Shown here one piece after another: positions 1 through 64,000 of a stretch of 64,000 bases of DNA; position 1 is the stretch's first letter; every line of letters begins with the position of its first letter. The notes under the pieces were generated by a model. That model made no database searches, was not told the DNA's origin, and was given only the letters and a program-made list of their open reading frames with translations. The position numbers were made by a program, and so were the translations under genes. The DNA is from Amycolatopsis deserti (GTDB lineage: Bacteria > Actinomycetota > Actinomycetes > Mycobacteriales > Pseudonocardiaceae): NCBI RefSeq assembly GCF_014653945.1, contig NZ_BNAU01000002.1:367914-431913 (forward strand), written 5' to 3'.

Positions 1-2
1 CA

Positions 3-28
3 CCCCCCCCCCCCCCCCCCCCCCCCCC
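3..28. repeat. Homopolymer run of 26 C
   Basis: The window opens with 26 consecutive C residues, directly followed by a degraded gene. A run this long is rare even in GC-rich actinomycete DNA. It may be a real slippage tract or an assembly artefact at a contig end. Nothing functional can be assigned. Confidence 0.9.
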
Positions 29-33
29 GCCCA

Positions 34-143
34 GTCAACGGACCCGACAACGGCGACCAAGGGTTCGACTGCTCGGGACAGACCAAAGCCGCATCTCCCA
101 CGTCGCGCTCTACCTCGGCCGGCGCCACGCGACCCTTAAATAG
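34..143 (+). pseudogene. NlpC/P60 peptidase relic
   Basis: One frame (from base 34) reads an NGPDNGDQGFDCSG stretch, which matches the catalytic-Cys region of actinobacterial NlpC/P60 endopeptidases (consensus FDCSGLTKAA). A second frame (bases 99-143) then reads HVALYLG followed by a TAG stop at 141-143, which matches the catalytic-His strand of the same fold. In an intact protein these two motifs are separated by roughly 50-60 residues. Here they are about 9 codons apart and in different frames, so an internal deletion and a frameshift have occurred. The 5' end is lost in the poly-C run. These enzymes normally cleave peptidoglycan stem peptides outside the cell. The assignment rests on two short motifs only. 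Confidence 0.45.
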
Positions 144-239
144 GTGGAATTGCATTTGATGCAAAATTGAACAAATGGACCCCGCCGCCACAATCTCCTC
201 TGCGGGCCGATCGCGACCTTCAGTCTGGCACTCGCCGTC

Positions 240-683
240 GTGGGCGCCTGGATCAGTTACATCGGCGCCGAGATCTGCGATCCGGTCGAGCTGAAGAACC
301 CGTTCTGCCTGCGGCCGGTTCAGCTGGGTGGTTGGGACCTCCTGCCACCGGGACTGGGCATCGTCGCCAGCCTTCGAGCCGGATGGTTGCCCGCGCTGAT
401 CGCCGTCGTCGTCGCCATCGGAATGCGGATCGGGACCGATCGGCTGGTGCGGCGGCTCGATCCGCCGACGGCGGATACCTGGCCATTGGCCAAGCTCATC
501 GGGCTGGTAGCGGTCCTGTCCGTCCTGGTCGTCACGGCGTCGTCGGCCTCGACGCTGTACCTGGTCGCCGTGATCGGCTACTACGGCGTCTGCCTTCCAG
601 CGACCGCGCGATTCGTCCAGCAGGCCCCCGCGGTCCAGCCCGACACCCTCCGCCGCGTCAAAGACCTGGTCGAACGGCGTTGA
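240..683 (+). CDS. Small hypothetical membrane protein, 5' end uncertain
   Basis: From the GTG at 240 the product is 147 aa with hydrophobic segments near residues 45-65 and 82-118, so it is probably an inner-membrane protein of unknown function. The first helix is cut by this start: the same frame upstream (bases 171-239) encodes more hydrophobic residues ending in FSLALAV but has no start codon after the TGA at 168-170. An ATG at 159 reads only three codons to that TGA. A TTG at 167 opens a different frame beginning MNKWTPPPQ. A single-base indel near 190-205 would join that N-terminus to the helix, so this may be a frameshifted gene or contain a sequencing error. No family was recognised. 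Confidence 0.45.
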   Translation: MGAWISYIGAEICDPVELKNPFCLRPVQLGGWDLLPPGLGIVASLRAGWLPALIAVVVAIGMRIGTDRLVRRLDPPTADTWPLAKLIGLVAVLSVLVVTASSASTLYLVAVIGYYGVCLPATARFVQQAPAVQPDTLRRVKDLVERR

Positions 684-738
684 CCTGCTGACTGCGCAAG
701 CATCCCTGATTCAGGGCCGACCTCGTCGAAGCACAGCC

Positions 739-776
739 GCGGGGCGGGTACCGCGTCGTAGCGCTACCCGCCCCGC
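739..776. terminator. Hairpin between convergent genes
   Basis: GCGGGGCGGGTA (739-750) pairs perfectly with TACCCGCCCCGC (765-776) across a 14-nt loop. It lies between the end of the plus-strand membrane protein and the end of the minus-strand acyl-CoA dehydrogenase operon, so it probably serves both directions. There is no U tract, as is usual in actinomycetes. Confidence 0.7.
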
Positions 777-856
777 AGTGCCGCGCCAACGGCTGGCGTC
801 ACGAACAAGGTGATCACCGCCGCCCGACAGTTGGCCGGCCAAGATTTGATCGCGGA

Positions 857-1945
857 TCAGGCGGGAAGGTCGACCAGCTCCCCAAGCCGGAAACGGTGGG
901 CACCCGGGGTTCCGAGCGCGATCTGGTCCGACTTGGCGCGTTTGAGGTAGAGGTGGGCCGGATGTTCCCAGGTCATCCCGATGCCGCCGTGCAGTTGAAC
1001 CGCTTCCTCCGCGGCGACCACCGCGACGTCGCCGCAATATGCCTGTGCGACGGCAACAGCGACGGGAGTGTCGGGATCGCCGGTCGCGAGGGCTGCCGCG
1101 GCGTACTGGGCTGCCGCGGCGGCCGACTCGACGCTCGTGTACAGGTCGGCCAATCGGTGTTTGAGGGCTTGGAACCCGCCGACGGTGCGGCCGAATTGCC
1201 TGCGCATCTTGAGGTACTCGACGGTGGTCTCCAGGCACCAGCGGGCCAGGCCGACCTGTTCGGCGGCCAGCAGCCCCGCGCCGCATTCCAGCGCGCGCCG
1301 CACCGCGGCCGCACCGTCGGCGACGACGAGGCGACCGTGGACGGCGTCGAGGTGGACGTCGGCGAGTTGACGGGACATGTCGAGGGAGACGACCGGTGTC
1401 ACCGACGCAGCGTTGGCCGCGACCTCGTACAGCGCCGGGCCGCCAGCGGTCTGGGCGATGACCAAGAGCACGTCGGCCTCGGTTGCCCCGGCGACGCTCG
1501 TCACGGTGCCGGTGATCCGGTCTCCGTCCAACCGCAGCACCGGCAGGTCCGCACCGGGTGCGGTCGACCAGGGCACCAGCAGCGCCGCGGTGCGAGTGCC
1601 CGCCGCCAATTCGCCGAGTAGGTCGGCGTCGCTGCCGGCCAGCGCGGTGGTGGCGACGACCGAGCTGGTGAGGAACGGGACCGGCGCGGCTGAGCGGCCC
1701 AGCTCTTCCAGGACCACCGCCGCCTCTCGTGCCGACGCGCCGTGGCCGCCGTGCTTCTCGCTGACCAACAGCCCGGCCAGGCCGAGGTCCTCGGCCAGTG
1801 CCTTCCACAGTTCCGCGACGACCGATCGGTCACCGTCGTACAGGGCGGTCACCTCCGGTGACGAACACCGGTCCTGCAGCAGGTCCCGCACGGTCGCCCG
1901 CAGGTCCTGTTCGAGTTCGTTCGGGAGCAGGTCGAGTTCGTTCAT
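857..1945 (-). CDS. Acyl-CoA dehydrogenase, FadE type (non-canonical subunit)
   Basis: Encodes a 362-aa cytosolic flavoprotein subunit of acyl-CoA alpha,beta-dehydrogenation. ACAD features include the substrate-loop-like segment YLKMRRQFGRTVGGFQ and the C-terminal QLHGGIGMTWEHP motif. The canonical GGTSEI FAD-contact sequence near the C-terminus is absent. Start at ATG 1945: an AGGAGA sits about 6 nt upstream, and the ATG overlaps the stop of the preceding gene (ATGA). In mycobacterial cholesterol side-chain degradation, paired overlapping fadE genes of this kind make alpha2beta2 enzymes in which the subunits contribute different active-site parts. I infer the same arrangement with the 1942-3117 product. 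It is the last gene of the operon. Confidence 0.88.
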   Translation of the reverse strand: MNELDLLPNELEQDLRATVRDLLQDRCSSPEVTALYDGDRSVVAELWKALAEDLGLAGLLVSEKHGGHGASAREAAVVLEELGRSAAPVPFLTSSVVATTALAGSDADLLGELAAGTRTAALLVPWSTAPGADLPVLRLDGDRITGTVTSVAGATEADVLLVIAQTAGGPALYEVAANAASVTPVVSLDMSRQLADVHLDAVHGRLVVADGAAAVRRALECGAGLLAAEQVGLARWCLETTVEYLKMRRQFGRTVGGFQALKHRLADLYTSVESAAAAAQYAAAALATGDPDTPVAVAVAQAYCGDVAVVAAEEAVQLHGGIGMTWEHPAHLYLKRAKSDQIALGTPGAHRFRLGELVDLPA

Positions 1946-3117
1946 CGGGGAATCTCCTTCCACGGCACGTTCTTGTCGGCCCGGGGCTCGGCAGGCAGGC
2001 CCAGCACGCGCTCCCCCACGATGTTCCGCAGGATCTCCGAGGTGCCACCTTCGATGGAGTTGCCTTTGGCCCGCAGGTAGCGGTATCCGGCGTCGCGGCC
2101 GGTGAACGTCACCGATTCCGGACGCACCATGGTCCAGTCGGAGTAGCGCAACCCGTGTTCACCGAGGATCTCCAGTTCGAGCCCGGACAGCTGCTGGCTC
2201 AGGCGCGCGAAGGTCAGTTTCATCGTCGAGCCTTCGGGACCGGGCTGGCCCATGGCCAGTTTCTGCCGCAGCCGGCTTCCGGTCAGCCGGGCGACCTCGG
2301 CTTCGACCCACAGCCGCAGCAAGCGCTCGCGCAGTTCCGGTGTTCGTAGTTCCGGGTGATCGCGCCAGGTCCGCGCGACGACGCCGATCATGCCGGTCTC
2401 CCGCTCGGCGGACTTGCCGATGGAAACGCGCTCGTTGTTGAGCGTCGCGTTGGCGACCTTCCAGCCTTCGCCGACCGAGCCGAGCCGTTGGCTGTCGGGG
2501 ATCCGCACGTCGGTGAGGAACACCTCGTTGAACTCCGCCTCGCCGGTGATCTGCCGCAGCGGACGCACTTCCACGCCCGGCGCGTTCATGTCGCACAGGA
2601 AGTAGGTCAGGCCGGCGTGCTTGGGCACGTCGGGGTCGGTGCGCGCCAGGAGGATCGCGAACCTGGCCAGGTGCGCGACCGACGTCCACACCTTCTGGCC
2701 GTTGACCACCCACTCGGCGCCGTCGCGCACCGCGCGCGTGGCAACGTTCGCGAGGTCCGAGCCCGCGCCGGGTTCGCTGAACAGCTGGCACCAGATCTCT
2801 TCGCCGGTCCACAGCGGGCGCAGGTACCGGTCCTTCTGTTCATCCGTGCCGAACGCGACGATCGTCGGTGCGGCCATGCCGAGGCCGATTCCGTTGGCCT
2901 CCGGACGGTTGGTCGGAGCACCCGCTTCGGCGAACAGCCGGTCGACGTCCGGCTGCAGGGACTGCGGCAGCCCGAGGCCACCGCAGCCTTCCGGATAGGA
3001 GATCCACGCCAGGCCCGCGTCGAAGCGTGCCCGGAGGAACGCCAGCGGATCGGTGGTGGCCGGGTCGTGGGAGGCCAGGAACTGTGCGACCCGTTCGCGG
3101 AGCTCTTCGGCGGTCAT
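1942..3117 (-). CDS. Acyl-CoA dehydrogenase, FadE type
   Basis: 391-aa acyl-CoA dehydrogenase. The middle domain has the [12 protein letters not shown] signature, which contacts FAD and substrate, and a [11 protein letters not shown] segment. The C-terminus carries [21 protein letters not shown], the canonical FAD-binding end of this family. Length is normal for a single-domain ACAD (380-400 aa). The ATG at 3117 overlaps the stop of the upstream ACAD gene and its own stop overlaps the start of the downstream one, so translation is probably coupled. It likely transfers electrons to ETF and, with the 857-1945 product, forms a hetero-oligomer (inferred from gene pairing). Confidence 0.92.
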
Positions 3118-4346
3118 CGCCTTCCTCTCTGTTCGGCTTGCCGGCGCAGCTCAGCGCGGGCCAGCGCGTTCTTGTGCACCTCGTCGGGGCCGTCGGCGAA
3201 CCGGAGCGTCCGGATCCCGGCATACGCGGCGGCCAACGGGAAGTCCTGCGAGAGCCCACCGGCGCCATGCACCTGGATCGCCTTGTCGATGATCCATTGC
3301 ACCGTCCGCGGCGTCGCGATCTTGATCGCCTGGATCTCGGAATGCGCGCCCTTGTTCCCGACGGTGTCCATCAGCCAGGCCGTCTTCAGCACCAGCAGCC
3401 GCAGCTGTTCGAGCCGGACCCGCGACTCGGCGATCCAGTCCCGGACGACGCCCTGCTCCGCGAGCGGCTTGCCGAACGCGACCCGTTCTTCCGCGCGGGC
3501 ACACATCAGCTCGAGCGCCCGCTCGGCAACGCCGATCGAGCGCATGCAGTGGTGGATGCGCCCGGGGCCGAGCCGGGCTTGGGCGACCGCGAACCCGTCT
3601 CCCTCACCGGCGATCAGGTTCTCGGCCGGAACCCGCACGTCGGTCAACGTCAGCTGGGCGTGGCCGCCGTGGTCGTGGTCGTCGTAGCCGAACACCTCCA
3701 TGCCCCGCTCCACCACGAGGCCCGGGGTGTCCCGCGGGACGAGGATCATCGACTGCTGCCGGTGGCGGTCGGCGCCCGGGTCCGTCTTGCCCATCACGAC
3801 GAAGATCCGGCAGTTCGGGTTCATCGCTCCGGTGATCCACCATTTGCGCCCGTTGAGCACGTACTCGTCGCCGTCACGCTCGATCCGTGTGCCGATGTTG
3901 CTGGCATCCGACGAAGCGACGTCCGGCTCGGTCATCGCGAACGCCGACCGGATCCGGCCGTCGAGCAGCGGGGTCAGCCACCGCCGTCGCTGCTCTTCGG
4001 TGCCGAACTGAGCGAGCACCTCCATGTTGCCGGTGTCCGGCGCCGCGCAGTTGAGGGCGGGCGGCGCCAGGTGCAGGGCACGACCGGTGATCTCGGCCAG
4101 GGGTGCGTACTGCAGGTTGGTGAGTCCCCCGCCGTGCTCGCCCGGGAGGAACAGGTTCCACAGCCCACGTCGGCGAGCCTCGGCGCGCAGGTCGGCGAGT
4201 ACGGGAGCCGAGTCCCAGGCCCACCGGTTGTCCAGTCCGGCCAGCTGCTCGGCGAAGGCCTTTTCGGACGGGTACACGTGCGAGTCCATGAAGTCGAGCA
4301 GTTCGGTGCGGAGGTGCTCGGTCCGGGAGTCCAACTGGAATTCCAT
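3114..4346 (-). CDS. Acyl-CoA dehydrogenase, ACAD10/11-like
   Basis: 410-aa acyl-CoA dehydrogenase starting [12 protein letters not shown], with the [13 protein letters not shown] and [11 protein letters not shown] substrate/FAD motifs and the C-terminal [13 protein letters not shown] and [11 protein letters not shown] segments. These are typical of the ACAD domain of ACAD10/11 and related bacterial proteins rather than of medium-chain enzymes. Its ATG at 4346 overlaps the stop of an APH-type kinase gene. In animals the kinase and ACAD domains are fused and together turn 4-hydroxyacyl-CoA into a beta-oxidisable form via a phosphorylated intermediate; in Pseudomonas levulinate metabolism LvaA and LvaC play similar parts. 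The present pair looks like a split version. Confidence 0.9.
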
Positions 4347-5374
4347 CAGCGGTACTCCTGCAGGGATCGCAGGCCGCTCTCCAGCAGCGGCACGACGGCG
4401 TCGCCGATTCCAGCGAATCCTTCGCCAACGGTCTGGCCGTGGACGTGCCTGAAGTGGATGCCTTCGAGGATGGCCGCGAGCTTGAACGACGCGAGCGCCA
4501 CGTAGAAACCGAGTTCCGACAGATCGCGGCGGCTGCCGCGGGAGTATCGCTCGACGATCTCCTTCTCGCTGAGGAAACCGGGCACGGTGGAAACATCGGC
4601 GATCAGGTCGCTCACCGAGGCGTCGGCGAGCCGGCCGTAGACGAGCATGAGCGCCAGGTCGGTCAGCGGATCGCCGAGTGTCGCCATCTCCCAGTCGATC
4701 ACCGCGACCAGCCGGTCCTGCGCATCGACGAGGACGTTGTCGAGGCGGTAGTCGCCATGCACGATCCCGGCCGCGGACTCCGTGGGAACCCTCGCGGCGA
4801 GTTGCTTGTGCAGTTCGTCGGCGGCCGGAAGGTCGCGAGTGCGAGAAGCGTCGATCTGCTTCTTCCACCGGTTCACCTGGCGAGCCAGAAAACCTTCCGG
4901 GCGACCGAAGCCCGCGAGGCCGACCGCAGCCGGGTCGACCGAGTGCAGCGCGCCGAGCGTGTCCACGAGCGCTTCCGAAATCACGCGAACCCGCTCCGGC
5001 GTCAACCCGGCGACGTCCCCCGCGTATCGGTACGGGATCCCCTCGACTCGCTCCATCACGTAGAAGGGCGCACCAAGAATCGCCGTGTCCTCGCACAGTG
5101 CGTGCGTCCTGGGCACCGGGACATCGGTGTCCTGAAGTGCGGCCATCACCCGGTACTCCCGGGCCATGTCGTGTGCGGTGGCGAGCACGTGCCCGATCGG
5201 CGGGCGGCGCACGATCCACGTGCTCGTTCCGTCGGTCACCTCGTAGGTGAGGTTGGACTTGCCGCCCGCGATCAGTTTCGCGGACAGCTCGCCCCCGGCA
5301 CCGGGGACAGCCGTCGGCAGCCACTGCCGGAGCCGGCGCAGGTCGAGACCGGCCGGGTTCTGCGCGGCGGTCAC
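4346..5374 (-). CDS. APH-family kinase, ACAD10/11 kinase-like
   Basis: 342-aa phosphotransferase of the aminoglycoside-kinase-like (APH/ChoK) fold. Seen: ATP-site strand with [10 protein letters not shown] (residues 38-47), Brenner motif HGDYRLDN (catalytic D208, N213) and the metal-binding IDWE motif (D227). Start chosen at GTG 5374, which overlaps the MaoC stop (GTGA); a longer in-frame extension upstream lies inside the MaoC gene. The overlapping genes on both sides are beta-oxidation enzymes, so antibiotic resistance is unlikely. By analogy with ACAD10/11 and LvaA, it probably phosphorylates the hydroxyl of a 4-hydroxyacyl-CoA. The substrate is inferred, not shown by the sequence. Confidence 0.88.
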
Positions 5375-5823
5375 GGTGTCACCACGCTCACGGTTTCGAC
5401 GACGCAGGCGGGTTTGCCGCCGCGATCCCGTTCGATCGTGACACGGTGAACGAGCTGCCATCCGCCGGAACCGGCCGTGACCGACACCAGCTCGGCGCCG
5501 GCGCGCACCCGGGACCCGGCGGGCGCGGGCGCCGGGAACCGGAGCCTGTTCGCACCGTAGTTGACCGCGGCCCGGAAGCCCTCGACCGTGAAAATCTGCC
5601 CGAGCAGCATCGGCACCAGACTCAGCGTCAGGTAGCCGTGCGCGACGGTCGTCCCGAACGGGCCCTCGGCAGCGCGCACCGGGTCGGTGTGGATCCACTG
5701 GTGGTCGCCGGTGCTCTCGGCGAACGCGTCGATCTGCTCCTGCGTGATGGTGTGCCACTCGGAGTAGCCCAGATGCGTGCCGACGGCCCCCTCGAGTTCC
5801 TCGATACCCCGGAAGACCCTCAT
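5371..5823 (-). CDS. MaoC-like (R)-enoyl-CoA hydratase
   Basis: 150-aa single hot-dog-fold protein, the normal length of R-specific enoyl-CoA hydratases. The hydratase motif [15 protein letters not shown] contains the catalytic Asp/His pair (D40 and H45), followed by AHGYLTLSL. It hydrates trans-2-enoyl-CoA to (R)-3-hydroxyacyl-CoA. Its ATG at 5823 overlaps the stop of the SDR gene upstream, and its end overlaps the kinase start. Next to two SDRs and a thiolase it supplies the hydration step of this operon, since no crotonase is encoded within it. Confidence 0.9.
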
Positions 5824-6578
5824 GCGGTCGGCCCTCCAGCGACGTAGAGCACCTGGCCCGAGACGTATCCGGCGCCCTCGCTGGTGAAGAAGGAGACCGC
5901 GTGGGCGATGTCGGCGGGCAGGCCCGAGCGGTTCACCGGGATCCGAGCGACTACGGCATCGCGGAAGTCCTCGAAGGACATACCCATGCGCGCGGCGGTC
6001 GCCTCGGTCATTTCGGTTTCGACGAAGCCCGGTGCGATGGCGTTGACGGTGACACCGAACTTGCCGAGTTCCAGCGCGAGCGTCTTGGTGAACCCCTGCA
6101 GCCCGGCCTTCGCCGCCGAATAGTTCGCCTGGCCGCGGTTGCCGAGCGCCGACGTGCTGGACAGGTTCACGATCCGTCCCCAGCCGGCCTTCGTCATGAA
6201 CCCCTGGACGGCACGGCTCATCAGGAACGAGCCGCGCAGGTGGACGGCCAGGACCGCGTCCCAGTCGTCGACGCTCATCTTGAACAGCAGGTTGTCGCGG
6301 ATGATTCCGGCGTTGTTGACGAGGACGGCCGGATCACCGAGTTCGGTCGCGACCCGCCCGACGGCGGTGGTCACCGCCGCTTCGTCGGTCACATCGACGG
6401 CCACGGCGAGCGCGCGCCCGCCGTCGGCGGTCAGTTGGTCGACGACCTTCTGGCACGCGGATTCGTCGAGGTCGAGGACGGCGACGGCCAACCCGTCGGC
6501 GGCGAGCCGTTTCGCCACGCCGGCGCCGATTCCGCGGGCCGCTCCGGTCACGATGGCGGTGCGCGGTGGTGAACTCAT
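5820..6578 (-). CDS. SDR oxidoreductase, FabG-like
   Basis: 252-aa classical short-chain dehydrogenase: cofactor motif TGAARGIGAG (residues 11-20), NNAG (88-91), catalytic Ser around 140, YSAAK (Y153, K157). D36-type acidic residues after the second strand suggest NAD preference. Start at ATG 6578 is preferred because GGAG lies about 7 nt upstream; an in-frame ATG 11 codons earlier lacks a clear site. Probable role is 3-hydroxyacyl-CoA dehydrogenase after the MaoC step. A 29-nt gap separates it from the preceding SDR, the only intergenic gap inside the operon. Confidence 0.88.
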   Translation of the reverse strand: MSSPPRTAIVTGAARGIGAGVAKRLAADGLAVAVLDLDESACQKVVDQLTADGGRALAVAVDVTDEAAVTTAVGRVATELGDPAVLVNNAGIIRDNLLFKMSVDDWDAVLAVHLRGSFLMSRAVQGFMTKAGWGRIVNLSSTSALGNRGQANYSAAKAGLQGFTKTLALELGKFGVTVNAIAPGFVETEMTEATAARMGMSFEDFRDAVVARIPVNRSGLPADIAHAVSFFTSEGAGYVSGQVLYVAGGPTA

Positions 6579-6607
6579 GAGATCACTCCAGTTGGTGTGG
6601 TGGGTGG

Positions 6608-7351
6608 TCACTCGACGCTCGAGGTGAGAGTTCCGCCGCCGTCGAGGACGACTGTCTGACCGGTCAGCCAGGCAGCGTCGTCGGACAGCAGGAACGCGAC
6701 AACCCCGGCGACGTCGTCGGGCACGCCGAGGCGCTTGAGGGGATAGGCCCGGCTGGTTTTCGCTTCGCGGCCTTCGTACAGCGCCGCCGCGAACCGCGTC
6801 TTGACCACGGCCGGCGCGACGCCGTTCACCCGGATGGCCGGTCCGAGCTCGAGGGCGAGCAACTCGGTGATCGAGTTCAGCATCGCCTTGGTGGCGCCGT
6901 AGAAACCGATGTTGCGCGCGGGCCGGATGCCCGACACCGACGAGACGTTGACGATCGCCCCGCCGTGCGCGCCCATCCAGGCGGCGTGCACCTTCTGCAC
7001 CCAGGACACCGCGGCGATGCAGTTCACCTCGACCGTCTTGCGCGCCGCATCGAGGTCGAGTCCGGTCATCGGCCCGTAGGCCGGGTTGATGCCGGTGTTG
7101 TTCACCAGGAAGTCGATGCTGCCGAACGTGTCGAGTGTCCGCCGGACGACCTCCTCCTGGTGCCCAGCGTCATCGGCCCGCCCGGCCACGCCGAGCGCGT
7201 GCTCCGCGCCGAGCCGCTCGACTGCCTCGTCGAGGGCGTCCTTGTTGCGGGCGGTGATCACGACCCGCATCCCGTCGGCGACCAGCCGTTCGGCGATCGC
7301 GAGCCCGATCCCGCGGCTGGCGCCGGTGACGATCGCGGTCCGGCCGGTCAC
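6608..7351 (-). CDS. SDR oxidoreductase
   Basis: 247-aa classical SDR: TGASRGIGLA (residues 9-18), NNTG (84-87), catalytic Ser 137/138, YGATK (Y151, K155), and a C-terminal GQTVVLDGGGT typical of the family. Start assigned to GTG 7351, which overlaps the thiolase stop (GTGA); further in-frame sequence upstream lies inside the thiolase gene. It probably oxidises a hydroxyacyl-CoA or alcohol intermediate. Two SDRs in one operon suggest two hydroxyl oxidations, or opposite stereochemistry. Confidence 0.88.
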   Translation of the reverse strand: MTGRTAIVTGASRGIGLAIAERLVADGMRVVITARNKDALDEAVERLGAEHALGVAGRADDAGHQEEVVRRTLDTFGSIDFLVNNTGINPAYGPMTGLDLDAARKTVEVNCIAAVSWVQKVHAAWMGAHGGAIVNVSSVSGIRPARNIGFYGATKAMLNSITELLALELGPAIRVNGVAPAVVKTRFAAALYEGREAKTSRAYPLKRLGVPDDVAGVVAFLLSDDAAWLTGQTVVLDGGGTLTSSVE

Positions 7352-8562
7352 GAGAGCCGCTCCAGCACCATCGCCATACCCTGGCCACCGCCGACGCACA
7401 TGGTCTCGAGCCCGAACTGCTTGTCGTGCCACCGCAGGGAGTTGATCAGCGTGCTGGTGAGCCGCGCGCCGGTCATGCCGAACGGGTGCCCCACGGCGAT
7501 CGCGCCACCGTTGACGTTGAGCCTGTCCACGTCGACGCCGAGGTCACGCGCCGACGGGATCACCTGCGCCGCGAAAGCCTCGTTGATCTCCACCAGGTCG
7601 ATGTCACCGATGGACAGACCCGCCAGTGCCAGTGCCTTGCGGGAGGCCTCGACCGGGCCGAGACCCATGATTTCCGGCGACAGCCCGGAAACCCCGGTGC
7701 TGACGATCCGCGCCAGCGGGTTCAGGCCGAGCTGCTTCGCCTTGGTGTCGGACATGATCACGACGGCGGCGGCGCCGTCGTTGAGCGGGCAGCAGTTGCC
7801 GGCGGTGACCGTGCCATCCGGACGGAACACCGGCTTCAGCCCGGCGACGCCCGCCAGTGTCACCCCGGCCCGCGGGCCGTCGTCGGCCCGGACGACGGTG
7901 CCGTCCGGTAGCGTCACCGGAGTGATGTCGCCGGCCCAGAAGCCACTTGCGATGGCCTGCTCGGCCAGGTTCTGGCTGCGGACCGCGAAGGCGTCCTGCT
8001 CCGCGCGGGACACGCCCTTGAGCTGGGCCACGTTCTCCGCAGTCTGCCCCATCGCGATGTAAACGTCCGGCAGGGCGCCCTCGGTCCGCGGGTCAGCCCA
8101 GGTCTGGCCGCCTTCGGCGAACTTGCCGGTGCGCACCTGGGCGTCGGCGAACACCGGGTTCCGGCCCTCGGGGTTGTCGGACACGCCGTTGCCGTACCGG
8201 CTCACGGTCTCGACACCGACGGAGACGAAGACGTCACCCTCGCCGGCGCGGATGGCGTGCAGCGCCATCCGGGTCGTTTGCAGGCTGCTCGAGCAGTAAC
8301 GGTTCACCGTGACGCCGGGCAGGTGGTCCATCCCGGCGAGGACGGCCACCACGCGGCCCAGGTTGTTGCCCGACTCGCCAGCGGGTTGGCCGCAGCCGAG
8401 GAGCAGGTCGTCGATGTCCCGCGGGTCCAGCTCGGGGACCTGCGCCAGCGCCGCGCGCACCATCGTCGCGGCCAGGTCATCGGGTCGCAGGTCCTTGAGC
8501 GACCCCTTGCCGGCCCGGCCGATGGGCGAGCGGGCCGTGGCGACGATGACGGCTTCACGCAT
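7348..8562 (-). CDS. Acetyl-CoA acyltransferase (thiolase)
   Basis: 404-aa degradative thiolase. Seen: nucleophilic Cys90 in NRYCSSSLQT, the NVNGGAIAVGHPFGMTGARL block with the active-site His, and the C-terminal CVGGGQGMAMVLE block with the second Cys. It cleaves 3-oxoacyl-CoA to acetyl- or propionyl-CoA plus a shortened acyl-CoA. It is the first gene of the eight-gene operon. ATG 8562 has GGAG upstream (rc of 8566-8570). The 120-nt upstream gap contains a TetR-type palindrome at 8577-8590 and a degenerate copy of the CCCCCG motif at 8652-8665. Confidence 0.93.
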   Translation of the reverse strand: MREAVIVATARSPIGRAGKGSLKDLRPDDLAATMVRAALAQVPELDPRDIDDLLLGCGQPAGESGNNLGRVVAVLAGMDHLPGVTVNRYCSSSLQTTRMALHAIRAGEGDVFVSVGVETVSRYGNGVSDNPEGRNPVFADAQVRTGKFAEGGQTWADPRTEGALPDVYIAMGQTAENVAQLKGVSRAEQDAFAVRSQNLAEQAIASGFWAGDITPVTLPDGTVVRADDGPRAGVTLAGVAGLKPVFRPDGTVTAGNCCPLNDGAAAVVIMSDTKAKQLGLNPLARIVSTGVSGLSPEIMGLGPVEASRKALALAGLSIGDIDLVEINEAFAAQVIPSARDLGVDVDRLNVNGGAIAVGHPFGMTGARLTSTLINSLRWHDKQFGLETMCVGGGQGMAMVLERLS

Positions 8563-8576
8563 CGGATCTCCAAGTA

Positions 8577-8590
8577 ACTAAGCGCTTGTT
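8577..8590. promoter_or_regulatory. TetR-type operator candidate
   Basis: ACTAAGCGCTTGTT is an imperfect palindrome (reverse complement AACAAGCGCTTAGT). It differs at one defined position from the ANCAAGNNCTTGNT pattern given for the mycobacterial TetR repressor KstR2. It sits 15-28 nt upstream of the thiolase start, where a repressor would block the operon. No TetR gene lies within 40 kb in this window. Confidence 0.5.
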
Positions 8591-8651
8591 CATTGACGGG
8601 CGTCACGGTCCCAGACGTTGGTGAACTTCGAGCGAGCCGGCGCCGATTCAG

Positions 8652-8665
8652 GGCCCGACAGGGGG
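8652..8665 (-). promoter_or_regulatory. CCCCCG-motif, degenerate copy (thiolase operon)
   Basis: On the minus strand this reads CCCCCTGTCGGGCC, two positions off the consensus CCCCCGNACGGGCR seen upstream of neighbouring operons. It points towards the thiolase gene, about 90 nt from its start. It is the weakest member of the set together with 36586. Confidence 0.35.
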
Positions 8666-8682
8666 ATGCCGGTGTGCCACCG

Positions 8683-9108
8683 TCAGATGCGTTGCATCCA
8701 GTGCAGCAGCGCACCGCCGGTCTGCGCGGGGTCGATGAAATGTTCCGCCCAGCCGTCGTGGTCGGCAGACTCCCCGACGATCGCGGCACCGCCGGCGACG
8801 GCCAGCGCCTTGCACGCGCCGATCTCGGTGGTCTCCAGGGAAACGTGGTGCAGCCCGCCGCCCGACTTGGCCAGGTACCTCGTGATCGGGGTGTCAATCC
8901 GGTGCCGCGGAGCGAACACCTCGAGCCGGAGGCCGGCCCCCACTTGGATCCACGACCCGAGGATGTCCAGTTTGTCATCGCCGCCCTCTTCCTCGACGAC
9001 GCCGCCGAGGCAACCCAGGAGAGTGGCGACGACGTCGTGATAACGCTCCTTCGCGGTGACGATGCCGATGTGGTGCAAGGCGAAGAGCGGATCGCCGGAA
9101 GCCGTCAT
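8683..9108 (-). CDS. VOC/glyoxalase-fold protein, methylmalonyl-CoA epimerase-like
   Basis: 141-aa vicinal-oxygen-chelate protein with paired beta-alpha-beta-beta-beta modules: FALHHIGIVT near the N-terminus and GGGLHHVSLET in the middle supply the usual metal-binding His residues. Glu in RLEVFAP is another candidate ligand. ATG 9108 is preceded by GGAGGA at ideal spacing. The fold includes methylmalonyl-CoA epimerase, glyoxalase and ring-cleavage dioxygenases; the length and DILGSWIQVG segment fit an epimerase/lactoylglutathione-lyase-like subgroup. Epimerising an acyl-CoA for the adjacent operon is plausible but inferred. It may be co-transcribed with the thiolase operon, although 120 nt with two candidate regulatory sites separate them. 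Confidence 0.7.
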   Translation of the reverse strand: MTASGDPLFALHHIGIVTAKERYHDVVATLLGCLGGVVEEEGGDDKLDILGSWIQVGAGLRLEVFAPRHRIDTPITRYLAKSGGGLHHVSLETTEIGACKALAVAGGAAIVGESADHDGWAEHFIDPAQTGGALLHWMQRI

Positions 9109-9257
9109 CTGTCCTCCTCCAGAACATGCGGTGGCGCACCGGATCGTGCGGGAACCACCGCAGCGTCGCCGCACGCTGTGCGCGGATCGCGCCCGGATGG
9201 GCGGGTTGCCGACCGTGTGTACCTCGGGATCAGGCAGGGCGACTTCCCCAGCACCCG

Positions 9258-9274
9258 CGAAACCACGTGTTTCG
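9258..9274. promoter_or_regulatory. Palindromic operator candidate
   Basis: CGAAAC and GTTTCG flank a CACGT centre (17 nt, 6-bp perfect arms). It lies 116 nt upstream of the ferredoxin gene and about 24 nt from the CCCCCG motif at 9298. It could bind a dimeric repressor. Confidence 0.35.
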
Positions 9275-9297
9275 ACGCGGGCATGCCAGGGATCCGC

Positions 9298-9311
9298 CCC
9301 CCGTTCGGGCT
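9298..9311 (+). promoter_or_regulatory. CCCCCG-motif (ferredoxin operon)
   Basis: CCCCCGTTCGGGCT in the orientation of the ferredoxin gene, with its GGGC end 80 nt upstream of the ATG. Member of the shared motif set discussed in the findings. Confidence 0.55.
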
Positions 9312-9390
9312 GTCTTTCCCGGCGGAACGAGCCCGACCGTGCCGTCCGGCGCGAAAGTCGGCCTCTGCCTCGATGGAGAAGGAACGCCCG

Positions 9391-9594
9391 ATGACACTGA
9401 AAATCGTCGCGGACATCGCCGCGTGCAAGGGAACCGCCTGCTGCATGATGGAGTCGCCGGACCTGTGCGACGTCGACGAGACGACGGGGAAGGTCGTCGT
9501 CCTGGTCGACGAGATCGACGACGCACGGCGTGCGGACGCGGAAACCGCCGTCCGCGCGTGCCCGACGAAGGCGCTCGAACTCCGGGACTGCTGA
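9391..9594 (+). CDS. [3Fe-4S] ferredoxin
   Basis: 67-aa ferredoxin of the type that serves actinobacterial P450s and Rieske oxygenases. Cluster ligands C12, C18 (after a C17-C18 pair) and C57 in RACPTK; the absent fourth ligand indicates [3Fe-4S]. Acidic surface as usual. ATG 9391 follows GAAGGA; an ATG 18 nt upstream is in frame but has a poorer site. The reductase gene begins 3 nt after the stop, so the pair forms one electron-transfer unit. The P450 at 25106-26350 has no own redox partner and is a likely client. Confidence 0.9.
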   Translation: MTLKIVADIAACKGTACCMMESPDLCDVDETTGKVVVLVDEIDDARRADAETAVRACPTKALELRDC

Positions 9595-9596
9595 CC

Positions 9597-10799
9597 ATGG
9601 ACCGGATCGTGGTCGTCGGCGCGTCCGTCGCGGGCGTCAACGTCGTCGAGGCCCTGCGTCAGGGCGGCTTCGAGGGCGACGTCACGCTGGTCGGCGCGGA
9701 ACCGCAGCTGCCCTACGACCGGCCGCCGCTGTCGAAGGAAGCGCTGAAAGCGGGCCCCGGCGCCGCGGACGTGGCGTTGCGGCCGCGAGATTGGTACGAC
9801 GAACACGGCATCGCGCTGCGGCTCGGTCAGCGCGCGGTGCGCCTTTCCGCGGCCGCCAGGCAGGTCGTGCTCGCCGACGGCAGCCGGCTGCCCTACGACG
9901 GCCTGGTCATCGCCACCGGCTCCGCGGTGCGGACCTGGAACCAGACCGAGCAGACCGGCCCGGTCCGCGTGCTGCGGACGCTGTCCGACGCCGCGGCGCT
10001 GCACGCCGAACTCCGCCCTGGGCGCCACATCGTGATCATCGGGGCCGGGTTCATCGGCCTGGAGATCGCCGCGACCGCCCGCGAACTCGGCCTGGCTGCC
10101 TCGGTGATCGAGATCGAAGCCGCCCCACTCGCCCGCGTGGTCGGGGCGGAGACCGGCCGATGGTTCGCCGACCTGCACGCCGCCCATGGAGTTTCGGTGC
10201 ACGTCGGCAGCAGGATCGAGCGGATCGAGCGGTCCGGCGACCAGTCCAAGATCGCTCTCTCCGACGGGACCCACCTCACAGCCGACCTCGTCGTGGCCGG
10301 AGTCGGGGTCACCCCGGCCACGGCCTGGCTCGGCGGGAGCAACATCTCGATCGACGACGGGGTGGTCTGCGACGCGAGACTGCGCACAACGCTCCCGGGC
10401 GTGGTCGCCGCCGGCGACATCGCCCGCTGGCACAACCCGTTGTTCGGCCACGACATGCGCGTCGAGCACTGGCTCAACGCCGTCGAGCAGGGGAAGCACG
10501 CCGCACTGAGCCTGCTGGGCTCGGACGAGCCCTACACCCACGTCCCGTACTTCTGGTCCGACCAGTTCGGCGAAAAGATCCACAGCGTCGGGATCACCTC
10601 GGACGCCGACGTGTCGGCGGTCCGGCGGCTGGACGCGAACGGCATCTCGGTCGTCTTCGGCCGCCACGGCGTCGTCCGCGGTGCGCTGTGCGTGAACGCA
10701 CCCCGAGACGTCGCCCGTTACCGGCAGGCGATCCGGGACCGCACGCCGTGGGAGGACCTCGTTCCCGAACCGAATCGGAGCCCGCAATGGCCTACGTGA
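9597..10799 (+). CDS. NAD(P)H:ferredoxin reductase (FAD, putidaredoxin-reductase type)
   Basis: 400-aa FAD-dependent pyridine nucleotide oxidoreductase. N-terminal FAD fingerprint VVVGASVAGVNVVEAL, DRPPLSKEAL, ATGSAVR, a second GAGFIGLEIAATARELG fingerprint for NAD(P)H (about residues 143-158), and GVVAAGDIARWHNP for FAD. Glu/Ile after the second nucleotide motif (IEIEAAP) suggests NADH. It moves electrons from NAD(P)H to the preceding ferredoxin and on to a P450. It begins 3 nt after the ferredoxin stop and overlaps the next gene by 13 nt. Confidence 0.92.
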   Translation: MDRIVVVGASVAGVNVVEALRQGGFEGDVTLVGAEPQLPYDRPPLSKEALKAGPGAADVALRPRDWYDEHGIALRLGQRAVRLSAAARQVVLADGSRLPYDGLVIATGSAVRTWNQTEQTGPVRVLRTLSDAAALHAELRPGRHIVIIGAGFIGLEIAATARELGLAASVIEIEAAPLARVVGAETGRWFADLHAAHGVSVHVGSRIERIERSGDQSKIALSDGTHLTADLVVAGVGVTPATAWLGGSNISIDDGVVCDARLRTTLPGVVAAGDIARWHNPLFGHDMRVEHWLNAVEQGKHAALSLLGSDEPYTHVPYFWSDQFGEKIHSVGITSDADVSAVRRLDANGISVVFGRHGVVRGALCVNAPRDVARYRQAIRDRTPWEDLVPEPNRSPQWPT

Positions 10800-12388
10800 T
10801 CACCCAAGGATGCTGCAACGACGCCTCCTGCGTGCCGACCTGTCCGGTGCAGTGCATCCGGCCGCGCCCCGGCGACCCCGACTTCACCCACACCGAACAG
10901 CTGTACATCGACCCGAAAGCGTGCATCGACTGCGGCGCCTGCATGGACGCCTGCCCGGTGGAGGCGATCTACCCGGACTACGAGGTCCCGGACCACTACA
11001 GCGACTACGTCGACCTCAACGCCGAGTACTTCGACGCGCATCCGCTGTCCAAGGCGGACGTGCCCGGCTACACGCGGCGCGTCCTCCCCGACGGGCACGA
11101 CAGCCTCCGGGTCGCGGTCGTCGGGTCAGGCCCGGCCGGCATGTACGCCACCGGCCTGCTGAGCGAGATCCCCGGCGTCACGGTCTCGGTGTTCGACCGG
11201 CTCCCGACGCCGTTCGGCCTGATCCGCACCGGCGTCGCCCCGGACCACGTCCGCACCAAGTCGATCGCCGAACGGTTCGGCGCCTACCTCGATCGCCGCA
11301 CCGTCTCCTGCTTCTTCAACGTCGAGGTCGGCCGGGACATCACGCTGCCGGAACTGCTCGACCACCACCACGCGGTCATCTGGGCCGGCGGCGCGGGGGC
11401 CGACCGCGAGCTGGGCGTACCGGGCGAGCGCCTTGCCGGCGTCTGGTCCGCCCGGGACTTCGTCGCCTGGTACAACGGCCACCCCGAGTTCGCGGAACGC
11501 TCGTTCACCGTCCGCGGCGACCGGGCGGTCGTCGTCGGCAACGGCAACGTGGCCCTCGACGTGGCACGGACCCTGCTCCTCGGCCCCGATGTGCTGGGAC
11601 GCACCGACATCTCGGACACGGCTCTCGAGGCGCTCTCGCGGTCCGGCATCCGCGAGGTCGACATCGTGGCGCGGCGAGGACCCGAGCACGCCGCGTACTC
11701 GCTCAGCGAGTTGCTCGCCCTCTCGAAGCTCGACGGCATCGCGCTGCGGGCCGACCCCGGCGAGGTCGCCGCAGCTCCCGATCACGGTCGGCGGCACGAA
11801 ATCCTGCTCCGCGCGGCACGCGACGCCGGACGGCACGCCGATCGCGTGATCCGCCTGCGCTTCGGGCTGGAACCGGTCTCGATCGACGGCGGCGACCAGG
11901 TGCGATCGATCACCTTCCGGCGTACGGACGGCAGTCTCGAGACCATCCCGACGTCGGCCGTGTTCCGCGCGATCGGCTACCGCGGCGCGGAGGTCGAGGG
12001 CCTGCCGTTCGACCCGGTCACCGCGACCGTCCCGCACGACGGGGGCCGTGTCGTCGAACCGTCGTCCGATGAGAGCGTCCCCGGGCTCTACTGCTCGGGC
12101 TGGATCAAACGCGGACCCCGCGGCATCATCGGCACGAACAAGGCCGACGCGGCTGAGACGGTCGACAGCATCCTGCAGGACCTGGCCGACGACCGGCTGA
12201 GCGCTCCGGAACACGACCCGGCGGCGCTGGCCGGAATACTGGCCGCCCGCGGCGTCGACGTCGTCGACAAGTCCGGGTGGCACCGGATCGACGCGGCGGA
12301 GAAGTCGCGTGGCACCGGTCAAGGGCGGCCGCGGAAGAAGTTCATCGCGCTGAGCGAGTTGCTGCGGGCCGCGCACGACGGGACTTGA
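10787..12388 (+). CDS. Ferredoxin-fused NADPH:ferredoxin reductase, FprB-like
   Basis: 533 aa. N-terminal two-cluster ferredoxin domain with Cys at 9, 15, 19, 23 and 46, 49, 52, 56 (CIDCGACMDACPVEAI). The adrenodoxin-reductase-like domain begins near residue 105: VAVVGSGPAGMYAT for FAD, PFGLIRTGVAPDH, and VVVGNGNVALDVAR for NADP. C-terminal GWIKRGPRGIIGTNK is the family signature. FprB of mycobacteria has the same layout and length. Together with the preceding ferredoxin and reductase this gives two alternative electron inputs in one operon. It ends at a strong hairpin. Confidence 0.92.
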   Translation: MAYVITQGCCNDASCVPTCPVQCIRPRPGDPDFTHTEQLYIDPKACIDCGACMDACPVEAIYPDYEVPDHYSDYVDLNAEYFDAHPLSKADVPGYTRRVLPDGHDSLRVAVVGSGPAGMYATGLLSEIPGVTVSVFDRLPTPFGLIRTGVAPDHVRTKSIAERFGAYLDRRTVSCFFNVEVGRDITLPELLDHHHAVIWAGGAGADRELGVPGERLAGVWSARDFVAWYNGHPEFAERSFTVRGDRAVVVGNGNVALDVARTLLLGPDVLGRTDISDTALEALSRSGIREVDIVARRGPEHAAYSLSELLALSKLDGIALRADPGEVAAAPDHGRRHEILLRAARDAGRHADRVIRLRFGLEPVSIDGGDQVRSITFRRTDGSLETIPTSAVFRAIGYRGAEVEGLPFDPVTATVPHDGGRVVEPSSDESVPGLYCSGWIKRGPRGIIGTNKADAAETVDSILQDLADDRLSAPEHDPAALAGILAARGVDVVDKSGWHRIDAAEKSRGTGQGRPRKKFIALSELLRAAHDGT

Positions 12389-12402
12389 ACCCCGCGCAAC
12401 AC

Positions 12403-12437
12403 AATGCCGGCCTGATCGGACTGGGCAGGCCGGCATT
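12403..12437. terminator. Perfect 12-bp terminator hairpin
   Basis: AATGCCGGCCTG (12403-12414) and CAGGCCGGCATT (12426-12437) are perfect complements around an 11-nt loop. They lie between the convergent FprB-like gene and the amine-oxidase operon, so the hairpin likely acts in both directions. Confidence 0.85.
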
Positions 12438-12566
12438 CATCGGCCGGTCCTCAGCCCGCCGGCGGGCGCGCGGAAGGCGGCTTCGTCCTCGGCGACGGCC
12501 CGGCGAAGTGACCGGCCCCTCACGAGTTCGGACCGCCCAGCGGCTCATCGTGGACGGGGATGGATG

Positions 12567-13868
12567 TCAGGTGGCCGTCTTTCGCCAGGCGGTGGGCGTC
12601 AGGGACCGCTGCAGCAGCACCTCGTCGGCGGCGCGGTCGCCCGAGCGCAGCGCACCGTCCATGCTGCTCACCCAGTGCTCCGCGGTGTGCTCGCCGGCGA
12701 AGTGGATCCTTCCCCAGCCGACAGCACGGGCCAGCAACGCGGGCAGCCGCGGGAAGTCGGCCATCGGACACGACACGACGCCCCCGGCGTACTCGTCCCT
12801 CGTCCAATCCTGGAGCACGCCGGAGAGCCGCTCGGGCTCGGTGCCCGACGCCACCCGGACGAGGTCGTCGAGCGCGGCGAGCGCCCGGTCTTCGTCCCGC
12901 AGGAAGCCGTCGCTCAGGTCGGGCACCAGGCCGTAGACGACGACCGTGTCGTGTTCACCCGGCTCGCCGGCCCAGGCGAAGGAAATCGGCCCGTCGCTCG
13001 TGACGGTCGTCCCGAGCCGCCGCCGGAGCTCGGTTCCGCCGGCGTACTGCCCGGCGACCTTGCCGCCTTGGGACATCGACGTGGTCAGCAGGGCCTGGGT
13101 CTTCCACTCCGGCAGCACCGGGTCGAAGCTGATGCGGCGGGTCGGAGTCACCGGTGTCGCGACGATGACGTTCGCGGTGGTGAACTCGGCCGACGCGGTC
13201 TTGACCGTGGTCTCGAAGGTCTCCTGGTTCTGGCGGATCGAGCGCACCACCTGGCCGAACCGGATGTCCAGGCCCGCGGCCATCGCGGTCGCAAGGGCAT
13301 CGGCGCCGCCCGGGATCATCCAGCACGTCTTCCCGGAGTGCGGCGGGTGAATCGTGGACATCGGGGTTTCTTCGGGCTCGTGCACCGGGTTCGCCCCCGC
13401 CTGTGCCCGGACCAACGTCCGGGCCAACGGCGACAGCCGAGCCCGCGCCGTCCACGACGCGATCGATTCCGTAGCCACCGGCGGAACGGCGTTCAGCGCC
13501 GCGCGCACCTCGTCAGCGACCTTCGCGGACTCCTCCGGCGTCAGCCGCCGCCCTTGGCACACCACGGTGTTCTCCAGAACGGAGGCGATATCGACCCGCC
13601 CGTCCGGCCCGGGCCGCAGCAGGTTCATGGTGGGGGTCAGCTTCACCCCGAACTCGGCGCACGCGCGCAGGATCCGGTTCTGGCCGAGGTCGATGAAGGA
13701 CCCGCCGAGGTCGGCGGGCTGGCCGTGGCGCAGGCGGTCCCGCTCGGTGCGGGTGCGACCACCGACGCGCGAGGTCGCTTCGAGGACGACGACTTCCTCA
13801 CCGGCCGCCTGCAGCTTGCGTGCTGCGGCGAGTCCCGCGAGCCCGGCTCCGACGACGACAGTGCTCAT
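12567..13868 (-). CDS. Flavin monoamine oxidase family protein (2)
   Basis: 433-aa FAD amine oxidase. N-terminal dinucleotide fold VVVGAGLAGLAAARKL with the ATSRVGGRTRTER continuation (residues 3-44). C-terminal GRIHFAGEHTAEHWVSSMDGA block, where the aromatic-cage Trp and FAD contacts lie. No Cys occurs at the usual covalent-FAD site in this block (AEHW), so FAD is probably non-covalent. It oxidises a C-N bond to an imine with release of H2O2. Its ATG overlaps the stop of the preceding paralogue (ATGA), so the two may form a heteromer or act in sequence. Confidence 0.9.
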   Translation of the reverse strand: MSTVVVGAGLAGLAAARKLQAAGEEVVVLEATSRVGGRTRTERDRLRHGQPADLGGSFIDLGQNRILRACAEFGVKLTPTMNLLRPGPDGRVDIASVLENTVVCQGRRLTPEESAKVADEVRAALNAVPPVATESIASWTARARLSPLARTLVRAQAGANPVHEPEETPMSTIHPPHSGKTCWMIPGGADALATAMAAGLDIRFGQVVRSIRQNQETFETTVKTASAEFTTANVIVATPVTPTRRISFDPVLPEWKTQALLTTSMSQGGKVAGQYAGGTELRRRLGTTVTSDGPISFAWAGEPGEHDTVVVYGLVPDLSDGFLRDEDRALAALDDLVRVASGTEPERLSGVLQDWTRDEYAGGVVSCPMADFPRLPALLARAVGWGRIHFAGEHTAEHWVSSMDGALRSGDRAADEVLLQRSLTPTAWRKTAT

Positions 13869-15202
13869 GCCCGCACCAACCCTGCTTCGATTTCCTTCTG
13901 GGCCAACGATTCGGACGCGCGGAGCACTTCGCCCGCGGCGCGCAGGCCGGACAACGCCGCACCTTCGAGAGTTCCTTGGTAGTAGACGTCGGTGTGGTCG
14001 CCGGCGAAATGCACCCGGTGGTGCGGCACGGCGAACTGGGCGGCGAAGGCGCCCCCGCGTCCGGTGAAGTCGGCGTAGGTGCTCACCGACCTGACGTACG
14101 GGTCGGTCGTCCAGTTGTGCTGCCGGCTGGCGAGACGGGTAACCGGGGCACCCACGGCCGCCTCGACGACGGCGTCGAGCGCGTCGGCCGCGGCCCCTTC
14201 GGTTTCCAGGACGAACCGGTCGTCACCGGTGATGAAGCCGCTGACGACGGCGGGACCTTCGGTCGTGTACTGGTTGCTCACGAACGCCGTGTTGACCGGC
14301 CCGTCCGATGACACCACCTGCCTCAGCGCCGCGCGGACAGCGTCGCCTTCGGCGTACTGGCAGGCGACCTTGCCGCCCCGCGCACGCTGCAGCGACGACA
14401 GCGCCGCCATCAGGTTGGCCGGCAGCGGCGGGTCGAAACTCAGCGCGCCGGTGATGGACGCCGGAACGGCCACGATCACCCGATCGCCGGCCAGCCGCTC
14501 CCCGCTTTCCAGCTCGACCTCGACGCCGTCACGGCGCTGGCGCACCGCACGCGCCGGCGAGTTCAGCCGCACGTCGAGGTCTTTCGCGAGCGTCTCGGGC
14601 AGGACCTGTGACCCGCCGACGATGCGCTGGATGGTGAAGTGGCCCGTTTCGACCAGCACCCCGGAGACGTCGATCTGGTGCGTCTCGTACGGGACCAGGT
14701 GGGAGATCGCGATCAGCGCCGCTTCCGCGTCCGGCGAGAGGTCCAGGCGGCCGACCCACTGGCTGACCAGCTCGTGGCGCGCCGGGGGGTGGGTCCGCAC
14801 GGCCGCGCGGATCTCCCGGTCGACGGCGGCGAACCGCTCACCCCGGAGCGCCTCTCCGCCGAGGACGATGTGGCCTTCGTTGAGCATCCCGTGCACGAAC
14901 AGCTCCTCGGGCGCGGTGTCGTCCCGCCACAGCCAGAACGGCTCGGAGAGTTCGACGCCCACCTCGGCGCAGAGCTTCGTAATTGCCTGGGACGGCCCCA
15001 GCAGGAGTTCGCCGCCAAGATCGCATTGCTGCCCTGCGGCGAACCCTTCGCGCACGGTGTAGGCCCGCCCGCCCACCCGGTCGCCGGCCTCGAGCACGAC
15101 GACCGGAACGCCCGCGGTGGCGAGCTGGTGCGCGGCCGTCAGCCCAGCCACACCGGCGCCGAGCACCACCACCGGGCGCCTGCCGTCGTCCGCTGTCTCC
15201 AT
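13865..15202 (-). CDS. Flavin monoamine oxidase family protein (1)
   Basis: 445-aa paralogue of the downstream oxidase. VVVLGAGVAGLTAAHQL and AGDRVGGRAYTV form the FAD site; VHFAGDHTDVYYQGTLEGA is the C-terminal FAD block, with Y-Y in place of the usual cage residue pair. ATG 15202 is chosen over the TTG two codons upstream because AGGA lies about 7 nt before it. It likely converts a primary or secondary amine to an imine/aldehyde. It heads a two-gene operon, divergent from the aldehyde dehydrogenase that would take its product. A P450 gene relic separates them. Confidence 0.9.
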   Translation of the reverse strand: METADDGRRPVVVLGAGVAGLTAAHQLATAGVPVVVLEAGDRVGGRAYTVREGFAAGQQCDLGGELLLGPSQAITKLCAEVGVELSEPFWLWRDDTAPEELFVHGMLNEGHIVLGGEALRGERFAAVDREIRAAVRTHPPARHELVSQWVGRLDLSPDAEAALIAISHLVPYETHQIDVSGVLVETGHFTIQRIVGGSQVLPETLAKDLDVRLNSPARAVRQRRDGVEVELESGERLAGDRVIVAVPASITGALSFDPPLPANLMAALSSLQRARGGKVACQYAEGDAVRAALRQVVSSDGPVNTAFVSNQYTTEGPAVVSGFITGDDRFVLETEGAAADALDAVVEAAVGAPVTRLASRQHNWTTDPYVRSVSTYADFTGRGGAFAAQFAVPHHRVHFAGDHTDVYYQGTLEGAALSGLRAAGEVLRASESLAQKEIEAGLVRA

Positions 15203-15236
15203 CAGCAATCCTGTCGTTGTTCAGGGGGAGGTCGGT

Positions 15237-15400
15237 TCAGCACAACCGCACGGGCATCGCCGTGTCCTGGGTGAGCGTGTACGAGGTCGCCATCCGGCCG
15301 AAGCGAGCACGTCGCTCTCGGACCAGAAAACGCCACTCGGCGCTGGAGACGTAGCGCTGCGCAAGAAATGTGCCCACATGGGTGGCTGCCGCGCGGCCTC
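15237..15400 (-). pseudogene. Cytochrome P450 C-terminal relic
   Basis: The minus strand ends in ATSYTLTQDTAMPVRLC and a TGA at 15237-15239. This closely matches the end of the intact P450 at 25106 (SYSLNQYTAMPVRLR), and the DNA also matches (GGGCATCGCCGTG in both on the plus strand). Upstream in frame, THVGTFLAQRY resembles a haem-loop (HxCxGxxLA) that has lost the Cys. The frame meets a stop at 15426 and nothing P450-like is seen further upstream. So only about 55 codons of a former P450 gene remain. It fills most of the 307-nt gap between the amine oxidase and aldehyde dehydrogenase genes. Confidence 0.6.
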
Positions 15401-15410
15401 CGCGTGCCTT

Positions 15411-15424
15411 CCCCCGGACGGGCG
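15411..15424 (+). promoter_or_regulatory. CCCCCG-motif (aldehyde dehydrogenase operon)
   Basis: CCCCCGGACGGGCG, identical over 15 nt (with the next C) to the copy at 22195. Oriented towards the aldehyde dehydrogenase, with its GGGC end 86 nt from the start codon. Confidence 0.6.
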
Positions 15425-15509
15425 CTCAATGCCGGCCACGCCGTCCGCGAGGCGCGGGGTGTGCCTTGAATGGCGCAGCGCCCGGACGAGCTGACGAGCG
15501 AGGGACCCG

Positions 15510-16883
15510 ATGAGCAAGTACACCGTGACCGACCCCAGCACCGGGGAGACGGTCTCGAAGTTCGCGACGTTCACCGACGAGGAGGTGAGAGCCGGCATCG
15601 ACCGCGCGGACTCCGCGTACCGGAACTGGGGCCGGTCGTCGCCGTTGGCCGAACGGTCCGCTCTTCTCAGCCGGGTTGCCGCGCTGTACCGGGAGCGGCG
15701 CGAGGGCCTCGCCCGCATTGTCGTGCGCGAAGTGGGCAAGCCGATCACATCCGCACTCGGCGAGGTCGACGTCTGCGCTGACATCTTCCAGTACTACTCG
15801 GACAAGGCGGAGGAGTTCCTCGCCGACGAGCAACTGGAACTGCTGACGACACCGGGCAAGGCGATAATCCGGCGCACTCCGATCGGGGTGGTCCTCGGGG
15901 TCATGCCGTGGAACTACCCGTACTACCAGGTGGCGCGGTTCGCCGCGCCGAACTTGCTCCTCGGCAACACGATCCTGCTCAAGCACGCCTCGCAGTGCCC
16001 CGAATCGGCCGCGGCGATCGCGGGGATCTTCGCCGACGCGGGATATCCCGAAGGCGCGTACGAAATGCTGTACGCCACCAGCGCGCAAATCGAGGACGTC
16101 CTCGCCGATCCGCGGGTGCAGGGGGTTTCGGTCACCGGGTCCGAAGCCGCCGGCTCGGCCGTCGCGCGAATCGCCGGGCAGCACCTGAAGAAGGTCGTGC
16201 TGGAACTCGGCGGCTCGGACCCGTTCATCGTGCTCAGTTCGGACGACCTCGACGCGACCGTCGAATGCGCGCTGTGGGCGCGGTTCTACGAGAACGCCGG
16301 GCAAGTCTGCTGCGGCGCCAAGCGGTTCATCCTCGCCGACGAGGTGTATGAGCCGTTCCTGGAGAAGTTCCTCGCGGCGCTGCGGAAACTGCGGCCGTCC
16401 GACCCGGCGAAACCGGACACGCTGCTAGGGCCGGTGTCCTCGGTGGCGGCCGCGGACTTCCTGGCCGATCAGCTGAATCGGGCCGTCGCGAGTGGCGCGC
16501 GCGTCGCGCTCGGCGGCGGACGGCACGGTGCGTTCGTCGAGCCGACCGTGCTGGTCGACATCGCCCCCGGGAACGAGGCCGCCCGCGAAGAGTTCTTCGG
16601 CCCCTTCGCCCACGTTTACCGCGTCGCGTCCGAGGAAGAGGCCATCGCCGTCGCCAACGACACCCCGTTCGGGCTCGGAGCGTACGTGTTCAGCGCGGAC
16701 CAGGAACAGGCGCTGCGGGTGGCCGACCGGATCGACGCCGGGATGGTGTCGGTCAACACCTTCGGTGGCGAAGGCCCGGAAGTGCCGTTCGGAGGGACCA
16801 AGCGCTCCGGCTTCGGCCGCGAGCTGGGGCGGTTCGGACTGGACGAATTCGCCAACCGCAAGCTCATTCGCACCGGCGTGTGA
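15510..16883 (+). CDS. NAD(P)+-dependent aldehyde dehydrogenase
   Basis: 457-aa aldehyde dehydrogenase, close to succinate-semialdehyde dehydrogenase-like enzymes. Seen: VMPWNYPYYQ (oxyanion Asn), general base Glu232 in LELGGSDPF, catalytic Cys267 in GQVCCGAKRF, EEFFGPFAHVYR and the C-terminal EVPFGGTKRSGFGRELG. It oxidises an aldehyde to the acid. ATG 15510 follows GAGGG. With the amine oxidases next door, it most likely handles the aldehyde left after deamination. The alcohol dehydrogenase gene follows 15 nt downstream, so the two form an operon. Confidence 0.93.
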   Translation: MSKYTVTDPSTGETVSKFATFTDEEVRAGIDRADSAYRNWGRSSPLAERSALLSRVAALYRERREGLARIVVREVGKPITSALGEVDVCADIFQYYSDKAEEFLADEQLELLTTPGKAIIRRTPIGVVLGVMPWNYPYYQVARFAAPNLLLGNTILLKHASQCPESAAAIAGIFADAGYPEGAYEMLYATSAQIEDVLADPRVQGVSVTGSEAAGSAVARIAGQHLKKVVLELGGSDPFIVLSSDDLDATVECALWARFYENAGQVCCGAKRFILADEVYEPFLEKFLAALRKLRPSDPAKPDTLLGPVSSVAAADFLADQLNRAVASGARVALGGGRHGAFVEPTVLVDIAPGNEAAREEFFGPFAHVYRVASEEEAIAVANDTPFGLGAYVFSADQEQALRVADRIDAGMVSVNTFGGEGPEVPFGGTKRSGFGRELGRFGLDEFANRKLIRTGV

Positions 16884-16898
16884 CAGGAGGACCGAACA

Positions 16899-18020
16899 AT
16901 GGGATTCGAAGGGCGCACGACCCGCGCCGCGGTGATGTACGGCGTCAACGAGCCGCTGATCGTCGAGGAGATCGAGATCGCCGAGCCCGGCCCGGGCGAG
17001 GTCATGGTCAAGCTCGCCGCGAGCAGCGTCTGCCACAGCGATCTGCACGCTCTGGACGGTGGCTGGCCGCCGCAAGTCCCGATCGTGCTCGGGCACGAGG
17101 GCGCCGGCACGATCGAGGCGGTGGGGCCGGGCGTGACCCGCCATGCGGTGGGCGACCCGGTGTCGCTCTCCTGGACGCCGGGCTGCGAGCGGTGCCGGTT
17201 CTGCCTGGTCGGCCGCCCGAACCTGTGCGAGCGGATGATGGCGACGACCGGCTCGAACGTGATGGTCGACGGCACGACCCGGCTGCGCAAGGGCGGCCAG
17301 GAGATCTACACCTACATGGGGACGGGCTCGTTCAGCGGGTACACGGTCGTCCCGGAGACCGGTGCGATCCCGATCCCGGCCGGCTCCCACCTGGACGTCG
17401 CTGCCGTCGTCGGCTGCGCCGTCACGACCGGATTCGGGGCCGCGACCAAGACCGCGCGGATCGCCGTCGGCGACACCGCCGTCGTGATCGGGCTCGGCGG
17501 TGTCGGGCTGTCGGTCATCCAGGGCTGCGTCGCCCAGTCGGCCGGCATGGTGATCGCGGTCGACGTCCACGAGGACAAGCTGGCGACCGCCAAGCACTTC
17601 GGCGCCACGCACGTGGTCAACGCACGCGAGACCGACGTCTCGGCCGCAGTCGCCGAACTGACCGGCGGGCGCGGAGCGGACGTCGCGTTCGAGGCGATCG
17701 GCCTCAAGGCCACGATCGAGCAGACGATCGGGGTGCTCGGCCCCCGGGGCACGGCCGTGCTCGTGGGCATGCCGCCGTCGGGTGTCACGTTCGAGGCCGA
17801 CCCGACGCTCGTCGCCATGATGGAGCTGAGCATCGTGGGTTCCAACTACGGTTCGGCGAACCCTCCGGTGGATTTCCCGCGGATCCTGGGTTTGGCCCAG
17901 CTGGGCAGGCTCGATCTCGCATCGCTGATCACGCGGCGCATCGCGCTCGAGGACATCAACGAAGCGTTCGAGGACATGAAGCGAGGCGAGGGAATCCGCA
18001 CCGTCGTCAGCCACCGCTGA
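16899..18020 (+). CDS. Zn-dependent alcohol dehydrogenase
   Basis: 373-aa medium-chain dehydrogenase. Catalytic zinc ligands in SSVCHSD and LGHEGAGTI; structural zinc loop CERCRFCLVGRPNLC with four Cys; Rossmann motif VIGLGGVGLSVIQG followed by an acidic residue (VDVHEDK), so NAD. The loop and VGCAVTTGFGAA match class III/aryl-alcohol dehydrogenase-like enzymes. A GGAGG lies at good distance before ATG 16899. It interconverts the alcohol and the aldehyde used by the upstream dehydrogenase. Transcription probably ends at the 17-bp hairpin just after the stop. Confidence 0.92.
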   Translation: MGFEGRTTRAAVMYGVNEPLIVEEIEIAEPGPGEVMVKLAASSVCHSDLHALDGGWPPQVPIVLGHEGAGTIEAVGPGVTRHAVGDPVSLSWTPGCERCRFCLVGRPNLCERMMATTGSNVMVDGTTRLRKGGQEIYTYMGTGSFSGYTVVPETGAIPIPAGSHLDVAAVVGCAVTTGFGAATKTARIAVGDTAVVIGLGGVGLSVIQGCVAQSAGMVIAVDVHEDKLATAKHFGATHVVNARETDVSAAVAELTGGRGADVAFEAIGLKATIEQTIGVLGPRGTAVLVGMPPSGVTFEADPTLVAMMELSIVGSNYGSANPPVDFPRILGLAQLGRLDLASLITRRIALEDINEAFEDMKRGEGIRTVVSHR

Positions 18021-18026
18021 TGACGG

Positions 18027-18066
18027 TGGATCGTCAGGCGACGTCGCCGCGTCGCCTGACGATCCA
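18027..18066. terminator. Perfect 17-bp terminator hairpin
   Basis: TGGATCGTCAGGCGACG (18027-18043) pairs perfectly with 18050-18066 across a 6-nt loop. It begins 6 nt after the alcohol dehydrogenase stop and lies between convergent genes. The 138 nt from here to 18204 show no further gene. Confidence 0.9.
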
Positions 18067-18204
18067 CGCGGCGACGTGCCCTTCCGCGGTGCGCGGGGAA
18101 GCCCGGCCGCGCGCGCGGGGGGACGCTTCGTCGGCACAGCGCGGACAGCGCGTTCAGGTCGCGCTGTCCGCGGGCGCCGAGCGCGCGTCAAAGACCGCGG
18201 CGGG

Positions 18205-18975
18205 CTACTGGACGGTCACGCCGCCGTCGACGACCAAGACCTGCGCCGTCATGTAGTCGGACGCGCGGGAGGCCAGGAAGACCGCGGGGCCGACGAATTC
18301 GGCGGGCTGCGACCAGCGCCCCATCGGCACCTGGTGCCGGATGAAGGTCGCGACGTCCTCGTTCGCCGCCAGGTCCGGCAGCATCGCCGTTTCCACGTAG
18401 CCCGGGGCGATCGCGTTGACCTGGACGCCCTTGCGGGCCCACTCCAGCCCGATCGCGCGGGTCACCCCGATCAGCCCGTGCTTGGCCGCGATGTAGGCGC
18501 TGTCGTTGCGCATCGCGACCAGGCCGAGCACCGAGGCGATGTTGATGACCTTCCCGCCGCCGTCCTTCAGGTACGGCGACGCGGCCTTGGTGAGAAGCCA
18601 GCACGACTGCAGGTTCAGTTCCAGGACCCGCTGCCACACCGACAGGTCCGTCTTTTCGATGGACGAGTCGTGGTCGTCGCCGGCGTTGTTGACGAGGATG
18701 TCGAGGCCGCCCAGCGTCTTCGCCGCATCCTCGACACACGCTTCGATCGCCGCCGGCGAGCGAAGGTCGACCGCGTAAGGGGTGACGCTGCCGGGCGCGT
18801 CGGCGGCCAGTTTCGCGGTCTCCTTCAGGCCGTCTTCCGAGCGGGCGGCACCGATCACGTGCGCGCCCTGGTGCGCGAACCCCACCGCGATCGCCTGCCC
18901 GATGCCGCGGCTGGCGCCGGTCACGAGTGCGCGACGGCCGGTGAGGTCGAAGTCGGGAACGTATGCGTTGGTCAT
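18205..18975 (-). CDS. SDR oxidoreductase
   Basis: 256-aa classical short-chain dehydrogenase: TGASRGIGQA, NNAGDDHDS, a Ser in NIASVLGLVA, YIAAK as the catalytic Tyr-Lys motif, and GYVETAM. C-terminal AQVLVVDGGVTVQ is standard. It resembles gluconate/3-oxoacyl reductases, but the substrate cannot be read from the sequence. ATG 18975 is preceded by CACC only, so the ribosome site is weak. It stands alone, with a CCCCCG motif at 19029-19042 pointing at it 54 nt upstream, and would join the same regulon as the amine-oxidation genes. Confidence 0.88.
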   Translation of the reverse strand: MTNAYVPDFDLTGRRALVTGASRGIGQAIAVGFAHQGAHVIGAARSEDGLKETAKLAADAPGSVTPYAVDLRSPAAIEACVEDAAKTLGGLDILVNNAGDDHDSSIEKTDLSVWQRVLELNLQSCWLLTKAASPYLKDGGGKVINIASVLGLVAMRNDSAYIAAKHGLIGVTRAIGLEWARKGVQVNAIAPGYVETAMLPDLAANEDVATFIRHQVPMGRWSQPAEFVGPAVFLASRASDYMTAQVLVVDGGVTVQ

Positions 18976-19028
18976 GGCGGCACCATGGCAGCCGATCCGC
19001 CGCCGCCCGCACGGCCGAAGACGAAAAC

Positions 19029-19042
19029 AGCCCGATCGGGGG
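19029..19042 (-). promoter_or_regulatory. CCCCCG-motif (SDR gene)
   Basis: Minus strand CCCCCGATCGGGCT, oriented to the SDR, GGGC end 54 nt from its ATG. It abuts the stop codon of the adjacent regulator gene. Confidence 0.55.
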
Positions 19043-19043
19043 C

Positions 19044-21353
19044 TCAGCCGGCGTTCTTCCGTTGCTGGGCGATCCAGTTCGCGATCTGGGTGCGTGTCGT
19101 GAAGCCCAGCTTCGTCAGCGCCTTCTCGACGTGCCCGTCGACGGTCCGCGTGGACAGGACCAAGCGCGCCGCGATGTCCCGGTTGGTCAGTCCCTCCGCC
19201 ACCAGCTCGGCGACCTCACGTTCTCGCTTCGTCAGGACGGAGCCCTGCTTCCGCGTCGCGGCTGACGCCGTGGACAGTTCTCCCAGGGCCAGCGCGAAAG
19301 CGGCGTCGGGGTGCAGAGCGCGCCCCCGGTCGAACGCGGCCTGGAACTCCGCCTCCCCCAGCTGCTTCCGGGCCATCTGCTCGAACCGCGCGTGGTGCTC
19401 GATCAGGTGCACCGACCCGACCAGCGGCGACCCGAGGGATCCCCACAACGTGGCGGAGCCGCCGAACAGCGCGGCCGCCCGATCACCGTGTCCCTGCGCC
19501 GCCATCGTCCAGGCCAGGAGGTCGAGCGCGAGGGCGAGCCCGAGCGTGTCGTGGAACATCCGCTTGATCCGGATCGCCTCGGTCAGATCGGCTTCCGCCT
19601 GCTCCGGCTTCCCGGCGAGCAGGTTCAGCAGGCCGCGCACCCACAACGCGTAGGAGAACTGCCACCGTTCCCCGACCTGGGCGCAGTGGTCGAAGAACTC
19701 CTCGAGCACCCGCGCGGCCCGATCGAAATCTCCGGCCAGGACGAGCACACACGCCATCTCCGTGCGCAGGAGATCCGGGTACTGCTGCTCCACCTCGCTC
19801 TGTTCGTACTGCTCGAGCGCTTCGTCGAACAGGGCGATCGCCTCCGACAGGTCGGCGTCGAAGTAGTGGCCCACGGCCAGAACGTGCTTCGCGTAGGCCC
19901 GCACACCGGGGTCGTCGAGGTGCTCAGCGAGCTCGGCCGCCTGCCGGGCCAACCGGGTCGCTCCGGGCTCGTCTCCCTGAACGCTCGCGAGGTAGGCGGT
20001 GGTCGCCAGGCCCCACGCCCGTTCCCGGGTCGGTTCCGGACAGAGCGGCAACGCCCGCTCCAGCCACAGCCGGCCCTCGGTGATGTGGTCCATGGCCAGC
20101 CAGAACCACACCATGCCGGCCATGCGCAGACCCCGGCGCGCGGTTCCCCGATCCGAGAGGCACGCCTCGAACGCGCGGCGCAGGTTGGCGTGCTCCGCGC
20201 GCAGCCGCCCCGCCCACTCCAGCTGCCGGGGACCGCCCCACTCCGTGTCGGCTTGTTCCAGGAGACCGGCGTAATAGTCGCGATGCCGGTGGTGCACCGC
20301 GGACTCCGCGCCGGTTTCGGCGAGGCGGGCCTGTCCGTATTCGCGCAGGGTTTCGAGGATGGCGAACCGGGCGTGCCCGTCCCGGTCTTCCCGGATGAAG
20401 ACCGACTTGTCGAGCAGGCCGGCGACCGTGTCGAGGACAGCTCGGGCAGGCAGTGTCTCGTCGGTGCAGACCGCCTCGAGCGCCGCCGCGTCGAATCCGC
20501 CTGCGAACACGGACGCCCGGGCCCACAGCACCTGCTCGCCCGGAGTACACAGTTCGTAACTCCAGTCGACCAGTGCCTGCAGCGTCCGGTGCCGCTCCGG
20601 GTCGTCGCGGTTGCCCTCGCGTAGCAGCTGGAACCGGTCGTCGAGCCGGCGCTCGAGATCGTCGACGCTGAGCACCCGCAGCCGCACCGCCGCCAGCTCG
20701 ATCGCCAACGGAATCCCCTCCAGCCGGCGACACAGCCGCACGACCGCCTGCTCGTTGGCCGCGGTGAGCTCAAATCCGGGAACGACCGCCGCCGACCGCT
20801 CAGCGAACAGCGCGACAGCCGGGAACCGGGTCGCGGTGCCCGGTTCCAGCGGTTCGCCCGGTTCGGGCACCGGCAGCGGCGGCACCGGGAAGACGTGCTC
20901 GCCGGTCAGGCGGAGGGCCTGCCTGCTGGTGGCGAGCACCCGGACGTGCGGCGCGGCCCGCAGCACCTGGCCGGTCAGCTCCCCGGCGGCGTCGATGAGG
21001 TGCTCGCAGTTGTCCAGGACGAGCAGCATGCGGCGGTCCCGCAGGTGGTCACACACGATCGCGGCCGGTGGCCGGGCCGACTGCTCGCTGATCCCCAGCG
21101 CGTCCACCACCGTGTGCGGCAGCAACGCGGGATCCTTCAGCGAGGCCAGCTCGACCAGGCACGTCCCGTCCGGGAATGCCCTACGCACCTCGGCGGCCAC
21201 GCTCAGGGCGAGCCGCGTCTTCCCCACCCCGCCGATGCCGGTCAAGGTCACCAGCCGGGCGGTGGTCAGCAACTGCCGGACGGCGGCGACGTCCTGCCGG
21301 CGTCCGACGAAGCTCGTGAGGTCGGCGGGCACGGTGCTCGGCTTCTCTGCCAT
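19044..21353 (-). CDS. LuxR-family regulator with AfsR-like ATPase and TPR-like domain
   Basis: 769-aa transcriptional regulator. N-terminal SFVGRRQD start of the NB-ARC/COG3903 ATPase, Walker A TGIGGVGKTRLA (about 38-49), Walker B MLLVLDNCEHL, then a helical repeat region (about 350-650). C-terminal GerE/LuxR helix-turn-helix with LTKREREVAELVAEGLTNRDIAA and STRTVDGHVEKALTKLGF. Such proteins are usually activators whose ATPase and repeat part senses a small molecule or partner. It is divergent from the receiver-LuxR gene at 21527. A paralogue of the same length lies at 22727, so one effector system may be duplicated. A role in controlling the CCCCCG motif regulon is inferred from position. 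Confidence 0.9.
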   Translation of the reverse strand: MAEKPSTVPADLTSFVGRRQDVAAVRQLLTTARLVTLTGIGGVGKTRLALSVAAEVRRAFPDGTCLVELASLKDPALLPHTVVDALGISEQSARPPAAIVCDHLRDRRMLLVLDNCEHLIDAAGELTGQVLRAAPHVRVLATSRQALRLTGEHVFPVPPLPVPEPGEPLEPGTATRFPAVALFAERSAAVVPGFELTAANEQAVVRLCRRLEGIPLAIELAAVRLRVLSVDDLERRLDDRFQLLREGNRDDPERHRTLQALVDWSYELCTPGEQVLWARASVFAGGFDAAALEAVCTDETLPARAVLDTVAGLLDKSVFIREDRDGHARFAILETLREYGQARLAETGAESAVHHRHRDYYAGLLEQADTEWGGPRQLEWAGRLRAEHANLRRAFEACLSDRGTARRGLRMAGMVWFWLAMDHITEGRLWLERALPLCPEPTRERAWGLATTAYLASVQGDEPGATRLARQAAELAEHLDDPGVRAYAKHVLAVGHYFDADLSEAIALFDEALEQYEQSEVEQQYPDLLRTEMACVLVLAGDFDRAARVLEEFFDHCAQVGERWQFSYALWVRGLLNLLAGKPEQAEADLTEAIRIKRMFHDTLGLALALDLLAWTMAAQGHGDRAAALFGGSATLWGSLGSPLVGSVHLIEHHARFEQMARKQLGEAEFQAAFDRGRALHPDAAFALALGELSTASAATRKQGSVLTKREREVAELVAEGLTNRDIAARLVLSTRTVDGHVEKALTKLGFTTRTQIANWIAQQRKNAG

Positions 21354-21434
21354 GGGGTCCCTACGTGCGCGGACGGAGTGCGATCGGGCGATCGTACGTC
21401 CGCGTCCCGGCGGTCAGCCAGGCGATGGAACCCC

Positions 21435-21450
21435 CACACAGGTAGGTGTG
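21435..21450. promoter_or_regulatory. Inverted repeat between divergent regulators
   Basis: CACAC and GTGTG flank AGGTAG in the 173-nt gap between the divergent regulator genes starting at 21353 and 21527. The 5-bp arms are short, so this is only a candidate operator. No CCCCCG motif with the full GGG half occurs in this gap. Confidence 0.25.
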
Positions 21451-21526
21451 CGGGTAGTTTCCCGCGTGCCCCCGTCGCCCTGCGCAGTGATTCTGGGCAC
21501 AGCTTCGAACTGCGGAGGTGTTGCGA

Positions 21527-22186
21527 ATGACCCTGGTCACCGTCGATCGGGTCGAAATGGACGACGAACGGGCACCCGACGACCGCTGCCAGGTCCAGCA
21601 GGTGCTGGTGGTGGACGAGAACGAGCTCGTGCTGGCCGGGCTGCGCGCGCTGCTGTCGGCCGAGCGGTGGGTGGGCTCCTGCCTCACGGCCGGCTCGGCG
21701 GATGCGGCGTGGCAGGTGGCCAGGCGGCAGAACCCGCAGCTGGTGCTCGTCAGCACGTCACTCGGCGGACGGTCCGCGCTGGAGCTGTGCCACACGTTCA
21801 AGGAGCGGATGCCGCACGTCCGGATCGTCCTGATGTCCGGCGAGGGACGCCTGTCGGCGGCCTCGGCCCAGCTGCACGGCGCCGTCGCGGCCGTCCCGAA
21901 GCAGATGCCGGCCGCCGCGATCGTGTCGACGATCCGCCGCGTCGCGGCGGGCGCGCGGGTATTCGCCAAAGGCGCGGCGTCGACCTTGCCGGAACAGCTG
22001 TCGCAGCGCGAACTGTCCGTTTTGCAGCACTTGGCCCTGGGGATGAGCAACCAGGAGGTCGCGGAGGCGCTGTGCCTGTCCCGCTGGACGGTCAAGCAGC
22101 ACACCAGCGCCGTCTATCGCAAGCTGGGCGTGCGTAACCGCGCGGGCGCGGCCAGCCGCGCCCAGCACCTGGGCCTGCTGCCCTGA
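21527..22186 (+). CDS. Orphan LuxR-family response regulator with degenerate receiver
   Basis: 219 aa. N-terminal receiver-like fold (about 25-145: QVLVVDENELVLAGLRALL) and C-terminal NarL/LuxR helix-turn-helix (LSQRELSVLQHLALGMSNQEVAEAL, SRWTVKQHTSAVYRKLGV). The strand that should end in the phosphoacceptor Asp reads QLVLVSTSLGG, so Asp is replaced by Ser; the acidic pocket is reduced to D-E, and the conserved Lys is still seen in AVPKQMP. Phosphorylation by a histidine kinase is therefore unlikely, and no kinase gene is nearby. ATG 21527 follows GGAGG at 8 nt. It probably acts as a constitutive or ligand-controlled DNA-binding protein. Confidence 0.85.
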   Translation: MTLVTVDRVEMDDERAPDDRCQVQQVLVVDENELVLAGLRALLSAERWVGSCLTAGSADAAWQVARRQNPQLVLVSTSLGGRSALELCHTFKERMPHVRIVLMSGEGRLSAASAQLHGAVAAVPKQMPAAAIVSTIRRVAAGARVFAKGAASTLPEQLSQRELSVLQHLALGMSNQEVAEALCLSRWTVKQHTSAVYRKLGVRNRAGAASRAQHLGLLP

Positions 22187-22194
22187 CCACCGAT

Positions 22195-22208
22195 CCCCCG
22201 GACGGGCG
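22195..22208 (+). promoter_or_regulatory. CCCCCG-motif (RidA gene)
   Basis: CCCCCGGACGGGCG oriented towards ridA-like gene, GGGC end 53 nt upstream of its ATG, preceded by GAT as at 33540 and 26466. Confidence 0.6.
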
Positions 22209-22260
22209 CTGTCCCGATCGAAAGCCCCGATTCCACCCCGAGAAAGGACATGGTGCGCGC

Positions 22261-22662
22261 ATGCCGCACGAGAAGATCGATCCCGACACCCTCGCCCGCC
22301 CGCACGGGTTCGCCCAGGTCGTCGTCGCCCAGGGCAGCCGGATCGTGGTGACCTCGGGACAAGTGGGCGTCGACACCGACGGCAAGCTGGTCGGTAGCGA
22401 CCACCGGAGCCAGGCGCAGCGCGCCGCCGAGAACGTCTACGCGGCCGTCGCAGCCGCGGGCGGCACGCCCGCCGACATCGTGCGGCTGATGATCTACGTG
22501 GTCGACCCGACCGAGGCCACCCTGAACGACCTCTACCAGGGCCTCGCCGCGGCGGCGCGGGAGGCCGGCGCGGGCCGGACCGCGATGACCCTGGTCGGCG
22601 TCACGGCGCTGTCGGAGCCCGGCTGGCTGGTCGAGCTGGACGCGACCGCGATCCTCGACTAG
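22261..22662 (+). CDS. RidA/YjgF-family imine deaminase
   Basis: 133-aa Rid-family protein (normal 120-135 aa). TSGQVGVDTDGKL near residue 31, QRAAENVYAAVAAAG, VRLMIYVVDP, and the substrate-carboxylate Arg at about 106 in GRTAMTLVGV are all present; Glu125 in LVELDATAI fits the conserved Glu. Family members hydrolyse reactive enamines/imines to ketones and ammonia, typically those made by PLP or flavin enzymes. In a locus with two flavin amine oxidases and a DAO-type oxidase it most likely clears imine products. Only one in-frame ATG is suitable; its GAAAGGA lies about 12 nt upstream. Confidence 0.9.
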   Translation: MPHEKIDPDTLARPHGFAQVVVAQGSRIVVTSGQVGVDTDGKLVGSDHRSQAQRAAENVYAAVAAAGGTPADIVRLMIYVVDPTEATLNDLYQGLAAAAREAGAGRTAMTLVGVTALSEPGWLVELDATAILD

Positions 22663-22726
22663 CTTCCTGGGCCACCGAGCGACCCGCGAAGGGCGTTGGC
22701 ACAGCGCTGCACCGAGGAGGACAGGC

Positions 22727-25036
22727 TTGGTGTCTGAGCCTTCGACGCCGGAAACCGCTCTGCCTGCCGACGTTTCGAGCTTCGTCGGCAGGCACAGCGA
22801 CCTGGAGTCGATCCGGCGACTGTTCTCGTCCGCGCGGATGGTGACGCTCGTCGGCATCGGCGGGGTCGGCAAAACGCGGCTGGCGCTTCGGGCCGCCGAC
22901 GAGATGCGACGGGCGTTCCCCGATGGTGTCTGCCTGGCCGAACTCGCCTCGCTCACCGAACCCGATCTGCTTCCCCACGCGGTGCTCGACGCGCTGCGAA
23001 TCCGCGAACGGCCCGAAGTGGACGCTGCGGTCGCGCTCGACGAGCACGTGCGCGACCGCAGGATGCTCCTGGTGCTGGACAACTGCGAGCACCTCGTCGA
23101 CGCCGTGGCTGCCCTCGTGGGCCGGCTCCTGCGCTCGGCACCCGATCTGAAGGTGCTCGCGACCAGCCGGCACGCACTGCGCATCGCGGGCGAGCACCTC
23201 TACCCGGTGCTGCCGCTGCGCGTGCCTGACCCCGACGGACCGTCCGAAGACGGCACCGCACTGGACTATTCGGCGGTCGCGCTCTTCCGGGACCGCGCGA
23301 CCGCCGCGATGCCAGGATTCGCGATCACCGCGGACAACGAAGCCGCCATCGTCCGGTTGTGCCGGCGTCTCGAAGGCATTCCGCTGGCGATCGAACTCGC
23401 CGCCGCGCGGCTGCGGGTCCTGACCCTGCCGGAACTGGCCAACCGCCTCGACGACCGCTTCGAGCTGCTCCGGGAGGGCATCCGCGATCTCCCGGACCGG
23501 CACCGGACGCTCGGCGCGTTGATCGACTGGAGCCACGACCTCTGCACGCCCGCCGAACAGCTCCTGTGGGCGCGCGCTTCAGTCTTCGCGGGCGGATTCG
23601 CGGTCGACGCGCTGGAGGCAGTCTGCACCGACGACCTCCTGCCGCCCGCGGTCCTCCTGGACACCCTCGCCGGTCTCGTCGACAAATCCGTCGTCTCCCG
23701 CGAGGAGCACGGTGGGCAGGTCCGGTTCCGGATGCTGGAGACGATCCGCGAGTACGGCCAGGCCCGCCTGGCCGAGTCGGGCGAAGGTCCGTCCCTCGCC
23801 CGGCGGCACCGGGACTGGTTCGCCGACCTCGTGAACACCGCGACGCGACAGTGGGCGGGCCCGCGTCAGGTGGACTGGGCCGTGCGGCTGCAGCTCGATC
23901 ACGCGGACATCCGGCTGGCGCTCGAGTACTCGATGACCCGCCCCGGCGAGGTGGCGACCGGACTCCGGATCGCGGCCCAGCCGTGGTTCTGGTCGGCGAC
24001 GGACCATCTGAACGAGGCTCGGGTGTGGCTGGACCGAGGGTTGGCCCAGTTGTCGGAGCCGTCCCACGAGCACGCCTGGGCGCTGGCGACGCGCGCCTAC
24101 ATCGCGGCCTTCCGCGGAGACGACGCCGCGCTGCACGAGATGCCGGAGCGGGCCCGCGACATGGCGCTCGACCTCGGCGACCAGCCGGCCCTCGCGCTCG
24201 CCAACCACGTGATCGGATTCCGCCGGGCGCTCGGGCACGGCGAGATCCGGTCCGCGATTCCGTTGTTCACCGAAGCGATGCGGCAATACGACAAGACCGG
24301 GATGGCCGCTCAATACCACGACGCCGCCGTGGTCGAGCTGGCGACGACGTACGCGCTCTTGCACGAATTCGACAACGCCATGGAACTGGCCGACGACCTC
24401 TTCGAGCGCTGCCGCTCGAAGGGCGAGCGCTGGAACCTCTCGTACGCGATGTGGTTGCGCGCACTGATCTCCTTGCTCAAGAAGGAGAACCCGCACCGAG
24501 CAGAGGAGACCCTGCTGGAGGTGCTGCGCATCAAGCGGGTCTTCCGGGACACGCTCGGACTGGCCCTGACGCTCGAAGTGCTCGCCTGGGCGACCGCGGC
24601 GAAAGGCGAGGCGGAGCGCGCAGGAGTGCTCGTCGGCGGCACCGACCGGATCTGGCGGACGATCGGCTCCCGTCATCTGCAAGGCAAGCGCGCGCACTAC
24701 GAGGCGCTGGCCCGCGCGAGCGTCGGCGACAGCTGTTACGAAGCCGCCCGCGCACGCGGCGGCGAACTCGGTGTCGACGAGCTGCTGCGGTACGCGTTGC
24801 CCGAGGCCACGGGCGGCACAGCTCCCCCACCCCCGCCAACCCGCCTGACCCGCAGGGAACGCCAGGTCGCCGAATTGGTCGCCGAGGGCATGTCCAACCG
24901 CCAGATCGCCGAGGAACTGGTGATCTCCCGGCGCACCGCCGAAGGGCACGTGGAGAAGGTTCTCGCCAAACTGGGCTTCACGGCCCGTACTCAGATCGCG
25001 ATCTGGATAGCCCGGAACCCGGCAGGAGACCGCTGA
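22727..25036 (+). CDS. LuxR-family regulator with AfsR-like ATPase domain (paralogue)
   Basis: 769 aa, same layout and length as the product of 19044-21353: SFVGRHSDL, Walker A VGIGGVGKTRLA, MLLVLDNCEHLVD, ATSRHALRI, helical repeats and C-terminal LuxR HTH (LTRRERQVAELVAEGMSNRQIAEELVISRRTAEGHVEKVLAKLGF). The strong end-to-end similarity indicates duplication. Start is TTG 22727 or GTG 22730; GGAGG lies 6 or 9 nt upstream respectively. It follows ridA by 64 nt and could be read through from its promoter. Likely a DNA-binding activator of the surrounding catabolic genes. Confidence 0.9.
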   Translation: MVSEPSTPETALPADVSSFVGRHSDLESIRRLFSSARMVTLVGIGGVGKTRLALRAADEMRRAFPDGVCLAELASLTEPDLLPHAVLDALRIRERPEVDAAVALDEHVRDRRMLLVLDNCEHLVDAVAALVGRLLRSAPDLKVLATSRHALRIAGEHLYPVLPLRVPDPDGPSEDGTALDYSAVALFRDRATAAMPGFAITADNEAAIVRLCRRLEGIPLAIELAAARLRVLTLPELANRLDDRFELLREGIRDLPDRHRTLGALIDWSHDLCTPAEQLLWARASVFAGGFAVDALEAVCTDDLLPPAVLLDTLAGLVDKSVVSREEHGGQVRFRMLETIREYGQARLAESGEGPSLARRHRDWFADLVNTATRQWAGPRQVDWAVRLQLDHADIRLALEYSMTRPGEVATGLRIAAQPWFWSATDHLNEARVWLDRGLAQLSEPSHEHAWALATRAYIAAFRGDDAALHEMPERARDMALDLGDQPALALANHVIGFRRALGHGEIRSAIPLFTEAMRQYDKTGMAAQYHDAAVVELATTYALLHEFDNAMELADDLFERCRSKGERWNLSYAMWLRALISLLKKENPHRAEETLLEVLRIKRVFRDTLGLALTLEVLAWATAAKGEAERAGVLVGGTDRIWRTIGSRHLQGKRAHYEALARASVGDSCYEAARARGGELGVDELLRYALPEATGGTAPPPPPTRLTRRERQVAELVAEGMSNRQIAEELVISRRTAEGHVEKVLAKLGFTARTQIAIWIARNPAGDR

Positions 25037-25040
25037 CCGA

Positions 25041-25077
25041 TTCGCCGGGCCCGCACGCACAGGTGCGGCCCGGCGAA
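25041..25077. terminator. Terminator hairpin
   Basis: TTCGCCGGGC (25041-25050) pairs with GCCCGGCGAA (25068-25077) and CGCAC (25052-25056) with GTGCG (25063-25067), with one bulged C. It begins 4 nt after the regulator stop and lies between convergent genes. Confidence 0.8.
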
Positions 25078-25105
25078 GCAGTGCGAAACGGGCGGCTCCC
25101 AGCGG

Positions 25106-26350
25106 TCAGCGGAGCCGGACGGGCATCGCCGTGTACTGGTTGAGCGAATACGACGACGCCCTCGAAGTTTCTCCGGCCAACCGGATGCCCGGATAGCGTT
25201 TGAGCGTGCCTTCGATCATCAGCCGCAGTTCGAGCCGGGCCAAAGCCGCGCCGAGGCAGAAGTGCCTGCCACCGCCACCGAACGCCTGGTGCTCGGGATT
25301 GCGGCGGACGTCGAACACGTCCGGGTTCTCGTACCGGCTCTCGTCCCGGTTGCCCGAGGAGTACCACATGGCAACCTTTTCGTTTTCCCGCACGAGCTTT
25401 CCGCCGAGTTCGACGTCGCGGGTCGCCGTGCGGCAGAAACTCGTGAACGGCGGGAACATCCGCAGCGCTTCTTCCACCGCGCTGGGGATCAGCGACGGAT
25501 CGTCGACCAGCAGCTGCAGCTGGTCGGGGTGCTCCATCAGCGCCTTCATCGCGCTGACGTAGGTCGATTTGGTGCTGTCGTTGCCCGCGGAAAGCACGAG
25601 CAGGATGGTCATCGCGATCTCTTCGTCGGTCAACGGCGCGCCTTCCACCTCACCGTTGACCATCACGCTGATCAAGTCCTCCGTGCCCGGGTTCGGGCCG
25701 GCGTCCGCACGGCGACGAGGCTCGATCATCTTCGTCGCCTCCCGCACGAGGAACGGAACGAACTCGTTCACGTACTCGTCCAACCCTCCTGGGTTGTACC
25801 CCGGGTCCTCGCGGGCCATGTAGCGATTCATGTACGCGGCCCATTTGGCGTCCTCTTCCTCCGGGATCCCGCACATGCCGTGGATGACCCGCGAGACGAT
25901 CGGCTGTGCGACCTCCTCGACCAGATCGACCGTTTCCCTCCCCTCGATGCGGCTGAAGACGGTGTCCACGATGCCGCGGATCCACGGTTCGTCCGCGGCG
26001 ATCCGCGACGGCGTGAACCGTTCCAGGAACAGGGTTTTGAACCGGTCGTGGCGCGGTGGGTCCATGGCGATGAACGTCTTGTTGTCCAGCTCGGTGATCA
26101 CCTTGTTGTCGAGGTTGTCGATCCCGGTGCGCTGCGAGGAGTAGGTCTTCCAGTCCCGGCTGACCGCCTCGATGTCCTTGGCCCTGGTCACCGACCAGAA
26201 GCCCGGCATGTCCTGCGGGCCCGGCGGGCCCGACCAGTGCACCGGGCATTCCGCGCGCATCCGGGCGAAAAGTTCGAGCGGCGGCCCCTCCTGCCAGAAC
26301 TCGGGGTCGCCGACATTGAGCTGCTCGACAGGTTGTTCCCTCGCGGCCAT
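25106..26350 (-). CDS. Cytochrome P450, class I
   Basis: 414-aa soluble bacterial P450. I-helix LSAGNDSTKS (oxygen-activating Asn-Asp-Ser-Thr around 257-260), ExxR at E294-R297, haem loop FGGGGRHFCLGAAL with Cys365, and the typical AMPVRLR end. N-terminal substrate-binding part includes ITELDNKTFIAMDPPRHDRFK. ATG 26350 follows GGAGGG. No fused or adjacent reductase, so it needs the ferredoxin chain at 9391-12388. It is divergent from a broken P450 gene, with one CCCCCG motif for each direction in the gap. Substrate unknown; N-dealkylation or hydroxylation of the amine substrate is a guess from context. Confidence 0.92.
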   Translation of the reverse strand: MAAREQPVEQLNVGDPEFWQEGPPLELFARMRAECPVHWSGPPGPQDMPGFWSVTRAKDIEAVSRDWKTYSSQRTGIDNLDNKVITELDNKTFIAMDPPRHDRFKTLFLERFTPSRIAADEPWIRGIVDTVFSRIEGRETVDLVEEVAQPIVSRVIHGMCGIPEEEDAKWAAYMNRYMAREDPGYNPGGLDEYVNEFVPFLVREATKMIEPRRRADAGPNPGTEDLISVMVNGEVEGAPLTDEEIAMTILLVLSAGNDSTKSTYVSAMKALMEHPDQLQLLVDDPSLIPSAVEEALRMFPPFTSFCRTATRDVELGGKLVRENEKVAMWYSSGNRDESRYENPDVFDVRRNPEHQAFGGGGRHFCLGAALARLELRLMIEGTLKRYPGIRLAGETSRASSYSLNQYTAMPVRLR

Positions 26351-26452
26351 CAGACCCTCCAGAATTCGATCGCGAACCGCGGTGCGCGGCTGAAGTTCCT
26401 GCTCCAGTGGTACCGGTTCCGCCTGGCCGGAAACGAGATCCGCGGCGGACCA

Positions 26453-26466
26453 CGCCCGTTCAGGGG
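26453..26466 (-). promoter_or_regulatory. CCCCCG-motif (intact P450 gene)
   Basis: Minus strand CCCCTGAACGGGCG, one mismatch from consensus, pointing at the P450 start about 102 nt away and preceded by GGACGAT as at 33540. It is part of an inverted pair with 26500. Confidence 0.5.
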
Positions 26467-26499
26467 ATCGTCCTGGACGGGCGCGGTTCCGGCTGCCCG

Positions 26500-26513
26500 C
26501 CCCCGAACGGGCA
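26500..26513 (+). promoter_or_regulatory. CCCCCG-motif (broken P450 gene)
   Basis: CCCCCGAACGGGCA pointing at the P450 pseudogene, GGGC end 84 nt before its ATG. The promoter element is intact although the gene is not. Confidence 0.55.
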
Positions 26514-26596
26514 GATCCGCAGCGTTCGCCCCGATGTGAAGTCCGGATGCGAGTGAATGGGCACCACGTCCACACCGACCGAAAGGAGCGCCGTTC

Positions 26597-27647
26597 ATGA
26601 GCAATGAGATGATCGGAGCTGCTGGTACGAGCACCGGAATTCACCGCATCGACGATCTCCCGGTCTTCACCGAGATCGAGTCACCGGACTTCGGCGCCGA
26701 CCTGGACTGGATCGCCGACGATCTGTGCCGACGGGACTATCAGGGACTGCTGAGGCACGACAACCTCGGTGTGGTCGTCTACCGGAACGCCGACCTCATC
26801 GCGCTCGGCACGCACCAGGACGTCAGCCACCAAGACGTGCTGAACGACGTCGAGGGCTCCAGGACCGCTTCATGCGCGCCAGCACCTTCGGCATGCAGCC
26901 ACCGGAACATCGGCCCGCCAAGTCCCTGATCAGCAGGGAGCTCACGCCCAAGAGCGTGCGCCGTTTCCAAGACGCCGCGAACCAGGCGGTGCGCGGTGCG
27001 CTGGACTCGGTCGCCGGGCGTCCGGAGATCGACTTCGTGCCGGAGTTCGTCCATCCGGTGCTGGCCGGTTTCTGGCAGACGGTGCTCGGCTTGACACCGG
27101 CCGAAAGCGACGAGATCTTCGCGATGCTGCCTGATTTCTTCCTCCCGAGTCCGAGCACGTTGTTCGCCGCTGCCGCGCCCGCGGTGTTGAACGCGTCCGG
27201 CAGCGCCACCCCGAAGTGGGTGCACACGTTTTCCGGACGCCCGAGCTCGCCCATGTTCGCGTGATCGCTCGCGAGATCGACGAGCAGGTCGTGCTTGTCG
27301 GTGCTCATTTCGCGCTCCAGCGCCGCGGTGATCAGGTCGATGAACCGGTTGGCGGCGCGCGTCGCACCCCTCTCGCCATGCTGTGGGCGTTCGGCAACCG
27401 GGACCCGGAAACGTATGAAAAGCCCAACGAGTACCGGTTGGAACGGGACCACCGAGCCTTGCAGACCACCTTCGGCACCGGTTTCTACACCTGCCCGGGC
27501 CGCCACGTCGCAAAGCTGATCAGCGAAACGATCCTCTCCGCGCTCTGCGACTCCTCTCTCGAGGTCGTCGTCAACGACGTCGAGGAGGGCCAGGCGTCCT
27601 TCGTCCACGAGCCGGCACGGATGGTCGTGTCGATCCGTGAGTCGTGA
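26597..27647 (+). pseudogene. Cytochrome P450 pseudogene with frameshift and internal inversion
   Basis: The N-terminal part (26597 to about 26853) and the continuation from about 26855 (LQDRFMRASTFGMQPPEHR to MLPDFFLPSPS) are in different plus-strand frames, so about one base is lost. From about 27160 to 27362 the P450-like sequence is on the minus strand: AANRFIDLITAALEREM, HDLLVDLASDHANMGE, RPENVCTHFGVALPDAF and the I-helix TAGAAAAN. The plus strand resumes at 27366 with TPLAMLWAFGNRDPETYEKP and the haem loop FGTGFYTCPGRH. The G-to-I-helix block is thus flipped in place, and the J/K-helix part with the ExxR motif is missing. It cannot make a working P450. It begins with a normal ATG and AAAGGAG site. 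Confidence 0.8.
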
Positions 27648-27886
27648 AGCGGCCCGCCGTGGCTGAAGAAGTCAGCTTCGAACGCGACATCAAACCGCTG
27701 TTCCGGGAGCAAGACGTCCGCGTCATGCGCTACGCGTTCGACCTGTCGTCCTACGCCGATGTCCGCCCGCGCGCGGAACTGATCTACGAGCACATCGAGG
27801 ACGGCACGACGCCCTGTGACGTCCTGTGGCCAGAGGAAGATCTGGCTTTGCTCCGCGCCTGGATCGACGGCGGAAAACAACCATGA
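27644..27886 (+). CDS. Conserved small hypothetical protein
   Basis: 80 aa from GTG 27644 (GTGA overlap with the P450 pseudogene stop), or 75 aa from GTG 27659. Sequence contains FERDIKPLFREQDVRVMR, FDLSSYADVRPRAELIYEHI, DGTTPCDVLWPEEDLALLRAWIDGG. This resembles the end of cytochrome-c-like/planctomycete-type C-terminal modules (…MPC.G.W…LLRxWIDxG) but there is no CxxCH haem site. The reading frame is intact and coupled to the former P450, so it may have been its partner. Function unknown. Confidence 0.65.
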   Translation: MKRPAVAEEVSFERDIKPLFREQDVRVMRYAFDLSSYADVRPRAELIYEHIEDGTTPCDVLWPEEDLALLRAWIDGGKQP

Positions 27887-27893
27887 CAACACA

Positions 27894-27933
27894 GCGAAGG
27901 CCTCCGGTCGCCCGCACGACCGGAGGCCTTCGC
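27894..27933. terminator. Perfect 17-bp terminator hairpin
   Basis: GCGAAGGCCTCCGGTCG (27894-27910) pairs perfectly with 27917-27933 around a 6-nt loop, between two convergent genes. Confidence 0.9.
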
Positions 27934-27950
27934 CGTTCCGCCTCGCCGTG

Positions 27951-29360
27951 TCAGGCGGGCGGGATGTTGTGGTTGCGGTGGAACACGTTCTCCGGGTCGT
28001 ACTGCTTCTTCACCGCCCGCAGCCTCGCCCACGCTTCGTCGCCGTGCGCCTTGCGATGCCGCTCAACGTCAGGGACCTGCTGGACGTTCCCGTACACGAT
28101 CCCGGTGGTGGCGCCGGTTCGGCGCACGGCCTCGATGGTCTCGTCCGACCAGGAAGCATGCGCTTCGTCTCCCGATGCGTCTTCCCAGAACGCCGCTGTC
28201 CCGATGCTCCACGCGCCGCGGCGGCCACGCGGGAAGCAACCCGGGTCGTCGGGAACGTCGGCCAAGGCGCCCCGGTAGGAGTACATGATCAGGTATCCGG
28301 TCAGCCCGCGTTCCGCCAGCAACCTGGCCTGCCCGACGACCGTGTCGATCACCTCGTCGGTCAGTTCGCCGACCTGCTCCTCGTCGTACCATTGCCGGAC
28401 GGCAGGGTAGTCCGCGTCCATCGAGAGCATGAATTCGAGCAGCTCCCGCTCGCCCAGTTCGCCGACGGCCGGTGGGAACGCGTCCAGCAGCGGCTGGACG
28501 TCCTTGCGCCCCCGTTCCAGGTCGTCGCCGACATGGACGACGGTCACCGACAAGACCAGCTTCCCGTGCAGGTGCTCCGGAATCCAGTCCTCCGCGGGCG
28601 CCGGGAGGAAGTCCAGCATCAGGGTGAAGTCGCCGGACGCGCTGAGGTTGAACTCGCGCAGGAACCGCAGGATCTCCCCGGCCTCCGCCCCGTCATAGAT
28701 CAACCCTCCCGCCAGCATCGGCCCGATCGGGTGCAGCTTCATCTTGATCCAGGTGACGACACCGAAGTTGGCGGCTTCGCCGCGCAGCGCCCAGAACAAG
28801 TCGGGATTCTCGTCGGGCGCGGCGCGAAGGACGGAACCGTCGGCCGTGACGACCTCGGCCTCGAGGATGGTGTCGACACCCCACCCGAGTTTGGGCGACA
28901 TCCAGCCGATCCCGCCGTGCAGGACGACGCCGCCGACTCCGGTCGACGTCGCGGCGCCCACGACCGCACCCAGTCCGTGCACGAGGGTCGCCGCTTCGAG
29001 ATCGGCGCCGTTCGCACCGGTCTGCACCCAGGCGGTCTGCTCCTTCGGGTCCACTTTGACCGACCGCATCGGAGCCAGGTCGATGACGACCCCGCCGTCC
29101 GCCGAGGCGAAGCCGGCCATGTGCCGTCCCTGCGACTTGACTGCGATCTCCAGCCCGTTCGAGGTGGCGTACCGCACGGCTGCCACGACGTCGGCCGTTC
29201 CCGCGCAGCGCGCGATCAGCGCCGGACGCTGGTCGTGGCAGGCGTTGAACAGTTTGCGCTGTTCGTCGTACGACGGGTCGTCCGGTTCCAGCAGCTCTCC
29301 ACGGAAACGGACGCGAACCGCGTCCAATGCGGATTCGATGGTCGGGTCGTATGGCTTCAT
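27951..29360 (-). CDS. FAD-linked oxidase, berberine-bridge-enzyme type
   Basis: 469-aa oxidoreductase with an N-terminal FAD_binding_4 domain and a C-terminal BBE segment (YDPENVFHRNHNIPPA). His80 in SQGRHMAGF is at the position that carries 8alpha-linked FAD. The second covalent site, usually a Cys near residue 140, reads GVGGVVLHGGIGW without Cys, so FAD is probably singly linked. Such enzymes oxidise alcohols, sugars or amines using O2. No signal peptide, so cytosolic. The permease gene lies 30 nt upstream on the same strand and the two likely form an operon from the motif at 30940. Confidence 0.9.
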   Translation of the reverse strand: MKPYDPTIESALDAVRVRFRGELLEPDDPSYDEQRKLFNACHDQRPALIARCAGTADVVAAVRYATSNGLEIAVKSQGRHMAGFASADGGVVIDLAPMRSVKVDPKEQTAWVQTGANGADLEAATLVHGLGAVVGAATSTGVGGVVLHGGIGWMSPKLGWGVDTILEAEVVTADGSVLRAAPDENPDLFWALRGEAANFGVVTWIKMKLHPIGPMLAGGLIYDGAEAGEILRFLREFNLSASGDFTLMLDFLPAPAEDWIPEHLHGKLVLSVTVVHVGDDLERGRKDVQPLLDAFPPAVGELGERELLEFMLSMDADYPAVRQWYDEEQVGELTDEVIDTVVGQARLLAERGLTGYLIMYSYRGALADVPDDPGCFPRGRRGAWSIGTAAFWEDASGDEAHASWSDETIEAVRRTGATTGIVYGNVQQVPDVERHRKAHGDEAWARLRAVKKQYDPENVFHRNHNIPPA

Positions 29361-29390
29361 CGTTTGATACCTTGCTTTCTTTCGCGGATT

Positions 29391-30860
29391 TCAGTGGATG
29401 TCTTCCGGTGCGCCGATGCGCGTCCAGGCCTCAGGTTTAGCCGACCGCAACCAACGCGCGTAGGCCATGCCGCCAAGGGCGATCACGCAGATGGCCGCGA
29501 TGCACCAACGGCCGACCGTCCCGTCGCCGCCCATCAGGAGATCGGTGTTCTTCGTCGCGAGGAAAAGCACGACCACGAAGCCCACCGTCGCGATCGCCGG
29601 CGCGATGATCGTCTTGAAGACTGAGGACTCGAGGTTTTTGTTCTTGCGGAAGAACACGATGATCGACACAGCCGTCCACGCCATCAGCGCGATCAGTCCC
29701 CACAGCCCGAGGCCTTGGAGCGCGACGTACCAGGTGGCCTCGTTGACGCGCACGATCGCGAGGACCAGGTCGACCGCGGTCACGACGCCGGCGAGCACTG
29801 CCGCCGCCCGGGCCGGGGCGTGCCGGCGCGGATGAACCTGGGCGAGCGGAGACGGCAGCACACCGTCCCGCGCAAGGGTGAAGGTGTACCGGGCGGCGAT
29901 GTTCTGGATCGCGAGGATGGCAGCGAACAAGCTGGTGACGACCAGGACGTTCGCGGCGTCCCGGGCGACCGTGCCGACATACTGCTGGAGGCTGCCGAAG
30001 AAGCTCTCCGCGGGCGCGGCCGAGGCCTCCAGCGTGCCCTCCACCCCGAAGCCGGTGAGGTACGCCCAGGAGTTGAGTGCGTAGAAGCCGGCGAGAATGA
30101 TGATCACCAGGTAGGTCGCGCGCGGAACCGTCCGGTCCGGGTCGCGGGTCTCCGACCGGAACACCTGGACGGATTCGAAGCCGGTCATGCAGGCGATCGC
30201 GAAGAGCAGCGCGAGTCCCCAGGAGCCGTTGCCGGCCCCGGCGGCGAGGTCGAGGCCGCGGCCCTGCGGACCGCCGTCGACGAACACCCGCAGGTCCCAC
30301 ACCAGCACGATGGCGACCTCGATGACGAGCAATACCCCGAGGACCTTGGTCGAAATGTCAATGTTGAACAGGCTCAGGGCCGACACCACCGACCAGGCGA
30401 GCAGCGTCCACGCCCACCACGGAAGATCGGGCCCGTGCAGCAGGCCGGTCGAGATCGTGTTCATCACGATGCCCATGAAGACGTAGGTGCCGGCCGCGAG
30501 GATCACGTAGGTCGCGAGAGCGGCGAAACCGGCGCCGAGTCCCGCTGTCCGGCCCATCGCGTGGGTGATGTAGCTGTAGAACGCGCCGGGCTGCGACATG
30601 TGACGGGCCATCGCCACCAGACCGGCGGCGAAAAGCAGCATCAGGACCATGGTTCCCAGGTAGACGAACGGCGTCGCCGGTCCGAGGCCGATGACGATCA
30701 CGACCGGCATCAGCCCGGCCATGATTCCGATCGGCGCGTTGAACGCCAGGACGGTGAGAAGGAGCCCGCCGGTGCCGAGCTTGCCTTCGAGCTGCGGGGC
30801 GGCGACGGATTCGCCGGAGGCGGCGGAAACGGCCGGCTTCGTCGGCGGCGTGCTTTCCAT
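29391..30860 (-). CDS. APC-family amino acid/amine permease
   Basis: 489-aa polytopic membrane protein with about 12 hydrophobic helices; the first (GGLLLTVLAFNAPIGIMAG) carries the APC unwound-helix motif, and SQPGAFYSYITHAMGR follows helix 2 as in the family. C-terminal tail is cytosolic and basic. It probably imports the amine or amino-acid substrate of the locus. ATG 30860 has GGAG 8-10 nt upstream. A CCCCCG motif lies 80 nt upstream in the gap shared with the divergent cupin gene. Confidence 0.9.
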   Translation of the reverse strand: MESTPPTKPAVSAASGESVAAPQLEGKLGTGGLLLTVLAFNAPIGIMAGLMPVVIVIGLGPATPFVYLGTMVLMLLFAAGLVAMARHMSQPGAFYSYITHAMGRTAGLGAGFAALATYVILAAGTYVFMGIVMNTISTGLLHGPDLPWWAWTLLAWSVVSALSLFNIDISTKVLGVLLVIEVAIVLVWDLRVFVDGGPQGRGLDLAAGAGNGSWGLALLFAIACMTGFESVQVFRSETRDPDRTVPRATYLVIIILAGFYALNSWAYLTGFGVEGTLEASAAPAESFFGSLQQYVGTVARDAANVLVVTSLFAAILAIQNIAARYTFTLARDGVLPSPLAQVHPRRHAPARAAAVLAGVVTAVDLVLAIVRVNEATWYVALQGLGLWGLIALMAWTAVSIIVFFRKNKNLESSVFKTIIAPAIATVGFVVVLFLATKNTDLLMGGDGTVGRWCIAAICVIALGGMAYARWLRSAKPEAWTRIGAPEDIH

Positions 30861-30939
30861 GTGGTTCTCCAGTCTGTGCTCGAGTCGCCGAGACGGTAAT
30901 CACATCGCCACAGCGCCGGGCCGTTCCCTGCCGATTGCG

Positions 30940-30953
30940 CACCCTTACGGGGG
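30940..30953 (-). promoter_or_regulatory. CCCCCG-motif (permease operon)
   Basis: Minus strand CCCCCGTAAGGGTG, oriented to the permease, 80 nt from its start. The site is 76 nt from the divergent cupin start and its core is near-palindromic, so it could serve both genes. Confidence 0.55.
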
Positions 30954-31029
30954 AGTGCCTGCCCGGCCAAATGCGACAACATGGGACTACCCGGGGAATG
31001 CCGCCCCCCGCAGCCGAGAGGAACGAAGC

Positions 31030-31383
31030 ATGAACGCCCCCTCCGCAAGGAAGCTGGAGTTCGATCCCGCCCACCGCGACGCCATCGGCCCCATCAGCAT
31101 CGACCGGCGCACGGTCGGCTCGGGGCTGGTCGATCTCGCGACCGGCTTCGCCGAGTTCGTCGACGACGCACCGGCCGACGAATGGGTCCAGCCCTACGAA
31201 GAAGCGTTGTACGTCCTCGAGGGCGAGCTGAAGATCCGCGTGAACGGCCACACGGTCGTCGGCACTCCCGGCGACGTCATCGCCGTCGAAAAGGGGGCGA
31301 CGGTGTCCGCGTCCGGAAAGGTCGGCACCCGGGTCTACTTCGCCGTCGTACCCGCCAATTGGCGCGAGACTATGGGGCGGTGA
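31030..31383 (+). CDS. Cupin-domain protein, EutQ-like
   Basis: 117-aa single cupin. ALYVLEGELKIRVNGH and VGTPGDVIAVEKGATVSAS are the two cupin motifs; the usual metal His residues are replaced (EEALYVLEGE, GDVIAVEKG), so metal binding is doubtful. This resembles EutQ-type and related cupins found with ethanolamine or amine use. ATG 31030 follows GAGAGGAA. It is divergent from the permease and ends at a strong hairpin. Possible roles are a small-molecule isomerase or a binding protein; not resolved. Confidence 0.8.
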   Translation: MNAPSARKLEFDPAHRDAIGPISIDRRTVGSGLVDLATGFAEFVDDAPADEWVQPYEEALYVLEGELKIRVNGHTVVGTPGDVIAVEKGATVSASGKVGTRVYFAVVPANWRETMGR

Positions 31384-31391
31384 ATCGCGGA

Positions 31392-31432
31392 ACGGAATCC
31401 GGCTCACCCCGTGGGGATGAGCCGGATTCCGT
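31392..31432. terminator. Perfect 15-bp terminator hairpin
   Basis: ACGGAATCCGGCTCA (31392-31406) pairs with TGAGCCGGATTCCGT (31418-31432), with a CCCC/GGGG extension within the loop. It lies between the convergent cupin and CoA-ligase genes. Confidence 0.9.
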
Positions 31433-31461
31433 CTGTTCGCAATGGCTGATCTTCCGGTTCC

Positions 31462-33036
31462 TCAGCGCCGTCCGAGCGCCACGTTCGCGTCCCACGCCGC
31501 GGCGGTGATCCCGCGTTCGCGCACCTTGCGCTTCTCGATCCGCTCCGAAGGCGTCTTGGGCAGGCGGTCCACGAACTCGACGTAGCGCGGCACGGCGAAG
31601 CGCGGGAGATCTTCGCCCAGGAACTCGACGAGATCCCCCGGTTCCAGATCGGCTCCCGGAGCCACTACGACAAGCACCGCGACGTCCTCCTCCCCGACCT
31701 CCGACGGCACACCGATCGCCGCGACCTCCAGGACGTCGGGATGCGCCGCGGCCGCCTGCTCCACCTCCCACGCCGAAACGTTCTCGCCGCGCCGTCGGAT
31801 CGAATCCTTCTTCCGGCCGATGTATTCGATCCAGCCCTCTTCGTCCTGCCGCACGAGATCCCCGGTGTGGAACCAGAGATTGCGCCACGCCTCGACCGTC
31901 TCCTCGGGCTTGTTCCAATAGCCCTGCATCATCGAGAAGTGATCACACGGCCGGTAGACGAGTTCGCCGACCTCGCCGGCGCTGACCTGCACGTCGTGGT
32001 CGTCCACCACCCGAACTTCGATTTCGGCGACCGGTTTCCCGATACTTCCCAACCGGGTCTCCTCCGGCGGGACCGCCGTGATCAACAGGCATTCGGTCAT
32101 TCCGTAGCTCTCGACGATCTTGATCCCGAAGCGCTTCTCGAAATCCAGCATGATTTCTCGCGGCGTGGACGAGCACACCGCGATCCGGGCCGGGAGGTCG
32201 GCGTCGTCGGGTCGCGGCTGCTGTTTGTACAGCAGCCACAGCATCGTGCCGATCGTGCCGAAGATCGTCGCGCCGTGCTCGCGCACCTCGTTCCAGAAAT
32301 CCCGCACGCTGAAGCGTTCGCCGAGCGCGACAACGCCACCGAAACACAAGCACGCCGACACGTAAGACCGCGCGTCGATGTGGAAAAGCGGTTGCACCAG
32401 GTAGTACACGTCGTCCGGGCGGAACCCGAAGAGGTTGTCGCCATGGCCGGCCTGGCCCGGGTAATAGCGTTGCGGCAGCATCACGCCCTTGGACGGGCCG
32501 GTCGTCCCCGAGGTGTACATGATGGTGGCGATCTCGTTCGGGCCGGGCGGTTCCAGATCTCCGCCCGAGGACCGGCCGAGCTCGAGGAGTTCGCCGAACG
32601 GCACCTGCCGGGAACGCGGCCTGGCCCCGTCCGGACCGCGTTCGCCGATCGGCACGACGACCTCGGGGTCGTAGTCGCTGGTCGCCGCGACGGCCGCGAG
32701 GTGGTCCGGCGACCCGATCAGCACCCGCGGCGCCGCGTCCTTGACGAGATAGTCCAGCAGCCGGCCGCGGACTTCCGCGTTGAAGGGCACGTCGATCGCC
32801 CGCGCTGCGTTGGCACCCAACCAGGCCCAAACGGCCTCCGGGCAGTTGCCGGCCATGATCCCGACCCGATCCCCGGGCTCGACACCGAGCGCGCGAAGAC
32901 CCCGCGCCGTCGCTTCGACCCGGTCCAGCGCCTCACGATACGTGAACACCTGCCCCGAGACCCGCAGGAACTCCGTGTCGGGCGTTTCGGCCGCGGATCG
33001 CCGTAACGCTGCGAAGAGACTGTCGGGAAGCGTCAT
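31462..33036 (-). CDS. AMP-forming acyl-CoA ligase, crotonobetaine/carnitine-CoA ligase-like
   Basis: 524-aa adenylate-forming enzyme. P-loop YTSGTTGPSKG (174-184), ESYGMTE, HTGDLVRQDEEG, IGRKKDSIRRRGENVSAWEVE hinge, and PKTPSERIEKRKVR with the catalytic C-terminal Lys region. The RRRGENVSAWEVE and PKTPSERIEK versions resemble CaiC-like ligases. It activates a carboxylic acid to its CoA thioester, linking the oxidised product of the locus to beta-oxidation. ATG 33036 is preceded by GGTCC only; a second in-frame ATG a few codons upstream is possible. A CCCCCG motif lies about 92 nt upstream. Confidence 0.9.
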   Translation of the reverse strand: MTLPDSLFAALRRSAAETPDTEFLRVSGQVFTYREALDRVEATARGLRALGVEPGDRVGIMAGNCPEAVWAWLGANAARAIDVPFNAEVRGRLLDYLVKDAAPRVLIGSPDHLAAVAATSDYDPEVVVPIGERGPDGARPRSRQVPFGELLELGRSSGGDLEPPGPNEIATIMYTSGTTGPSKGVMLPQRYYPGQAGHGDNLFGFRPDDVYYLVQPLFHIDARSYVSACLCFGGVVALGERFSVRDFWNEVREHGATIFGTIGTMLWLLYKQQPRPDDADLPARIAVCSSTPREIMLDFEKRFGIKIVESYGMTECLLITAVPPEETRLGSIGKPVAEIEVRVVDDHDVQVSAGEVGELVYRPCDHFSMMQGYWNKPEETVEAWRNLWFHTGDLVRQDEEGWIEYIGRKKDSIRRRGENVSAWEVEQAAAAHPDVLEVAAIGVPSEVGEEDVAVLVVVAPGADLEPGDLVEFLGEDLPRFAVPRYVEFVDRLPKTPSERIEKRKVRERGITAAAWDANVALGRR

Positions 33037-33128
33037 CGGACCATGACTCCAGTTCTGGCTGTGCGGACGGACTACCGCACTACTCTGTCCCGTAGAGGTC
33101 GCGCGGTCCGGCGACGAGGACCTTTGTC

Positions 33129-33142
33129 TGCCCCTTCGGGGG
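33129..33142 (-). promoter_or_regulatory. CCCCCG-motif (CoA-ligase gene)
   Basis: Minus strand CCCCCGAAGGGGCA pointing at the ligase, about 92 nt from its start codon. Confidence 0.5.
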
Positions 33143-33254
33143 AACCGACTGGTCGGCCTACCCGATTCCCGCACTCTCTGTGCCCGCGCATCCGAGGCCG
33201 CCGTGCTGGCGCCGGACGATCAGACGATGAGTACAGGCAAGCAACGCCCGGGAC

Positions 33255-33482
33255 ATGACGCATGTGTCGGCGTTTGCGGCCTCACGGGAGCAGCGAGCAG
33301 TCGCAACTCCCCGCGGCTACGTCGCCTACTCGGGCAGCAACACAGCGTGGGCGCCAGGCGAGCAACTGCTGAACGGCTTTGGGACAACCCGCTTTTCTGC
33401 CGGTCCAGCCGGGCTGAGCCCGGCGCTGCCGCAAGGCATGGCGGAGTTCTACATCACCTCGCTCAACGCCTTCATCGAGTAG
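33255..33482 (+). CDS. Short open frame, unrecognised
   Basis: 75 codons from ATG 33255 (LLNGFGTTRFSAG, LPQGMAEFYITSLNAFIE). No ribosome site is obvious and no family was recognised. The composition of its second half looks protein-like, so it may be the tail of a lost gene. It lies in the 569-nt gap between the CoA ligase and the saccharopine-dehydrogenase-like gene; apart from it and the three regulatory candidates listed, nothing else is visible in that gap. Confidence 0.25.
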   Translation: MTHVSAFAASREQRAVATPRGYVAYSGSNTAWAPGEQLLNGFGTTRFSAGPAGLSPALPQGMAEFYITSLNAFIE

Positions 33483-33513
33483 ACGGCGTACCTGCTCCCC
33501 GCCGAGGTTCCGG

Positions 33514-33527
33514 CGCACTCGAGTGCG
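33514..33527. promoter_or_regulatory. Perfect 14-bp palindrome
   Basis: CGCACTCGAGTGCG is its own reverse complement. It ends 12 nt before the CCCCCG motif that precedes the saccharopine-dehydrogenase-like gene, so it could be a second regulator site of the same promoter. Confidence 0.3.
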
Positions 33528-33539
33528 GCACCGGACGAT

Positions 33540-33553
33540 CCCCCGTACGGGCA
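33540..33553 (+). promoter_or_regulatory. CCCCCG-motif (reductase/oxidase operon)
   Basis: CCCCCGTACGGGCA with GGGC end 53 nt before ATG 33606, preceded by GGACGAT. This is the copy closest to the derived consensus. Confidence 0.6.
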
Positions 33554-33605
33554 CATCACAGCCGCGCGAAGCGCCGGCCGGCCGCCGCACACCCACACTG
33601 CCGCT

Positions 33606-34784
33606 ATGACAGCAGCTCCCGAGAATCCCCGTGCCCCCAAGCGCATCCTGGTGACCGGCGGCGCCGGCGAGATGGCCGGCTACGCCTGCCGCGCCCTCGC
33701 GCAGGCTGACGAGGTCGAGACGATCGTGATCTCCGACCGCGACCACGACCGCGCCGCCGCCCTCGCCGCCGAGCTCGGCGCGAAGGCCCAAGCGGCGGGG
33801 CTGGACATCTCGGACTCCAGGGCACTCCGTGCGGCGCTGCAAGATGTCGACGTCGTGCTCAACTGCGCGGGCCCCTTCTACCGCTTCGGCCGGGAAGTTC
33901 TGGCCGCGGCGATCGCGACCGGCACGCACTACCTCGACATCTGCGACGACTGGGAACCGACGCTGGAGATGCTCGAACTGGACGGCGCGGCGCGGGGTGC
34001 GGGCGTCACCGCGGTCATCGGCATGGGCGCGAGCCCCGGTACCAGCAACCTGCTCGCGATGCTCTGCATGAACCGTCTCGACGAGGTCGAGCGGGTCTAC
34101 ACCGCCTGGCGCATCGGCGGTCTCAAGCCACCGCCCCCGGGCGAGGAGGACAGGCCGAACGCCGCGGGCGAGCATTGGATCCACAACTGCACCGAACCGA
34201 TCAAGGTCCGCCGCGGCGGCGAACTCGTCGACTCCTACGCCCTCGACGAGATCAAACTCAGCTACCCCGGCGTCGGCGAGGACTCGGCCTGGGTCTGCGG
34301 TCATCCAGAGCCCCTCACGCTCCCGCGGGTGCGTCCCGAGATCCAGGAGTCGTACAACCTGATGGTCGCACGCCGCGGCCTGATGGAAGCCCTTCAGCGG
34401 ATCGCCCAACGCGTGCGGGCCGGCGAACTCGACGTCCCCGGTGCCGCCAAGGCGATCGTGCACGAACCGAACATCAACGGCCCCGCGGCCGGACCCGCCA
34501 CCATTCACCGAGACCTCTTCGCGGTGGCCGAAGGCGTCAAGGACGGCGTACCCACGCGTGTCGGCGCGTCGCCGCTGATCATCCCGGCCGCGAACATGGG
34601 CGAGGTCACCGGCTACCCGCTCGCGGTCGCCGCCCTGATGCTGTGCCGGGGCCAGGTCACGGCGCTCGGCGTGCACGGACCCGAAGGCGCGGTGGATCCG
34701 GACCTCTACTTCGAGCAACTCGCGCGGTTCGTCGACAACCGCCCCGACGGCCCGGTCGTCGAAGTCGTCGCCGAGCGGATCTGA
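33606..34784 (+). CDS. Saccharopine dehydrogenase-like NAD(P)-dependent reductase
   Basis: 392 aa. N-terminal Rossmann domain ILVTGGAGEMAGYACRAL, ISDRDHDRAAAL and DVVLNCAGPFYRFG are typical of the saccharopine dehydrogenase/homospermidine synthase-like family, which makes or breaks C-N bonds through imine intermediates; the central part (GASPGTSNLLAML) fits as well. ATG 33606 has no strong ribosome site. The DAO-type oxidase follows 15 nt downstream, so both act on related amino compounds. The exact substrate is unknown. Confidence 0.85.
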   Translation: MTAAPENPRAPKRILVTGGAGEMAGYACRALAQADEVETIVISDRDHDRAAALAAELGAKAQAAGLDISDSRALRAALQDVDVVLNCAGPFYRFGREVLAAAIATGTHYLDICDDWEPTLEMLELDGAARGAGVTAVIGMGASPGTSNLLAMLCMNRLDEVERVYTAWRIGGLKPPPPGEEDRPNAAGEHWIHNCTEPIKVRRGGELVDSYALDEIKLSYPGVGEDSAWVCGHPEPLTLPRVRPEIQESYNLMVARRGLMEALQRIAQRVRAGELDVPGAAKAIVHEPNINGPAAGPATIHRDLFAVAEGVKDGVPTRVGASPLIIPAANMGEVTGYPLAVAALMLCRGQVTALGVHGPEGAVDPDLYFEQLARFVDNRPDGPVVEVVAERI

Positions 34785-34799
34785 AACGGTGTCCTCCCT

Positions 34800-36089
34800 A
34801 TGAACATGACGTACCTGTCCGGCAGCGGCTGGGCCGACCGGCCGACGACGCTCGAACCGGCCGCGGACGGCAACCTGTCCTGCGAGATCGCGGTGCTCGG
34901 CGGCGGGCTGGGTGGGATGGCGGCCGCGCTGCGGCTCGCCGAACTCGGCCACGACGTCATCCTGGTGGAAGCGGACGTCTGCGGATGGGGTGCCAGCGCG
35001 CGTAACGCCGGCTACGTGACCGGGACCGTTGGCAGCGACCCCCGGATCCTCTCGCGCTTCTACCCCGATCGCGCGGCAGGACTCTTCCGGTTCGCCAGGA
35101 ATGCGGTGACACACACCGAGAAACTGATCGCCAGTCAGGACATCGACTGCGGTTACCGGCAGACCGGCGTCTTCTCCGCGGCGCCCACAGCGGCAGGGTT
35201 CCGGCGCGTCCGCGCGACCACCAAGTCGGGCAAGCGATCAACGGTGGCCACCGCCGACCAGGCCGGGATTCCACCAGCTTTCCACGGCGGAGTCCACGTC
35301 CACGTCGGCGGCATCCTCAACCCCGGCGAGTTCGCACTCGGCGTCCGGGACCTGGTTCGCGCATCGACGATCCGGGTCTTCGAGCAGACACCGGTGCAGC
35401 ACGTCGCCGACACCGGTGACTCGGTGGAGATCGCGGTGCCAGGCGGGCGGATCCGGGCCGAACGAGCGATCCTGACGACCAACGCGTTCACGAACCAGCT
35501 CGAAATCGCTCCGCGCCGTCTCAGTACCCCGGTGTGGGTGACCGCGGTCGAAACCGAGCCGGTGCCCCCCGAGATGCTCGACGATGCCGGCTGGACCAGC
35601 CGGGTCCCGATCGTCACCACCCACCTGCTCATGCAGAGCTTCCGGACGACAGACCGGAACACGATCGTTTTCAGCACCCGGAAGCTCCAGATGTCGCGGC
35701 ACCCGAAGGCTGACCGGCTGCCGGACCGGGCCGTTGTGGACGACCTCGTCCGCGGCTTCCGCGAACGCTTCCCCACGCTGGGCGACATCTCGCCGCGGCG
35801 GGCGTGGGGAGGATGGATCGGAATGACGCCCGCGAACCTGGCAGTCGCCGGCCAGGCGACCCCCCGGGTGGCGTATTCCATGGCCTGCAACGGACACGGC
35901 CTGCCACAAGCACCGTATCTCGCCACCCTGCTCGCCGATCACCTGGCTGGGGAAGCAATGCACGACGACCTCCGCACCGTCTGGCGGGAGTCGCCGCGCT
36001 TCGCCCCCGGCGTCGTCAACCCGGCGACCATTCGTCTCGGCTGGCTCGCCGACCGGCTGACCGACCGCCTCGGCCGCCTCCGCCGGTGA
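34800..36089 (+). CDS. DAO-family FAD-dependent amine/amino-acid oxidase
   Basis: 429-aa glycine-oxidase/gamma-glutamylputrescine-oxidase-type flavoprotein. N-terminal FAD fold IAVLGGGLGGMAAALRLAEL, VEADVCGWGASARNAGYVTG (a PuuB-like signature), central HVGGILNPGEFALGVRDLV, and RRAWGGWIGMTPANL with SMACNGHGLPQAP at the C-terminus. It oxidises a secondary or primary amine to an imine with H2O2. Two ATGs (34800, 34806) are possible. Its last 74 nt overlap the 3' end of a convergent gene for a zinc-ribbon protein. Confidence 0.9.
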   Translation: MNMTYLSGSGWADRPTTLEPAADGNLSCEIAVLGGGLGGMAAALRLAELGHDVILVEADVCGWGASARNAGYVTGTVGSDPRILSRFYPDRAAGLFRFARNAVTHTEKLIASQDIDCGYRQTGVFSAAPTAAGFRRVRATTKSGKRSTVATADQAGIPPAFHGGVHVHVGGILNPGEFALGVRDLVRASTIRVFEQTPVQHVADTGDSVEIAVPGGRIRAERAILTTNAFTNQLEIAPRRLSTPVWVTAVETEPVPPEMLDDAGWTSRVPIVTTHLLMQSFRTTDRNTIVFSTRKLQMSRHPKADRLPDRAVVDDLVRGFRERFPTLGDISPRRAWGGWIGMTPANLAVAGQATPRVAYSMACNGHGLPQAPYLATLLADHLAGEAMHDDLRTVWRESPRFAPGVVNPATIRLGWLADRLTDRLGRLRR

Positions 36090-36492
36090 CCGGCCTGGGT
36101 GCTTCCCACCGCTCACGATTGTGGTCCCGGGCCTGCCGAGCGGCGACGATGCTCGCTCGGCAGGCCCGGAGCAATTGGCGGTTCGCGACGCTGTCCAACG
36201 CCCTGCCGCAACGCGGGCAGGTGACGACGACCGCGCCCGTCAACTCGTCGACCGCGACGATCGCGGCGACGTCGCAACTGCGGCACCACCGATGCCCGGA
36301 AACCCGGATCGCGTGCGCGGGCGAAGAAACGCACTGGTAAAGCCACCGGCGATGCACCGGGCAACTGACCCGATCGTGCGGCGACAGACCGATGCGCTCC
36401 TCGGCGGCGTCCTCACGTCGCAAGGTCGCGGCGAGCTGCCGGCCACCGGTCGGCGACGGTGTCGGCGGGAAGACCTGCGCGGGATTCGACAT
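36016..36492 (-). CDS. Cys/His-rich zinc-ribbon-like hypothetical protein
   Basis: 158 aa with likely metal ligands in CPVHRRW, CVSSPAH, HRWCRSCD and CPRCGRALD, consistent with two small zinc-binding knuckles. The C-terminal 35 residues are low-complexity and basic and lie opposite the end of the DAO gene (74-nt overlap). Codon periodicity in the Cys-rich part favours this strand as coding. Actinomycetes carry families of such short proteins of unknown function. ATG 36492 has no clear ribosome site. Confidence 0.6.
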   Translation of the reverse strand: MSNPAQVFPPTPSPTGGRQLAATLRREDAAEERIGLSPHDRVSCPVHRRWLYQCVSSPAHAIRVSGHRWCRSCDVAAIVAVDELTGAVVVTCPRCGRALDSVANRQLLRACRASIVAARQARDHNRERWEAPRPVTGGGGRGGRSAGRRASRDEWSPG

Positions 36493-36585
36493 AGCGAAAG
36501 CATCACCGCTCCAGGCTCATCCCGGATGCGCGAAGGTACCTGTTTCCCTACCTCGCCCAGGCTGTTGGTGCACCGGCCCACCGGT

Positions 36586-36599
36586 CCCCCGGCTGGGCA
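36586..36599 (+). promoter_or_regulatory. CCCCCG-motif, divergent copy (enoyl-CoA hydratase)
   Basis: CCCCCGGCTGGGCA, two mismatches from consensus, but its GGGC end is 54 nt before the ATG, the same distance as at 19029, 22195 and 33540, which supports it. Confidence 0.45.
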
Positions 36600-36652
36600 C
36601 AGTTCACCCGCCGCACACGAGCACCCCGCCAGTTGCCTGCGACTCTCGACCC

Positions 36653-37441
36653 ATGACCGAACCGACCGTCCTCGTGGAACGAACCGGCGATGTCCTCAGC
36701 CTCACTCTCAACCGCCCGCATAGGTTGAACGCACTCACACCGGAGTTGCTCGGGGCGTTCGACGACGCTTTCCGCACAGTCGGGGACGACTTGGTCGCAG
36801 TGGTCGTCCGGGGAGCCGGACGCGCGTTCTCCAGCGGCCACGACTTGAAATGGTCCGCCGAGGACGACCGCAACACGCGGATGAGCGAAGAAGACCTGGC
36901 CGAGACCACCGATGCCCTGCACCAGATCACTCGCCGTATCCGTGCCTGCCCAGTGCCCGTCGTGTCCCGCGTCCACGGATACGCGATCGGCGGCGGAGCC
37001 GAGATCGCGCTGAGCGCTGACCTGATCGTGGCCGCGGAGTCGGCCGTGTTCCGCTTCAGCGAGACGTCGGTAGGTCTCGTGGTGACGAACGGGTTCACGG
37101 CACTGCTGCCCCGGTCTGCCGGCGCGGCAGTCGCCAAAGAGATCATCATGCTGGGCGAACGGTTCACCGCCGCACAAGCGCACACCTGGGGTTTGGTCAA
37201 CCGCGTCGTCGCGGACGACAACCTGGACGCCGAAGTCGACAAGATCGTCTCCACGCTGCGGGACAAGTCCCCGATCGCGCTGCGGCTGGCAAAGCGGTTG
37301 CTCGACCAGGGCTGGCAGGGCTCCCCGGAGGAGGTCATGAGCAGAGAGACCGCCGCCAGCGTGGAGGCCGCCCTCAGCGCCGACGCACGCGAGGCCGCGG
37401 CGGCCTTCGCCGAAGGAAGGCCCCCGCGTTTCCGGCCTTGA
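36653..37441 (+). CDS. Enoyl-CoA hydratase/isomerase (crotonase family)
   Basis: 262-aa crotonase. Oxyanion-hole segments GRAFSSGHDLK and HGYAIGGGAEIALSADLIVA are clear; SETSVGLVVTNGF holds the region of the second catalytic Glu (here Ser-Glu-Thr then V-V-T-N, so the second Glu is not obvious). Length is normal. It hydrates enoyl-CoA or isomerises a related CoA ester. ATG 36653 follows CGACCC without a strong ribosome site. It could supply a hydration step to the CoA esters made by the ligase at 31462. Confidence 0.9.
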   Translation: MTEPTVLVERTGDVLSLTLNRPHRLNALTPELLGAFDDAFRTVGDDLVAVVVRGAGRAFSSGHDLKWSAEDDRNTRMSEEDLAETTDALHQITRRIRACPVPVVSRVHGYAIGGGAEIALSADLIVAAESAVFRFSETSVGLVVTNGFTALLPRSAGAAVAKEIIMLGERFTAAQAHTWGLVNRVVADDNLDAEVDKIVSTLRDKSPIALRLAKRLLDQGWQGSPEEVMSRETAASVEAALSADAREAAAAFAEGRPPRFRP

Positions 37442-37498
37442 CCGTCAAGCCCGGAGGCCATGCCGAGCGACCGGCTCGTCCAGCGAAAGGCGCACCCC

Positions 37499-37705
37499 AT
37501 GAGCAGCCCCACCCGTTGGCAGATGATGCGCGACGCGATCACGTCAGCCCGGCGGAAACCGGACGTCGTCATCAAGACCTTGTCCGAGTGCGCCAGCCGG
37601 CCGGATGCGGCGGCCACGTTGGCAACGTTGCTAGACGTCGACCCGGACATCGCCGACCAGATCCTCGATCTGCGACTGTCCGACTTCATCCCACAGCACG
37701 ACTGA
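37499..37705 (+). CDS. Conserved small hypothetical protein
   Basis: 68 aa from ATG 37499 (GAAAGG about 8 nt upstream); an earlier in-frame ATG at 37460 has GGAGG only 2 nt away and is less likely. Helical, with LATLLDVDPDIADQILDLRLSDF, which resembles the QAxAILDxRL element of DNA gyrase A/topoisomerase IV coiled-coil regions. Whether that reflects homology is unclear. It follows the enoyl-CoA hydratase by 57 nt on the same strand and may be co-transcribed. Confidence 0.5.
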   Translation: MSSPTRWQMMRDAITSARRKPDVVIKTLSECASRPDAAATLATLLDVDPDIADQILDLRLSDFIPQHD

Positions 37706-38447
37706 CCCGCGCACCGTTTCAACGGCAGAATTGGTTGCGCGCAGCCGAACCATCAGCACCCGCCAGCCACCACTATGCCGCGGTCCACGGGCCTGGTCAC
37801 AAACGAACACGGCGACTGACCGCTCGGGCGGCGCGGCATTGATCAGGTGCGGGTCATCCCGGTCCCGCTGCGAGACCGGATCACGAAGCCACTCATCGCC
37901 CAGCTCCGGCCGGATCGGTGCCAGACCACTCTCGAACCCACTCCCCCGCTTCGGGCAGGCACCTTTTGCACAGAGCCACCCGACCGCGATGACCCCTGTG
38001 CTCGAGCACAACGACGAAGGTCCCCGGTGATTTCGGCCCGCGACGTCCGTGGTCATCCCGACACTCCGGCGCCACACGGCCTTAGAGACCCTCGACCGGC
38101 GGGCGTGACGAGCTGACCATGGTGGCCGAGCCGTTCGGGACGCCTACGCGCACCCGAGCCGCCGGCCGAGTCGTCGGCGCTATCGGCCCCGGCTGACAAT
38201 CATTGCCGACCGGTCCGGCCGGCGGATACTGCTCGGCCGCGGGTGAAGGTCAGCCCGCTCCCCCGGCATCAAGCCGGTTCCGATCTTGTGCCCACCCATC
38301 GCGGTGCTGTGCACCACGGCCGCCAGGACGTCGCCTTGGCCGGCCAGCCATGGAGCAGCATGCACGCTTCTACCCCAGATCGCCGCGTTGCTGCACGAAT
38401 CCGTCGATCTTCGTGGGGCGGGCGGAGCGATCGCATACTTTGCAGTC
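37706..38447. other. 742-nt stretch without a confident gene
   Basis: No well-supported gene is visible between the small protein ending at 37705 and the hydrolase starting at 38448. A CCCCCG-like sequence at 37943 has an extra base in the core and no gene close downstream. A short minus-strand frame at 37893-38075 is listed separately. The rest reads as non-coding or decayed DNA and marks the right edge of the motif-bearing region. Confidence 0.5.
37893..38075 (-). CDS. Possible small CxxC protein
   Basis: 60 codons from ATG on the minus strand, with FVVVLEHRGHRGRVALCKRCLPEAGEWVREW. One Cys-x2-Cys pair and an HRGHRG segment could bind zinc. No ribosome site is obvious and I recognise no family with certainty. 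It may be a real small actinobacterial protein or chance. Confidence 0.25.
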   Translation of the reverse strand: MAPECRDDHGRRGPKSPGTFVVVLEHRGHRGRVALCKRCLPEAGEWVREWSGTDPAGAGR

Positions 38448-39374
38448 ATGCACGACACGATCCAGCTGGGTGACGTGACCGTGACGCGCGTCCTCGAGTG
38501 GAGTGGGCCCTTGCGGATGGTCAGCGACATCGTGCCCGACAGCACCGCGGAAGGGCTCGCAAGGCTGGGGCCGGATTTTCGCAATCCGGACACCGGCGCC
38601 TATCACTGCGCCATTCAGAGCTGGGTCCTGCGCAGTGAGGGACGCACGATCGTCGTCGACACCGGGGCCGGGAATGACCGGGACCGGCCGCAGATTCCGG
38701 TGTTCGACCACCTCCGAACGCCCTTTCTGGACAACCTTCGCCGGGCGGGGGTCGAACCCGAGGACGTCGATCTGGTGGTGAACACCCACGTCCACTACGA
38801 CCACGTCGGCTGGAACACCCACCTCGTGAACGGCGAGTGGGCGCCAACCTTTCCCAACGCCCGCTACCTCATCCCCCGCATCGACCGGCAGTACTTTGAT
38901 CCGGTCAACGAGCACCGACGGCCGCCGGCGCGTACCGACGCTGACCGGCTGCGCCGCCGGGGCAGTCATCTCGTCTTCGCCGACAGCATCGTTCCCATCC
39001 TCGATCACGGCCTCGCGATGCTGTGGGAGGACAGCTTCCGGATCGACCGCAACCTCACGCTCACCCCGGCACCGGGGCACACGCCCGGCTCGTCCGTCCT
39101 CAGGCTCACCTCCGGCACGGACCGGGCGTTCTTCGTCGGCGACCTCGTGCACAGCCCGATCCAGGTGGCCGAACCCGCGGCCAACAGCTGTTTCTGCGAG
39201 AACCCGGCCGAGGCGCGCGCGACCCGGCGCCGGCTGCTCGACGAGGCCGCCGAAACCAGGGCGCTGGTCGTGCCCGCTCATTTTCCCGGCCACGGCGCCG
39301 CCGAGGTGCGCAGGTCGGGCGACGGGTACGAGCTGCACAACTGGGCCGCCTTCGAGCCCGTTCGCGTGCGCTGA
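38448..39374 (+). CDS. Metallo-beta-lactamase-fold hydrolase
   Basis: 308 aa. Zinc motif THVHYDHVGWN (H114, H116, D118, H119), APGHTPGSSVL, FVGDLVHSP and PAHFPGHG complete the MBL ligand set. No signal peptide, so cytosolic, which argues against a true beta-lactamase. The arrangement resembles quorum-quenching lactonase-like or AttM-type proteins and other ester/lactone hydrolases. ATG 38448 lacks a strong ribosome site. It is convergent with the SDR at 39468. Confidence 0.88.
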   Translation: MHDTIQLGDVTVTRVLEWSGPLRMVSDIVPDSTAEGLARLGPDFRNPDTGAYHCAIQSWVLRSEGRTIVVDTGAGNDRDRPQIPVFDHLRTPFLDNLRRAGVEPEDVDLVVNTHVHYDHVGWNTHLVNGEWAPTFPNARYLIPRIDRQYFDPVNEHRRPPARTDADRLRRRGSHLVFADSIVPILDHGLAMLWEDSFRIDRNLTLTPAPGHTPGSSVLRLTSGTDRAFFVGDLVHSPIQVAEPAANSCFCENPAEARATRRRLLDEAAETRALVVPAHFPGHGAAEVRRSGDGYELHNWAAFEPVRVR

Positions 39375-39467
39375 CCGAGGTCGTCGCACGGGCCCGGCGC
39401 AAGCGGCTGACCTCCGCCGCGTGCCAGGCAGGTACGGATCACTCGTCGGTGGCGGGACCACTCGGCG

Positions 39468-40190
39468 CTACAGGCTGGTGCCGGTGAACTTCTCCAGCTC
39501 GGCCAGCAGCTCGTCCTGGAAGTGTTCGTCCTGGGTGGCGGGGTGGGGCTCGCGTTGTTGTTGGTGGTACCAGTAGCCGCCGGTGGTGCGGGCGTCGTCG
39601 CTGGTAGCGAGCCATTCCTGGGTGCGGTGGCCGAGCCGGAGGTCGTCGGGGGCGCCTGGGCCGCCCATCTTCGTCGGCACCCAGCCCGGGTCCACCGAGT
39701 TGACGTACACGCCGGGCCACAACCGGGCGACCGCGGCGGCGAAGGCGGTCAGGAAGAGCTTGCTGTCCGAATAGGACGCCGTGACCCGGCGGCCGGTCCA
39801 GTCCAGGCCCCGCAGCGAGGGCCGGCCGCCGTGGTGCATGCCGCTGCTCAGGTAGATCAGCCGCGCCGGACGCCGGACGAGCGCGGTCAGCAGGTAGGGC
39901 GCCACCACGTTGACCGGCAGGATCCGCGCGCCGGTGTACACGCCGGCGTTGTGGATCACCGCGTCCATGGTGCCGAGCGCGTTCACCTGCTCGGCGACGT
40001 CGCGGGTCTGCGCCACGTCGGCCAGGTCCCCGGCCACCGCCGCGGCACCCCGGTCGAGGAGCGCCCGCACCGCGGTGAGGCGTTCCCTGTTGCGCGCGTG
40101 CAGGACGACGTCGTGCCCCTCGTCCAGGAGGGTCTGCGCCGCCGCGCGGCCGAGGCCGTCGGCGGAACCGGTGATCAGGATTCGAGCCAT
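39468..40190 (-). CDS. SDR-family oxidoreductase
   Basis: 240 aa. ILITGSADGLGRAAAQTL cofactor motif, HNAGVYTG, LSSGMHHGG and YSDSK as the Tyr-x3-Lys site. NADPH preference is suggested by ARNRE after the second strand. The family resembles retinol-dehydrogenase/light-dependent-reductase-like SDRs. ATG 40190 is preferred over the upstream GTG/ATG five codons earlier. It is divergent from the IclR regulator with a 62-nt gap. Confidence 0.85.
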   Translation of the reverse strand: MARILITGSADGLGRAAAQTLLDEGHDVVLHARNRERLTAVRALLDRGAAAVAGDLADVAQTRDVAEQVNALGTMDAVIHNAGVYTGARILPVNVVAPYLLTALVRRPARLIYLSSGMHHGGRPSLRGLDWTGRRVTASYSDSKLFLTAFAAAVARLWPGVYVNSVDPGWVPTKMGGPGAPDDLRLGHRTQEWLATSDDARTTGGYWYHQQQREPHPATQDEHFQDELLAELEKFTGTSL

Positions 40191-40252
40191 GACACAGCGT
40201 GCCACGGCGGCCAGTAAGGTTCGGGGCGCAGGACGGTGAAGAAGGGGCGGCC

Positions 40253-40927
40253 ATGAGCACGTTGCAGACTCTGGACCGGGGCCTGCGTGCGCTCGAGGTG
40301 ATCTCCCAGTCGCCGAACGGGGTCTCCGTCGCCGAGCTGGCGAAGGAACTCGACGTGCACCGGGCCATCTGCTACCGCATCGTGGCGACGCTCGAGGAGC
40401 ACCTGCTCGTCGCGCGCACCGAGGACGGGCGGGTGCGGCTCGCGGTCGGGCTGGCCGTGCTGGCGTCCCGGTTCGCGCCGCAGTTCCACCTCGACGCCCG
40501 ACCGCTGCTCAAGGCGCTGGCCAACGAAACCCACGCCACCGCGTTCATCTCCGCCGCGGAGGGGGACTCGTGCGTGGCCGAGCAGGTCGCCGAGCCCGAT
40601 GACCAGGTGCTGACCGTCGGCTACCGGGTCGGCAGCAGGCATCCCCTCACCCTGGGCGCGGCCGGCATCGCGATCCTGGCCCTGCGACCGGAGGAACCCG
40701 GTGAGCCCGAGGCCGTCCGCGCCGCCCGGCGCGACGGCTACAGCCTGACCCGCGGGGAACTCGAACGCGGCGCGGTCGGTGTGGCGGCGGGCATCCGCGT
40801 GCCCGCCGGCGCCACGTCCGTCGAACGGTCGGTCGGCGTGGTCGCCATCGAAGGGCTGGACACCGAAACCGCCGCGCGAGCCGTGCTCCGCACCGCCCGC
40901 CAGCTGGAGCAGCTGCTCTCCGCCTGA
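40253..40927 (+). CDS. IclR-family transcriptional regulator
   Basis: 224 aa. N-terminal winged helix (LDRGLRALEVISQSPNGVSVAELAKELDVHRAICYRIVATLEE) and an IclR ligand-binding domain, somewhat shorter than usual (about 250). Start ATG 40253 lies after GAAGGGG. It directly precedes the self-sufficient P450 gene, with a 101-nt gap that contains a good promoter and an inverted repeat, so it very likely controls that gene in response to an aromatic compound. Confidence 0.9.
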   Translation: MSTLQTLDRGLRALEVISQSPNGVSVAELAKELDVHRAICYRIVATLEEHLLVARTEDGRVRLAVGLAVLASRFAPQFHLDARPLLKALANETHATAFISAAEGDSCVAEQVAEPDDQVLTVGYRVGSRHPLTLGAAGIAILALRPEEPGEPEAVRAARRDGYSLTRGELERGAVGVAAGIRVPAGATSVERSVGVVAIEGLDTETAARAVLRTARQLEQLLSA

Positions 40928-40933
40928 GGAATC

Positions 40934-40962
40934 TTGACGCCCTCCGCACCCCGCCTTACCCT
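40934..40962 (+). promoter_or_regulatory. Promoter of the fused P450 gene
   Basis: TTGACG (40934-40939) and TACCCT (40957-40962) are separated by 17 nt, a good housekeeping-sigma arrangement, 67 nt before the P450 start. Confidence 0.55.
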
Positions 40963-40977
40963 CATCGCAGTTCGCTC

Positions 40978-40997
40978 AACGCGACACAATGCGCGTT
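40978..40997. promoter_or_regulatory. Operator candidate downstream of promoter
   Basis: AACGCG and CGCGTT flank 8 nt just downstream of the presumed transcription start. A dimeric regulator bound here would block the P450 gene; the IclR protein encoded immediately upstream is the obvious candidate. Confidence 0.4.
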
Positions 40998-41028
40998 ATT
41001 GGTAAAACTCCTGGTGAGAGGCAGCAGC

Positions 41029-43305
41029 ATGAGCACAGGGTCGTGCCCGGTGTCGGCGAACGCGGCCGCGTTCGATCCGTTCGGCGAGGACTACCAGGCC
41101 GACCCGCCCGCGTCCCTGCGCTGGTCGCGCGACGAGGAGCCGGTGTTCTACAGCCCGTCGCTCGGCTACTGGGTGGTCACGCGCTACGACGACGTCAAGG
41201 CGGTGTTCCGCGACAACGTCACGTTCTCCCCCTCGATCGCGCTGGAGAAGATCACCCCGGTCTCCGAAGAGGCCACCGCGACCCTGGCGAAGTACGGCTA
41301 CGCGATGAACCGGACGCTGGTGAACGAGGACGAGCCGGAGCACATGCCGCGCCGCCGCGTGCTGATGGAGCCGTTCACGCCGGAGCAGCTGGCCCACCAC
41401 GAGCCGATGGTGCGCCGCCTGGTCCGCGAGTACGTGGACCGGTTCGTCGACGCCGGCAAGGCCGACCTGGTCGACGAGCTGCTGTGGGAGGTTCCGCTCA
41501 CCGTGGCGCTGCACTTCCTGGGCGTCCCCGAGGAGGACATGGCGACCCTGCGCAAGTACTCCATCGCCCACACGGTCAACACGTGGGGCCGGCCCTCACC
41601 CGAACAGCAGGTCGAGGTGGCCGAGAACGTGGGCCGGTTCTGGCAGTACGCCGGAACGGTGCTGGACAAGCTGCGCAAGGACCCCTCCGGGCACGGCTGG
41701 ATGCCCTACAGCATCCGCGCCCAGCGCGAGCACCCCGACGTCATCACCGACTCCTACCTGCACTCGATGATGATGGCCGGCATCGTCGCCGCCCACGAGA
41801 CGACGGCCAACGCCGCCGCCAACGCGATCAAGCTGCTGCTGGAGAACCGCGAAGTGTGGGAGGAGATCTGCGCCGACCCCGGCCTGATCCCCGGCGCCGT
41901 CGAGGAATGCCTGCGCCACTCCGGTTCGGTCGCCGCGTGGCGCCGGCTCGTCACCCGGGACACCACGATCGGCGGCGTCCCGGTCCCGCGCGGCGCCAAG
42001 CTGCTCATCGTCAACTCCTCGGCCAACCGCGACGAGCGGCACTTCGACGACCCGGACGAGGTGGACATCCGGCGGGACAACGCCACCGACCACCTGACCT
42101 TCGGCTACGGCAGCCACCAGTGCCTGGGCCGGAACCTGGCCCGCATGGAGCTGCAGGTGTTCCTCGAGGAGCTGACCCGCCGCCTCCCGCACCTGGAACT
42201 CGTACCCGGCCAGAAGTTCAGCTACGTCCCCAACACCTCCTTCCGCGGCCCGGAACACCTGTGGGTGCACTGGGATCCCGCGGCGAACCCCGAGCGGAAG
42301 GACCCATCGATCCTCGCGGCACGGCAACCCGTGCGCATCGGTGAACCGTCGAAACGCACGGTCACCCACACCGTCACCGTGCTGTCCGCCGAGCGCGCCG
42401 CCGACGACGTCGTCGAGCTGACCTTGGCCGCCGCCGACGGGAAACCGCTGCCGAAGTGGTCCCCCGGCGCGCACATCGACCTGGAACTCGGCGACGTGTC
42501 CCGGCAGTACTCGCTGTGCGGCGACCCGGCCGACCGCACCACCTACCGCATCGCCGTGCTGAAGGATCCGGACAGCCGCGGCGGTTCCCGGTACGTGCAC
42601 GAGAACCTGCGGCCGGGCAGCACGCTGACCCTGCGCGGGCCGCGCAACCACTTCCGGCTCGACCCCGCGGCGCGCCACTACATCTTCGTGGCCGGCGGCA
42701 TCGGCATCACGCCGATCATCGCGATGGCCGACCGCGTCAAGGCTGCCGGCGGCAGCTACGAACTGCACTACTGCGGCCGCCGGACCACCGCGATGGCGCT
42801 GCTCGACCGGTGCCGGCGCGACCACGGCGACCGGCTGCACCTCCACTGCAGCACCGCGGGAACCCGCCTCGACGTCGCCGCGCTGCTCGCCGAACCCGCC
42901 GAGGGCACCCAGATCTACGCCTGCGGACCGGACCGGCTGCTCACCGCCCTGGAGGACGCGAGCGCGCACTGGCCGGGCGACGCTCTGCACGTCGAGCACT
43001 TCACCACCACCCAACGGGTTCTGGACCCCAGCGTCGAGCACGCCTTCGACGTCGAGCTCGCCGACTCGGGACGCACGGTGCGGGTCGCCGCGGACCAGAC
43101 CGTGCTGGCCGCGCTGCGGGCGGCCGGCGTGGACGTCCCCAGCGACTGTGAGGAAGGGCTGTGCGGCACTTGTGAAGCGCCGGTGCTCGGCGGCGAGGTG
43201 GACCACCGCGACGTGGTCCTGACCAAGTCCGAACGGGCCGCCGGCACGAAGATGATGACCTGCTGCTCCCGGGCCCGCGGCGGGCGGATCACGCTCGGGC
43301 TCTGA
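41029..43305 (+). CDS. Self-sufficient cytochrome P450, CYP116B type
   Basis: 758-aa fusion. Residues 1-415 are a P450 (I-helix AGIVAAHETTAN at 250-261, ExxR at E293-R296, haem loop FGYGSHQCLGRNL with Cys365). A linker leads to a phthalate-dioxygenase-reductase-like module: FMN site RQYSLCG near 492-498, nucleotide-binding FVAGGIGITPIIAM, and a C-terminal [2Fe-2S] domain with C707, C712, C715 and C745. This is the P450RhF/CYP116B architecture and length. It needs only NAD(P)H and O2. Known members hydroxylate or demethylate aromatic compounds; the substrate here is unknown. ATG 41029 follows GAGAGG. Confidence 0.95.
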   Translation: MSTGSCPVSANAAAFDPFGEDYQADPPASLRWSRDEEPVFYSPSLGYWVVTRYDDVKAVFRDNVTFSPSIALEKITPVSEEATATLAKYGYAMNRTLVNEDEPEHMPRRRVLMEPFTPEQLAHHEPMVRRLVREYVDRFVDAGKADLVDELLWEVPLTVALHFLGVPEEDMATLRKYSIAHTVNTWGRPSPEQQVEVAENVGRFWQYAGTVLDKLRKDPSGHGWMPYSIRAQREHPDVITDSYLHSMMMAGIVAAHETTANAAANAIKLLLENREVWEEICADPGLIPGAVEECLRHSGSVAAWRRLVTRDTTIGGVPVPRGAKLLIVNSSANRDERHFDDPDEVDIRRDNATDHLTFGYGSHQCLGRNLARMELQVFLEELTRRLPHLELVPGQKFSYVPNTSFRGPEHLWVHWDPAANPERKDPSILAARQPVRIGEPSKRTVTHTVTVLSAERAADDVVELTLAAADGKPLPKWSPGAHIDLELGDVSRQYSLCGDPADRTTYRIAVLKDPDSRGGSRYVHENLRPGSTLTLRGPRNHFRLDPAARHYIFVAGGIGITPIIAMADRVKAAGGSYELHYCGRRTTAMALLDRCRRDHGDRLHLHCSTAGTRLDVAALLAEPAEGTQIYACGPDRLLTALEDASAHWPGDALHVEHFTTTQRVLDPSVEHAFDVELADSGRTVRVAADQTVLAALRAAGVDVPSDCEEGLCGTCEAPVLGGEVDHRDVVLTKSERAAGTKMMTCCSRARGGRITLGL

Positions 43306-43339
43306 CTGTTTTTTCGCTGATCTTCGAAAGGAACTGACA

Positions 43340-44659
43340 ATGGTGTCACGAGTGGACCACGGCACGCGGCCGTCCACTACCGGTTTCCGGCGCGTGCTCG
43401 CCGGCAGCATGGCCGGATCGGTGCTGGAGTGGTACGACTTCGCCATCTACGGCGTGCTCGCCGCGACCGTGCTCGGCCCGCTGTTCTTCCCCGGCGGCAG
43501 CGGGGTGGTGCAACTGCTGCTCGCCCTGGCCACGCAGGGCCTGGGCTTCATCGCGCGGCCGCTGGGCGGCGTGGTGTTCGGCCACCTGGGCGACAAGTTC
43601 GGCCGCAAACCCATGCTGGTCACCACGTTCCTGCTGCTCGGCACGTCCACCGCGGCCATCGGGCTGCTGCCCACCTACCACCAGATCGGCATCTGGGCGA
43701 CCGTGCTCCTGGTCGTGCTGCGCATGACGCAGGGTTTCGCGCTCGGCGGTGAGTTCGGCGCCGCGGTCCTGATGGTGAGCGAGTACGGCGAGCCGAAGCG
43801 GCGCGGGTTCTGGGCGTCCTGGCCACAGGCGGGGGCGCCGCTGGGCACCGTGCTCGCGACCGTCGTGGTCACCGTGCTCGCCGCCGTGTTCCCCGGCGAC
43901 GCGTTCGACGCGTGGGGCTGGCGGGTGGCGTTCCTGGTCGCCGTGCCGCTGCTGGTGATCGGGTTCTGGATCCGCCGCAGCGTCGAGGAGTCGCCGGTGT
44001 TCCAGGCCGCGCAGGCCGGCGCCGAGCAGCGCGCCGCGGGGCAGCGGAAGTCCAGTGTGCTCGAAGCCCTGTCCCGGCCGCGGGCCGTGCTGCACGGGCT
44101 GGGCATGCGGCTCGGGGAGAACATCGCGTTCTACATCTACACCGTCTTCGTCATCGCCTACGCCACCCGGTACTTCGGTTACGCCCGCGGGGACGTGGTG
44201 CTGGCCGTGACGTTCGCGTCGGTGTGCCAGTTCGCGGGCATGATCGGCGGCGGGCACTGGTCCGACCGGGTCGGCCGCAAGACCGCGATGCTGGTGCCGG
44301 CGGTCGCGCTGGTGGTGTGGGCGCCGGTGTTCTTCTGGATGGTGCAGACCTCCAGCGTGCCGGTGTTGTGGCTGGGCGTGTGCGTGGGCGCGTTCTTCCA
44401 CGGCATGCTCGCCGGGCCGGAGGCCGCGTGGATCACCGAGCTGTTCCCGACCCGCTACCGCTACGCCGGTTCCTCCCTGGTGTTCCAGGGTTCCTCGATC
44501 ATCGCCGGGGCGCCGGCGCCGCTGATCGCGGTGTGGCTCATCGACAGCTTCGGTGTCGGCACGGTCATCGGCTACCTGGTGCTCACGATGGCGATCACGG
44601 TGGTCGCGGTGGCGACCAGCCGCGAGACGACGGGCGTGGACCTGGACCGCGTCGGGTGA
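43340..44659 (+). CDS. MHS-family MFS transporter
   Basis: 439-aa major-facilitator protein with 12 predicted helices. VLEWYDFAIYG in helix 1, GHLGDKFGRKPML between helices 2 and 3, and RMTQGFALGGEFGAAVLM are the metabolite:H+ symporter signature (shikimate, citrate, proline/betaine importers). Start 43340 (ATG) follows AAAGGAA. It lies 34 nt after the fused P450 and is probably co-transcribed, importing its aromatic or organic-acid substrate. It is convergent with the PucR-type regulator, 17 nt apart. Confidence 0.92.
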   Translation: MVSRVDHGTRPSTTGFRRVLAGSMAGSVLEWYDFAIYGVLAATVLGPLFFPGGSGVVQLLLALATQGLGFIARPLGGVVFGHLGDKFGRKPMLVTTFLLLGTSTAAIGLLPTYHQIGIWATVLLVVLRMTQGFALGGEFGAAVLMVSEYGEPKRRGFWASWPQAGAPLGTVLATVVVTVLAAVFPGDAFDAWGWRVAFLVAVPLLVIGFWIRRSVEESPVFQAAQAGAEQRAAGQRKSSVLEALSRPRAVLHGLGMRLGENIAFYIYTVFVIAYATRYFGYARGDVVLAVTFASVCQFAGMIGGGHWSDRVGRKTAMLVPAVALVVWAPVFFWMVQTSSVPVLWLGVCVGAFFHGMLAGPEAAWITELFPTRYRYAGSSLVFQGSSIIAGAPAPLIAVWLIDSFGVGTVIGYLVLTMAITVVAVATSRETTGVDLDRVG

Positions 44660-44676
44660 GGAGATCGCGCCGGCGG

Positions 44677-46470
44677 TCAGCGGTCCGGTGCGGGGGCTAT
44701 CGCCGCGAGGTGGTGCAGGCGGAGTCCCAGGCGGAGTTCCAGGTCGTTTTCCTGGCGCCAGTCGAAGCCGAGCACTTCGCCGGCGCGGTCCAGTCGCTTG
44801 AGCAGGGTGTTCACGTGCAGGTGCAGCGCACGCGCGGTCGCCGCGACGTTGGCCCGGTTCGCGTAGAAGGCGTTGAGCGTGCCGACGAGGTCGGTGCCGC
44901 GTTGCCGGTCGTAGTCGAGGAGCGGGCCGATCGAGCCGGCGATGAAGCGGTCGAGGTCGCGGACCCGTTCGGTGTCGAAGACCATCGCGTAGAGGGCGTA
45001 CCGCGCGGTCGTAGCGCCCAGGTCGGTGTGCCCGATCGCCCGCACCACGGCGCCGCAGCGGCCGGCCAGTGAGAACGCCCGCGCCCAGTCGTGGTTGACC
45101 GCCCGCTCCCCCACCACGATGACGGGTGCGCCGGTCATCCGGCGCAGCCGGCGGTGGACCTCCTCGACGGTCCGGTCGTCGTCGTCGCTGTGCAGGATCA
45201 TCGTGGCGCGGCCCAGGTGCTCACCGGCCAGTGCGCAGTAGTCGCGGGCGATGTCGTGCAGGTACCGCGCCAGATCGGTCGGCGAGGACGTGGGCGAGTC
45301 CGCGACGAGGACCAGGTCCAGCCGGTCGACGTCGATGTTGCGGGCCCGGGCGCGGGCGCGCTGGGCGGGGCTGATCCCGGGGCCGCCGACCATGAGCTCG
45401 GTCAGCAGCTCGCCGCTCAGCCGCTCGCTGGCCTCGGCGACGGCCCGCTCCTTGAGGATGAGCAGCCCCAGGATGTGGGTGGCCCGCTCGAGGGTCCGCA
45501 CGTCCATGTCGTCGCGGACGCCGTGGTCGGCGCCCGCCTCGCGGCTCCACGCCAGCGCGCCGAGATAGCTGTCGCCGGCTTGGATCGAAGCGACGCTGTG
45601 GGCGACTCCAGCCGGGTCGACCGAGGTCGTGCAGCGGCCCGACCGTCGTGCGTTCTCGACGGCGCGGGCCAGGTCGGCGTCAGCGGGAGCCCGGCACGGA
45701 TCCGACGCCGAGTCGCGGTGCGCCACCGCGGCACCGGTCCGGTCGAGGAGTGTGACGCTCCCGCCCAGTTGATCGGCGAGGAGCTGGACGACATCACCGG
45801 GCGTCCCGCCGGCGAGCACGACCCCGGTCAGGGCTTCGTGGCTGGCTTGCGCCCGCTCCATGACCGCCACGTGCTCCTCGATCTTCCGGTACGCGATCCG
45901 CAGCTCCCGCAGGGCGGTCCGGCTGGCGTCGTAGAGACGGGCGTTGTCGAGCGCGACCGCGGCGTGATCGGCGAAGGCGCTCAGCAACGCGATCTCCTCG
46001 GCCTGGAACGACCGCTCGGAGCGGTCCGCGGCGAACAGGGCGCCCACCGCTTCGCCCCGGATGACCAGGGGCACGCCGAGGAGCGCGACGAGACCTTCGG
46101 TGGCGACCACCCGGTCGAAGTCCGGATCGTGGTCGATGCCGGCGGCGGCGGCGTAGTCGCGCACCCAGTGCGGGCTCGCCGACGCCAGCACTTTGCCGCC
46201 GAGCCCCACGTCGGCGGGGATGGACGCGGCGAGGAAGGACGCGGAGATCGTCCCCTCCGACGCCCTGGCCGACAGTCTCCCGTCCGCGCCGACCAGCGAC
46301 AGGTAGGTGAAGTCCGTGCCGATCAGGTCGTGGGCGTGGCGGACGATCGACCGCAGCACCTCGTCGAGCTCACCCAGCGCGGTGAGCGACTTCGCGGTCG
46401 CGTACAAGGACGCCAGTTCGCGCTGCCGGCGCGTGAGCGAGCGCGACTCGCCCGCGGGATCACTGGCCAC
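44677..46470 (-). CDS. GAF-PucR type transcriptional regulator
   Basis: 597 aa from GTG 46470 (AGGAGG about 9 nt upstream); a longer frame exists but runs across a likely operator. GAF domain at about 25-185 (LTALGELDEVLRSIVRHAHDLIG to FADHAAVALDNARL), coiled segment, CdaR/GGDEF-like middle, and C-terminal PucR HTH with NRANVAATARALHLHVNTLLKRLDRA. Such regulators bind small organic effectors in the GAF domain and usually activate transporter or catabolic genes. It is divergent from the MFS gene at 46612 and the pair shares a 9-bp-armed palindrome. Confidence 0.9.
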   Translation of the reverse strand: MASDPAGESRSLTRRQRELASLYATAKSLTALGELDEVLRSIVRHAHDLIGTDFTYLSLVGADGRLSARASEGTISASFLAASIPADVGLGGKVLASASPHWVRDYAAAAGIDHDPDFDRVVATEGLVALLGVPLVIRGEAVGALFAADRSERSFQAEEIALLSAFADHAAVALDNARLYDASRTALRELRIAYRKIEEHVAVMERAQASHEALTGVVLAGGTPGDVVQLLADQLGGSVTLLDRTGAAVAHRDSASDPCRAPADADLARAVENARRSGRCTTSVDPAGVAHSVASIQAGDSYLGALAWSREAGADHGVRDDMDVRTLERATHILGLLILKERAVAEASERLSGELLTELMVGGPGISPAQRARARARNIDVDRLDLVLVADSPTSSPTDLARYLHDIARDYCALAGEHLGRATMILHSDDDDRTVEEVHRRLRRMTGAPVIVVGERAVNHDWARAFSLAGRCGAVVRAIGHTDLGATTARYALYAMVFDTERVRDLDRFIAGSIGPLLDYDRQRGTDLVGTLNAFYANRANVAATARALHLHVNTLLKRLDRAGEVLGFDWRQENDLELRLGLRLHHLAAIAPAPDR

Positions 46471-46521
46471 CGTGCCATCCCTCCTCCGCGCCAGATGGAA
46501 GAAAGACCCACCGAAACGGCG

Positions 46522-46546
46522 TGAGGTGTGGATGATACACACCTCA
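46522..46546. promoter_or_regulatory. Operator palindrome between PucR-type regulator and transporter
   Basis: TGAGGTGTG (46522-46530) and CACACCTCA (46538-46546) are perfect complements with a 7-nt spacer, in the gap between divergent genes. Arm length and position fit the binding site of the adjacent regulator. Confidence 0.6.
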
Positions 46547-46611
46547 ACCACCCGGTAGCGGCGCCCCTAACCTGACCGCCATCACCCGTGCTCCCAACGA
46601 AGGCGGCATGT

Positions 46612-48003
46612 ATGGCAACTCCGCTCGCCCAACCCGACGGACAGCCCGGACAGCTCGGACAGCCCGGCGCGGGCACCGCCCGGCAGCGGTCCTTCCGCAA
46701 GCTGCTGGCCGTGGGCCTGATCGGCAGCTCGATCGAGTGGTACGACTTCTTCCTCTACGGCACCGCGGCCGCGCTGGTGTTCCCCAAGGTGTTCTTCCCG
46801 CACTCCTCGGCCCTGACCGGGACGCTGCTCGCGTTCAGCACGTTCTGGGCCGGTTTCGTGGCGCGCCCGATCGGCGGGGTGCTCGCCGGGCACCTCGGTG
46901 ACAAGTACGGGCGCAAACCGGTGGTCGTCACCTGCCTGGCGCTGATGGGGGCCGCGACCTTCCTGATCGGCTGCCTGCCCAGCGCGGCGAGCATCGGCGC
47001 GCTGGCCCCGACGCTGCTGGTCGTGCTGCGCTTCGTGCAGGGGCTCGCGGCCGGCGGCCAGTGGGGCGGCATCGTGCTGCTGCTCACCGAGTCCGCCGGC
47101 CCCAAGCGGCGCGGTTTCGCCGGAACCTTCGGGCAGACCAGCGTCCCCGTCGCGGTGATCATCTCGAACCTGATCTTCGTGGCGGCCAGCAGCCTGATGC
47201 CCGACGGCGCCTTCCTCAGCTGGGGCTGGCGCATCCCGTTCCTGGTGAGCGTCGTGATGTTCGCCGTCGTCCTCTACATCCAGACCAAAGTGGAGGACAC
47301 GCCGGAGTTCCGCGAGCTGCAGCGGCAGGCGTCGCGGCCGGAGAAGGCGGTGGTGCGGGCCCCGCTGGCCGAGGTCCTGCGCAGCCGCTGGCTGACCATC
47401 CTCCTCGGCTGCGGGATCCTCTCGGCCACCAACAGCCTGTTCTACGTCAGCATTTCCGGGCTGCTGAGCTACGGCACCGGTTCGCTGGAGCTCGAGCGCA
47501 ACCCGCTGCTGGCGGTCGTGCTGGCCAGTTCCGTGGCGATGCTGGTGACCATCCCCTGGTCCGGTCACCTCTCGGACAGGGTGGGCCGCCGTCCGCTGAT
47601 CCTCATCGGCGGCCTGGGCGTCGCCCTGTGGGCGTTCCCGTACTTCTGGCTCGTCGACAGCGCCTCGCTGCCGCTGATCTTCGTCGCGGTGGTGGTGGGT
47701 TTCGTCTTCCAATGCCTCACCTACGGCCCGATCGCGAGCTTCCTCGGTGAGCTCTTCGCGCCCAACGTCCGCTACTCGGGCGCCTCACTGGCCTACCAGC
47801 TGTCCGCGATCATCGTCAGCGGTGGCACGCCGTTCCTGATGACCGCGCTCATCGCGCGGACCGGGAGCACCATGCCGGTCGCCGCCTACATCGCGCTCAT
47901 GGGCCTGATCACCTTCGTCAGCGCGTGGTTCCTGCCCGAGACGAACCCCGCCGAGGTCCGCGACGATCCGCACGCCGTCCCCGGCGCGCACCTCTACCGC
48001 TGA
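46612..48003 (+). CDS. MHS-family MFS transporter
   Basis: 463 aa, about 12 helices, with SSIEWYDFFLYG, GHLGDKYGRKPVVV and RFVQGLAAGGQWGGIVLL, i.e. a metabolite:H+ symporter. The N-terminal 20 residues are Pro/Gly/Gln-rich. ATG 46612 is preferred to the ATG four bases earlier, which is out of frame. The secreted tannase-like enzyme follows 12 nt downstream, suggesting import of the acid released outside the cell. Confidence 0.92.
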   Translation: MATPLAQPDGQPGQLGQPGAGTARQRSFRKLLAVGLIGSSIEWYDFFLYGTAAALVFPKVFFPHSSALTGTLLAFSTFWAGFVARPIGGVLAGHLGDKYGRKPVVVTCLALMGAATFLIGCLPSAASIGALAPTLLVVLRFVQGLAAGGQWGGIVLLLTESAGPKRRGFAGTFGQTSVPVAVIISNLIFVAASSLMPDGAFLSWGWRIPFLVSVVMFAVVLYIQTKVEDTPEFRELQRQASRPEKAVVRAPLAEVLRSRWLTILLGCGILSATNSLFYVSISGLLSYGTGSLELERNPLLAVVLASSVAMLVTIPWSGHLSDRVGRRPLILIGGLGVALWAFPYFWLVDSASLPLIFVAVVVGFVFQCLTYGPIASFLGELFAPNVRYSGASLAYQLSAIIVSGGTPFLMTALIARTGSTMPVAAYIALMGLITFVSAWFLPETNPAEVRDDPHAVPGAHLYR

Positions 48004-48015
48004 GAGGAGGAGAGT

Positions 48016-49632
48016 ATGCGCAGAACGACAGCTGTGCTGGCGGCCATGGTCGTGCTCGCGGGAACCGCCGGATTCCCCGCGGCCACCGCGGGACAACCGA
48101 CCACACCGGCGTGCGTCCGGCTGGACGGGATGGACATCCCGGCCCCGGTGATGAGCCTGCCGACCACCGGCGGTCACGTCACGTCGGCCTCGGTGCAGAC
48201 CAATGGCGACACGACCTACTGCCGGGTCGACGCGGACATCTTCCCCGTCGACCCGGCCGCGCCCGCCATCAAGATGCGCGTGGCGCTGCCCTACGACTGG
48301 AACCGCAAGGGGATGATGTTCGGCGGTGGCGGCTACAACGGCACCATTCCCGACCTGACCGCCAACGTGCCGTTCGGCCCGGTGGACCAGCCGGCCCCGC
48401 TGGCCCGGGGATACGCGGTGTTCGCCGGCGACTCCGGCCACCAGCAGAGCCCGGCCGCGCCTCCGTCGCTGGACGGGTCGTTCGGCGTGAACGACGAGGC
48501 GTTGCACAACTTCGCCGCCGGGGACGCGCTCAAGAAGACGCGTGACGCGAGCCTGTACCTCATCCGGCACGCCTACCGCGCGAAGCCCGCCGAGGTCTAC
48601 TTCGCCGGCGGTTCGACCGGGGGCCGCGAAGCCCTCGTCGTCGCGCAACGGTGGCCGGAGGCGTTCGACGGCGTGATCTCCGCCTACCCCGCCTGGAACA
48701 ACCTCGCCGAGGTCCTGTACCTGGGGTACCTGACGCAGATCCTGGCCCGCCCCGGCGCCTTCCCCGGGCCGGCGAAGCAGACGCTGCTCTACACCAGCGT
48801 CGTCGACGCCTGCGACGGCCTGGACGGCGTCGAGGACGGGGTCGTCTCGAACCCGGGCGGCTGTCGTTTCGATCCGCACGCGCTTCGCTGCCCGGGCGGC
48901 GCCGACACCGGGGTGACCTGCCTGTCGGACCCGCAGATCGCCGCCGTGATCGCCATGTCCTCCCCGTTCGAGTGGCCGTACCGGGTCGCCAGTGGCGAGA
49001 CCCGGTACCCGGGCTTCCCCTTCCTCTCCGGCGCGGACATGCGGACCCCGTTCCTCGGCTTCGGCACCACCGCGCCGGCCGATCCCATGCCGGTGACGAG
49101 CGGCTACGGGATGCAGTACTGGGACCAGTGGGTCAAGTACTTCCTGACCCGCGATCCGGGGCACAACGCGCTCGCCGTGGATCCCCGCGACCCCGGCGAG
49201 TGGCTCGACCGGATCAGCCGGCTGTCCACGATCCAGGACCGCAACGACGTGGATCTCCGCCGGTTCGCCGCCTCGGGCGGCAAGCTGATCCTGCTCCACG
49301 GCGCCGCGGACGAGCTGGTCTCCGACCGCTCGACGAGCGACTACTACCAGCGGGTGCGCGACGAACTCGGCCCACGGTCCACCGAACGGTTCCTGCGGTA
49401 CTACCTGGTTCCCGGAGCCAACCACGCCAACGCCGGCGCACCGGCCTTCGCCGCGGGCTGGGACTCGCTGTCCGCCCTGGAACGCTGGGTCGAAAAAGGA
49501 CAGTCCCCGGAGGATCAGGTCGTCACCGACACGCGGCACCACCGCACCCGTCCGCTGTGTGAATACCCGGAGTGGCCGCGCTACCGCGCCGGTGACCCGG
49601 ATCGCGCGTCCAGTTTCGTGTGCACCCGCTGA
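48016..49632 (+). CDS. Secreted tannase/feruloyl esterase family hydrolase
   Basis: 538 aa. N-terminal signal peptide (RRTTAVLAAMVVLAGTAGFPAATA, cleavage near residue 26). Tannase-family core: FGGGGYNGT, nucleophile Ser200 in AGGSTGGREAL, an acid in LILLHGAADELVS, and His in PGANHANAG. Paired Cys residues fit extracellular disulfides. It hydrolyses esters of aromatic acids, releasing a benzoate- or cinnamate-type acid. GAGGAGGAG precedes ATG 48016. Located between a transporter and an acyl-CoA ligase, it completes a release-uptake-activation route. Confidence 0.9.
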   Translation: MRRTTAVLAAMVVLAGTAGFPAATAGQPTTPACVRLDGMDIPAPVMSLPTTGGHVTSASVQTNGDTTYCRVDADIFPVDPAAPAIKMRVALPYDWNRKGMMFGGGGYNGTIPDLTANVPFGPVDQPAPLARGYAVFAGDSGHQQSPAAPPSLDGSFGVNDEALHNFAAGDALKKTRDASLYLIRHAYRAKPAEVYFAGGSTGGREALVVAQRWPEAFDGVISAYPAWNNLAEVLYLGYLTQILARPGAFPGPAKQTLLYTSVVDACDGLDGVEDGVVSNPGGCRFDPHALRCPGGADTGVTCLSDPQIAAVIAMSSPFEWPYRVASGETRYPGFPFLSGADMRTPFLGFGTTAPADPMPVTSGYGMQYWDQWVKYFLTRDPGHNALAVDPRDPGEWLDRISRLSTIQDRNDVDLRRFAASGGKLILLHGAADELVSDRSTSDYYQRVRDELGPRSTERFLRYYLVPGANHANAGAPAFAAGWDSLSALERWVEKGQSPEDQVVTDTRHHRTRPLCEYPEWPRYRAGDPDRASSFVCTR

Positions 49633-49659
49633 AAAGTTCCCCGACACCGAAGGTTCCCC

Positions 49660-51276
49660 ATGCTCGGCTTGATGCAAGACCGTCCCCTGTCCCTGCCGCA
49701 CGTCTTCCGGCGCGTGGAACGCCAGTTCGGGCACAAGACCGTGGTGTCCGGCCGCGTCGGCGGGGAAACGACGATGACCTGGGCGCAGGTGTGCGCGCGG
49801 GTGCGGCGCCTGGCCGCCGCCCTGGACGAGCTCGGCGTGCCGGCCGGCGCGCGCGTGGGCACGTTCGCCTGGAACAGCCACCGGCACGTCGAGCTCTATC
49901 TGGCCGTGCCCTGCACCGGACGGGTGCTGCACACCATCAACCACCGGCTGTTCGGCGAGCAGATCACCTACATCGTCAACGACGCCGCCGACGACGTGCT
50001 GTTCGTCGACCGCTCCATCCTGCCCGTCATCTGGCCCCTGGCGGGCACCTTCACCACCGTGCGCGCGGTGGTGGTGATGGACGACGGGAGCGACGCCGAA
50101 ATCCCGGACGACGACCGCGTCGTCGACTACGAAGACCTGCTCGGCCGGGCCGGTGACACCGGCGGCGAGTTCACCGTCGACGACGAGAACACCGCCGCCG
50201 CGTTGTGCTACACCTCCGGCACCACCGGCGATCCCAAGGGGGTGCTCTACAGCCACCGCTCGGTGGTGCTGCACGCCGCGTTGTTGCTGATGGTGGACAC
50301 CTTCGGCATCAACGAGCGCGACGTGGTGATGCCGATCGTGCCGATGTTCCACGTCAACGCCTGGGGTCTGCCCTACAGCGCCATGCTGTGCGGGGCCGAC
50401 CTCGTGCTCCCCGGACCGGCGATGAGCCCACCGGAGCTGGCGGGCATGCTCGCCCGGCACAAGGTCACCTTCGGGGCGGCGGTCGCCACGATCTGGCGCG
50501 GCCTGCTCCCCCTGCTCGGCCGGCACGACTTCTCCGCGGTGCGCCAGATCGTGTCCGGTGGCGGCGCGGTGGACGAGGCGCTCACGCGTGCCTACCAGGA
50601 GGCCATCGGCGTGCCGCTGACCAACGCCTGGGGCATGACCGAAACCAGCCCGGTGGTCACCACCTCCCGGATCGCCACCGTCCACGACGGATGCACGCCC
50701 GAGCAGCAGCGGGCGCTGCTCGCCACGCCCGGGCCGGCCGTCCCGCTGACCGAGGTCCGCATCGTCGGCGACGACGGGCGCGAGGCGCCGTGGGACGGCC
50801 AGAGCCCCGGGGAGCTGCAGGTCAGCGGCCCGACGATCGCCGCCCGCTACTTCGGGGCGCACCCCGGAACGGGCGCCTTCACCGGGGACGGGTGGCTGCG
50901 CACCGGGGACGTGGCCACCATCGACCGCCACGGTTACGTGCGCATCGTCGACCGCACCAAGGACCTCGTGAAGTCGGGAGGTGAGTGGATCTCCTCCGTC
51001 GAGCTGGAGAACGCGATCATGGAACACGCCGGGGTCGCCGAGGCCGCCGTGATCGGGGTCGCCGACGACAAATGGGGCGAACGCCCGGTGGCGTGCGTGG
51101 TGCCCGCCGCCGGGGCCACGCTCACCGCCGAGGCCGTCCGGGAGCACCTCCGCGGCCGCGTGGCCTCCTGGTGGCTGCCCGACCAGGTGTTCTTCCTCGA
51201 CGAGATCCCCAAGACCGCCACGGGGAAGTTCGCCAAACAGCGGCTCCGCTCCCAATACACGCCAACCACCCGCTAA
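49660..51276 (+). CDS. AMP-forming acyl-CoA synthetase
   Basis: 538 aa. P-loop CYTSGTTGDPKG (183-194), PMFHVNAWGLPY, NAWGMTETSP, LRTGDVATIDRHGY hinge region and C-terminal PKTATGKFAKQRLR with the catalytic Lys. It is of the FadD-like medium/long-chain or aryl-acid type. ATG 49660 is the only good start. It follows the tannase-like gene by 27 nt, so an aromatic or hydroxycinnamic acid is a likely substrate (inferred). A strong hairpin follows the stop. Confidence 0.92.
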   Translation: MLGLMQDRPLSLPHVFRRVERQFGHKTVVSGRVGGETTMTWAQVCARVRRLAAALDELGVPAGARVGTFAWNSHRHVELYLAVPCTGRVLHTINHRLFGEQITYIVNDAADDVLFVDRSILPVIWPLAGTFTTVRAVVVMDDGSDAEIPDDDRVVDYEDLLGRAGDTGGEFTVDDENTAAALCYTSGTTGDPKGVLYSHRSVVLHAALLLMVDTFGINERDVVMPIVPMFHVNAWGLPYSAMLCGADLVLPGPAMSPPELAGMLARHKVTFGAAVATIWRGLLPLLGRHDFSAVRQIVSGGGAVDEALTRAYQEAIGVPLTNAWGMTETSPVVTTSRIATVHDGCTPEQQRALLATPGPAVPLTEVRIVGDDGREAPWDGQSPGELQVSGPTIAARYFGAHPGTGAFTGDGWLRTGDVATIDRHGYVRIVDRTKDLVKSGGEWISSVELENAIMEHAGVAEAAVIGVADDKWGERPVACVVPAAGATLTAEAVREHLRGRVASWWLPDQVFFLDEIPKTATGKFAKQRLRSQYTPTTR

Positions 51277-51314
51277 CCACCGGCCGGCGACGCAAGAAGA
51301 CCGACTACGCCCCA

Positions 51315-51375
51315 GACCTCCCCCGCCCCCGATCCACAGCCGATCTGTGGTCAAGGAGCGGGGGCGGGGGAGGTC
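51315..51375. terminator. Nested double hairpin terminator
   Basis: A 17-bp perfect stem (GACCTCCCCCGCCCCCG at 51315-51331 with 51359-51375) encloses a second stem CCACAG/CTGTGG (51334-51350). It lies between the convergent acyl-CoA synthetase and the Ltp2-like operon. Confidence 0.85.
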
Positions 51376-51393
51376 GGCACCCGAGGTGCCCGT

Positions 51394-52530
51394 TCACGCC
51401 GTCCGGTTGCTCAGCACCAGCGTGCCCGCCGCCATGAACATGCCGCCGTTGCCCTGCACCACGCTGATCTCCACGCCGGGCACCTGCGCCGCGGCCTGGC
51501 CGCGCAGCTGCCGCACCGATTCCTGGATCAGGAACATCCCGTACATCCCCGTGTGGGTGTAGGACAGGCCGCCCCCGTTGGTGTTCATCGGCAGGCGGCC
51601 GCCCGGTTCGGTGTGGCCCTCGGCGATGAACGCGCCGGCCTCGCCGCGGGGGAGGAAACCCAGGTCCTCCAGGCCGTAGATCGGGACGTGCGCGAACGCG
51701 TCGTAGATCATCAGGTGGTCCACGTCGCCGTGGGTGATGCCGGCTTCGGCGAACGCCTCGGCGCTGGAGCGTCGGAACGCGGCCGACGTGGTGAAGTCGG
51801 CCATCTGCGAGATCAGCGGCGATTCGAACGTCTCCCCGGTCCCGAGGATGTGCACCGGCGGCTGCGGCAGGTCCCGGGCCCGCTGGGCGGAGGTGATCAC
51901 CAGCGCCCCGCCGCCGTCGGTGACCAGGCAGCACTCCAGCAGGTGCAGCGGGTAGGAGATCATCCGCGACGCCAGCACGTCCTCGACCGTGATGGGGTCG
52001 CGGTAGCGGGCCCGCGGGTTGCGCGCCGCCCACTTCCGCTGCGCCACGGCGACCGAGGCCAGCTGTTCGGCGGTCAGCCCGAACTCCTTCATGTACCGCA
52101 GCAGCGGGATGGTGAACATGCTCGGCGGGCCGGTCACCCCGTACGGCACCTCGAACTGGGCGTTCGGGCTCGACGCCGGGAACGCGCCGCGCGCCGCCCC
52201 GACCCGGGACTTGCCCGACTCGCCGTGGGTGACCAGCACGGTCGTGGCGTGCCCGGCCCGGATCGCCTCGACCGCGTGCCGCACGTGCAGCAGGAACGAG
52301 GTGCCGCCGACGCCGGTGCCGTCGATCCACCGCGGCCGGATGCCCAGCGCGTCCGCCACCTGGATCGGGCCGGGCGACGAGACACTGGCGATGCCGTCGA
52401 TGTCCGACATCCGCAGCCCGGCGTCGGCCACCGCGTTGCGCGCGCCTTCCACGTGCAGCCGCATGGTGGAATGTCCGGGCAGCACGCCGATCTCGTCGGT
52501 CTCGGCCGCGCCCGCGATCACCACGTCCAT
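51394..52530 (-). CDS. Thiolase-fold lipid-transfer protein, Ltp2-like
   Basis: 378 aa of the SCP2-thiolase family. VLVTHGESGKSR, LLECCLVTDGGGALVIT, YDAFAHVPIYGLEDLGF and NTNGGGLSYTHTGMYG are the family blocks. The N-terminal nucleophile Cys of true thiolases is not seen at the expected place (ASVSSPGP). In Ltp2-type enzymes this fold pairs with a DUF35 protein and catalyses retro-aldol cleavage of a beta-hydroxyacyl-CoA. The DUF35 gene lies directly upstream, with a 1-nt overlap. ATG 52530 has GGAGG 7 nt upstream; GTG 52533 is possible. Confidence 0.88.
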   Translation of the reverse strand: MDVVIAGAAETDEIGVLPGHSTMRLHVEGARNAVADAGLRMSDIDGIASVSSPGPIQVADALGIRPRWIDGTGVGGTSFLLHVRHAVEAIRAGHATTVLVTHGESGKSRVGAARGAFPASSPNAQFEVPYGVTGPPSMFTIPLLRYMKEFGLTAEQLASVAVAQRKWAARNPRARYRDPITVEDVLASRMISYPLHLLECCLVTDGGGALVITSAQRARDLPQPPVHILGTGETFESPLISQMADFTTSAAFRRSSAEAFAEAGITHGDVDHLMIYDAFAHVPIYGLEDLGFLPRGEAGAFIAEGHTEPGGRLPMNTNGGGLSYTHTGMYGMFLIQESVRQLRGQAAAQVPGVEISVVQGNGGMFMAAGTLVLSNRTA

Positions 52531-52949
52531 CACCGCACCTCCGTCCCGGCCGGGGTGAACTGGGGAATCGTGACGTCACCGCGGGTTTCGAAGGTGACCC
52601 GCAGGTCCATGTCGAGCACCAGGTTGTCCGGGGTGTTGTCGATGCCGACGATGTTCGTCATCATCCGCGGCCCCTCCGCCAGCTGCACCACCGCGATCGC
52701 GTACGGCGCGTCCTGCTCGAAGCCGGGCGCCGGCCGGTGGGTGATGGTGTAGGAGTACAGCGTGGCCCGGCCGCTGGTGGTGAACCATTCCAGTGACGCC
52801 GAGGCGCAGAACGGGCAGCACGGGCGCGGGTAGAAGAACGGTTCGCCGCAGTCGAGGCAGCGCTGGATCCGCAGCTCGCCGCGGGCGGCCGCGTCGAAGA
52901 AGGGCTGGGTTTCCGGGGTGGGCACCGGAACGGGCTTTCGGCCGGGCAT
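52530..52949 (-). CDS. DUF35 OB-fold protein, ChsH2/Ltp2 partner-like
   Basis: 139 aa. N-terminal rubredoxin-like zinc knuckle CLDCGEPFFYPRPCCPFC followed by an OB-fold with GRATLYSYTITHRPAPGF and PYAIAVVQLAEGPRMMTNI. This is the usual partner of SCP2-type thiolases, as in the Ltp2-ChsH2 aldolase of steroid degradation. AGAGGAGAG precedes ATG 52949. Gene order SDR, DUF35, thiolase with tiny gaps points to one complex or pathway. Confidence 0.9.
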   Translation of the reverse strand: MPGRKPVPVPTPETQPFFDAAARGELRIQRCLDCGEPFFYPRPCCPFCASASLEWFTTSGRATLYSYTITHRPAPGFEQDAPYAIAVVQLAEGPRMMTNIVGIDNTPDNLVLDMDLRVTFETRGDVTIPQFTPAGTEVR

Positions 52950-52969
52950 GTCTCTCCTCTGTGGACGGA

Positions 52970-53842
52970 TCAGCGGCCGAGCAGCGGCCCGAAGGCCTGC
53001 TCGATCCGCGCGGCCAGGACGTCGGGGTCCCACGGTCCGGTGCCCACGATGCGGCTGACCGGTTCCGGGTTGTTGTAGAGCGCGACCTGGTAGCCGGCCG
53101 CGTGCAGGATCCGCCCGGTGATCCAGCCGGACCCTTCGCCGGCCAGGTAGGCCACCAGCGGGGCCACGTTGTCCGGCGAGTGCTCGTCGGCAGCGGGTGC
53201 GCGGCGCCGCTCGTCGGGGATGGACGCGGTCATCCGGGTGGCGGCGCCGGGCGAGACGGCGTTGACCGTGACGCCGTAGCGGGCCAGTGCGCGGGCGCTG
53301 GAATAGGTCAGGCCGACGATGCCCATCTTGGCCGCGGCGTAGTTGGGCTGGCCGGGCGCGCCGTGCAGGCCGGAGACGGAGGTGAAGTTGATGATCCGGT
53401 GGTGCGCGCCGCTCTCGCCCAGTGAGCGCCAGTGCGCGGCCGCGAACTTGGTGGTGTTGAACGTGCCCTTGAGGTGCACCCGGATCACGTCGTCCCACTC
53501 GCGCTCGGTCATGTTGAAGACCATCCGGTCGCGCAGGATGCCGGCCACGTTCACCAGCACGTCCAGGCGGCCGAACTCGGTGATCGCGGTGCCGACCAGC
53601 TTCTCCGCCGCCGCGTGGTCGGCGACGTCGGAGGTGTCGGCGACCGCCGTGCCGCCGGCGCCGGCGATCTCCTCGGCGACCGCGGCCGCGAGCGCGGTGT
53701 CGGCGCCCGAGCCGTCCAGCCCGGTGCCGAGATCGTTGACCACCACCTGCGCCCCTTCGCGGGCCAGCAGCTGCGCCACCGCCGCGCCGATCCCCCGGCC
53801 CGCTCCGGTCACGATCGCGACCCGTCCGTCCAGGCGTCCCAT
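52970..53842 (-). CDS. SDR, 17beta-HSD4/MFE-2-like 3-hydroxyacyl-CoA dehydrogenase
   Basis: 290 aa. GRLDGRVAIVTGAGRGIGAAVA start, VVNDLGTGLDGSG (the extended NDLG loop of multifunctional-enzyme-2-type SDRs), NVAGILRDRMVFNMTEREWDDV, YAAAK catalytic site, and NAVSPGAATRMT. The group includes ChsB1 of cholesterol side-chain degradation. It oxidises (R)-3-hydroxyacyl-CoA. ATG 53842 is preceded by GGCGGGACGG. It heads the minus-strand operon; a palindrome lies 27 nt upstream. Confidence 0.9.
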   Translation of the reverse strand: MGRLDGRVAIVTGAGRGIGAAVAQLLAREGAQVVVNDLGTGLDGSGADTALAAAVAEEIAGAGGTAVADTSDVADHAAAEKLVGTAITEFGRLDVLVNVAGILRDRMVFNMTEREWDDVIRVHLKGTFNTTKFAAAHWRSLGESGAHHRIINFTSVSGLHGAPGQPNYAAAKMGIVGLTYSSARALARYGVTVNAVSPGAATRMTASIPDERRRAPAADEHSPDNVAPLVAYLAGEGSGWITGRILHAAGYQVALYNNPEPVSRIVGTGPWDPDVLAARIEQAFGPLLGR

Positions 53843-53868
53843 GCCGTCCCGCCTTCCGCCGCAAGTTT

Positions 53869-53884
53869 TAGAACTCGGTTCTGA
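53869..53884. promoter_or_regulatory. TetR-type palindrome A
   Basis: TAGAACTCGGTTCTGA (core AGAAC-TCG-GTTCT, perfect) 27 nt upstream of the SDR start. It closely matches the site at 59309. Confidence 0.6.
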
Positions 53885-53911
53885 AATGACCTTCGGCTCG
53901 GCGGGCGCGCT

Positions 53912-53967
53912 TGTCAAGTCTTGACACTGATCGTCGGCGGCGCCTCTAATAGACGAATTGAATTCTA
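53912..53967 (+). promoter_or_regulatory. Divergent promoter region with palindrome D
   Basis: TGTCAAGTCTTGACA (53912-53926) gives back-to-back TTGACA -35 elements. For the plus strand TTGACA (53921-53926) and TCTAAT (53945-53950) have an 18-nt spacer. The site D (53952-53967, minus strand TAGAATTCAATTCGTC) lies at the presumed start point and shares CTAGAAT-N3-ATTCG with the site at 58510. Confidence 0.55.
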
Positions 53968-54044
53968 GTATTCGTGTCCGGTCCACCTGGTCGTGAGACA
54001 ACCCCGACGCGGCAACGGCGCCGCAGCGAGGAGAACACGGGCCC

Positions 54045-54896
54045 ATGTCACTCAACCACGACGTGATCGGACTCGAGTCCGAGCCGGTGGACAAGAGCTG
54101 GAGCAGCACGGACACCCTGCTCTACGCACTCGGCGTCGGCGCCGGTCTGGACGACCCCACCGCCGAACTGGCCTTCACCACGGAGAACTCCGCCGGCATC
54201 GGGCAGCAGGTGCTGCCGACCTTCGCGGTACTGGCCGCGCAAGCGCCGGGACGGCGGGACCTCGGCGACTTCGACCGCGCGATGCTGGTGCACGCCGAGC
54301 AGTCCTTCGAACTGCACCGGCCGCTGCCGCCGTCGGGCACCGCACGCGTTTCGGCGACGGTGACCGGGATCTACGACAAGGGTTCCGGCGCGCTGGTGGT
54401 CAGCCAGGCCCGGGCGGTGGAGCCGGAGTCCGGGGACACCCTGGTCACCTCACGCAGCGCGGTCTTCATCCGCGGCGAAGGCGGGTTCGGCGGGCCGCGC
54501 GGCCCGGTGGCGGACTGGTCCGAGCCGGCGCGGCCGCCGGACCACCGCGTCACCTACCGGACCCGGCCAGAGCAGGCGCTGCTCTACCGGTTGTCCGGGG
54601 ACCGCAACCCGCTGCACTCCGACCCGGTTTTCGCGGCGCGGGCCGGGTTCCCGCGGCCGATCCTGCACGGCCTGTGCACCTACGGGGTGACCGGTCGCGC
54701 GCTGCTGCACACGCTCGCCGGGTCCGATCCGGCGCGCTTCGCCGGGATGTCCGGCCGGTTCAGCGCGCCGGTGTTCCCCGGCGAGGCGCTCACGGTGTCG
54801 ATCTGGGCCGAGGGCGAGAACGCGACGTTCCGCACCACCCGGGAGGACGGGACCGTGGTCATCGACCGGGGCACCGCCGTCATCCGGCCGGCCTGA
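54045..54896 (+). CDS. MaoC-like double hot-dog enoyl-CoA hydratase
   Basis: 283-aa two-domain MaoC protein of the peroxisomal hydratase-2/ChsH-like type. The C-terminal hot-dog contains the hydratase motif YRLSGDRNPLHSDPVFA (Asp and His catalytic) followed by ILHGLCTYG; the N-terminal half is the non-catalytic lid. It hydrates enoyl-CoA for the divergent SDR. ATG 54045 follows GAGGAG. Operon with the MFS gene 53 nt downstream. Confidence 0.9.
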   Translation: MSLNHDVIGLESEPVDKSWSSTDTLLYALGVGAGLDDPTAELAFTTENSAGIGQQVLPTFAVLAAQAPGRRDLGDFDRAMLVHAEQSFELHRPLPPSGTARVSATVTGIYDKGSGALVVSQARAVEPESGDTLVTSRSAVFIRGEGGFGGPRGPVADWSEPARPPDHRVTYRTRPEQALLYRLSGDRNPLHSDPVFAARAGFPRPILHGLCTYGVTGRALLHTLAGSDPARFAGMSGRFSAPVFPGEALTVSIWAEGENATFRTTREDGTVVIDRGTAVIRPA

Positions 54897-54949
54897 CCCG
54901 GGCCGGCGCCGCATCCAGACGGGCAAGTACGCACAGAAGGGTCGAGCCC

Positions 54950-56269
54950 ATGAGGTTGTTGCCGATACGCGAACTGGACGAATATCCCACCGGCGCCCGC
55001 CGGATGCGGATCCTGACGATGGCCGTGCTCGCGATCCTCGTCGGGTCGTACGAGGCGCAGATCGCCCCCGTCGTCCCGCTGCTGCTCAAGGATCTGCACA
55101 TGTCGCTGGCCACCTACGGGCTGGTGTCGGCGGCGGGGGTGCTGGCCGGGGCGCTGGCCTCCGCGGTCGGCGGCAGGCTGACCGACCACCTGGGGCGGGT
55201 GCGCCTGCTGGTGCCGCTGATGTTCTGCACCGCGGTGTGCTGCTTCCTGATGGTCACCGTGCACTCCCCCACCCAGCTGCTGCTGGTCCGCATCGTGCTT
55301 TCCATTGTGGACGGTATGGCGATGGCGGGCACCGCACCGCTGGTGCGCGACTTCTCGCCGCGGATGGGGCGTGCTCAGGCGTTCGGGTTCTGGACCTGGG
55401 GCCCGGTCGGGGCGAACTTCCTGGCCGCCGCGGTCGCCGGCGCCACGCTGCCGTTGTTCGACGACAACTGGCGGTCGCAGTTCGTGATCATGGGCGCGTT
55501 CTCGCTGGTGATCTCGGTGGTGATCATGTTCAACATCGCGGACTTGTCTCCCGAGCTGCGGGCTCGCATCCAGCAGAGCGAGCGGCAGGCCATCGACGTC
55601 GGACGGGCCGATCCGCCGCGGGCCAGGGACCTGTTCCGGCACCGCAACATCTGGGCGCACGTCATCGGCATCTCGCTGTGGCTGGTGATGTACATGACGC
55701 TGTCACTGTTCGGCCAGACGATGCTGGCCGCCGCGTTCGAGCTGTCGGCGTCCACCGCGTCCGGGATCATGTCCGCGTTCTGGGTGCTCAACCTGCTCAC
55801 GCTGGTGGTGATCGGGCGGGTGTCGGACCGGTTGCAGCTGCGCAAGCCCATCTGCATCGCCGGTTCGGTGGTGGCCGTGCTGGTCACCGGTTACCTGATC
55901 CTGCTCATGGGCGACCCGGGCGTGTCCCACGTGCACCTGATGATCACCGGGGCCCTGCTCGGCGGGGCGCTCGGTGTCGCGTACGGCCCGTGGATGGCGA
56001 ACTACTCCGAAGACGCCGAGGACGTCGACCCGCGTCTGCAGGGCAGCGCGTGGGGTCTCTACGGCGCGCTGTCGAAGGTGATGGCGGTGGTGGTGCTGTT
56101 CGTGATCCCGCACCTGGTGGAGGCGGCGGGCTGGCGGACGTGGCTGGGGATCGCGGCGTTGTGCCTGCTGCTGTTCATCCCCGCGGCCTTCGCCTTCCAC
56201 GGCCCGTGGCGGGCGCACCGGGGCCGTGCCGTGGTGACGACCTCGTCGCTGGAGCGCACGGCGAACTAG
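54950..56269 (+). CDS. MFS transporter
   Basis: 439 aa, 12 predicted helices. GGRLTDHLGRVRLL between helices 2 and 3 and a central cytoplasmic loop (about 195-225) mark the major facilitator superfamily. N-terminal region resembles DHA1 or sugar/acid porters; no substrate can be read off. ATG 54950. Probably imports or exports a substrate of the surrounding acyl-CoA pathway. Its stop overlaps the convergent gene by 4 nt. Confidence 0.88.
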   Translation: MRLLPIRELDEYPTGARRMRILTMAVLAILVGSYEAQIAPVVPLLLKDLHMSLATYGLVSAAGVLAGALASAVGGRLTDHLGRVRLLVPLMFCTAVCCFLMVTVHSPTQLLLVRIVLSIVDGMAMAGTAPLVRDFSPRMGRAQAFGFWTWGPVGANFLAAAVAGATLPLFDDNWRSQFVIMGAFSLVISVVIMFNIADLSPELRARIQQSERQAIDVGRADPPRARDLFRHRNIWAHVIGISLWLVMYMTLSLFGQTMLAAAFELSASTASGIMSAFWVLNLLTLVVIGRVSDRLQLRKPICIAGSVVAVLVTGYLILLMGDPGVSHVHLMITGALLGGALGVAYGPWMANYSEDAEDVDPRLQGSAWGLYGALSKVMAVVVLFVIPHLVEAAGWRTWLGIAALCLLLFIPAAFAFHGPWRAHRGRAVVTTSSLERTAN

Positions 56270-56994
56270 CGGGGCAGGAGCCCGCCGGGGTCGGCCCTGC
56301 CGGCCCCGGCGCTCAGGCCGAGCAGGATGTCGTCGAGGGAGAACGTGGCCACCAGCGCCTGGTGCAGGGTCTTGAGCTGCGTGCGGATCTCGGCGAGCTG
56401 CTCCTGCGGCCGGTGCACGGCCAGGTAGCGGGAGATGTTCTCGCGCGCCTCGGGGGTCAGCGGCCGCCGCAGGTCCAGCCCCTCCGGTTCGGTCCTGGGC
56501 CGCACGGGCTCCATCAGGCCGACGAACGTGGTGACCGGGTCGTGGCCCGGGTAGAGGCCGAGGGCCGGTGCCTCCGGCAGCATCCGGCGGGCCAGGGCGG
56601 ACCGCAGATCGTTGATCCGGCTCGACTTCCGCCACAGGACGCGCTTGAGGCGCCCGTAGGCGTCGGGGTCGAGTGCGGCCAGACAGCCACCGAGGCGCGT
56701 CAGCTCCGCGTTCAGCAGGCTGAAGTTGCCGCTCTGCTCCGCCAGGGTGGCGTACAGGTGATCGATCCACCAGCTCTGCGTGCGCGGGTGGTCGCGCTCC
56801 TGGTCGCTCATCGTGGCGGCCTCCGAGAGCAGTCCCACCAGGTGCTCCCCGGTGTCGAGGATCCGGTGCGCGCGCAGGTAGAGCCCGAACAGCTCGGCGC
56901 CGAGGGCGTTGCGCTTCGCGTCCTTGCGCGCGGTCAGCGCCTTCGGCGTGATCGCCAGGACGGCGTCCAGGATCGCTTTGAAGAACTCCAGCAC
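56266..56994 (-). CDS. Hypothetical helical protein
   Basis: 242 aa from GTG 56994. Mostly helical with many Leu/Arg/Glu; begins LEFFKAILDAVLAITPKAL and contains GLYLRAHRILDTGEHLVGLL and RPQEQLAEIRTQLKTLHQALV, likely coiled coil. No recognisable domain or membrane segment. Codon use is consistent with the neighbours, so it is probably a real gene. It sits between two MFS genes; no functional link is apparent. Confidence 0.65.
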   Translation of the reverse strand: MLEFFKAILDAVLAITPKALTARKDAKRNALGAELFGLYLRAHRILDTGEHLVGLLSEAATMSDQERDHPRTQSWWIDHLYATLAEQSGNFSLLNAELTRLGGCLAALDPDAYGRLKRVLWRKSSRINDLRSALARRMLPEAPALGLYPGHDPVTTFVGLMEPVRPRTEPEGLDLRRPLTPEARENISRYLAVHRPQEQLAEIRTQLKTLHQALVATFSLDDILLGLSAGAGRADPGGLLPR

Positions 56995-57016
56995 GATGGC
57001 CCCCCGGGTGTGTCGG

Positions 57017-58486
57017 TCAGCCCACCGTAGTCCGGTCGGGCGTGCGCCGGTTCGCGGTGGTCCGGCCCCCGACCGAGATCAGCACCGCCACCGCCGAGAT
57101 CGCCGTCATCACGCCGAGTGCCAGCCGGTAGCCGGTGACCAGCAGGCCGACCTCCGCCGGGTGCAGCCGGGACAGCGTGCCGGCGAACACCGACGGCCGC
57201 AGCGCCGCCGGGAGCGGGCTGGTCACCAGCGACAGGGCGAGCGCGGTGCTCATGACCACGCCGGTGTTCTGCACCATCAGCCGCATGGCGTTGACGATGC
57301 CGACGCGGTGCGACGGGAGCTCGTCCAGCAGGGCCGTGGTGTTGGCGGGCATGAACATCCCGGAACCCGCGCCGATGAGGACCAGTGCGACGCAGACCGG
57401 CGCGTAGGAGCCGTCCGCGGAGACGAAGGCCAGCAGCACCGCCAGGCCCGCGGTGCCGGTCGCGGTGCCGAGCGCGGCCACGGCCCGCGCGCTCATCCGC
57501 GCGTGCAGCGGCCCGGCGCAGGCCGAGGCGATCATCGCCGCCACCGACAACGGCAGCACCTTCAGCCCGGCCGACACCGGGTCCTCGCCGTGCACCGCCT
57601 GGTAGAACAGCGCGACCAGCAGTACCACGGCCATCCTCGCCACGGTGTTGAGGAACGAGGCGAGCAGTCCCAGGGCGAACACGCGATCGGCGAACAGGCG
57701 GACGTCGACCACGGGGTGTGGGCTGCGCCGTTCCACCACCGCGAACACCGGCACGAGCACGGCGAACAGCGCCACCCCGGCCAGCACGACCGGGTCCGTC
57801 CAGCCGCGCTCGCCGGCCTGGGACAGCCCGAACAGCAGCCCGCCTAGTGAGACCAGCACCAGCAGGTTGCCGGGCAGGTCGATGCCCCGGTCCGGCCCGG
57901 CGCCCCCGCTCCGGCGCAGCGTCGCCGCTCCCCAGGCCAGGCAGGCGAGGCCGAGCGGGACGTTGAACCAGAACACCCACTGCCACCCGAACCGGTGGGT
58001 AAGGAACCCGCCGAGCGTGGGACCGATCAGCTGGGCGACGGAGAACGACGCGATGTAGATGCCCATGCCGCGGCCGAGGTGGCGGCGTGGGAAGGCGTCG
58101 GTGAGGATCGCGGCGCTGTTGGTCAGCAGCATCGCCCCGCCGGCGGCCTGCACCACCCGCAGCCCGACCAGCCACCACGCGCCGGGCGAGAACCCCAGCA
58201 GCAGGCTGGCCCCGGTGTAGGTGGCCAGCCCGCACAGGTACAGCGTGCGGCGCCCGAACAGGTCCGCCAGCCGTCCGAACACGACCATCAGCACGGTGTT
58301 GGCGAGCATGAACGACAGCAGCATCCAGCTGGCGGCCGCGGCGCCGGCGTCGAAGTGCCGGACCACCTCGGGCAGCGCGACGTTGAGGGAACTGCTGCCC
58401 AGTGCGGTCACGATGCTCGCCATGCTCACCACGGACAGCGCCCGCCAGGCGTAGCGGAGCCGCTCCCGTTCGGCCGGTTCGGACAT
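57017..58486 (-). CDS. DHA2-family (EmrB/QacA-type) MFS transporter
   Basis: 489 aa with about 14 hydrophobic helices. GRLADLFGRRTLYL (motif A), GRGMGIYIASFSVAQLIGPTLGG (antiporter motif C region) and WVFWFNVPLGL are typical of 14-helix drug:H+ antiporters. It likely exports a toxic substrate or intermediate. ATG 58486. A palindrome (58510) sits 23 nt upstream, which ties it to the TetR gene at 58605 that is on the same strand. Confidence 0.92.
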   Translation of the reverse strand: MSEPAERERLRYAWRALSVVSMASIVTALGSSSLNVALPEVVRHFDAGAAAASWMLLSFMLANTVLMVVFGRLADLFGRRTLYLCGLATYTGASLLLGFSPGAWWLVGLRVVQAAGGAMLLTNSAAILTDAFPRRHLGRGMGIYIASFSVAQLIGPTLGGFLTHRFGWQWVFWFNVPLGLACLAWGAATLRRSGGAGPDRGIDLPGNLLVLVSLGGLLFGLSQAGERGWTDPVVLAGVALFAVLVPVFAVVERRSPHPVVDVRLFADRVFALGLLASFLNTVARMAVVLLVALFYQAVHGEDPVSAGLKVLPLSVAAMIASACAGPLHARMSARAVAALGTATGTAGLAVLLAFVSADGSYAPVCVALVLIGAGSGMFMPANTTALLDELPSHRVGIVNAMRLMVQNTGVVMSTALALSLVTSPLPAALRPSVFAGTLSRLHPAEVGLLVTGYRLALGVMTAISAVAVLISVGGRTTANRRTPDRTTVG

Positions 58487-58509
58487 GGCTGCGCCTCCCG
58501 AGGTAATCC

Positions 58510-58525
58510 TAGAATCTCATTCGAT
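58510..58525. promoter_or_regulatory. TetR-type palindrome C
   Basis: TAGAATCTCATTCGAT 23 nt upstream of the DHA2 transporter start; CCTAG/CTAGG (58508-58531) form outer arms. It shares CTAGAAT-N3-ATTCG with site D at 53952. Confidence 0.5.
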
Positions 58526-58604
58526 ACTAGGCAGCCACCACGGGCCGCGGACTCCCGCAAACGGGTTGATCACCGCCGAGGAGCCGGGATGTCCACTCCG
58601 GACC

Positions 58605-59213
58605 TCAGACGTCCAGCGGGTTGAGCCGGCGGATGAGCACGATCGCGGCCTCGGCGATCCGGTTGGCCTCGCGCTTGGACGACGACGTGGCGATCTCGCG
58701 GCCGGCCTCGCCGATGATGCTGGTCAGCACGGCGACGGTGAGCCGGTCGACCGAGCTGGTGCCGGCGCCGAGCAGCACCGCGTTCTGCCGGACCCACTCC
58801 CGGCCGCGGGTGCGGCGGATCAGCTCGAACCCGGGCGGGCCGCCGCCGTCCATGAACAGCCGGGACAGGTCGCGGCGCTGCCACGAGCCCTCGAGGAAGG
58901 CGCGGGCGCCCACGATGAACAGCTCCAGCGGGTCCTCTTCGCCGTTCGCGCGCGCCTTGGCGACCGCGGCCGCGGCCGCGTGCTCGTGCGCGGACTGGTG
59001 GTCCTCCCACAGCGCGAGGAACAGCTCGGTCTTGCCGCCGAAGTGGTGGTAGAGGCTGCCGACGCTGGAGTCGGCGCGCCGGACCACCTCGGCGATGCTG
59101 GCGTCGGCGAAGCCCTGCTCGCAGAAGACCTCACGGGCGGCACCCAGCATCACCCGCCGGGTCTCCGCGGTCCGGCTCCACTGCCAGGCGTTCCCGCTCG
59201 CCTTGCGTGCCAT
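58605..59213 (-). CDS. TetR-family transcriptional regulator
   Basis: 202 aa. N-terminal HTH (RRVMLGAAREVFCEQGFADASIAEVVRRADSSVGSLYHHFGGKTELFLALW, helix-turn-helix at about 38-58) and a variable all-helical ligand domain. ATG 59213 has GGAGG 5 nt upstream; an in-frame extension upstream lacks one. It is divergent from the ACAD gene, with palindrome B in the gap, and neighbours four related palindromes. Probably represses the local transporter and acyl-CoA genes until an acyl-CoA or drug-like ligand binds. Confidence 0.92.
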   Translation of the reverse strand: MARKASGNAWQWSRTAETRRVMLGAAREVFCEQGFADASIAEVVRRADSSVGSLYHHFGGKTELFLALWEDHQSAHEHAAAAAVAKARANGEEDPLELFIVGARAFLEGSWQRRDLSRLFMDGGGPPGFELIRRTRGREWVRQNAVLLGAGTSSVDRLTVAVLTSIIGEAGREIATSSSKREANRIAEAAIVLIRRLNPLDV

Positions 59214-59308
59214 CCGCGCCTCCTCGCTGTCGCCGAACAGGTTACCGGACAGGTTCGCGTGATGGTCTTGACACGCACCGCGTCCGGCACGCAGTCTGAA
59301 CATCTTCC

Positions 59309-59324
59309 TAGAGTTCGGTTCTAG
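59309..59324. promoter_or_regulatory. TetR-type palindrome B
   Basis: TAGAGTTCGGTTCTAG in the gap between the TetR and ACAD genes, 39 nt before the ACAD start. Differs from site A at only three positions. Confidence 0.6.
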
Positions 59325-59362
59325 AAATTCACCCGCCGGACATCGCAGAGAGGACCGCGTCG

Positions 59363-60535
59363 ATGGTCGACTTCTCGCTCAGCACCGAGGAACGCCAGAT
59401 CCGCGACACCGTACGGACATTCGTCAACCGCGAGGTGATCCCGCTCGAACCGGAGGTCCTGCGCAACGAGCGCGCCGGGCGTCCGGGGCTGGACCCCGGC
59501 GTGCTGACCGAGCTGCGGGCCAAGGCCCGCAAAGCCGGGTTCTGGGGCGTGAACACGCCCGAGGAGTACGGCGGGATGAACCTGGGCGCGGTGATGGCCG
59601 CGATCGTCGCCATGGAGACCGGGCGCACGTTCGTCCCGTTCAGCTTCGGCGGCACCGCGGACAACATCCTCTACTTCGCCAACGAGGAGCAGAAGCAGCG
59701 CTACCTCATCCCGACGATCGAGGGCGAGCGCCGGTCCTGCTTCGCGATCACCGAGCCGGGTGCGGGGTCCGACGCGCGCAACATCCGGACCCGCGCGGTG
59801 CGCGACGGCGGTGACTGGGTGATCAACGGCGAGAAGGTGTTCATCACCGGCGGCAACGAGGCCGACTTCGTGATGGTGTTCGCCGTGACCGATCCGGACA
59901 AGGGCGCGAACGGGGGCGTGACCTGCTTCCTGGCCGACCGCGACATGGGCTGGAAGTCCGAGCCGATCCCCACCATGGGGCAGTGGGGCCCGGCCTCGCT
60001 GGTGTTCGACAACGTGCGGGTGCCGGCCGCGAACGTGCTCGGCGAGGTCGGCCGCGGTTTCGAGCTGGCGATGCGCTGGATCGGGCAGGGCCGCTACCTC
60101 ATCCCGGCCCGCGCGATCGGCTCGGCCGAGCGGATGCTGCAGATGGCGATCGACTACGCGAAGATCCGGCATTCGATGGGCCGCCCGATCGCCGACTACC
60201 AGGCCATCCAGTGGCAGATCGCGGACTCCCAGGTGGAGATCGAGTCGACCAAGTGGCTCACGCTGTACGCGGCCTGGCGGGTGGAGACCGGCCTGGACGC
60301 GCGTCACGCCTCCTCGATCGCGAAGCTGCACGGGGCGCTGATGGCCAACCAGGTGGTGGACCGGGTGCTGCAGATCCACGGCGGCATGGGTTACACCAAG
60401 GAACTGCCGATCGAACGGTGGTACCGGGAGCTGCGGCTGCTGCGCATCTTCGAGGGCACCGACGAGATCCAGCGCCGCACCATCGCCCGCAACCTGCTGA
60501 AGGGGCACGCGCGCCTCGGCGGGATCGGGGAGTGA
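59363..60535 (+). CDS. Acyl-CoA dehydrogenase
   Basis: 390 aa. FAITEPGAGSDARNIRT and WVINGEKVFITGGNEAD are the substrate/FAD segments; IHGGMGYTKELPIERWYRELR and RIFEGTDEIQRR, with the catalytic Glu region, close the protein. It oxidises an acyl-CoA to the enoyl-CoA, passing electrons to ETF. GAGAGGACC precedes ATG 59363. It is followed 4 nt later by an acyl-CoA synthetase gene. Confidence 0.93.
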   Translation: MVDFSLSTEERQIRDTVRTFVNREVIPLEPEVLRNERAGRPGLDPGVLTELRAKARKAGFWGVNTPEEYGGMNLGAVMAAIVAMETGRTFVPFSFGGTADNILYFANEEQKQRYLIPTIEGERRSCFAITEPGAGSDARNIRTRAVRDGGDWVINGEKVFITGGNEADFVMVFAVTDPDKGANGGVTCFLADRDMGWKSEPIPTMGQWGPASLVFDNVRVPAANVLGEVGRGFELAMRWIGQGRYLIPARAIGSAERMLQMAIDYAKIRHSMGRPIADYQAIQWQIADSQVEIESTKWLTLYAAWRVETGLDARHASSIAKLHGALMANQVVDRVLQIHGGMGYTKELPIERWYRELRLLRIFEGTDEIQRRTIARNLLKGHARLGGIGE

Positions 60536-60539
60536 CCGG

Positions 60540-62630
60540 ATGACACGCTCGCTGCTCGAGCTGTTCCGCCCCAGCTCCATCGCGCTCGTCGGCGCCACCG
60601 ACAAGTCCGGGTGGTCCCTGTCGACCTTCCAGAACCTGCGGGACCACCAGTTCGCGGGCAAGGTGTACCTGGTCAACCCGCGCACCGAGGTGGTGCACGG
60701 CGAGACCGCCCACCGCAGCCTGACCGACATCGGTGAGCCGGTCGACCTGGCCTTCGTCATGGTGCCCACGACCGCGGTGCTGTCCGTGCTGCGGGAGGGC
60801 GCCGGGCTGGGCATCCGCAACTACGTCGTGCTCACCGCCGGGTTCGGCGAGACCGGGCCGGCGGGCAAACGGCTCGAGGACGAGATCGTGGCCTTCGCGG
60901 TCGAGCACGGGCTGACCGTGCTGGGCCCCAACGGCAACGGCTACATCAACGCCGCGGGCCGGACCACGCCCTACGGCCTGCCCATCCCCGCGCCGCTGCA
61001 GTCCGGCCCGGTGGGCGTCGTGCTGCAGAGCGGCGCGCTGGCCAGTTCGGTGCTGTCCTTCGCCCAGGCCCGCAACGTCGGGCTGAGCCTGCTCACGTCG
61101 ATGGGCAACGAGGCGATGGTCTCGGTGACCGACGTGATGTCCTACCTGGTGGACGACCCGGACACCAAGGTGATCGCGTTGTTCCTGGAGTCGGTGCGGC
61201 ACCCCGCGGAGTTCGCCCGGGTCTGCCTGCGCGCCGCCCGCGCCGGGAAACCCGTGGTCGCGCTGAAGATCGGCACCAGCGCGCTGGCCTCGCACACCGC
61301 GCAGGCGCACACCGGCGCGCTGGTCGGCGACGACCGGGTGATCGACGCGGCGTTCCGCCGGTTCGGGGTGGTCCGCGTGCATTCGCTGGAGGACCTGATC
61401 ATCACCGCCGGCCTGCTGGCTTCGGTGGGCCGGGTCGACGGGCGGCGGCTCGGCGTGGTGACGCCCTCGGGTGGGGCGTCGGAGATCATCGCCGACCGGG
61501 CCGAGCAGGAGGGCCTGGAGCTGCCCGCGTTCGCGCCGTCGACGGTCGAGCGGCTGGCGGCGATCGTGCCGGATTTCGCGACCGTGCAGAACCCGCTGGA
61601 CGTGACGGGGTACGTGGTGGTGGACCGGACCCTGCTCGGCCGGGCGCTGGAGGTGGTGGCGCAGGACCCGGGGATCGACGCGGTGCTGCTGCTCAACGAC
61701 CTGCCCCGGGTGGCGCCGGCCGATCCGTCGGTGACGCTGCAGATCGCCGGGGCGACCGCCGAGCGGATTCGCCGGTCGCGCGTGCCGGTGGTCGTGGTCA
61801 GCAACGTCCTCGCCGACATCACCGAGTTCGGCCGGTACGTACAGGCGCAGACCGGGTTCCCGCACGTGGCGGGCGGGATCGAGCACGGCATGACCGCGAT
61901 CGGCAACGTGGTGCGGTGGTCGGAGGCGGTGCGCCAGGTGCGGGACGTGGCGCCGGCCGCGGAACCGGCGCCGGCCGGGCCGGGCGAGGTCTGGGCCGAG
62001 CACCGGTCGGCGCGGCTGCTCGCCGGGCACGGCATCCCGGTGGTGCCCGCCGAACTGGCCGCGGACGAGGCCGAAGCGGTCGCCGCGGCCGAGCGGTTCG
62101 GGTACCCGGTGGTGCTCAAGGCCGCGGCGGAGGGGCTCGGGCACAAGAGCGACATCGGCGGCGTGCGGCTGGGGCTGACCGGGCCGGACGAGGTGCGGGC
62201 GGCGCACCGCGAGGTGGTCGCCGCGCTGCGTGCACACGGCCATGCGGACGCGGCCACCCTGGTCCAGCCGCAGCGGCGGGGCGGGGTGGAACTGCTGGTC
62301 GGCGTGGTGCGTGATCCGGCGTGGGGCCTGACCATGGCGATCGGGCTGGGCGGGGTGTGGGTGGAGGTCCTGCGGGACACCGCGCTGCGGCTGCTGCCGG
62401 TCACCCCGGAGGACGTGCGTGCGGCGCTGGCCGAGCTGCGCGGGTACGGCCTGCTGACCGGCGCGCGCGGCGCGGAGCCGGCCGACCTCGGGCGGCTGTC
62501 GGAGGTGATCGCGCGCATCGGCGAGGTGGCCGTGGAGCTGGGCCCGCGGCTGTCCGCGCTCGAGGTGAACCCGCTGCTGGTGGCCGGGTCCCGGGTGGAG
62601 GCGCTGGACGCGTTGGTCACCTGGGCGTGA
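60540..62630 (+). CDS. ADP-forming acyl-CoA synthetase
   Basis: 696 aa, NDP-forming acyl-CoA synthetase. N-terminal CoA-binding domain (SSIALVGATDKSGWS), ligase-CoA domains with LGPNGNGYIN, the phospho-His region QAHTGALVGDD, and a C-terminal ATP-grasp domain (YPVVLKAAAEGLGHKSDIGGVRLGL, MAIGLGGVWVEVLRD, EVNPLLV). It uses ATP to ADP rather than AMP to make the CoA ester. Start overlaps the ACAD end by spacing of 4 nt. In this cluster it would supply the acyl-CoA for the ACAD. Confidence 0.93.
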   Translation: MTRSLLELFRPSSIALVGATDKSGWSLSTFQNLRDHQFAGKVYLVNPRTEVVHGETAHRSLTDIGEPVDLAFVMVPTTAVLSVLREGAGLGIRNYVVLTAGFGETGPAGKRLEDEIVAFAVEHGLTVLGPNGNGYINAAGRTTPYGLPIPAPLQSGPVGVVLQSGALASSVLSFAQARNVGLSLLTSMGNEAMVSVTDVMSYLVDDPDTKVIALFLESVRHPAEFARVCLRAARAGKPVVALKIGTSALASHTAQAHTGALVGDDRVIDAAFRRFGVVRVHSLEDLIITAGLLASVGRVDGRRLGVVTPSGGASEIIADRAEQEGLELPAFAPSTVERLAAIVPDFATVQNPLDVTGYVVVDRTLLGRALEVVAQDPGIDAVLLLNDLPRVAPADPSVTLQIAGATAERIRRSRVPVVVVSNVLADITEFGRYVQAQTGFPHVAGGIEHGMTAIGNVVRWSEAVRQVRDVAPAAEPAPAGPGEVWAEHRSARLLAGHGIPVVPAELAADEAEAVAAAERFGYPVVLKAAAEGLGHKSDIGGVRLGLTGPDEVRAAHREVVAALRAHGHADAATLVQPQRRGGVELLVGVVRDPAWGLTMAIGLGGVWVEVLRDTALRLLPVTPEDVRAALAELRGYGLLTGARGAEPADLGRLSEVIARIGEVAVELGPRLSALEVNPLLVAGSRVEALDALVTWA

Positions 62631-62642
62631 CCGGCCGTGGTC

Positions 62643-62657
62643 GTCTCAGATCGAGAC
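62643..62657. promoter_or_regulatory. Palindrome GTCTC-N5-GAGAC
   Basis: GTCTCAGATCGAGAC, 15 nt, perfect 5-bp arms with a GATC-like centre, 60 nt before the monooxygenase-fold gene. The same skeleton recurs at 63264. A further 11-nt GGTGT-T-ACACC palindrome is at 62675-62685. Confidence 0.45.
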
Positions 62658-62717
62658 AGCCGGTGCCGGCGCCGGGTGTTACACCAACCCGGACACAGTC
62701 GGCAGAAGGAGCAGCAG

Positions 62718-63044
62718 ATGATCTTCATCACGGCCAAGTTCCGCGTCAAGGACACCTACGCCGACCACTGGCCGGAGATCGCGCGGGAGTTCACCGAGGC
62801 GACCCGCGCGGAGCCGGGGTGCCTGTGGTTCGACTGGTCCCGCAGCGTCGACGACCCGGCCGAGTACGTCCTGGTCGAGGCGTTCGCCGACGCCGACGCC
62901 GGCGCCCGGCACGTGCGGTCCGCGCATTTCCGGGCCGCGCGGGAGACGCTTCCGAAGCACCTCGCCGAGACGCCGCGGATCGTGAACACGGTGGTGGACC
63001 AGGACGACTGGTCCGAGCTCGGCGAACTCGCCGTGCGGGACTGA
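62718..63044 (+). CDS. Antibiotic biosynthesis monooxygenase-fold (ABM) protein
   Basis: 108 aa dimeric alpha/beta-barrel of the ABM family: FITAKFRVKDTYADHW, EPGCLWFDWSRSVDDP, EYVLVEAFADADAGARHVRSAHF. Such small proteins act as quinol monooxygenases or catabolic helpers. AGGAG precedes ATG 62718. It lies between two GTCTCA-type palindromes. A role with the diiron-monooxygenase-type locus expected to the right is conjecture. Confidence 0.85.
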   Translation: MIFITAKFRVKDTYADHWPEIAREFTEATRAEPGCLWFDWSRSVDDPAEYVLVEAFADADAGARHVRSAHFRAARETLPKHLAETPRIVNTVVDQDDWSELGELAVRD

Positions 63045-63059
63045 CGACGGGTGTGGCGC

Positions 63060-63206
63060 TCAGCCGCCCGCCGGGTCGATCCGCCAGCCGGCCCGGACCA
63101 GGTCGCCGAGCGCCCGCTCCAGGCACCCCACGTGCTCGAGGGTCTCCTCCTCGGTCCGGTCCTCGACGACCGGCATCGACAGTTCTTCCAGCGTCACCGC
63201 GACCAT
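63060..63206 (-). CDS. Very small hypothetical protein
   Basis: 48 aa from ATG 63206 (GAAGGG just upstream), acidic: VTLEELSMPVVEDRTEEETLEHVGCLERALGDLVRAGW. A longer form to 63242 is possible. Amphipathic helices are predicted by eye. No family recognised; divergent from the short crotonase-like gene. Confidence 0.4.
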   Translation of the reverse strand: MVAVTLEELSMPVVEDRTEEETLEHVGCLERALGDLVRAGWRIDPAGG

Positions 63207-63263
63207 CCCTTCGTCCCCGGACTCGCACTCCCCCGATGACACCAGAGTGCGGTCCCCGCGGAG

Positions 63264-63278
63264 GTCTCATTGTGAGAC
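63264..63278. promoter_or_regulatory. Palindrome GTCTCA-N3-TGAGAC
   Basis: GTCTCATTGTGAGAC, perfect 6-bp arms with a 3-nt spacer, 62 nt before the short crotonase-like gene. It has the same outer sequence as the site at 62643, so one dimeric regulator may bind both. Confidence 0.5.
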
Positions 63279-63339
63279 AGGGGCGGCCGCGTCGCCTCGG
63301 TAGCGTGCGGGCACCGGAAGCGCTTGCCAGGAGGCGACG

Positions 63340-63825
63340 ATGCTGGACCTGCACTACCAGTCGGGAGCGGTGGTGGTGCGTATCCGCACCGCACCCCGGC
63401 CGCTGGACACCGAGCTGCTCGACGGGCTCGCCGCGGCCATCACCTACATCGGCCCCGCGCACCCGATCGTCCTCACCGGGGCGCACGGCGTCTTCGCACC
63501 GGATGTCGCGCCCACCGGTGTGCCCGCCCGCGCCGCGGTGCTGGAGCGGTTGCCGCTCGTCCTGGAGGCTCTGCGGAGCCATCCGCTTCCGGTCGTGGCC
63601 GCCCTCAACGGCGACGCGATCGGCGCGGGGTACCGCCTGGCCGAGGCCGCCGGCGTCCGGATCATCTCGGGTGGGGTCGTCCAGCCCGCACCGCCGCGCG
63701 GGGTGCGCTACGGCCCGCGGGCCGCGGTGGCCGCCGGCCTGGCCGACGTCCACTGTGCACCCGGCGACTTGATCGGCGCCGCCCTGGAGCACGTGCGGGC
63801 GCACCTGCCCGTCGCCGCCGGCTGA
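63340..63825 (+). CDS. Short crotonase-like protein
   Basis: 161 aa, far shorter than crotonases (about 260). HPLPVVAALNGDAIGAGYRLAEAAGVRIISGG matches the oxyanion-hole/helix region of the fold; PIVLTGAHGVFAPDVAPTG corresponds to the first oxyanion loop. The C-terminal trimerisation half is missing but the frame is closed by a normal stop and a terminator, so this may be a natural short form. ATG 63340 follows AGGAGG. Similar short relatives occur near alkane-oxidation genes, a recollection that needs checking. Confidence 0.7.
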   Translation: MLDLHYQSGAVVVRIRTAPRPLDTELLDGLAAAITYIGPAHPIVLTGAHGVFAPDVAPTGVPARAAVLERLPLVLEALRSHPLPVVAALNGDAIGAGYRLAEAAGVRIISGGVVQPAPPRGVRYGPRAAVAAGLADVHCAPGDLIGAALEHVRAHLPVAAG

Positions 63826-63832
63826 GCAGAAA

Positions 63833-63870
63833 GGCCCCACGCGCGTCCCGGAGAGGACGTGCGTGGGGCC
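63833..63870. terminator. Terminator hairpin between convergent genes
   Basis: GGCCCCACGCGCGTCC (63833-63848) pairs with GGACGTGCGTGGGGCC (63855-63870), one mismatch, 6-nt loop. Confidence 0.85.
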
Positions 63871-63882
63871 GTTGTGCGCCGC

Positions 63883-64000
63883 TCAGTAGATGTTGGACGG
63901 GCGCACCATCCCCTCGGCGAGGTCCCCGGCGCCGGGAGCGATGATGGCGCCCGGGTTGACCAGCACCTCTTCCACGATCGCGGTCTCGGTCGTGATCAGC
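63883..64000 (-). CDS. GroEL-like chaperonin C-terminus (partial)
   Basis: Only the last 38 codons are inside the window; the gene continues beyond base 64000. The frame reads [19 protein letters not shown], then [18 protein letters not shown] and a TGA at 63883-63885. [10 protein letters not shown] fits the last strand of Hsp60 (canonical LTTEAVVADKP), but the glycine-methionine tail is replaced by an extended end. I recall such ends on GroEL-like proteins encoded with actinobacterial propane/alkane monooxygenases (MimG/PrmG type). The identification rests on a short piece. Confidence 0.45.

Follow-up and report, generated by a model that had tools for sequence, protein, structure and literature searches.

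TpdR of Rhodococcus jostii TMP1 is a 788-aa LAL activator of a nitrogen-compound catabolic operon with promoter PTTMP, in which an essential box lies at −79 to −65 and the proposed site is the 15-nt direct repeat TnnAAnnGCGGAnTC (available text of PMC6099782). PcaO of Corynebacterium glutamicum is a LAL activator of pcaHG (available text of PMC9582017). As described in the available text of PMC6099782, MalT boxes are direct repeats, and NarL binds two inverted heptamers. In the portions of the literature available as text, the only LAL binding site found is the one proposed for TpdR. In actinomycetes the −10 element TAnnnT precedes the start by 6.3 nt on average, and the leaderless share in S. 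lividans is 17% (available text of PMC8079986).

The window analysed here, a 64,000-nucleotide stretch of Amycolatopsis deserti DNA, contains a catabolic cluster of about 28 kb in which an earlier note had described eleven copies of one 14-letter motif. Like the TpdR system, as far as the accessible text describes it, this is an actinomycete catabolic cluster with LAL regulators and an upstream box outside the core promoter (PMC6099782), and, as with PcaO, LAL-type regulators lie beside actinomycete catabolic genes, the role as activator being proposed here. Unlike TpdR, described there with one operon and a direct repeat, the cluster has 11 promoters, each with one strong polar pseudo-dyad. 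The candidate binders have a LuxR-type helix-turn-helix of the NarL/GerE type, and the inverted repeats described for NarL resemble the CCCG-NN-CGGG core of the cluster's motif, whereas, unlike the direct repeats described for MalT, the half-sites differ from each other in all 11 copies. The TpdR box TnnAAnnGCGGAnTC is not enriched in the 64 kb (2 matches with at most 1 mismatch vs 2.96 expected). A cluster-situated activator regulon is a known kind (compare TpdR); the present regulon is new. We favour, as fairly probable from the arrangement of the sequence, the reading that the motif is the site of a cluster-specific upstream activator of LuxR type, most likely LAL1 and/or LAL2.

A direct check located all eleven sites at the coordinates and on the strands that the earlier note had given. 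Its observation that the motif is written toward the genes also held: every site is intergenic and points toward the next gene. Matrix scores below come from a 14-column matrix built from the same 11 sites that it scores; offsets are counted in nt past the motif.

8605–8665, minus strand: promoter of the operon for beta-oxidation, which runs from thiolase to acyl-CoA dehydrogenases; motif CCCCCTGTCGGGCC at 8652–8665, matrix 11.7 (weakest site); −10 GACCGT at 8610–8605, offset 42; predicted leader 36 nt
9298–9358, plus strand: promoter of the ferredoxin/ferredoxin-reductase operon; motif CCCCCGTTCGGGCT at 9298–9311, matrix 15.9; −10 GAAAGT at 9353–9358, offset 42; predicted leader 26 nt
15411–15471, plus strand: promoter of the aldehyde dehydrogenase/alcohol dehydrogenase unit; motif CCCCCGGACGGGCG at 15411–15424, matrix 16.2; imperfect −10 TTGAAT at 15466–15471, with T at offset 47 and no nANNNT
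18982–19042, minus strand: promoter of the SDR gene (18205–18975); motif CCCCCGATCGGGCT at 19029–19042, matrix 16.3; −10 CATGGT at 18987–18982, offset 42; predicted leaderless, no SD found
22195–22254, plus strand: promoter of RidA-LAL2; motif CCCCCGGACGGGCG at 22195–22208, matrix 16.2; −10 CATGGT at 22249–22254, offset 41; predicted leaderless
26406–26466, minus strand: promoter of the P450 gene (25106–26350); motif CCCCTGAACGGGCG at 26453–26466, matrix 15.4; imperfect −10 (TACCACT, T at offset 47), no perfect nANNNT
26500–26558, plus strand: promoter of a second P450-like gene, which appears to be broken; motif CCCCCGAACGGGCA at 26500–26513, matrix 18.4 (best site); imperfect −10 GTGAAT at 26553–26558 (offset 40), no perfect nANNNT
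30893–30953, minus strand: promoter of the amino-acid permease/BBE oxidase unit; motif CCCCCGTAAGGGTG at 30940–30953, matrix 13.5; −10 TACCGT at 30898–30893, offset 42; predicted leader 26 nt
33082–33142, minus strand: promoter of the acyl-CoA ligase gene (start codon re-assigned by eye to 33036); motif CCCCCGAAGGGGCA at 33129–33142, matrix 16.0; −10 CAGAGT at 33087–33082, offset 42; predicted leader 39 nt
33540–33599, plus strand: promoter of the saccharopine-dehydrogenase-like/DAO pair; motif CCCCCGTACGGGCA at 33540–33553, matrix 18.0; −10 CACACT at 33594–33599, offset 41; predicted leaderless, no SD found
36586–36646, plus strand: promoter of the enoyl-CoA hydratase gene; motif CCCCCGGCTGGGCA at 36586–36599, matrix 12.4; −10 GACTCT at 36641–36646, offset 42; predicted leaderless, no SD found

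The claim that almost every operon is marked corresponds to 11 of 14 units as drawn in this analysis. The upstream regions of the marked units score 11.7–18.4, and those of the three units without the motif reach 3.9 (AO2-AO1), 4.1 (LAL1) and 4.7 (response regulator). The amine-oxidation genes had been counted in the regulon; the amine-oxidase operon AO2-AO1 itself lacks a site, and, since it is expected in the same pathway, this counts against the favoured reading. Right of 38 kb, where no copy had been noted, two matrix matches ≥12 do occur (50862 and 46864), both inside long ORFs, but the best score in the 200 nt upstream of the 11 units there, on the same strand, is 7.6.

It is conceivable that G+C-rich 14-mers were simply picked by eye in 70% GC DNA, and mismatch counting gives this idea some ground: 28 matches with at most two differences were found vs 26.4 expected, 180 with at most three vs 223 expected, and genome-wide there are 292 copies with 1 mismatch vs 280 of the reversed control. 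These counts show no excess; the motif signal becomes visible only when exact copies are counted or a weighted matrix is applied. Exact CCCCCGNACGGGCR occurs 7 times in the 7.74-Mb genome, 4 of these within the 28 kb; the other three, all within predicted ORFs, carry C at the N position, as none of the 11 sites does. The nine top-scoring places of the window are nine of the eleven sites, and a score ≥15 is reached 8 times in the window vs 0 times in 20 stretches of this genome totalling 400,000 bases, of which two overlap by 12 kb and three were picked for holding exact copies. In 50 first-order Markov sequences, the mean number of such places is 0.18 and the maximum 1. As many sites in genes or random DNA, the outcome that the earlier note had named as adverse, were not seen: the 400 kb holds 15 background matches ≥12, of which 11 lie in predicted ORFs and none has a −10 box at 41–42. 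The scores of 36586 and 8652 overlap background, with four other places in the window (50862, 5190, 46864 and 16662) also scoring ≥11.7. Leave-one-out scores are 12.6–17.5 for 8 sites and 7.7–8.7 for 8652, 30940 and 36586. The two weakest sites, 8652 and 36586, are supported mainly by the position of the −10 box.

In 8 of the 11 sites the hexamer nANNNT begins 41–42 nt past the motif, whereas the mean count across all 103 spacings is 0.62; 15411, 26453 and 26500 have only imperfect −10 boxes. Specifically, none of 20,000 cyclic shifts equalled the column pair A43/T47. When the set is restricted to the 7 leadered promoters, the A43+T47 sum is 11/14, again equalled by 0 of 20,000 shifts, and the spacing result is therefore independent of the leaderless four. 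Single columns are weaker than the pair (31 of 20,000 shifts equalled T47 alone, and 24 of 5,000 equalled the highest information of any column). As a control, among 57 exact copies at loci of other genomes, 3 have a −10 at 41/42, where an arbitrary spacing gives 2.0 on average. Since −10 alignment played no part in the choice of sites, it disfavours chance. Together with the exact copies, the matrix scores and the intergenic-only placement, this alignment leaves chance as an already disfavoured and extremely improbable explanation for the whole set.

The earlier note had sorted the sites into three classes by distance to the start codon. After correction, the motif end and the start codon are 52–53 nt (four sites), 79–85 nt (four) or 89–102 nt (three) apart; near-fixed geometry stands, but the near-constant is the distance from motif to −10 rather than to the start codon. 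The three classes largely collapse into one, tighter geometry, and they arise because leader lengths differ. In all four sites with gaps of 52–53 nt, the predicted transcription start is the A of ATG, and these four are predicted to yield leaderless mRNAs. An SD-like tetramer is absent in three of the four and present in all seven others; the 22195 unit has an AAGGA-like SD 12–13 nt ahead of the start, despite the leaderless prediction. There is no conserved −35 element (no site agrees with TTGACA at more than 3 of 6 positions), and an AT-rich patch occupies offsets 1–6 (53% AT vs 19–27% between offsets 7 and 34). The motif is predicted to be centred near −60, a class I-like position typical of upstream activators.

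The motif core is a dyad, CCCG-NN-CGGG. Pairs 3/12 and 4/11 are kept in all 11 sites, 5/10 in 10 and 6/9 in 7, and the outer pair 2/13 is unpaired in every site, which gives the motif a direction. Outside the motif, the flanks have nothing in common except a few A/T columns, a T before the motif, and the −10 box.

Three regulators encoded in the cluster are candidate binders:

19044–21353, minus strand: LAL1, a 769-aa ATPase/TPR/LuxR-HTH regulator; own promoter without the motif
21518–22186, plus strand: LuxR-HTH response regulator (pseudo-receiver); upstream region without the motif
22727–25036, plus strand: LAL2, a 769-aa LAL regulator; encoded by the second gene downstream of the 22195 site

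LAL1 and LAL2 have the LAL layout of an ATPase domain, a large middle part and a C-terminal LuxR HTH. Pfam domains above cut-off are GerE, AAA_22, NB-ARC and TPR_12 in LAL1, GerE and AAA_22 in LAL2 (54% identical to LAL1), and Response_reg and GerE in the response regulator. In the receiver of the last, compared by eye, Ser-Thr-Ser stands in the region of the expected phosphoacceptor Asp, with Ser at its position.

The polar signal sits near one fixed distance before eleven promoters, and for this reason a single activator probably turns on the whole cluster together. The earlier reading of a polar activator-type site and one regulon is supported by the matrix enrichment, the polarity and the near-fixed −10 spacing. 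For the transcription starts, activation, dimer, binder and inducer, we infer the following from the DNA sequence. A LuxR-type (helix-turn-helix) regulator would bind TCCCCCGNNCGGGCR as a dimer centred ~60 bp before the transcription start, and the bound activator would recruit RNA polymerase to promoters in which a −10 box is present and no −35 box can be recognised. With the distance from motif to −10 near-fixed, all 11 units would fire together, presumably triggered by the substrate of the pathway or an intermediate; judging by the cluster enzymes, the pathway may break down an alicyclic compound that carries an amine. LAL1 and the pseudo-receiver would be expressed from motif-free promoters. 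LAL2 would be auto-activated: with RidA-LAL2 among the regulon units, it would be made mainly after the system is on (positive feedback). We think it very unlikely that LAL1 and LAL2 bind together, each reading one half-site (TCCCCCG / NYGCCCG), a heteromeric pair that would explain the conserved symmetry break and give the promoter its direction.

The activator could instead be the orphan response regulator at 21518–22186, acting as a NarL-type LuxR HTH dimer with a dead receiver, with the LALs working elsewhere or as partners. NarL-type dimer sites are expected to have a two-base centre, as the CCCG-NN-CGGG core has; the response-regulator gene is flanked by LAL1 and the RidA-LAL2 unit; and the receiver has Ser-Thr-Ser in place of the Asp. 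One dyad pair is nevertheless broken in all 11 sites, which is odd for a symmetric homodimer, and plasmid relatives of this protein are only 32–35% identical (best 10 of 617), making it an unlikely binder. Catabolic clusters commonly have one shared operator, and the sequence data leave the sign of regulation free, so that the motif could also be a repressor operator. Yet the site ends ~42 nt upstream of the −10, beyond the core promoter, and the spacing (within 1 bp in 8 of 11), the polarity and the lack of a −35 box make a repressor quite unlikely. As an imperfect inverted repeat, the motif might function at the RNA level, as a terminator, an attenuator or a hairpin in the leader, or be the remnant of a mobile repeat; it lies upstream of the predicted start, its core stem has just 4 bp with a loop of 2 nt, and its flanks are unshared beyond the columns named above, all of which renders this reading highly improbable.

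The favoured reading, activation by a LAL, was followed into other genomes. LAL regulators are common in the family: LAL1 has a match at E≤1e-60 in 177 of 200 of its genomes. Relatives of LAL1 were drawn from these 200 genomes, from a set of genome contigs and from plasmids. The loci of the closest relatives found (Nocardia albiluteola, 61%; Rhodococcus plasmids, 58%; loci L102 and L171–L173) hold no convincing motif copy. In 117 LAL1-relative loci (8 from the own genome), CCCCCGNNCGGGC with at most 1 mismatch has 222 copies vs 194 of the reversed pattern, indicating little or no enrichment. A stricter form has seven copies outside predicted ORFs, with nANNNT at the right spacing in one (Streptomyces L066) and not in the other six. 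The earlier idea that the 769-aa LuxR/ATPase proteins are the binders is so far unsupported by these loci.

Several individual candidates were rejected. In Nocardioides L088, CTCCCGGTCGGGC is repeated and looked promising; of its two copies, one is within a predicted ORF and the other lacks a −10 at the proper spacing. A 4-2-4 word search at L171 gave CCCG..CGGG upstream in 3 of 20 cases; shuffles usually reach a maximum of 3, and two of the three hits are a single palindrome that divergent genes share. A place scoring 14.3 in L172/L173 shows no nANNNT at 41/42 in its printed flank, and its L171 counterpart lies inside an acetoacetate-CoA ligase gene.

For two LAL paralogs in the genus, the upstream regions (4 and 8 sequences, compared by eye) contain conserved blocks and no conserved motif copy. 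The own-genome LAL paralog on C5 has a 12.1-scoring match just upstream that faces away, with a TAACGT box 3 nt too far; this match is not kept in three aligned relatives. None of the other own-genome copies examined has the cluster's promoter layout, and five copies of CCCCCGDWCGGGC elsewhere in that genome lack a −10 at 41/42 (by eye). Over 19 genus and 200 family genomes, exact copies form no second dense cluster among the matches listed; 116 of the 200 family genomes hold at least one, the own genome counting 4. At 26 loci around genus matches, no cluster-gene homologs were found at E≤1e-8 beyond ordinary SDR/ALDH/ADH. Sampled searches found AO2 in 0 of 199 other family genomes (E≤1e-70), the saccharopine-dehydrogenase-like protein in 4 of 393 other class genomes (E≤1e-70, 42–44% identity) and the BBE oxidase in 0 of 396 other order genomes (E≤1e-100), and no orthologous cluster was found with these three. 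Five exact motif versions have no match in the text of the open-access papers searched.

The analysis predicts 11 transcription starts from the sequence, including four for leaderless mRNAs. The proposed regulon is compact, and its site is clean enough that a single experiment could identify the protein that binds it. With its two LALs, its pseudo-receiver and 11 near-identical sites, the cluster is a good test case for LAL regulators, and its promoter logic could serve as an actinomycete expression tool. If the two LALs do bind as a pair, the placement of LAL2 in the regulon and LAL1 outside it would make a self-reinforcing switch.

All eleven intergenic copies of the 14-bp motif claimed in the earlier note (starting at 8652, 9298, 15411, 19029, 22195, 26453, 26500, 30940, 33129, 33540 and 36586) are present in the window as described. 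Mismatch counting hides them, as the 28 window matches with at most two mismatches are no excess over the 26.4 expected. In a column-weighted scan of the 64 kb with a 14-column matrix built from the eleven sites, the nine top-scoring positions are all claimed sites; 36586 (12.4) and 8652 (11.7) overlap the background, the latter score also being reached by four non-sites (50862, 5190, 46864 and 16662). The matrix is trained on the same sites it scores; leave-one-out scores are 12.6–17.5 for eight sites and 7.7–8.7 for 8652, 30940 and 36586. Scores of at least 15 occur eight times in the window versus zero times in 400,000 bases taken as stretches from elsewhere in this genome (two of which share 12 kb and three of which were picked for holding exact copies) and 0.18 times on average in 50 first-order Markov sequences. 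Genome-wide, exact CCCCCGNACGGGCR has seven copies, four within the ~28-kb gene cluster that carries the sites, and exact CCCCCGDWCGGGC has eleven, six within it. Allowing one mismatch, CCCCCGDWCGGGC gives 292 genome-wide matches versus 280 for the reversed control; therefore, degenerate copies alone carry no meaning. CCCCCGDACGGGCR has at least one copy in 116 of the 200 family genomes searched; this genome holds four, all inside 18.2 kb, and no other genome among the matches listed has three within 30 kb.

The extended consensus is TCCCCCGNNCGGGCR; beyond it, the columns at offsets 2, 4 and 5 (nt downstream of the motif end) are A/T-rich. The motif core forms a dyad whose arms are 2 bp apart. 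All 11 sites keep complementarity at 3/12 and 4/11, ten of them at 5/10 and seven at 6/9. Pair 2/13 is complementary in none, with C facing C (ten sites) or T (one site), and the motif thus has a real direction. Reading the opposite strand costs every site 6.4 to 16.3 bits, so the proposed directionality is borne out.

The most informative downstream columns are T at offset 47 (8/11) and A at offset 43 (7/11). They correspond to the two constant positions of the actinomycete -10 box, TAnnnT (PMC8079986). A complete nANNNT starts at offset 41 or 42 in eight of the eleven sites, against a mean of 0.62 over all 103 spacings; the box is imperfect at 15411 (TTGAAT at offset 42), 26453 (TACCACT ending at offset 47) and 26500 (GTGAAT at offset 40). 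The three distance classes suggested in the earlier note therefore largely merge into one, a single near-constant distance from motif to -10 box. The A+T column sum is reached by 0 of 20,000 cyclic flank shifts, both for all eleven sites and for the seven with a predicted leader. The same-sequence count, reached by 1 shift for all eleven and by 20 for the leadered seven, and the best T column, reached by 31 and 77, are weaker as statistics. For the four predicted leaderless sites on their own, the spacing is not significant under cyclic shifts, because the -10 box lies at offset 41 in two and at 42 in two. None of the 15 background matches scoring at least 12 in the 400 kb, 11 of which lie inside predicted ORFs, has nANNNT at 41/42. 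The refuting outcome named in the earlier note, equally many sites within genes or random DNA, was not seen. Exact copies at 56 genus and family loci, taken among the matches listed with at most 30 loci per search, have it in 3/57, close to the average of 2.0 at an arbitrary spacing, and the remaining five perfect CCCCCGDWCGGGC copies of this genome, read by eye, lack it.

The units with a site are as follows:
thiolase/SDR/SDR/MaoC/acyl-CoA dehydrogenases
small ferredoxin (named by eye)/ferredoxin reductase/iron-sulfur flavoprotein
aldehyde and alcohol dehydrogenases
SDR (start 18975)
RidA-LAL2 (start 22261, behind site 22195)
P450
second P450-like gene, apparently broken (26597-27886)
amino-acid permease/BBE oxidase
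acyl-CoA ligase
saccharopine-dehydrogenase-like/DAO (start 33606)
enoyl-CoA hydratase (start 36653)

With transcription taken to start 7 nt past the -10 box, the predicted start is exactly the A of ATG in the SDR, RidA, saccharopine-dehydrogenase-like and enoyl-CoA hydratase units. Predicted leaders are 26–39 nt in four other units and, by arithmetic, about 32–49 nt in the three with imperfect boxes. A Shine-Dalgarno-like tetramer lies 4–13 nt ahead of the start in 7/7 leadered units versus 1/4 leaderless ones (RidA, 12–13 nt away), an independent feature that fits the leaderless/leadered model. The motif centre lies ~60 bp upstream of the predicted start, and no -35 hexamer is found in the cluster promoters (best, 3/6 matches to TTGACA), a layout expected of an activator-dependent promoter.

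The thiolase exceeds the NCBIfam cut-off of NF005890 (761.6 versus 580 bits), the nearest solved structures to the P450 are CYP125-type proteins (E 4.5e-81), and the amine oxidase AO2 resembles monoamine oxidases and, lower in the list, cyclohexylamine oxidase. We infer that the cluster would serve the breakdown of an amine-bearing alicyclic compound, the candidate substrate class. Among the cluster promoters scored, those of AO2-AO1, LAL1 and the response regulator lack the motif. The strongest site, 26500, has no intact gene behind it; P450-like fragments, seen by eye, are scattered over different plus-strand frames. One minus-strand frame is partly P450-like in appearance as well, which would fit a frameshift or an internal inversion of the gene. 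An assembly error could also produce this pattern. Pfam p450 is matched by the C-terminal piece alone, with a weak E value of 0.0016, and neither the other pieces nor the minus-strand ORF gives a Pfam match. A 20-nt inverted repeat (27891-27936; 95% complementarity, 6-nt loop), possibly a terminator, separates these remnants from the BBE oxidase gene. The region right of the cluster (40199-46551) encodes an IclR-type regulator, a P450-reductase fusion with P450 and Fer2 domains and a weak NAD-binding match, and a PucR/GAF regulator; all three lack the motif in their upstream regions.

Three LuxR-HTH proteins are encoded mid-cluster:
19044-21353, minus, LAL1, 769-aa LuxR-HTH/ATPase regulator
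21518-22186, plus, response regulator
22727-25036, plus, LAL2, 769 aa, 54% identical to LAL1

A motif-free gap of 164 bp (21354-21517) separates the divergently transcribed genes of LAL1 and the response regulator. It holds an inverted repeat distinct from the motif, CCCGCACACCTACCTGTGTGGGGG as read by eye, which is perhaps the operator of another regulator. The receiver of the response regulator reads QLVLVSTSLGG at what we take to be the position where Asp normally stands, so phosphorylation of the usual kind is unlikely. Of the candidates, we lean slightly towards the LALs as binders of the motif and hold the response regulator to be an unlikely one; the LALs have precedent in TpdR (PMC6099782) and PcaO (PMC9582017), described in passages of these papers as LAL activators of catabolic operons. 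Against them, the matrix finds nothing convincing at the loci of LAL1 relatives in Nocardia albiluteola (61%) or at three Rhodococcus plasmid loci (58%), and the upstream regions of two LAL paralogs in the genus hold no conserved copy. A 14.3-scoring place in two plasmid loci (L172 and L173) was rejected, as its counterpart in the third (L171) is intragenic and no -10 box lies at 41/42. For the paralog in this genome, on C5, a match scoring 12.1 lies a short distance upstream, on the strand opposite to the gene, and has TAACGT at offset 45; the three aligned relatives do not preserve this match. Specificity may have changed, or the binder may be another protein; one outside these three is doubtful, if a shade less so than the response regulator. 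Joint binding by the two LALs, each taking one of two unequal half-sites, seems quite improbable. Upstream of the C5 paralog, which is conserved, a block, CACGACCCCACCGATCACCG, is kept in 4/4 aligned sequences, and the paralog's mRNA may be leaderless too, because a -10-like TAGGCT lies 6 nt ahead of the GTG. In the Rhodococcus opacus plasmid locus (L171), two CCCGNACGGG palindromes (4975 and 5017), 42 bp apart, lie around the point where a small hypothetical gene begins.

Cluster-situated activator regulons whose site lies upstream are already familiar as a kind. The exact motif versions have no match in the open-access literature searched by text, and, as far as the literature was searched, the motif, the proposed regulon and one activator geometry common to predicted leaderless and leadered mRNAs are new.
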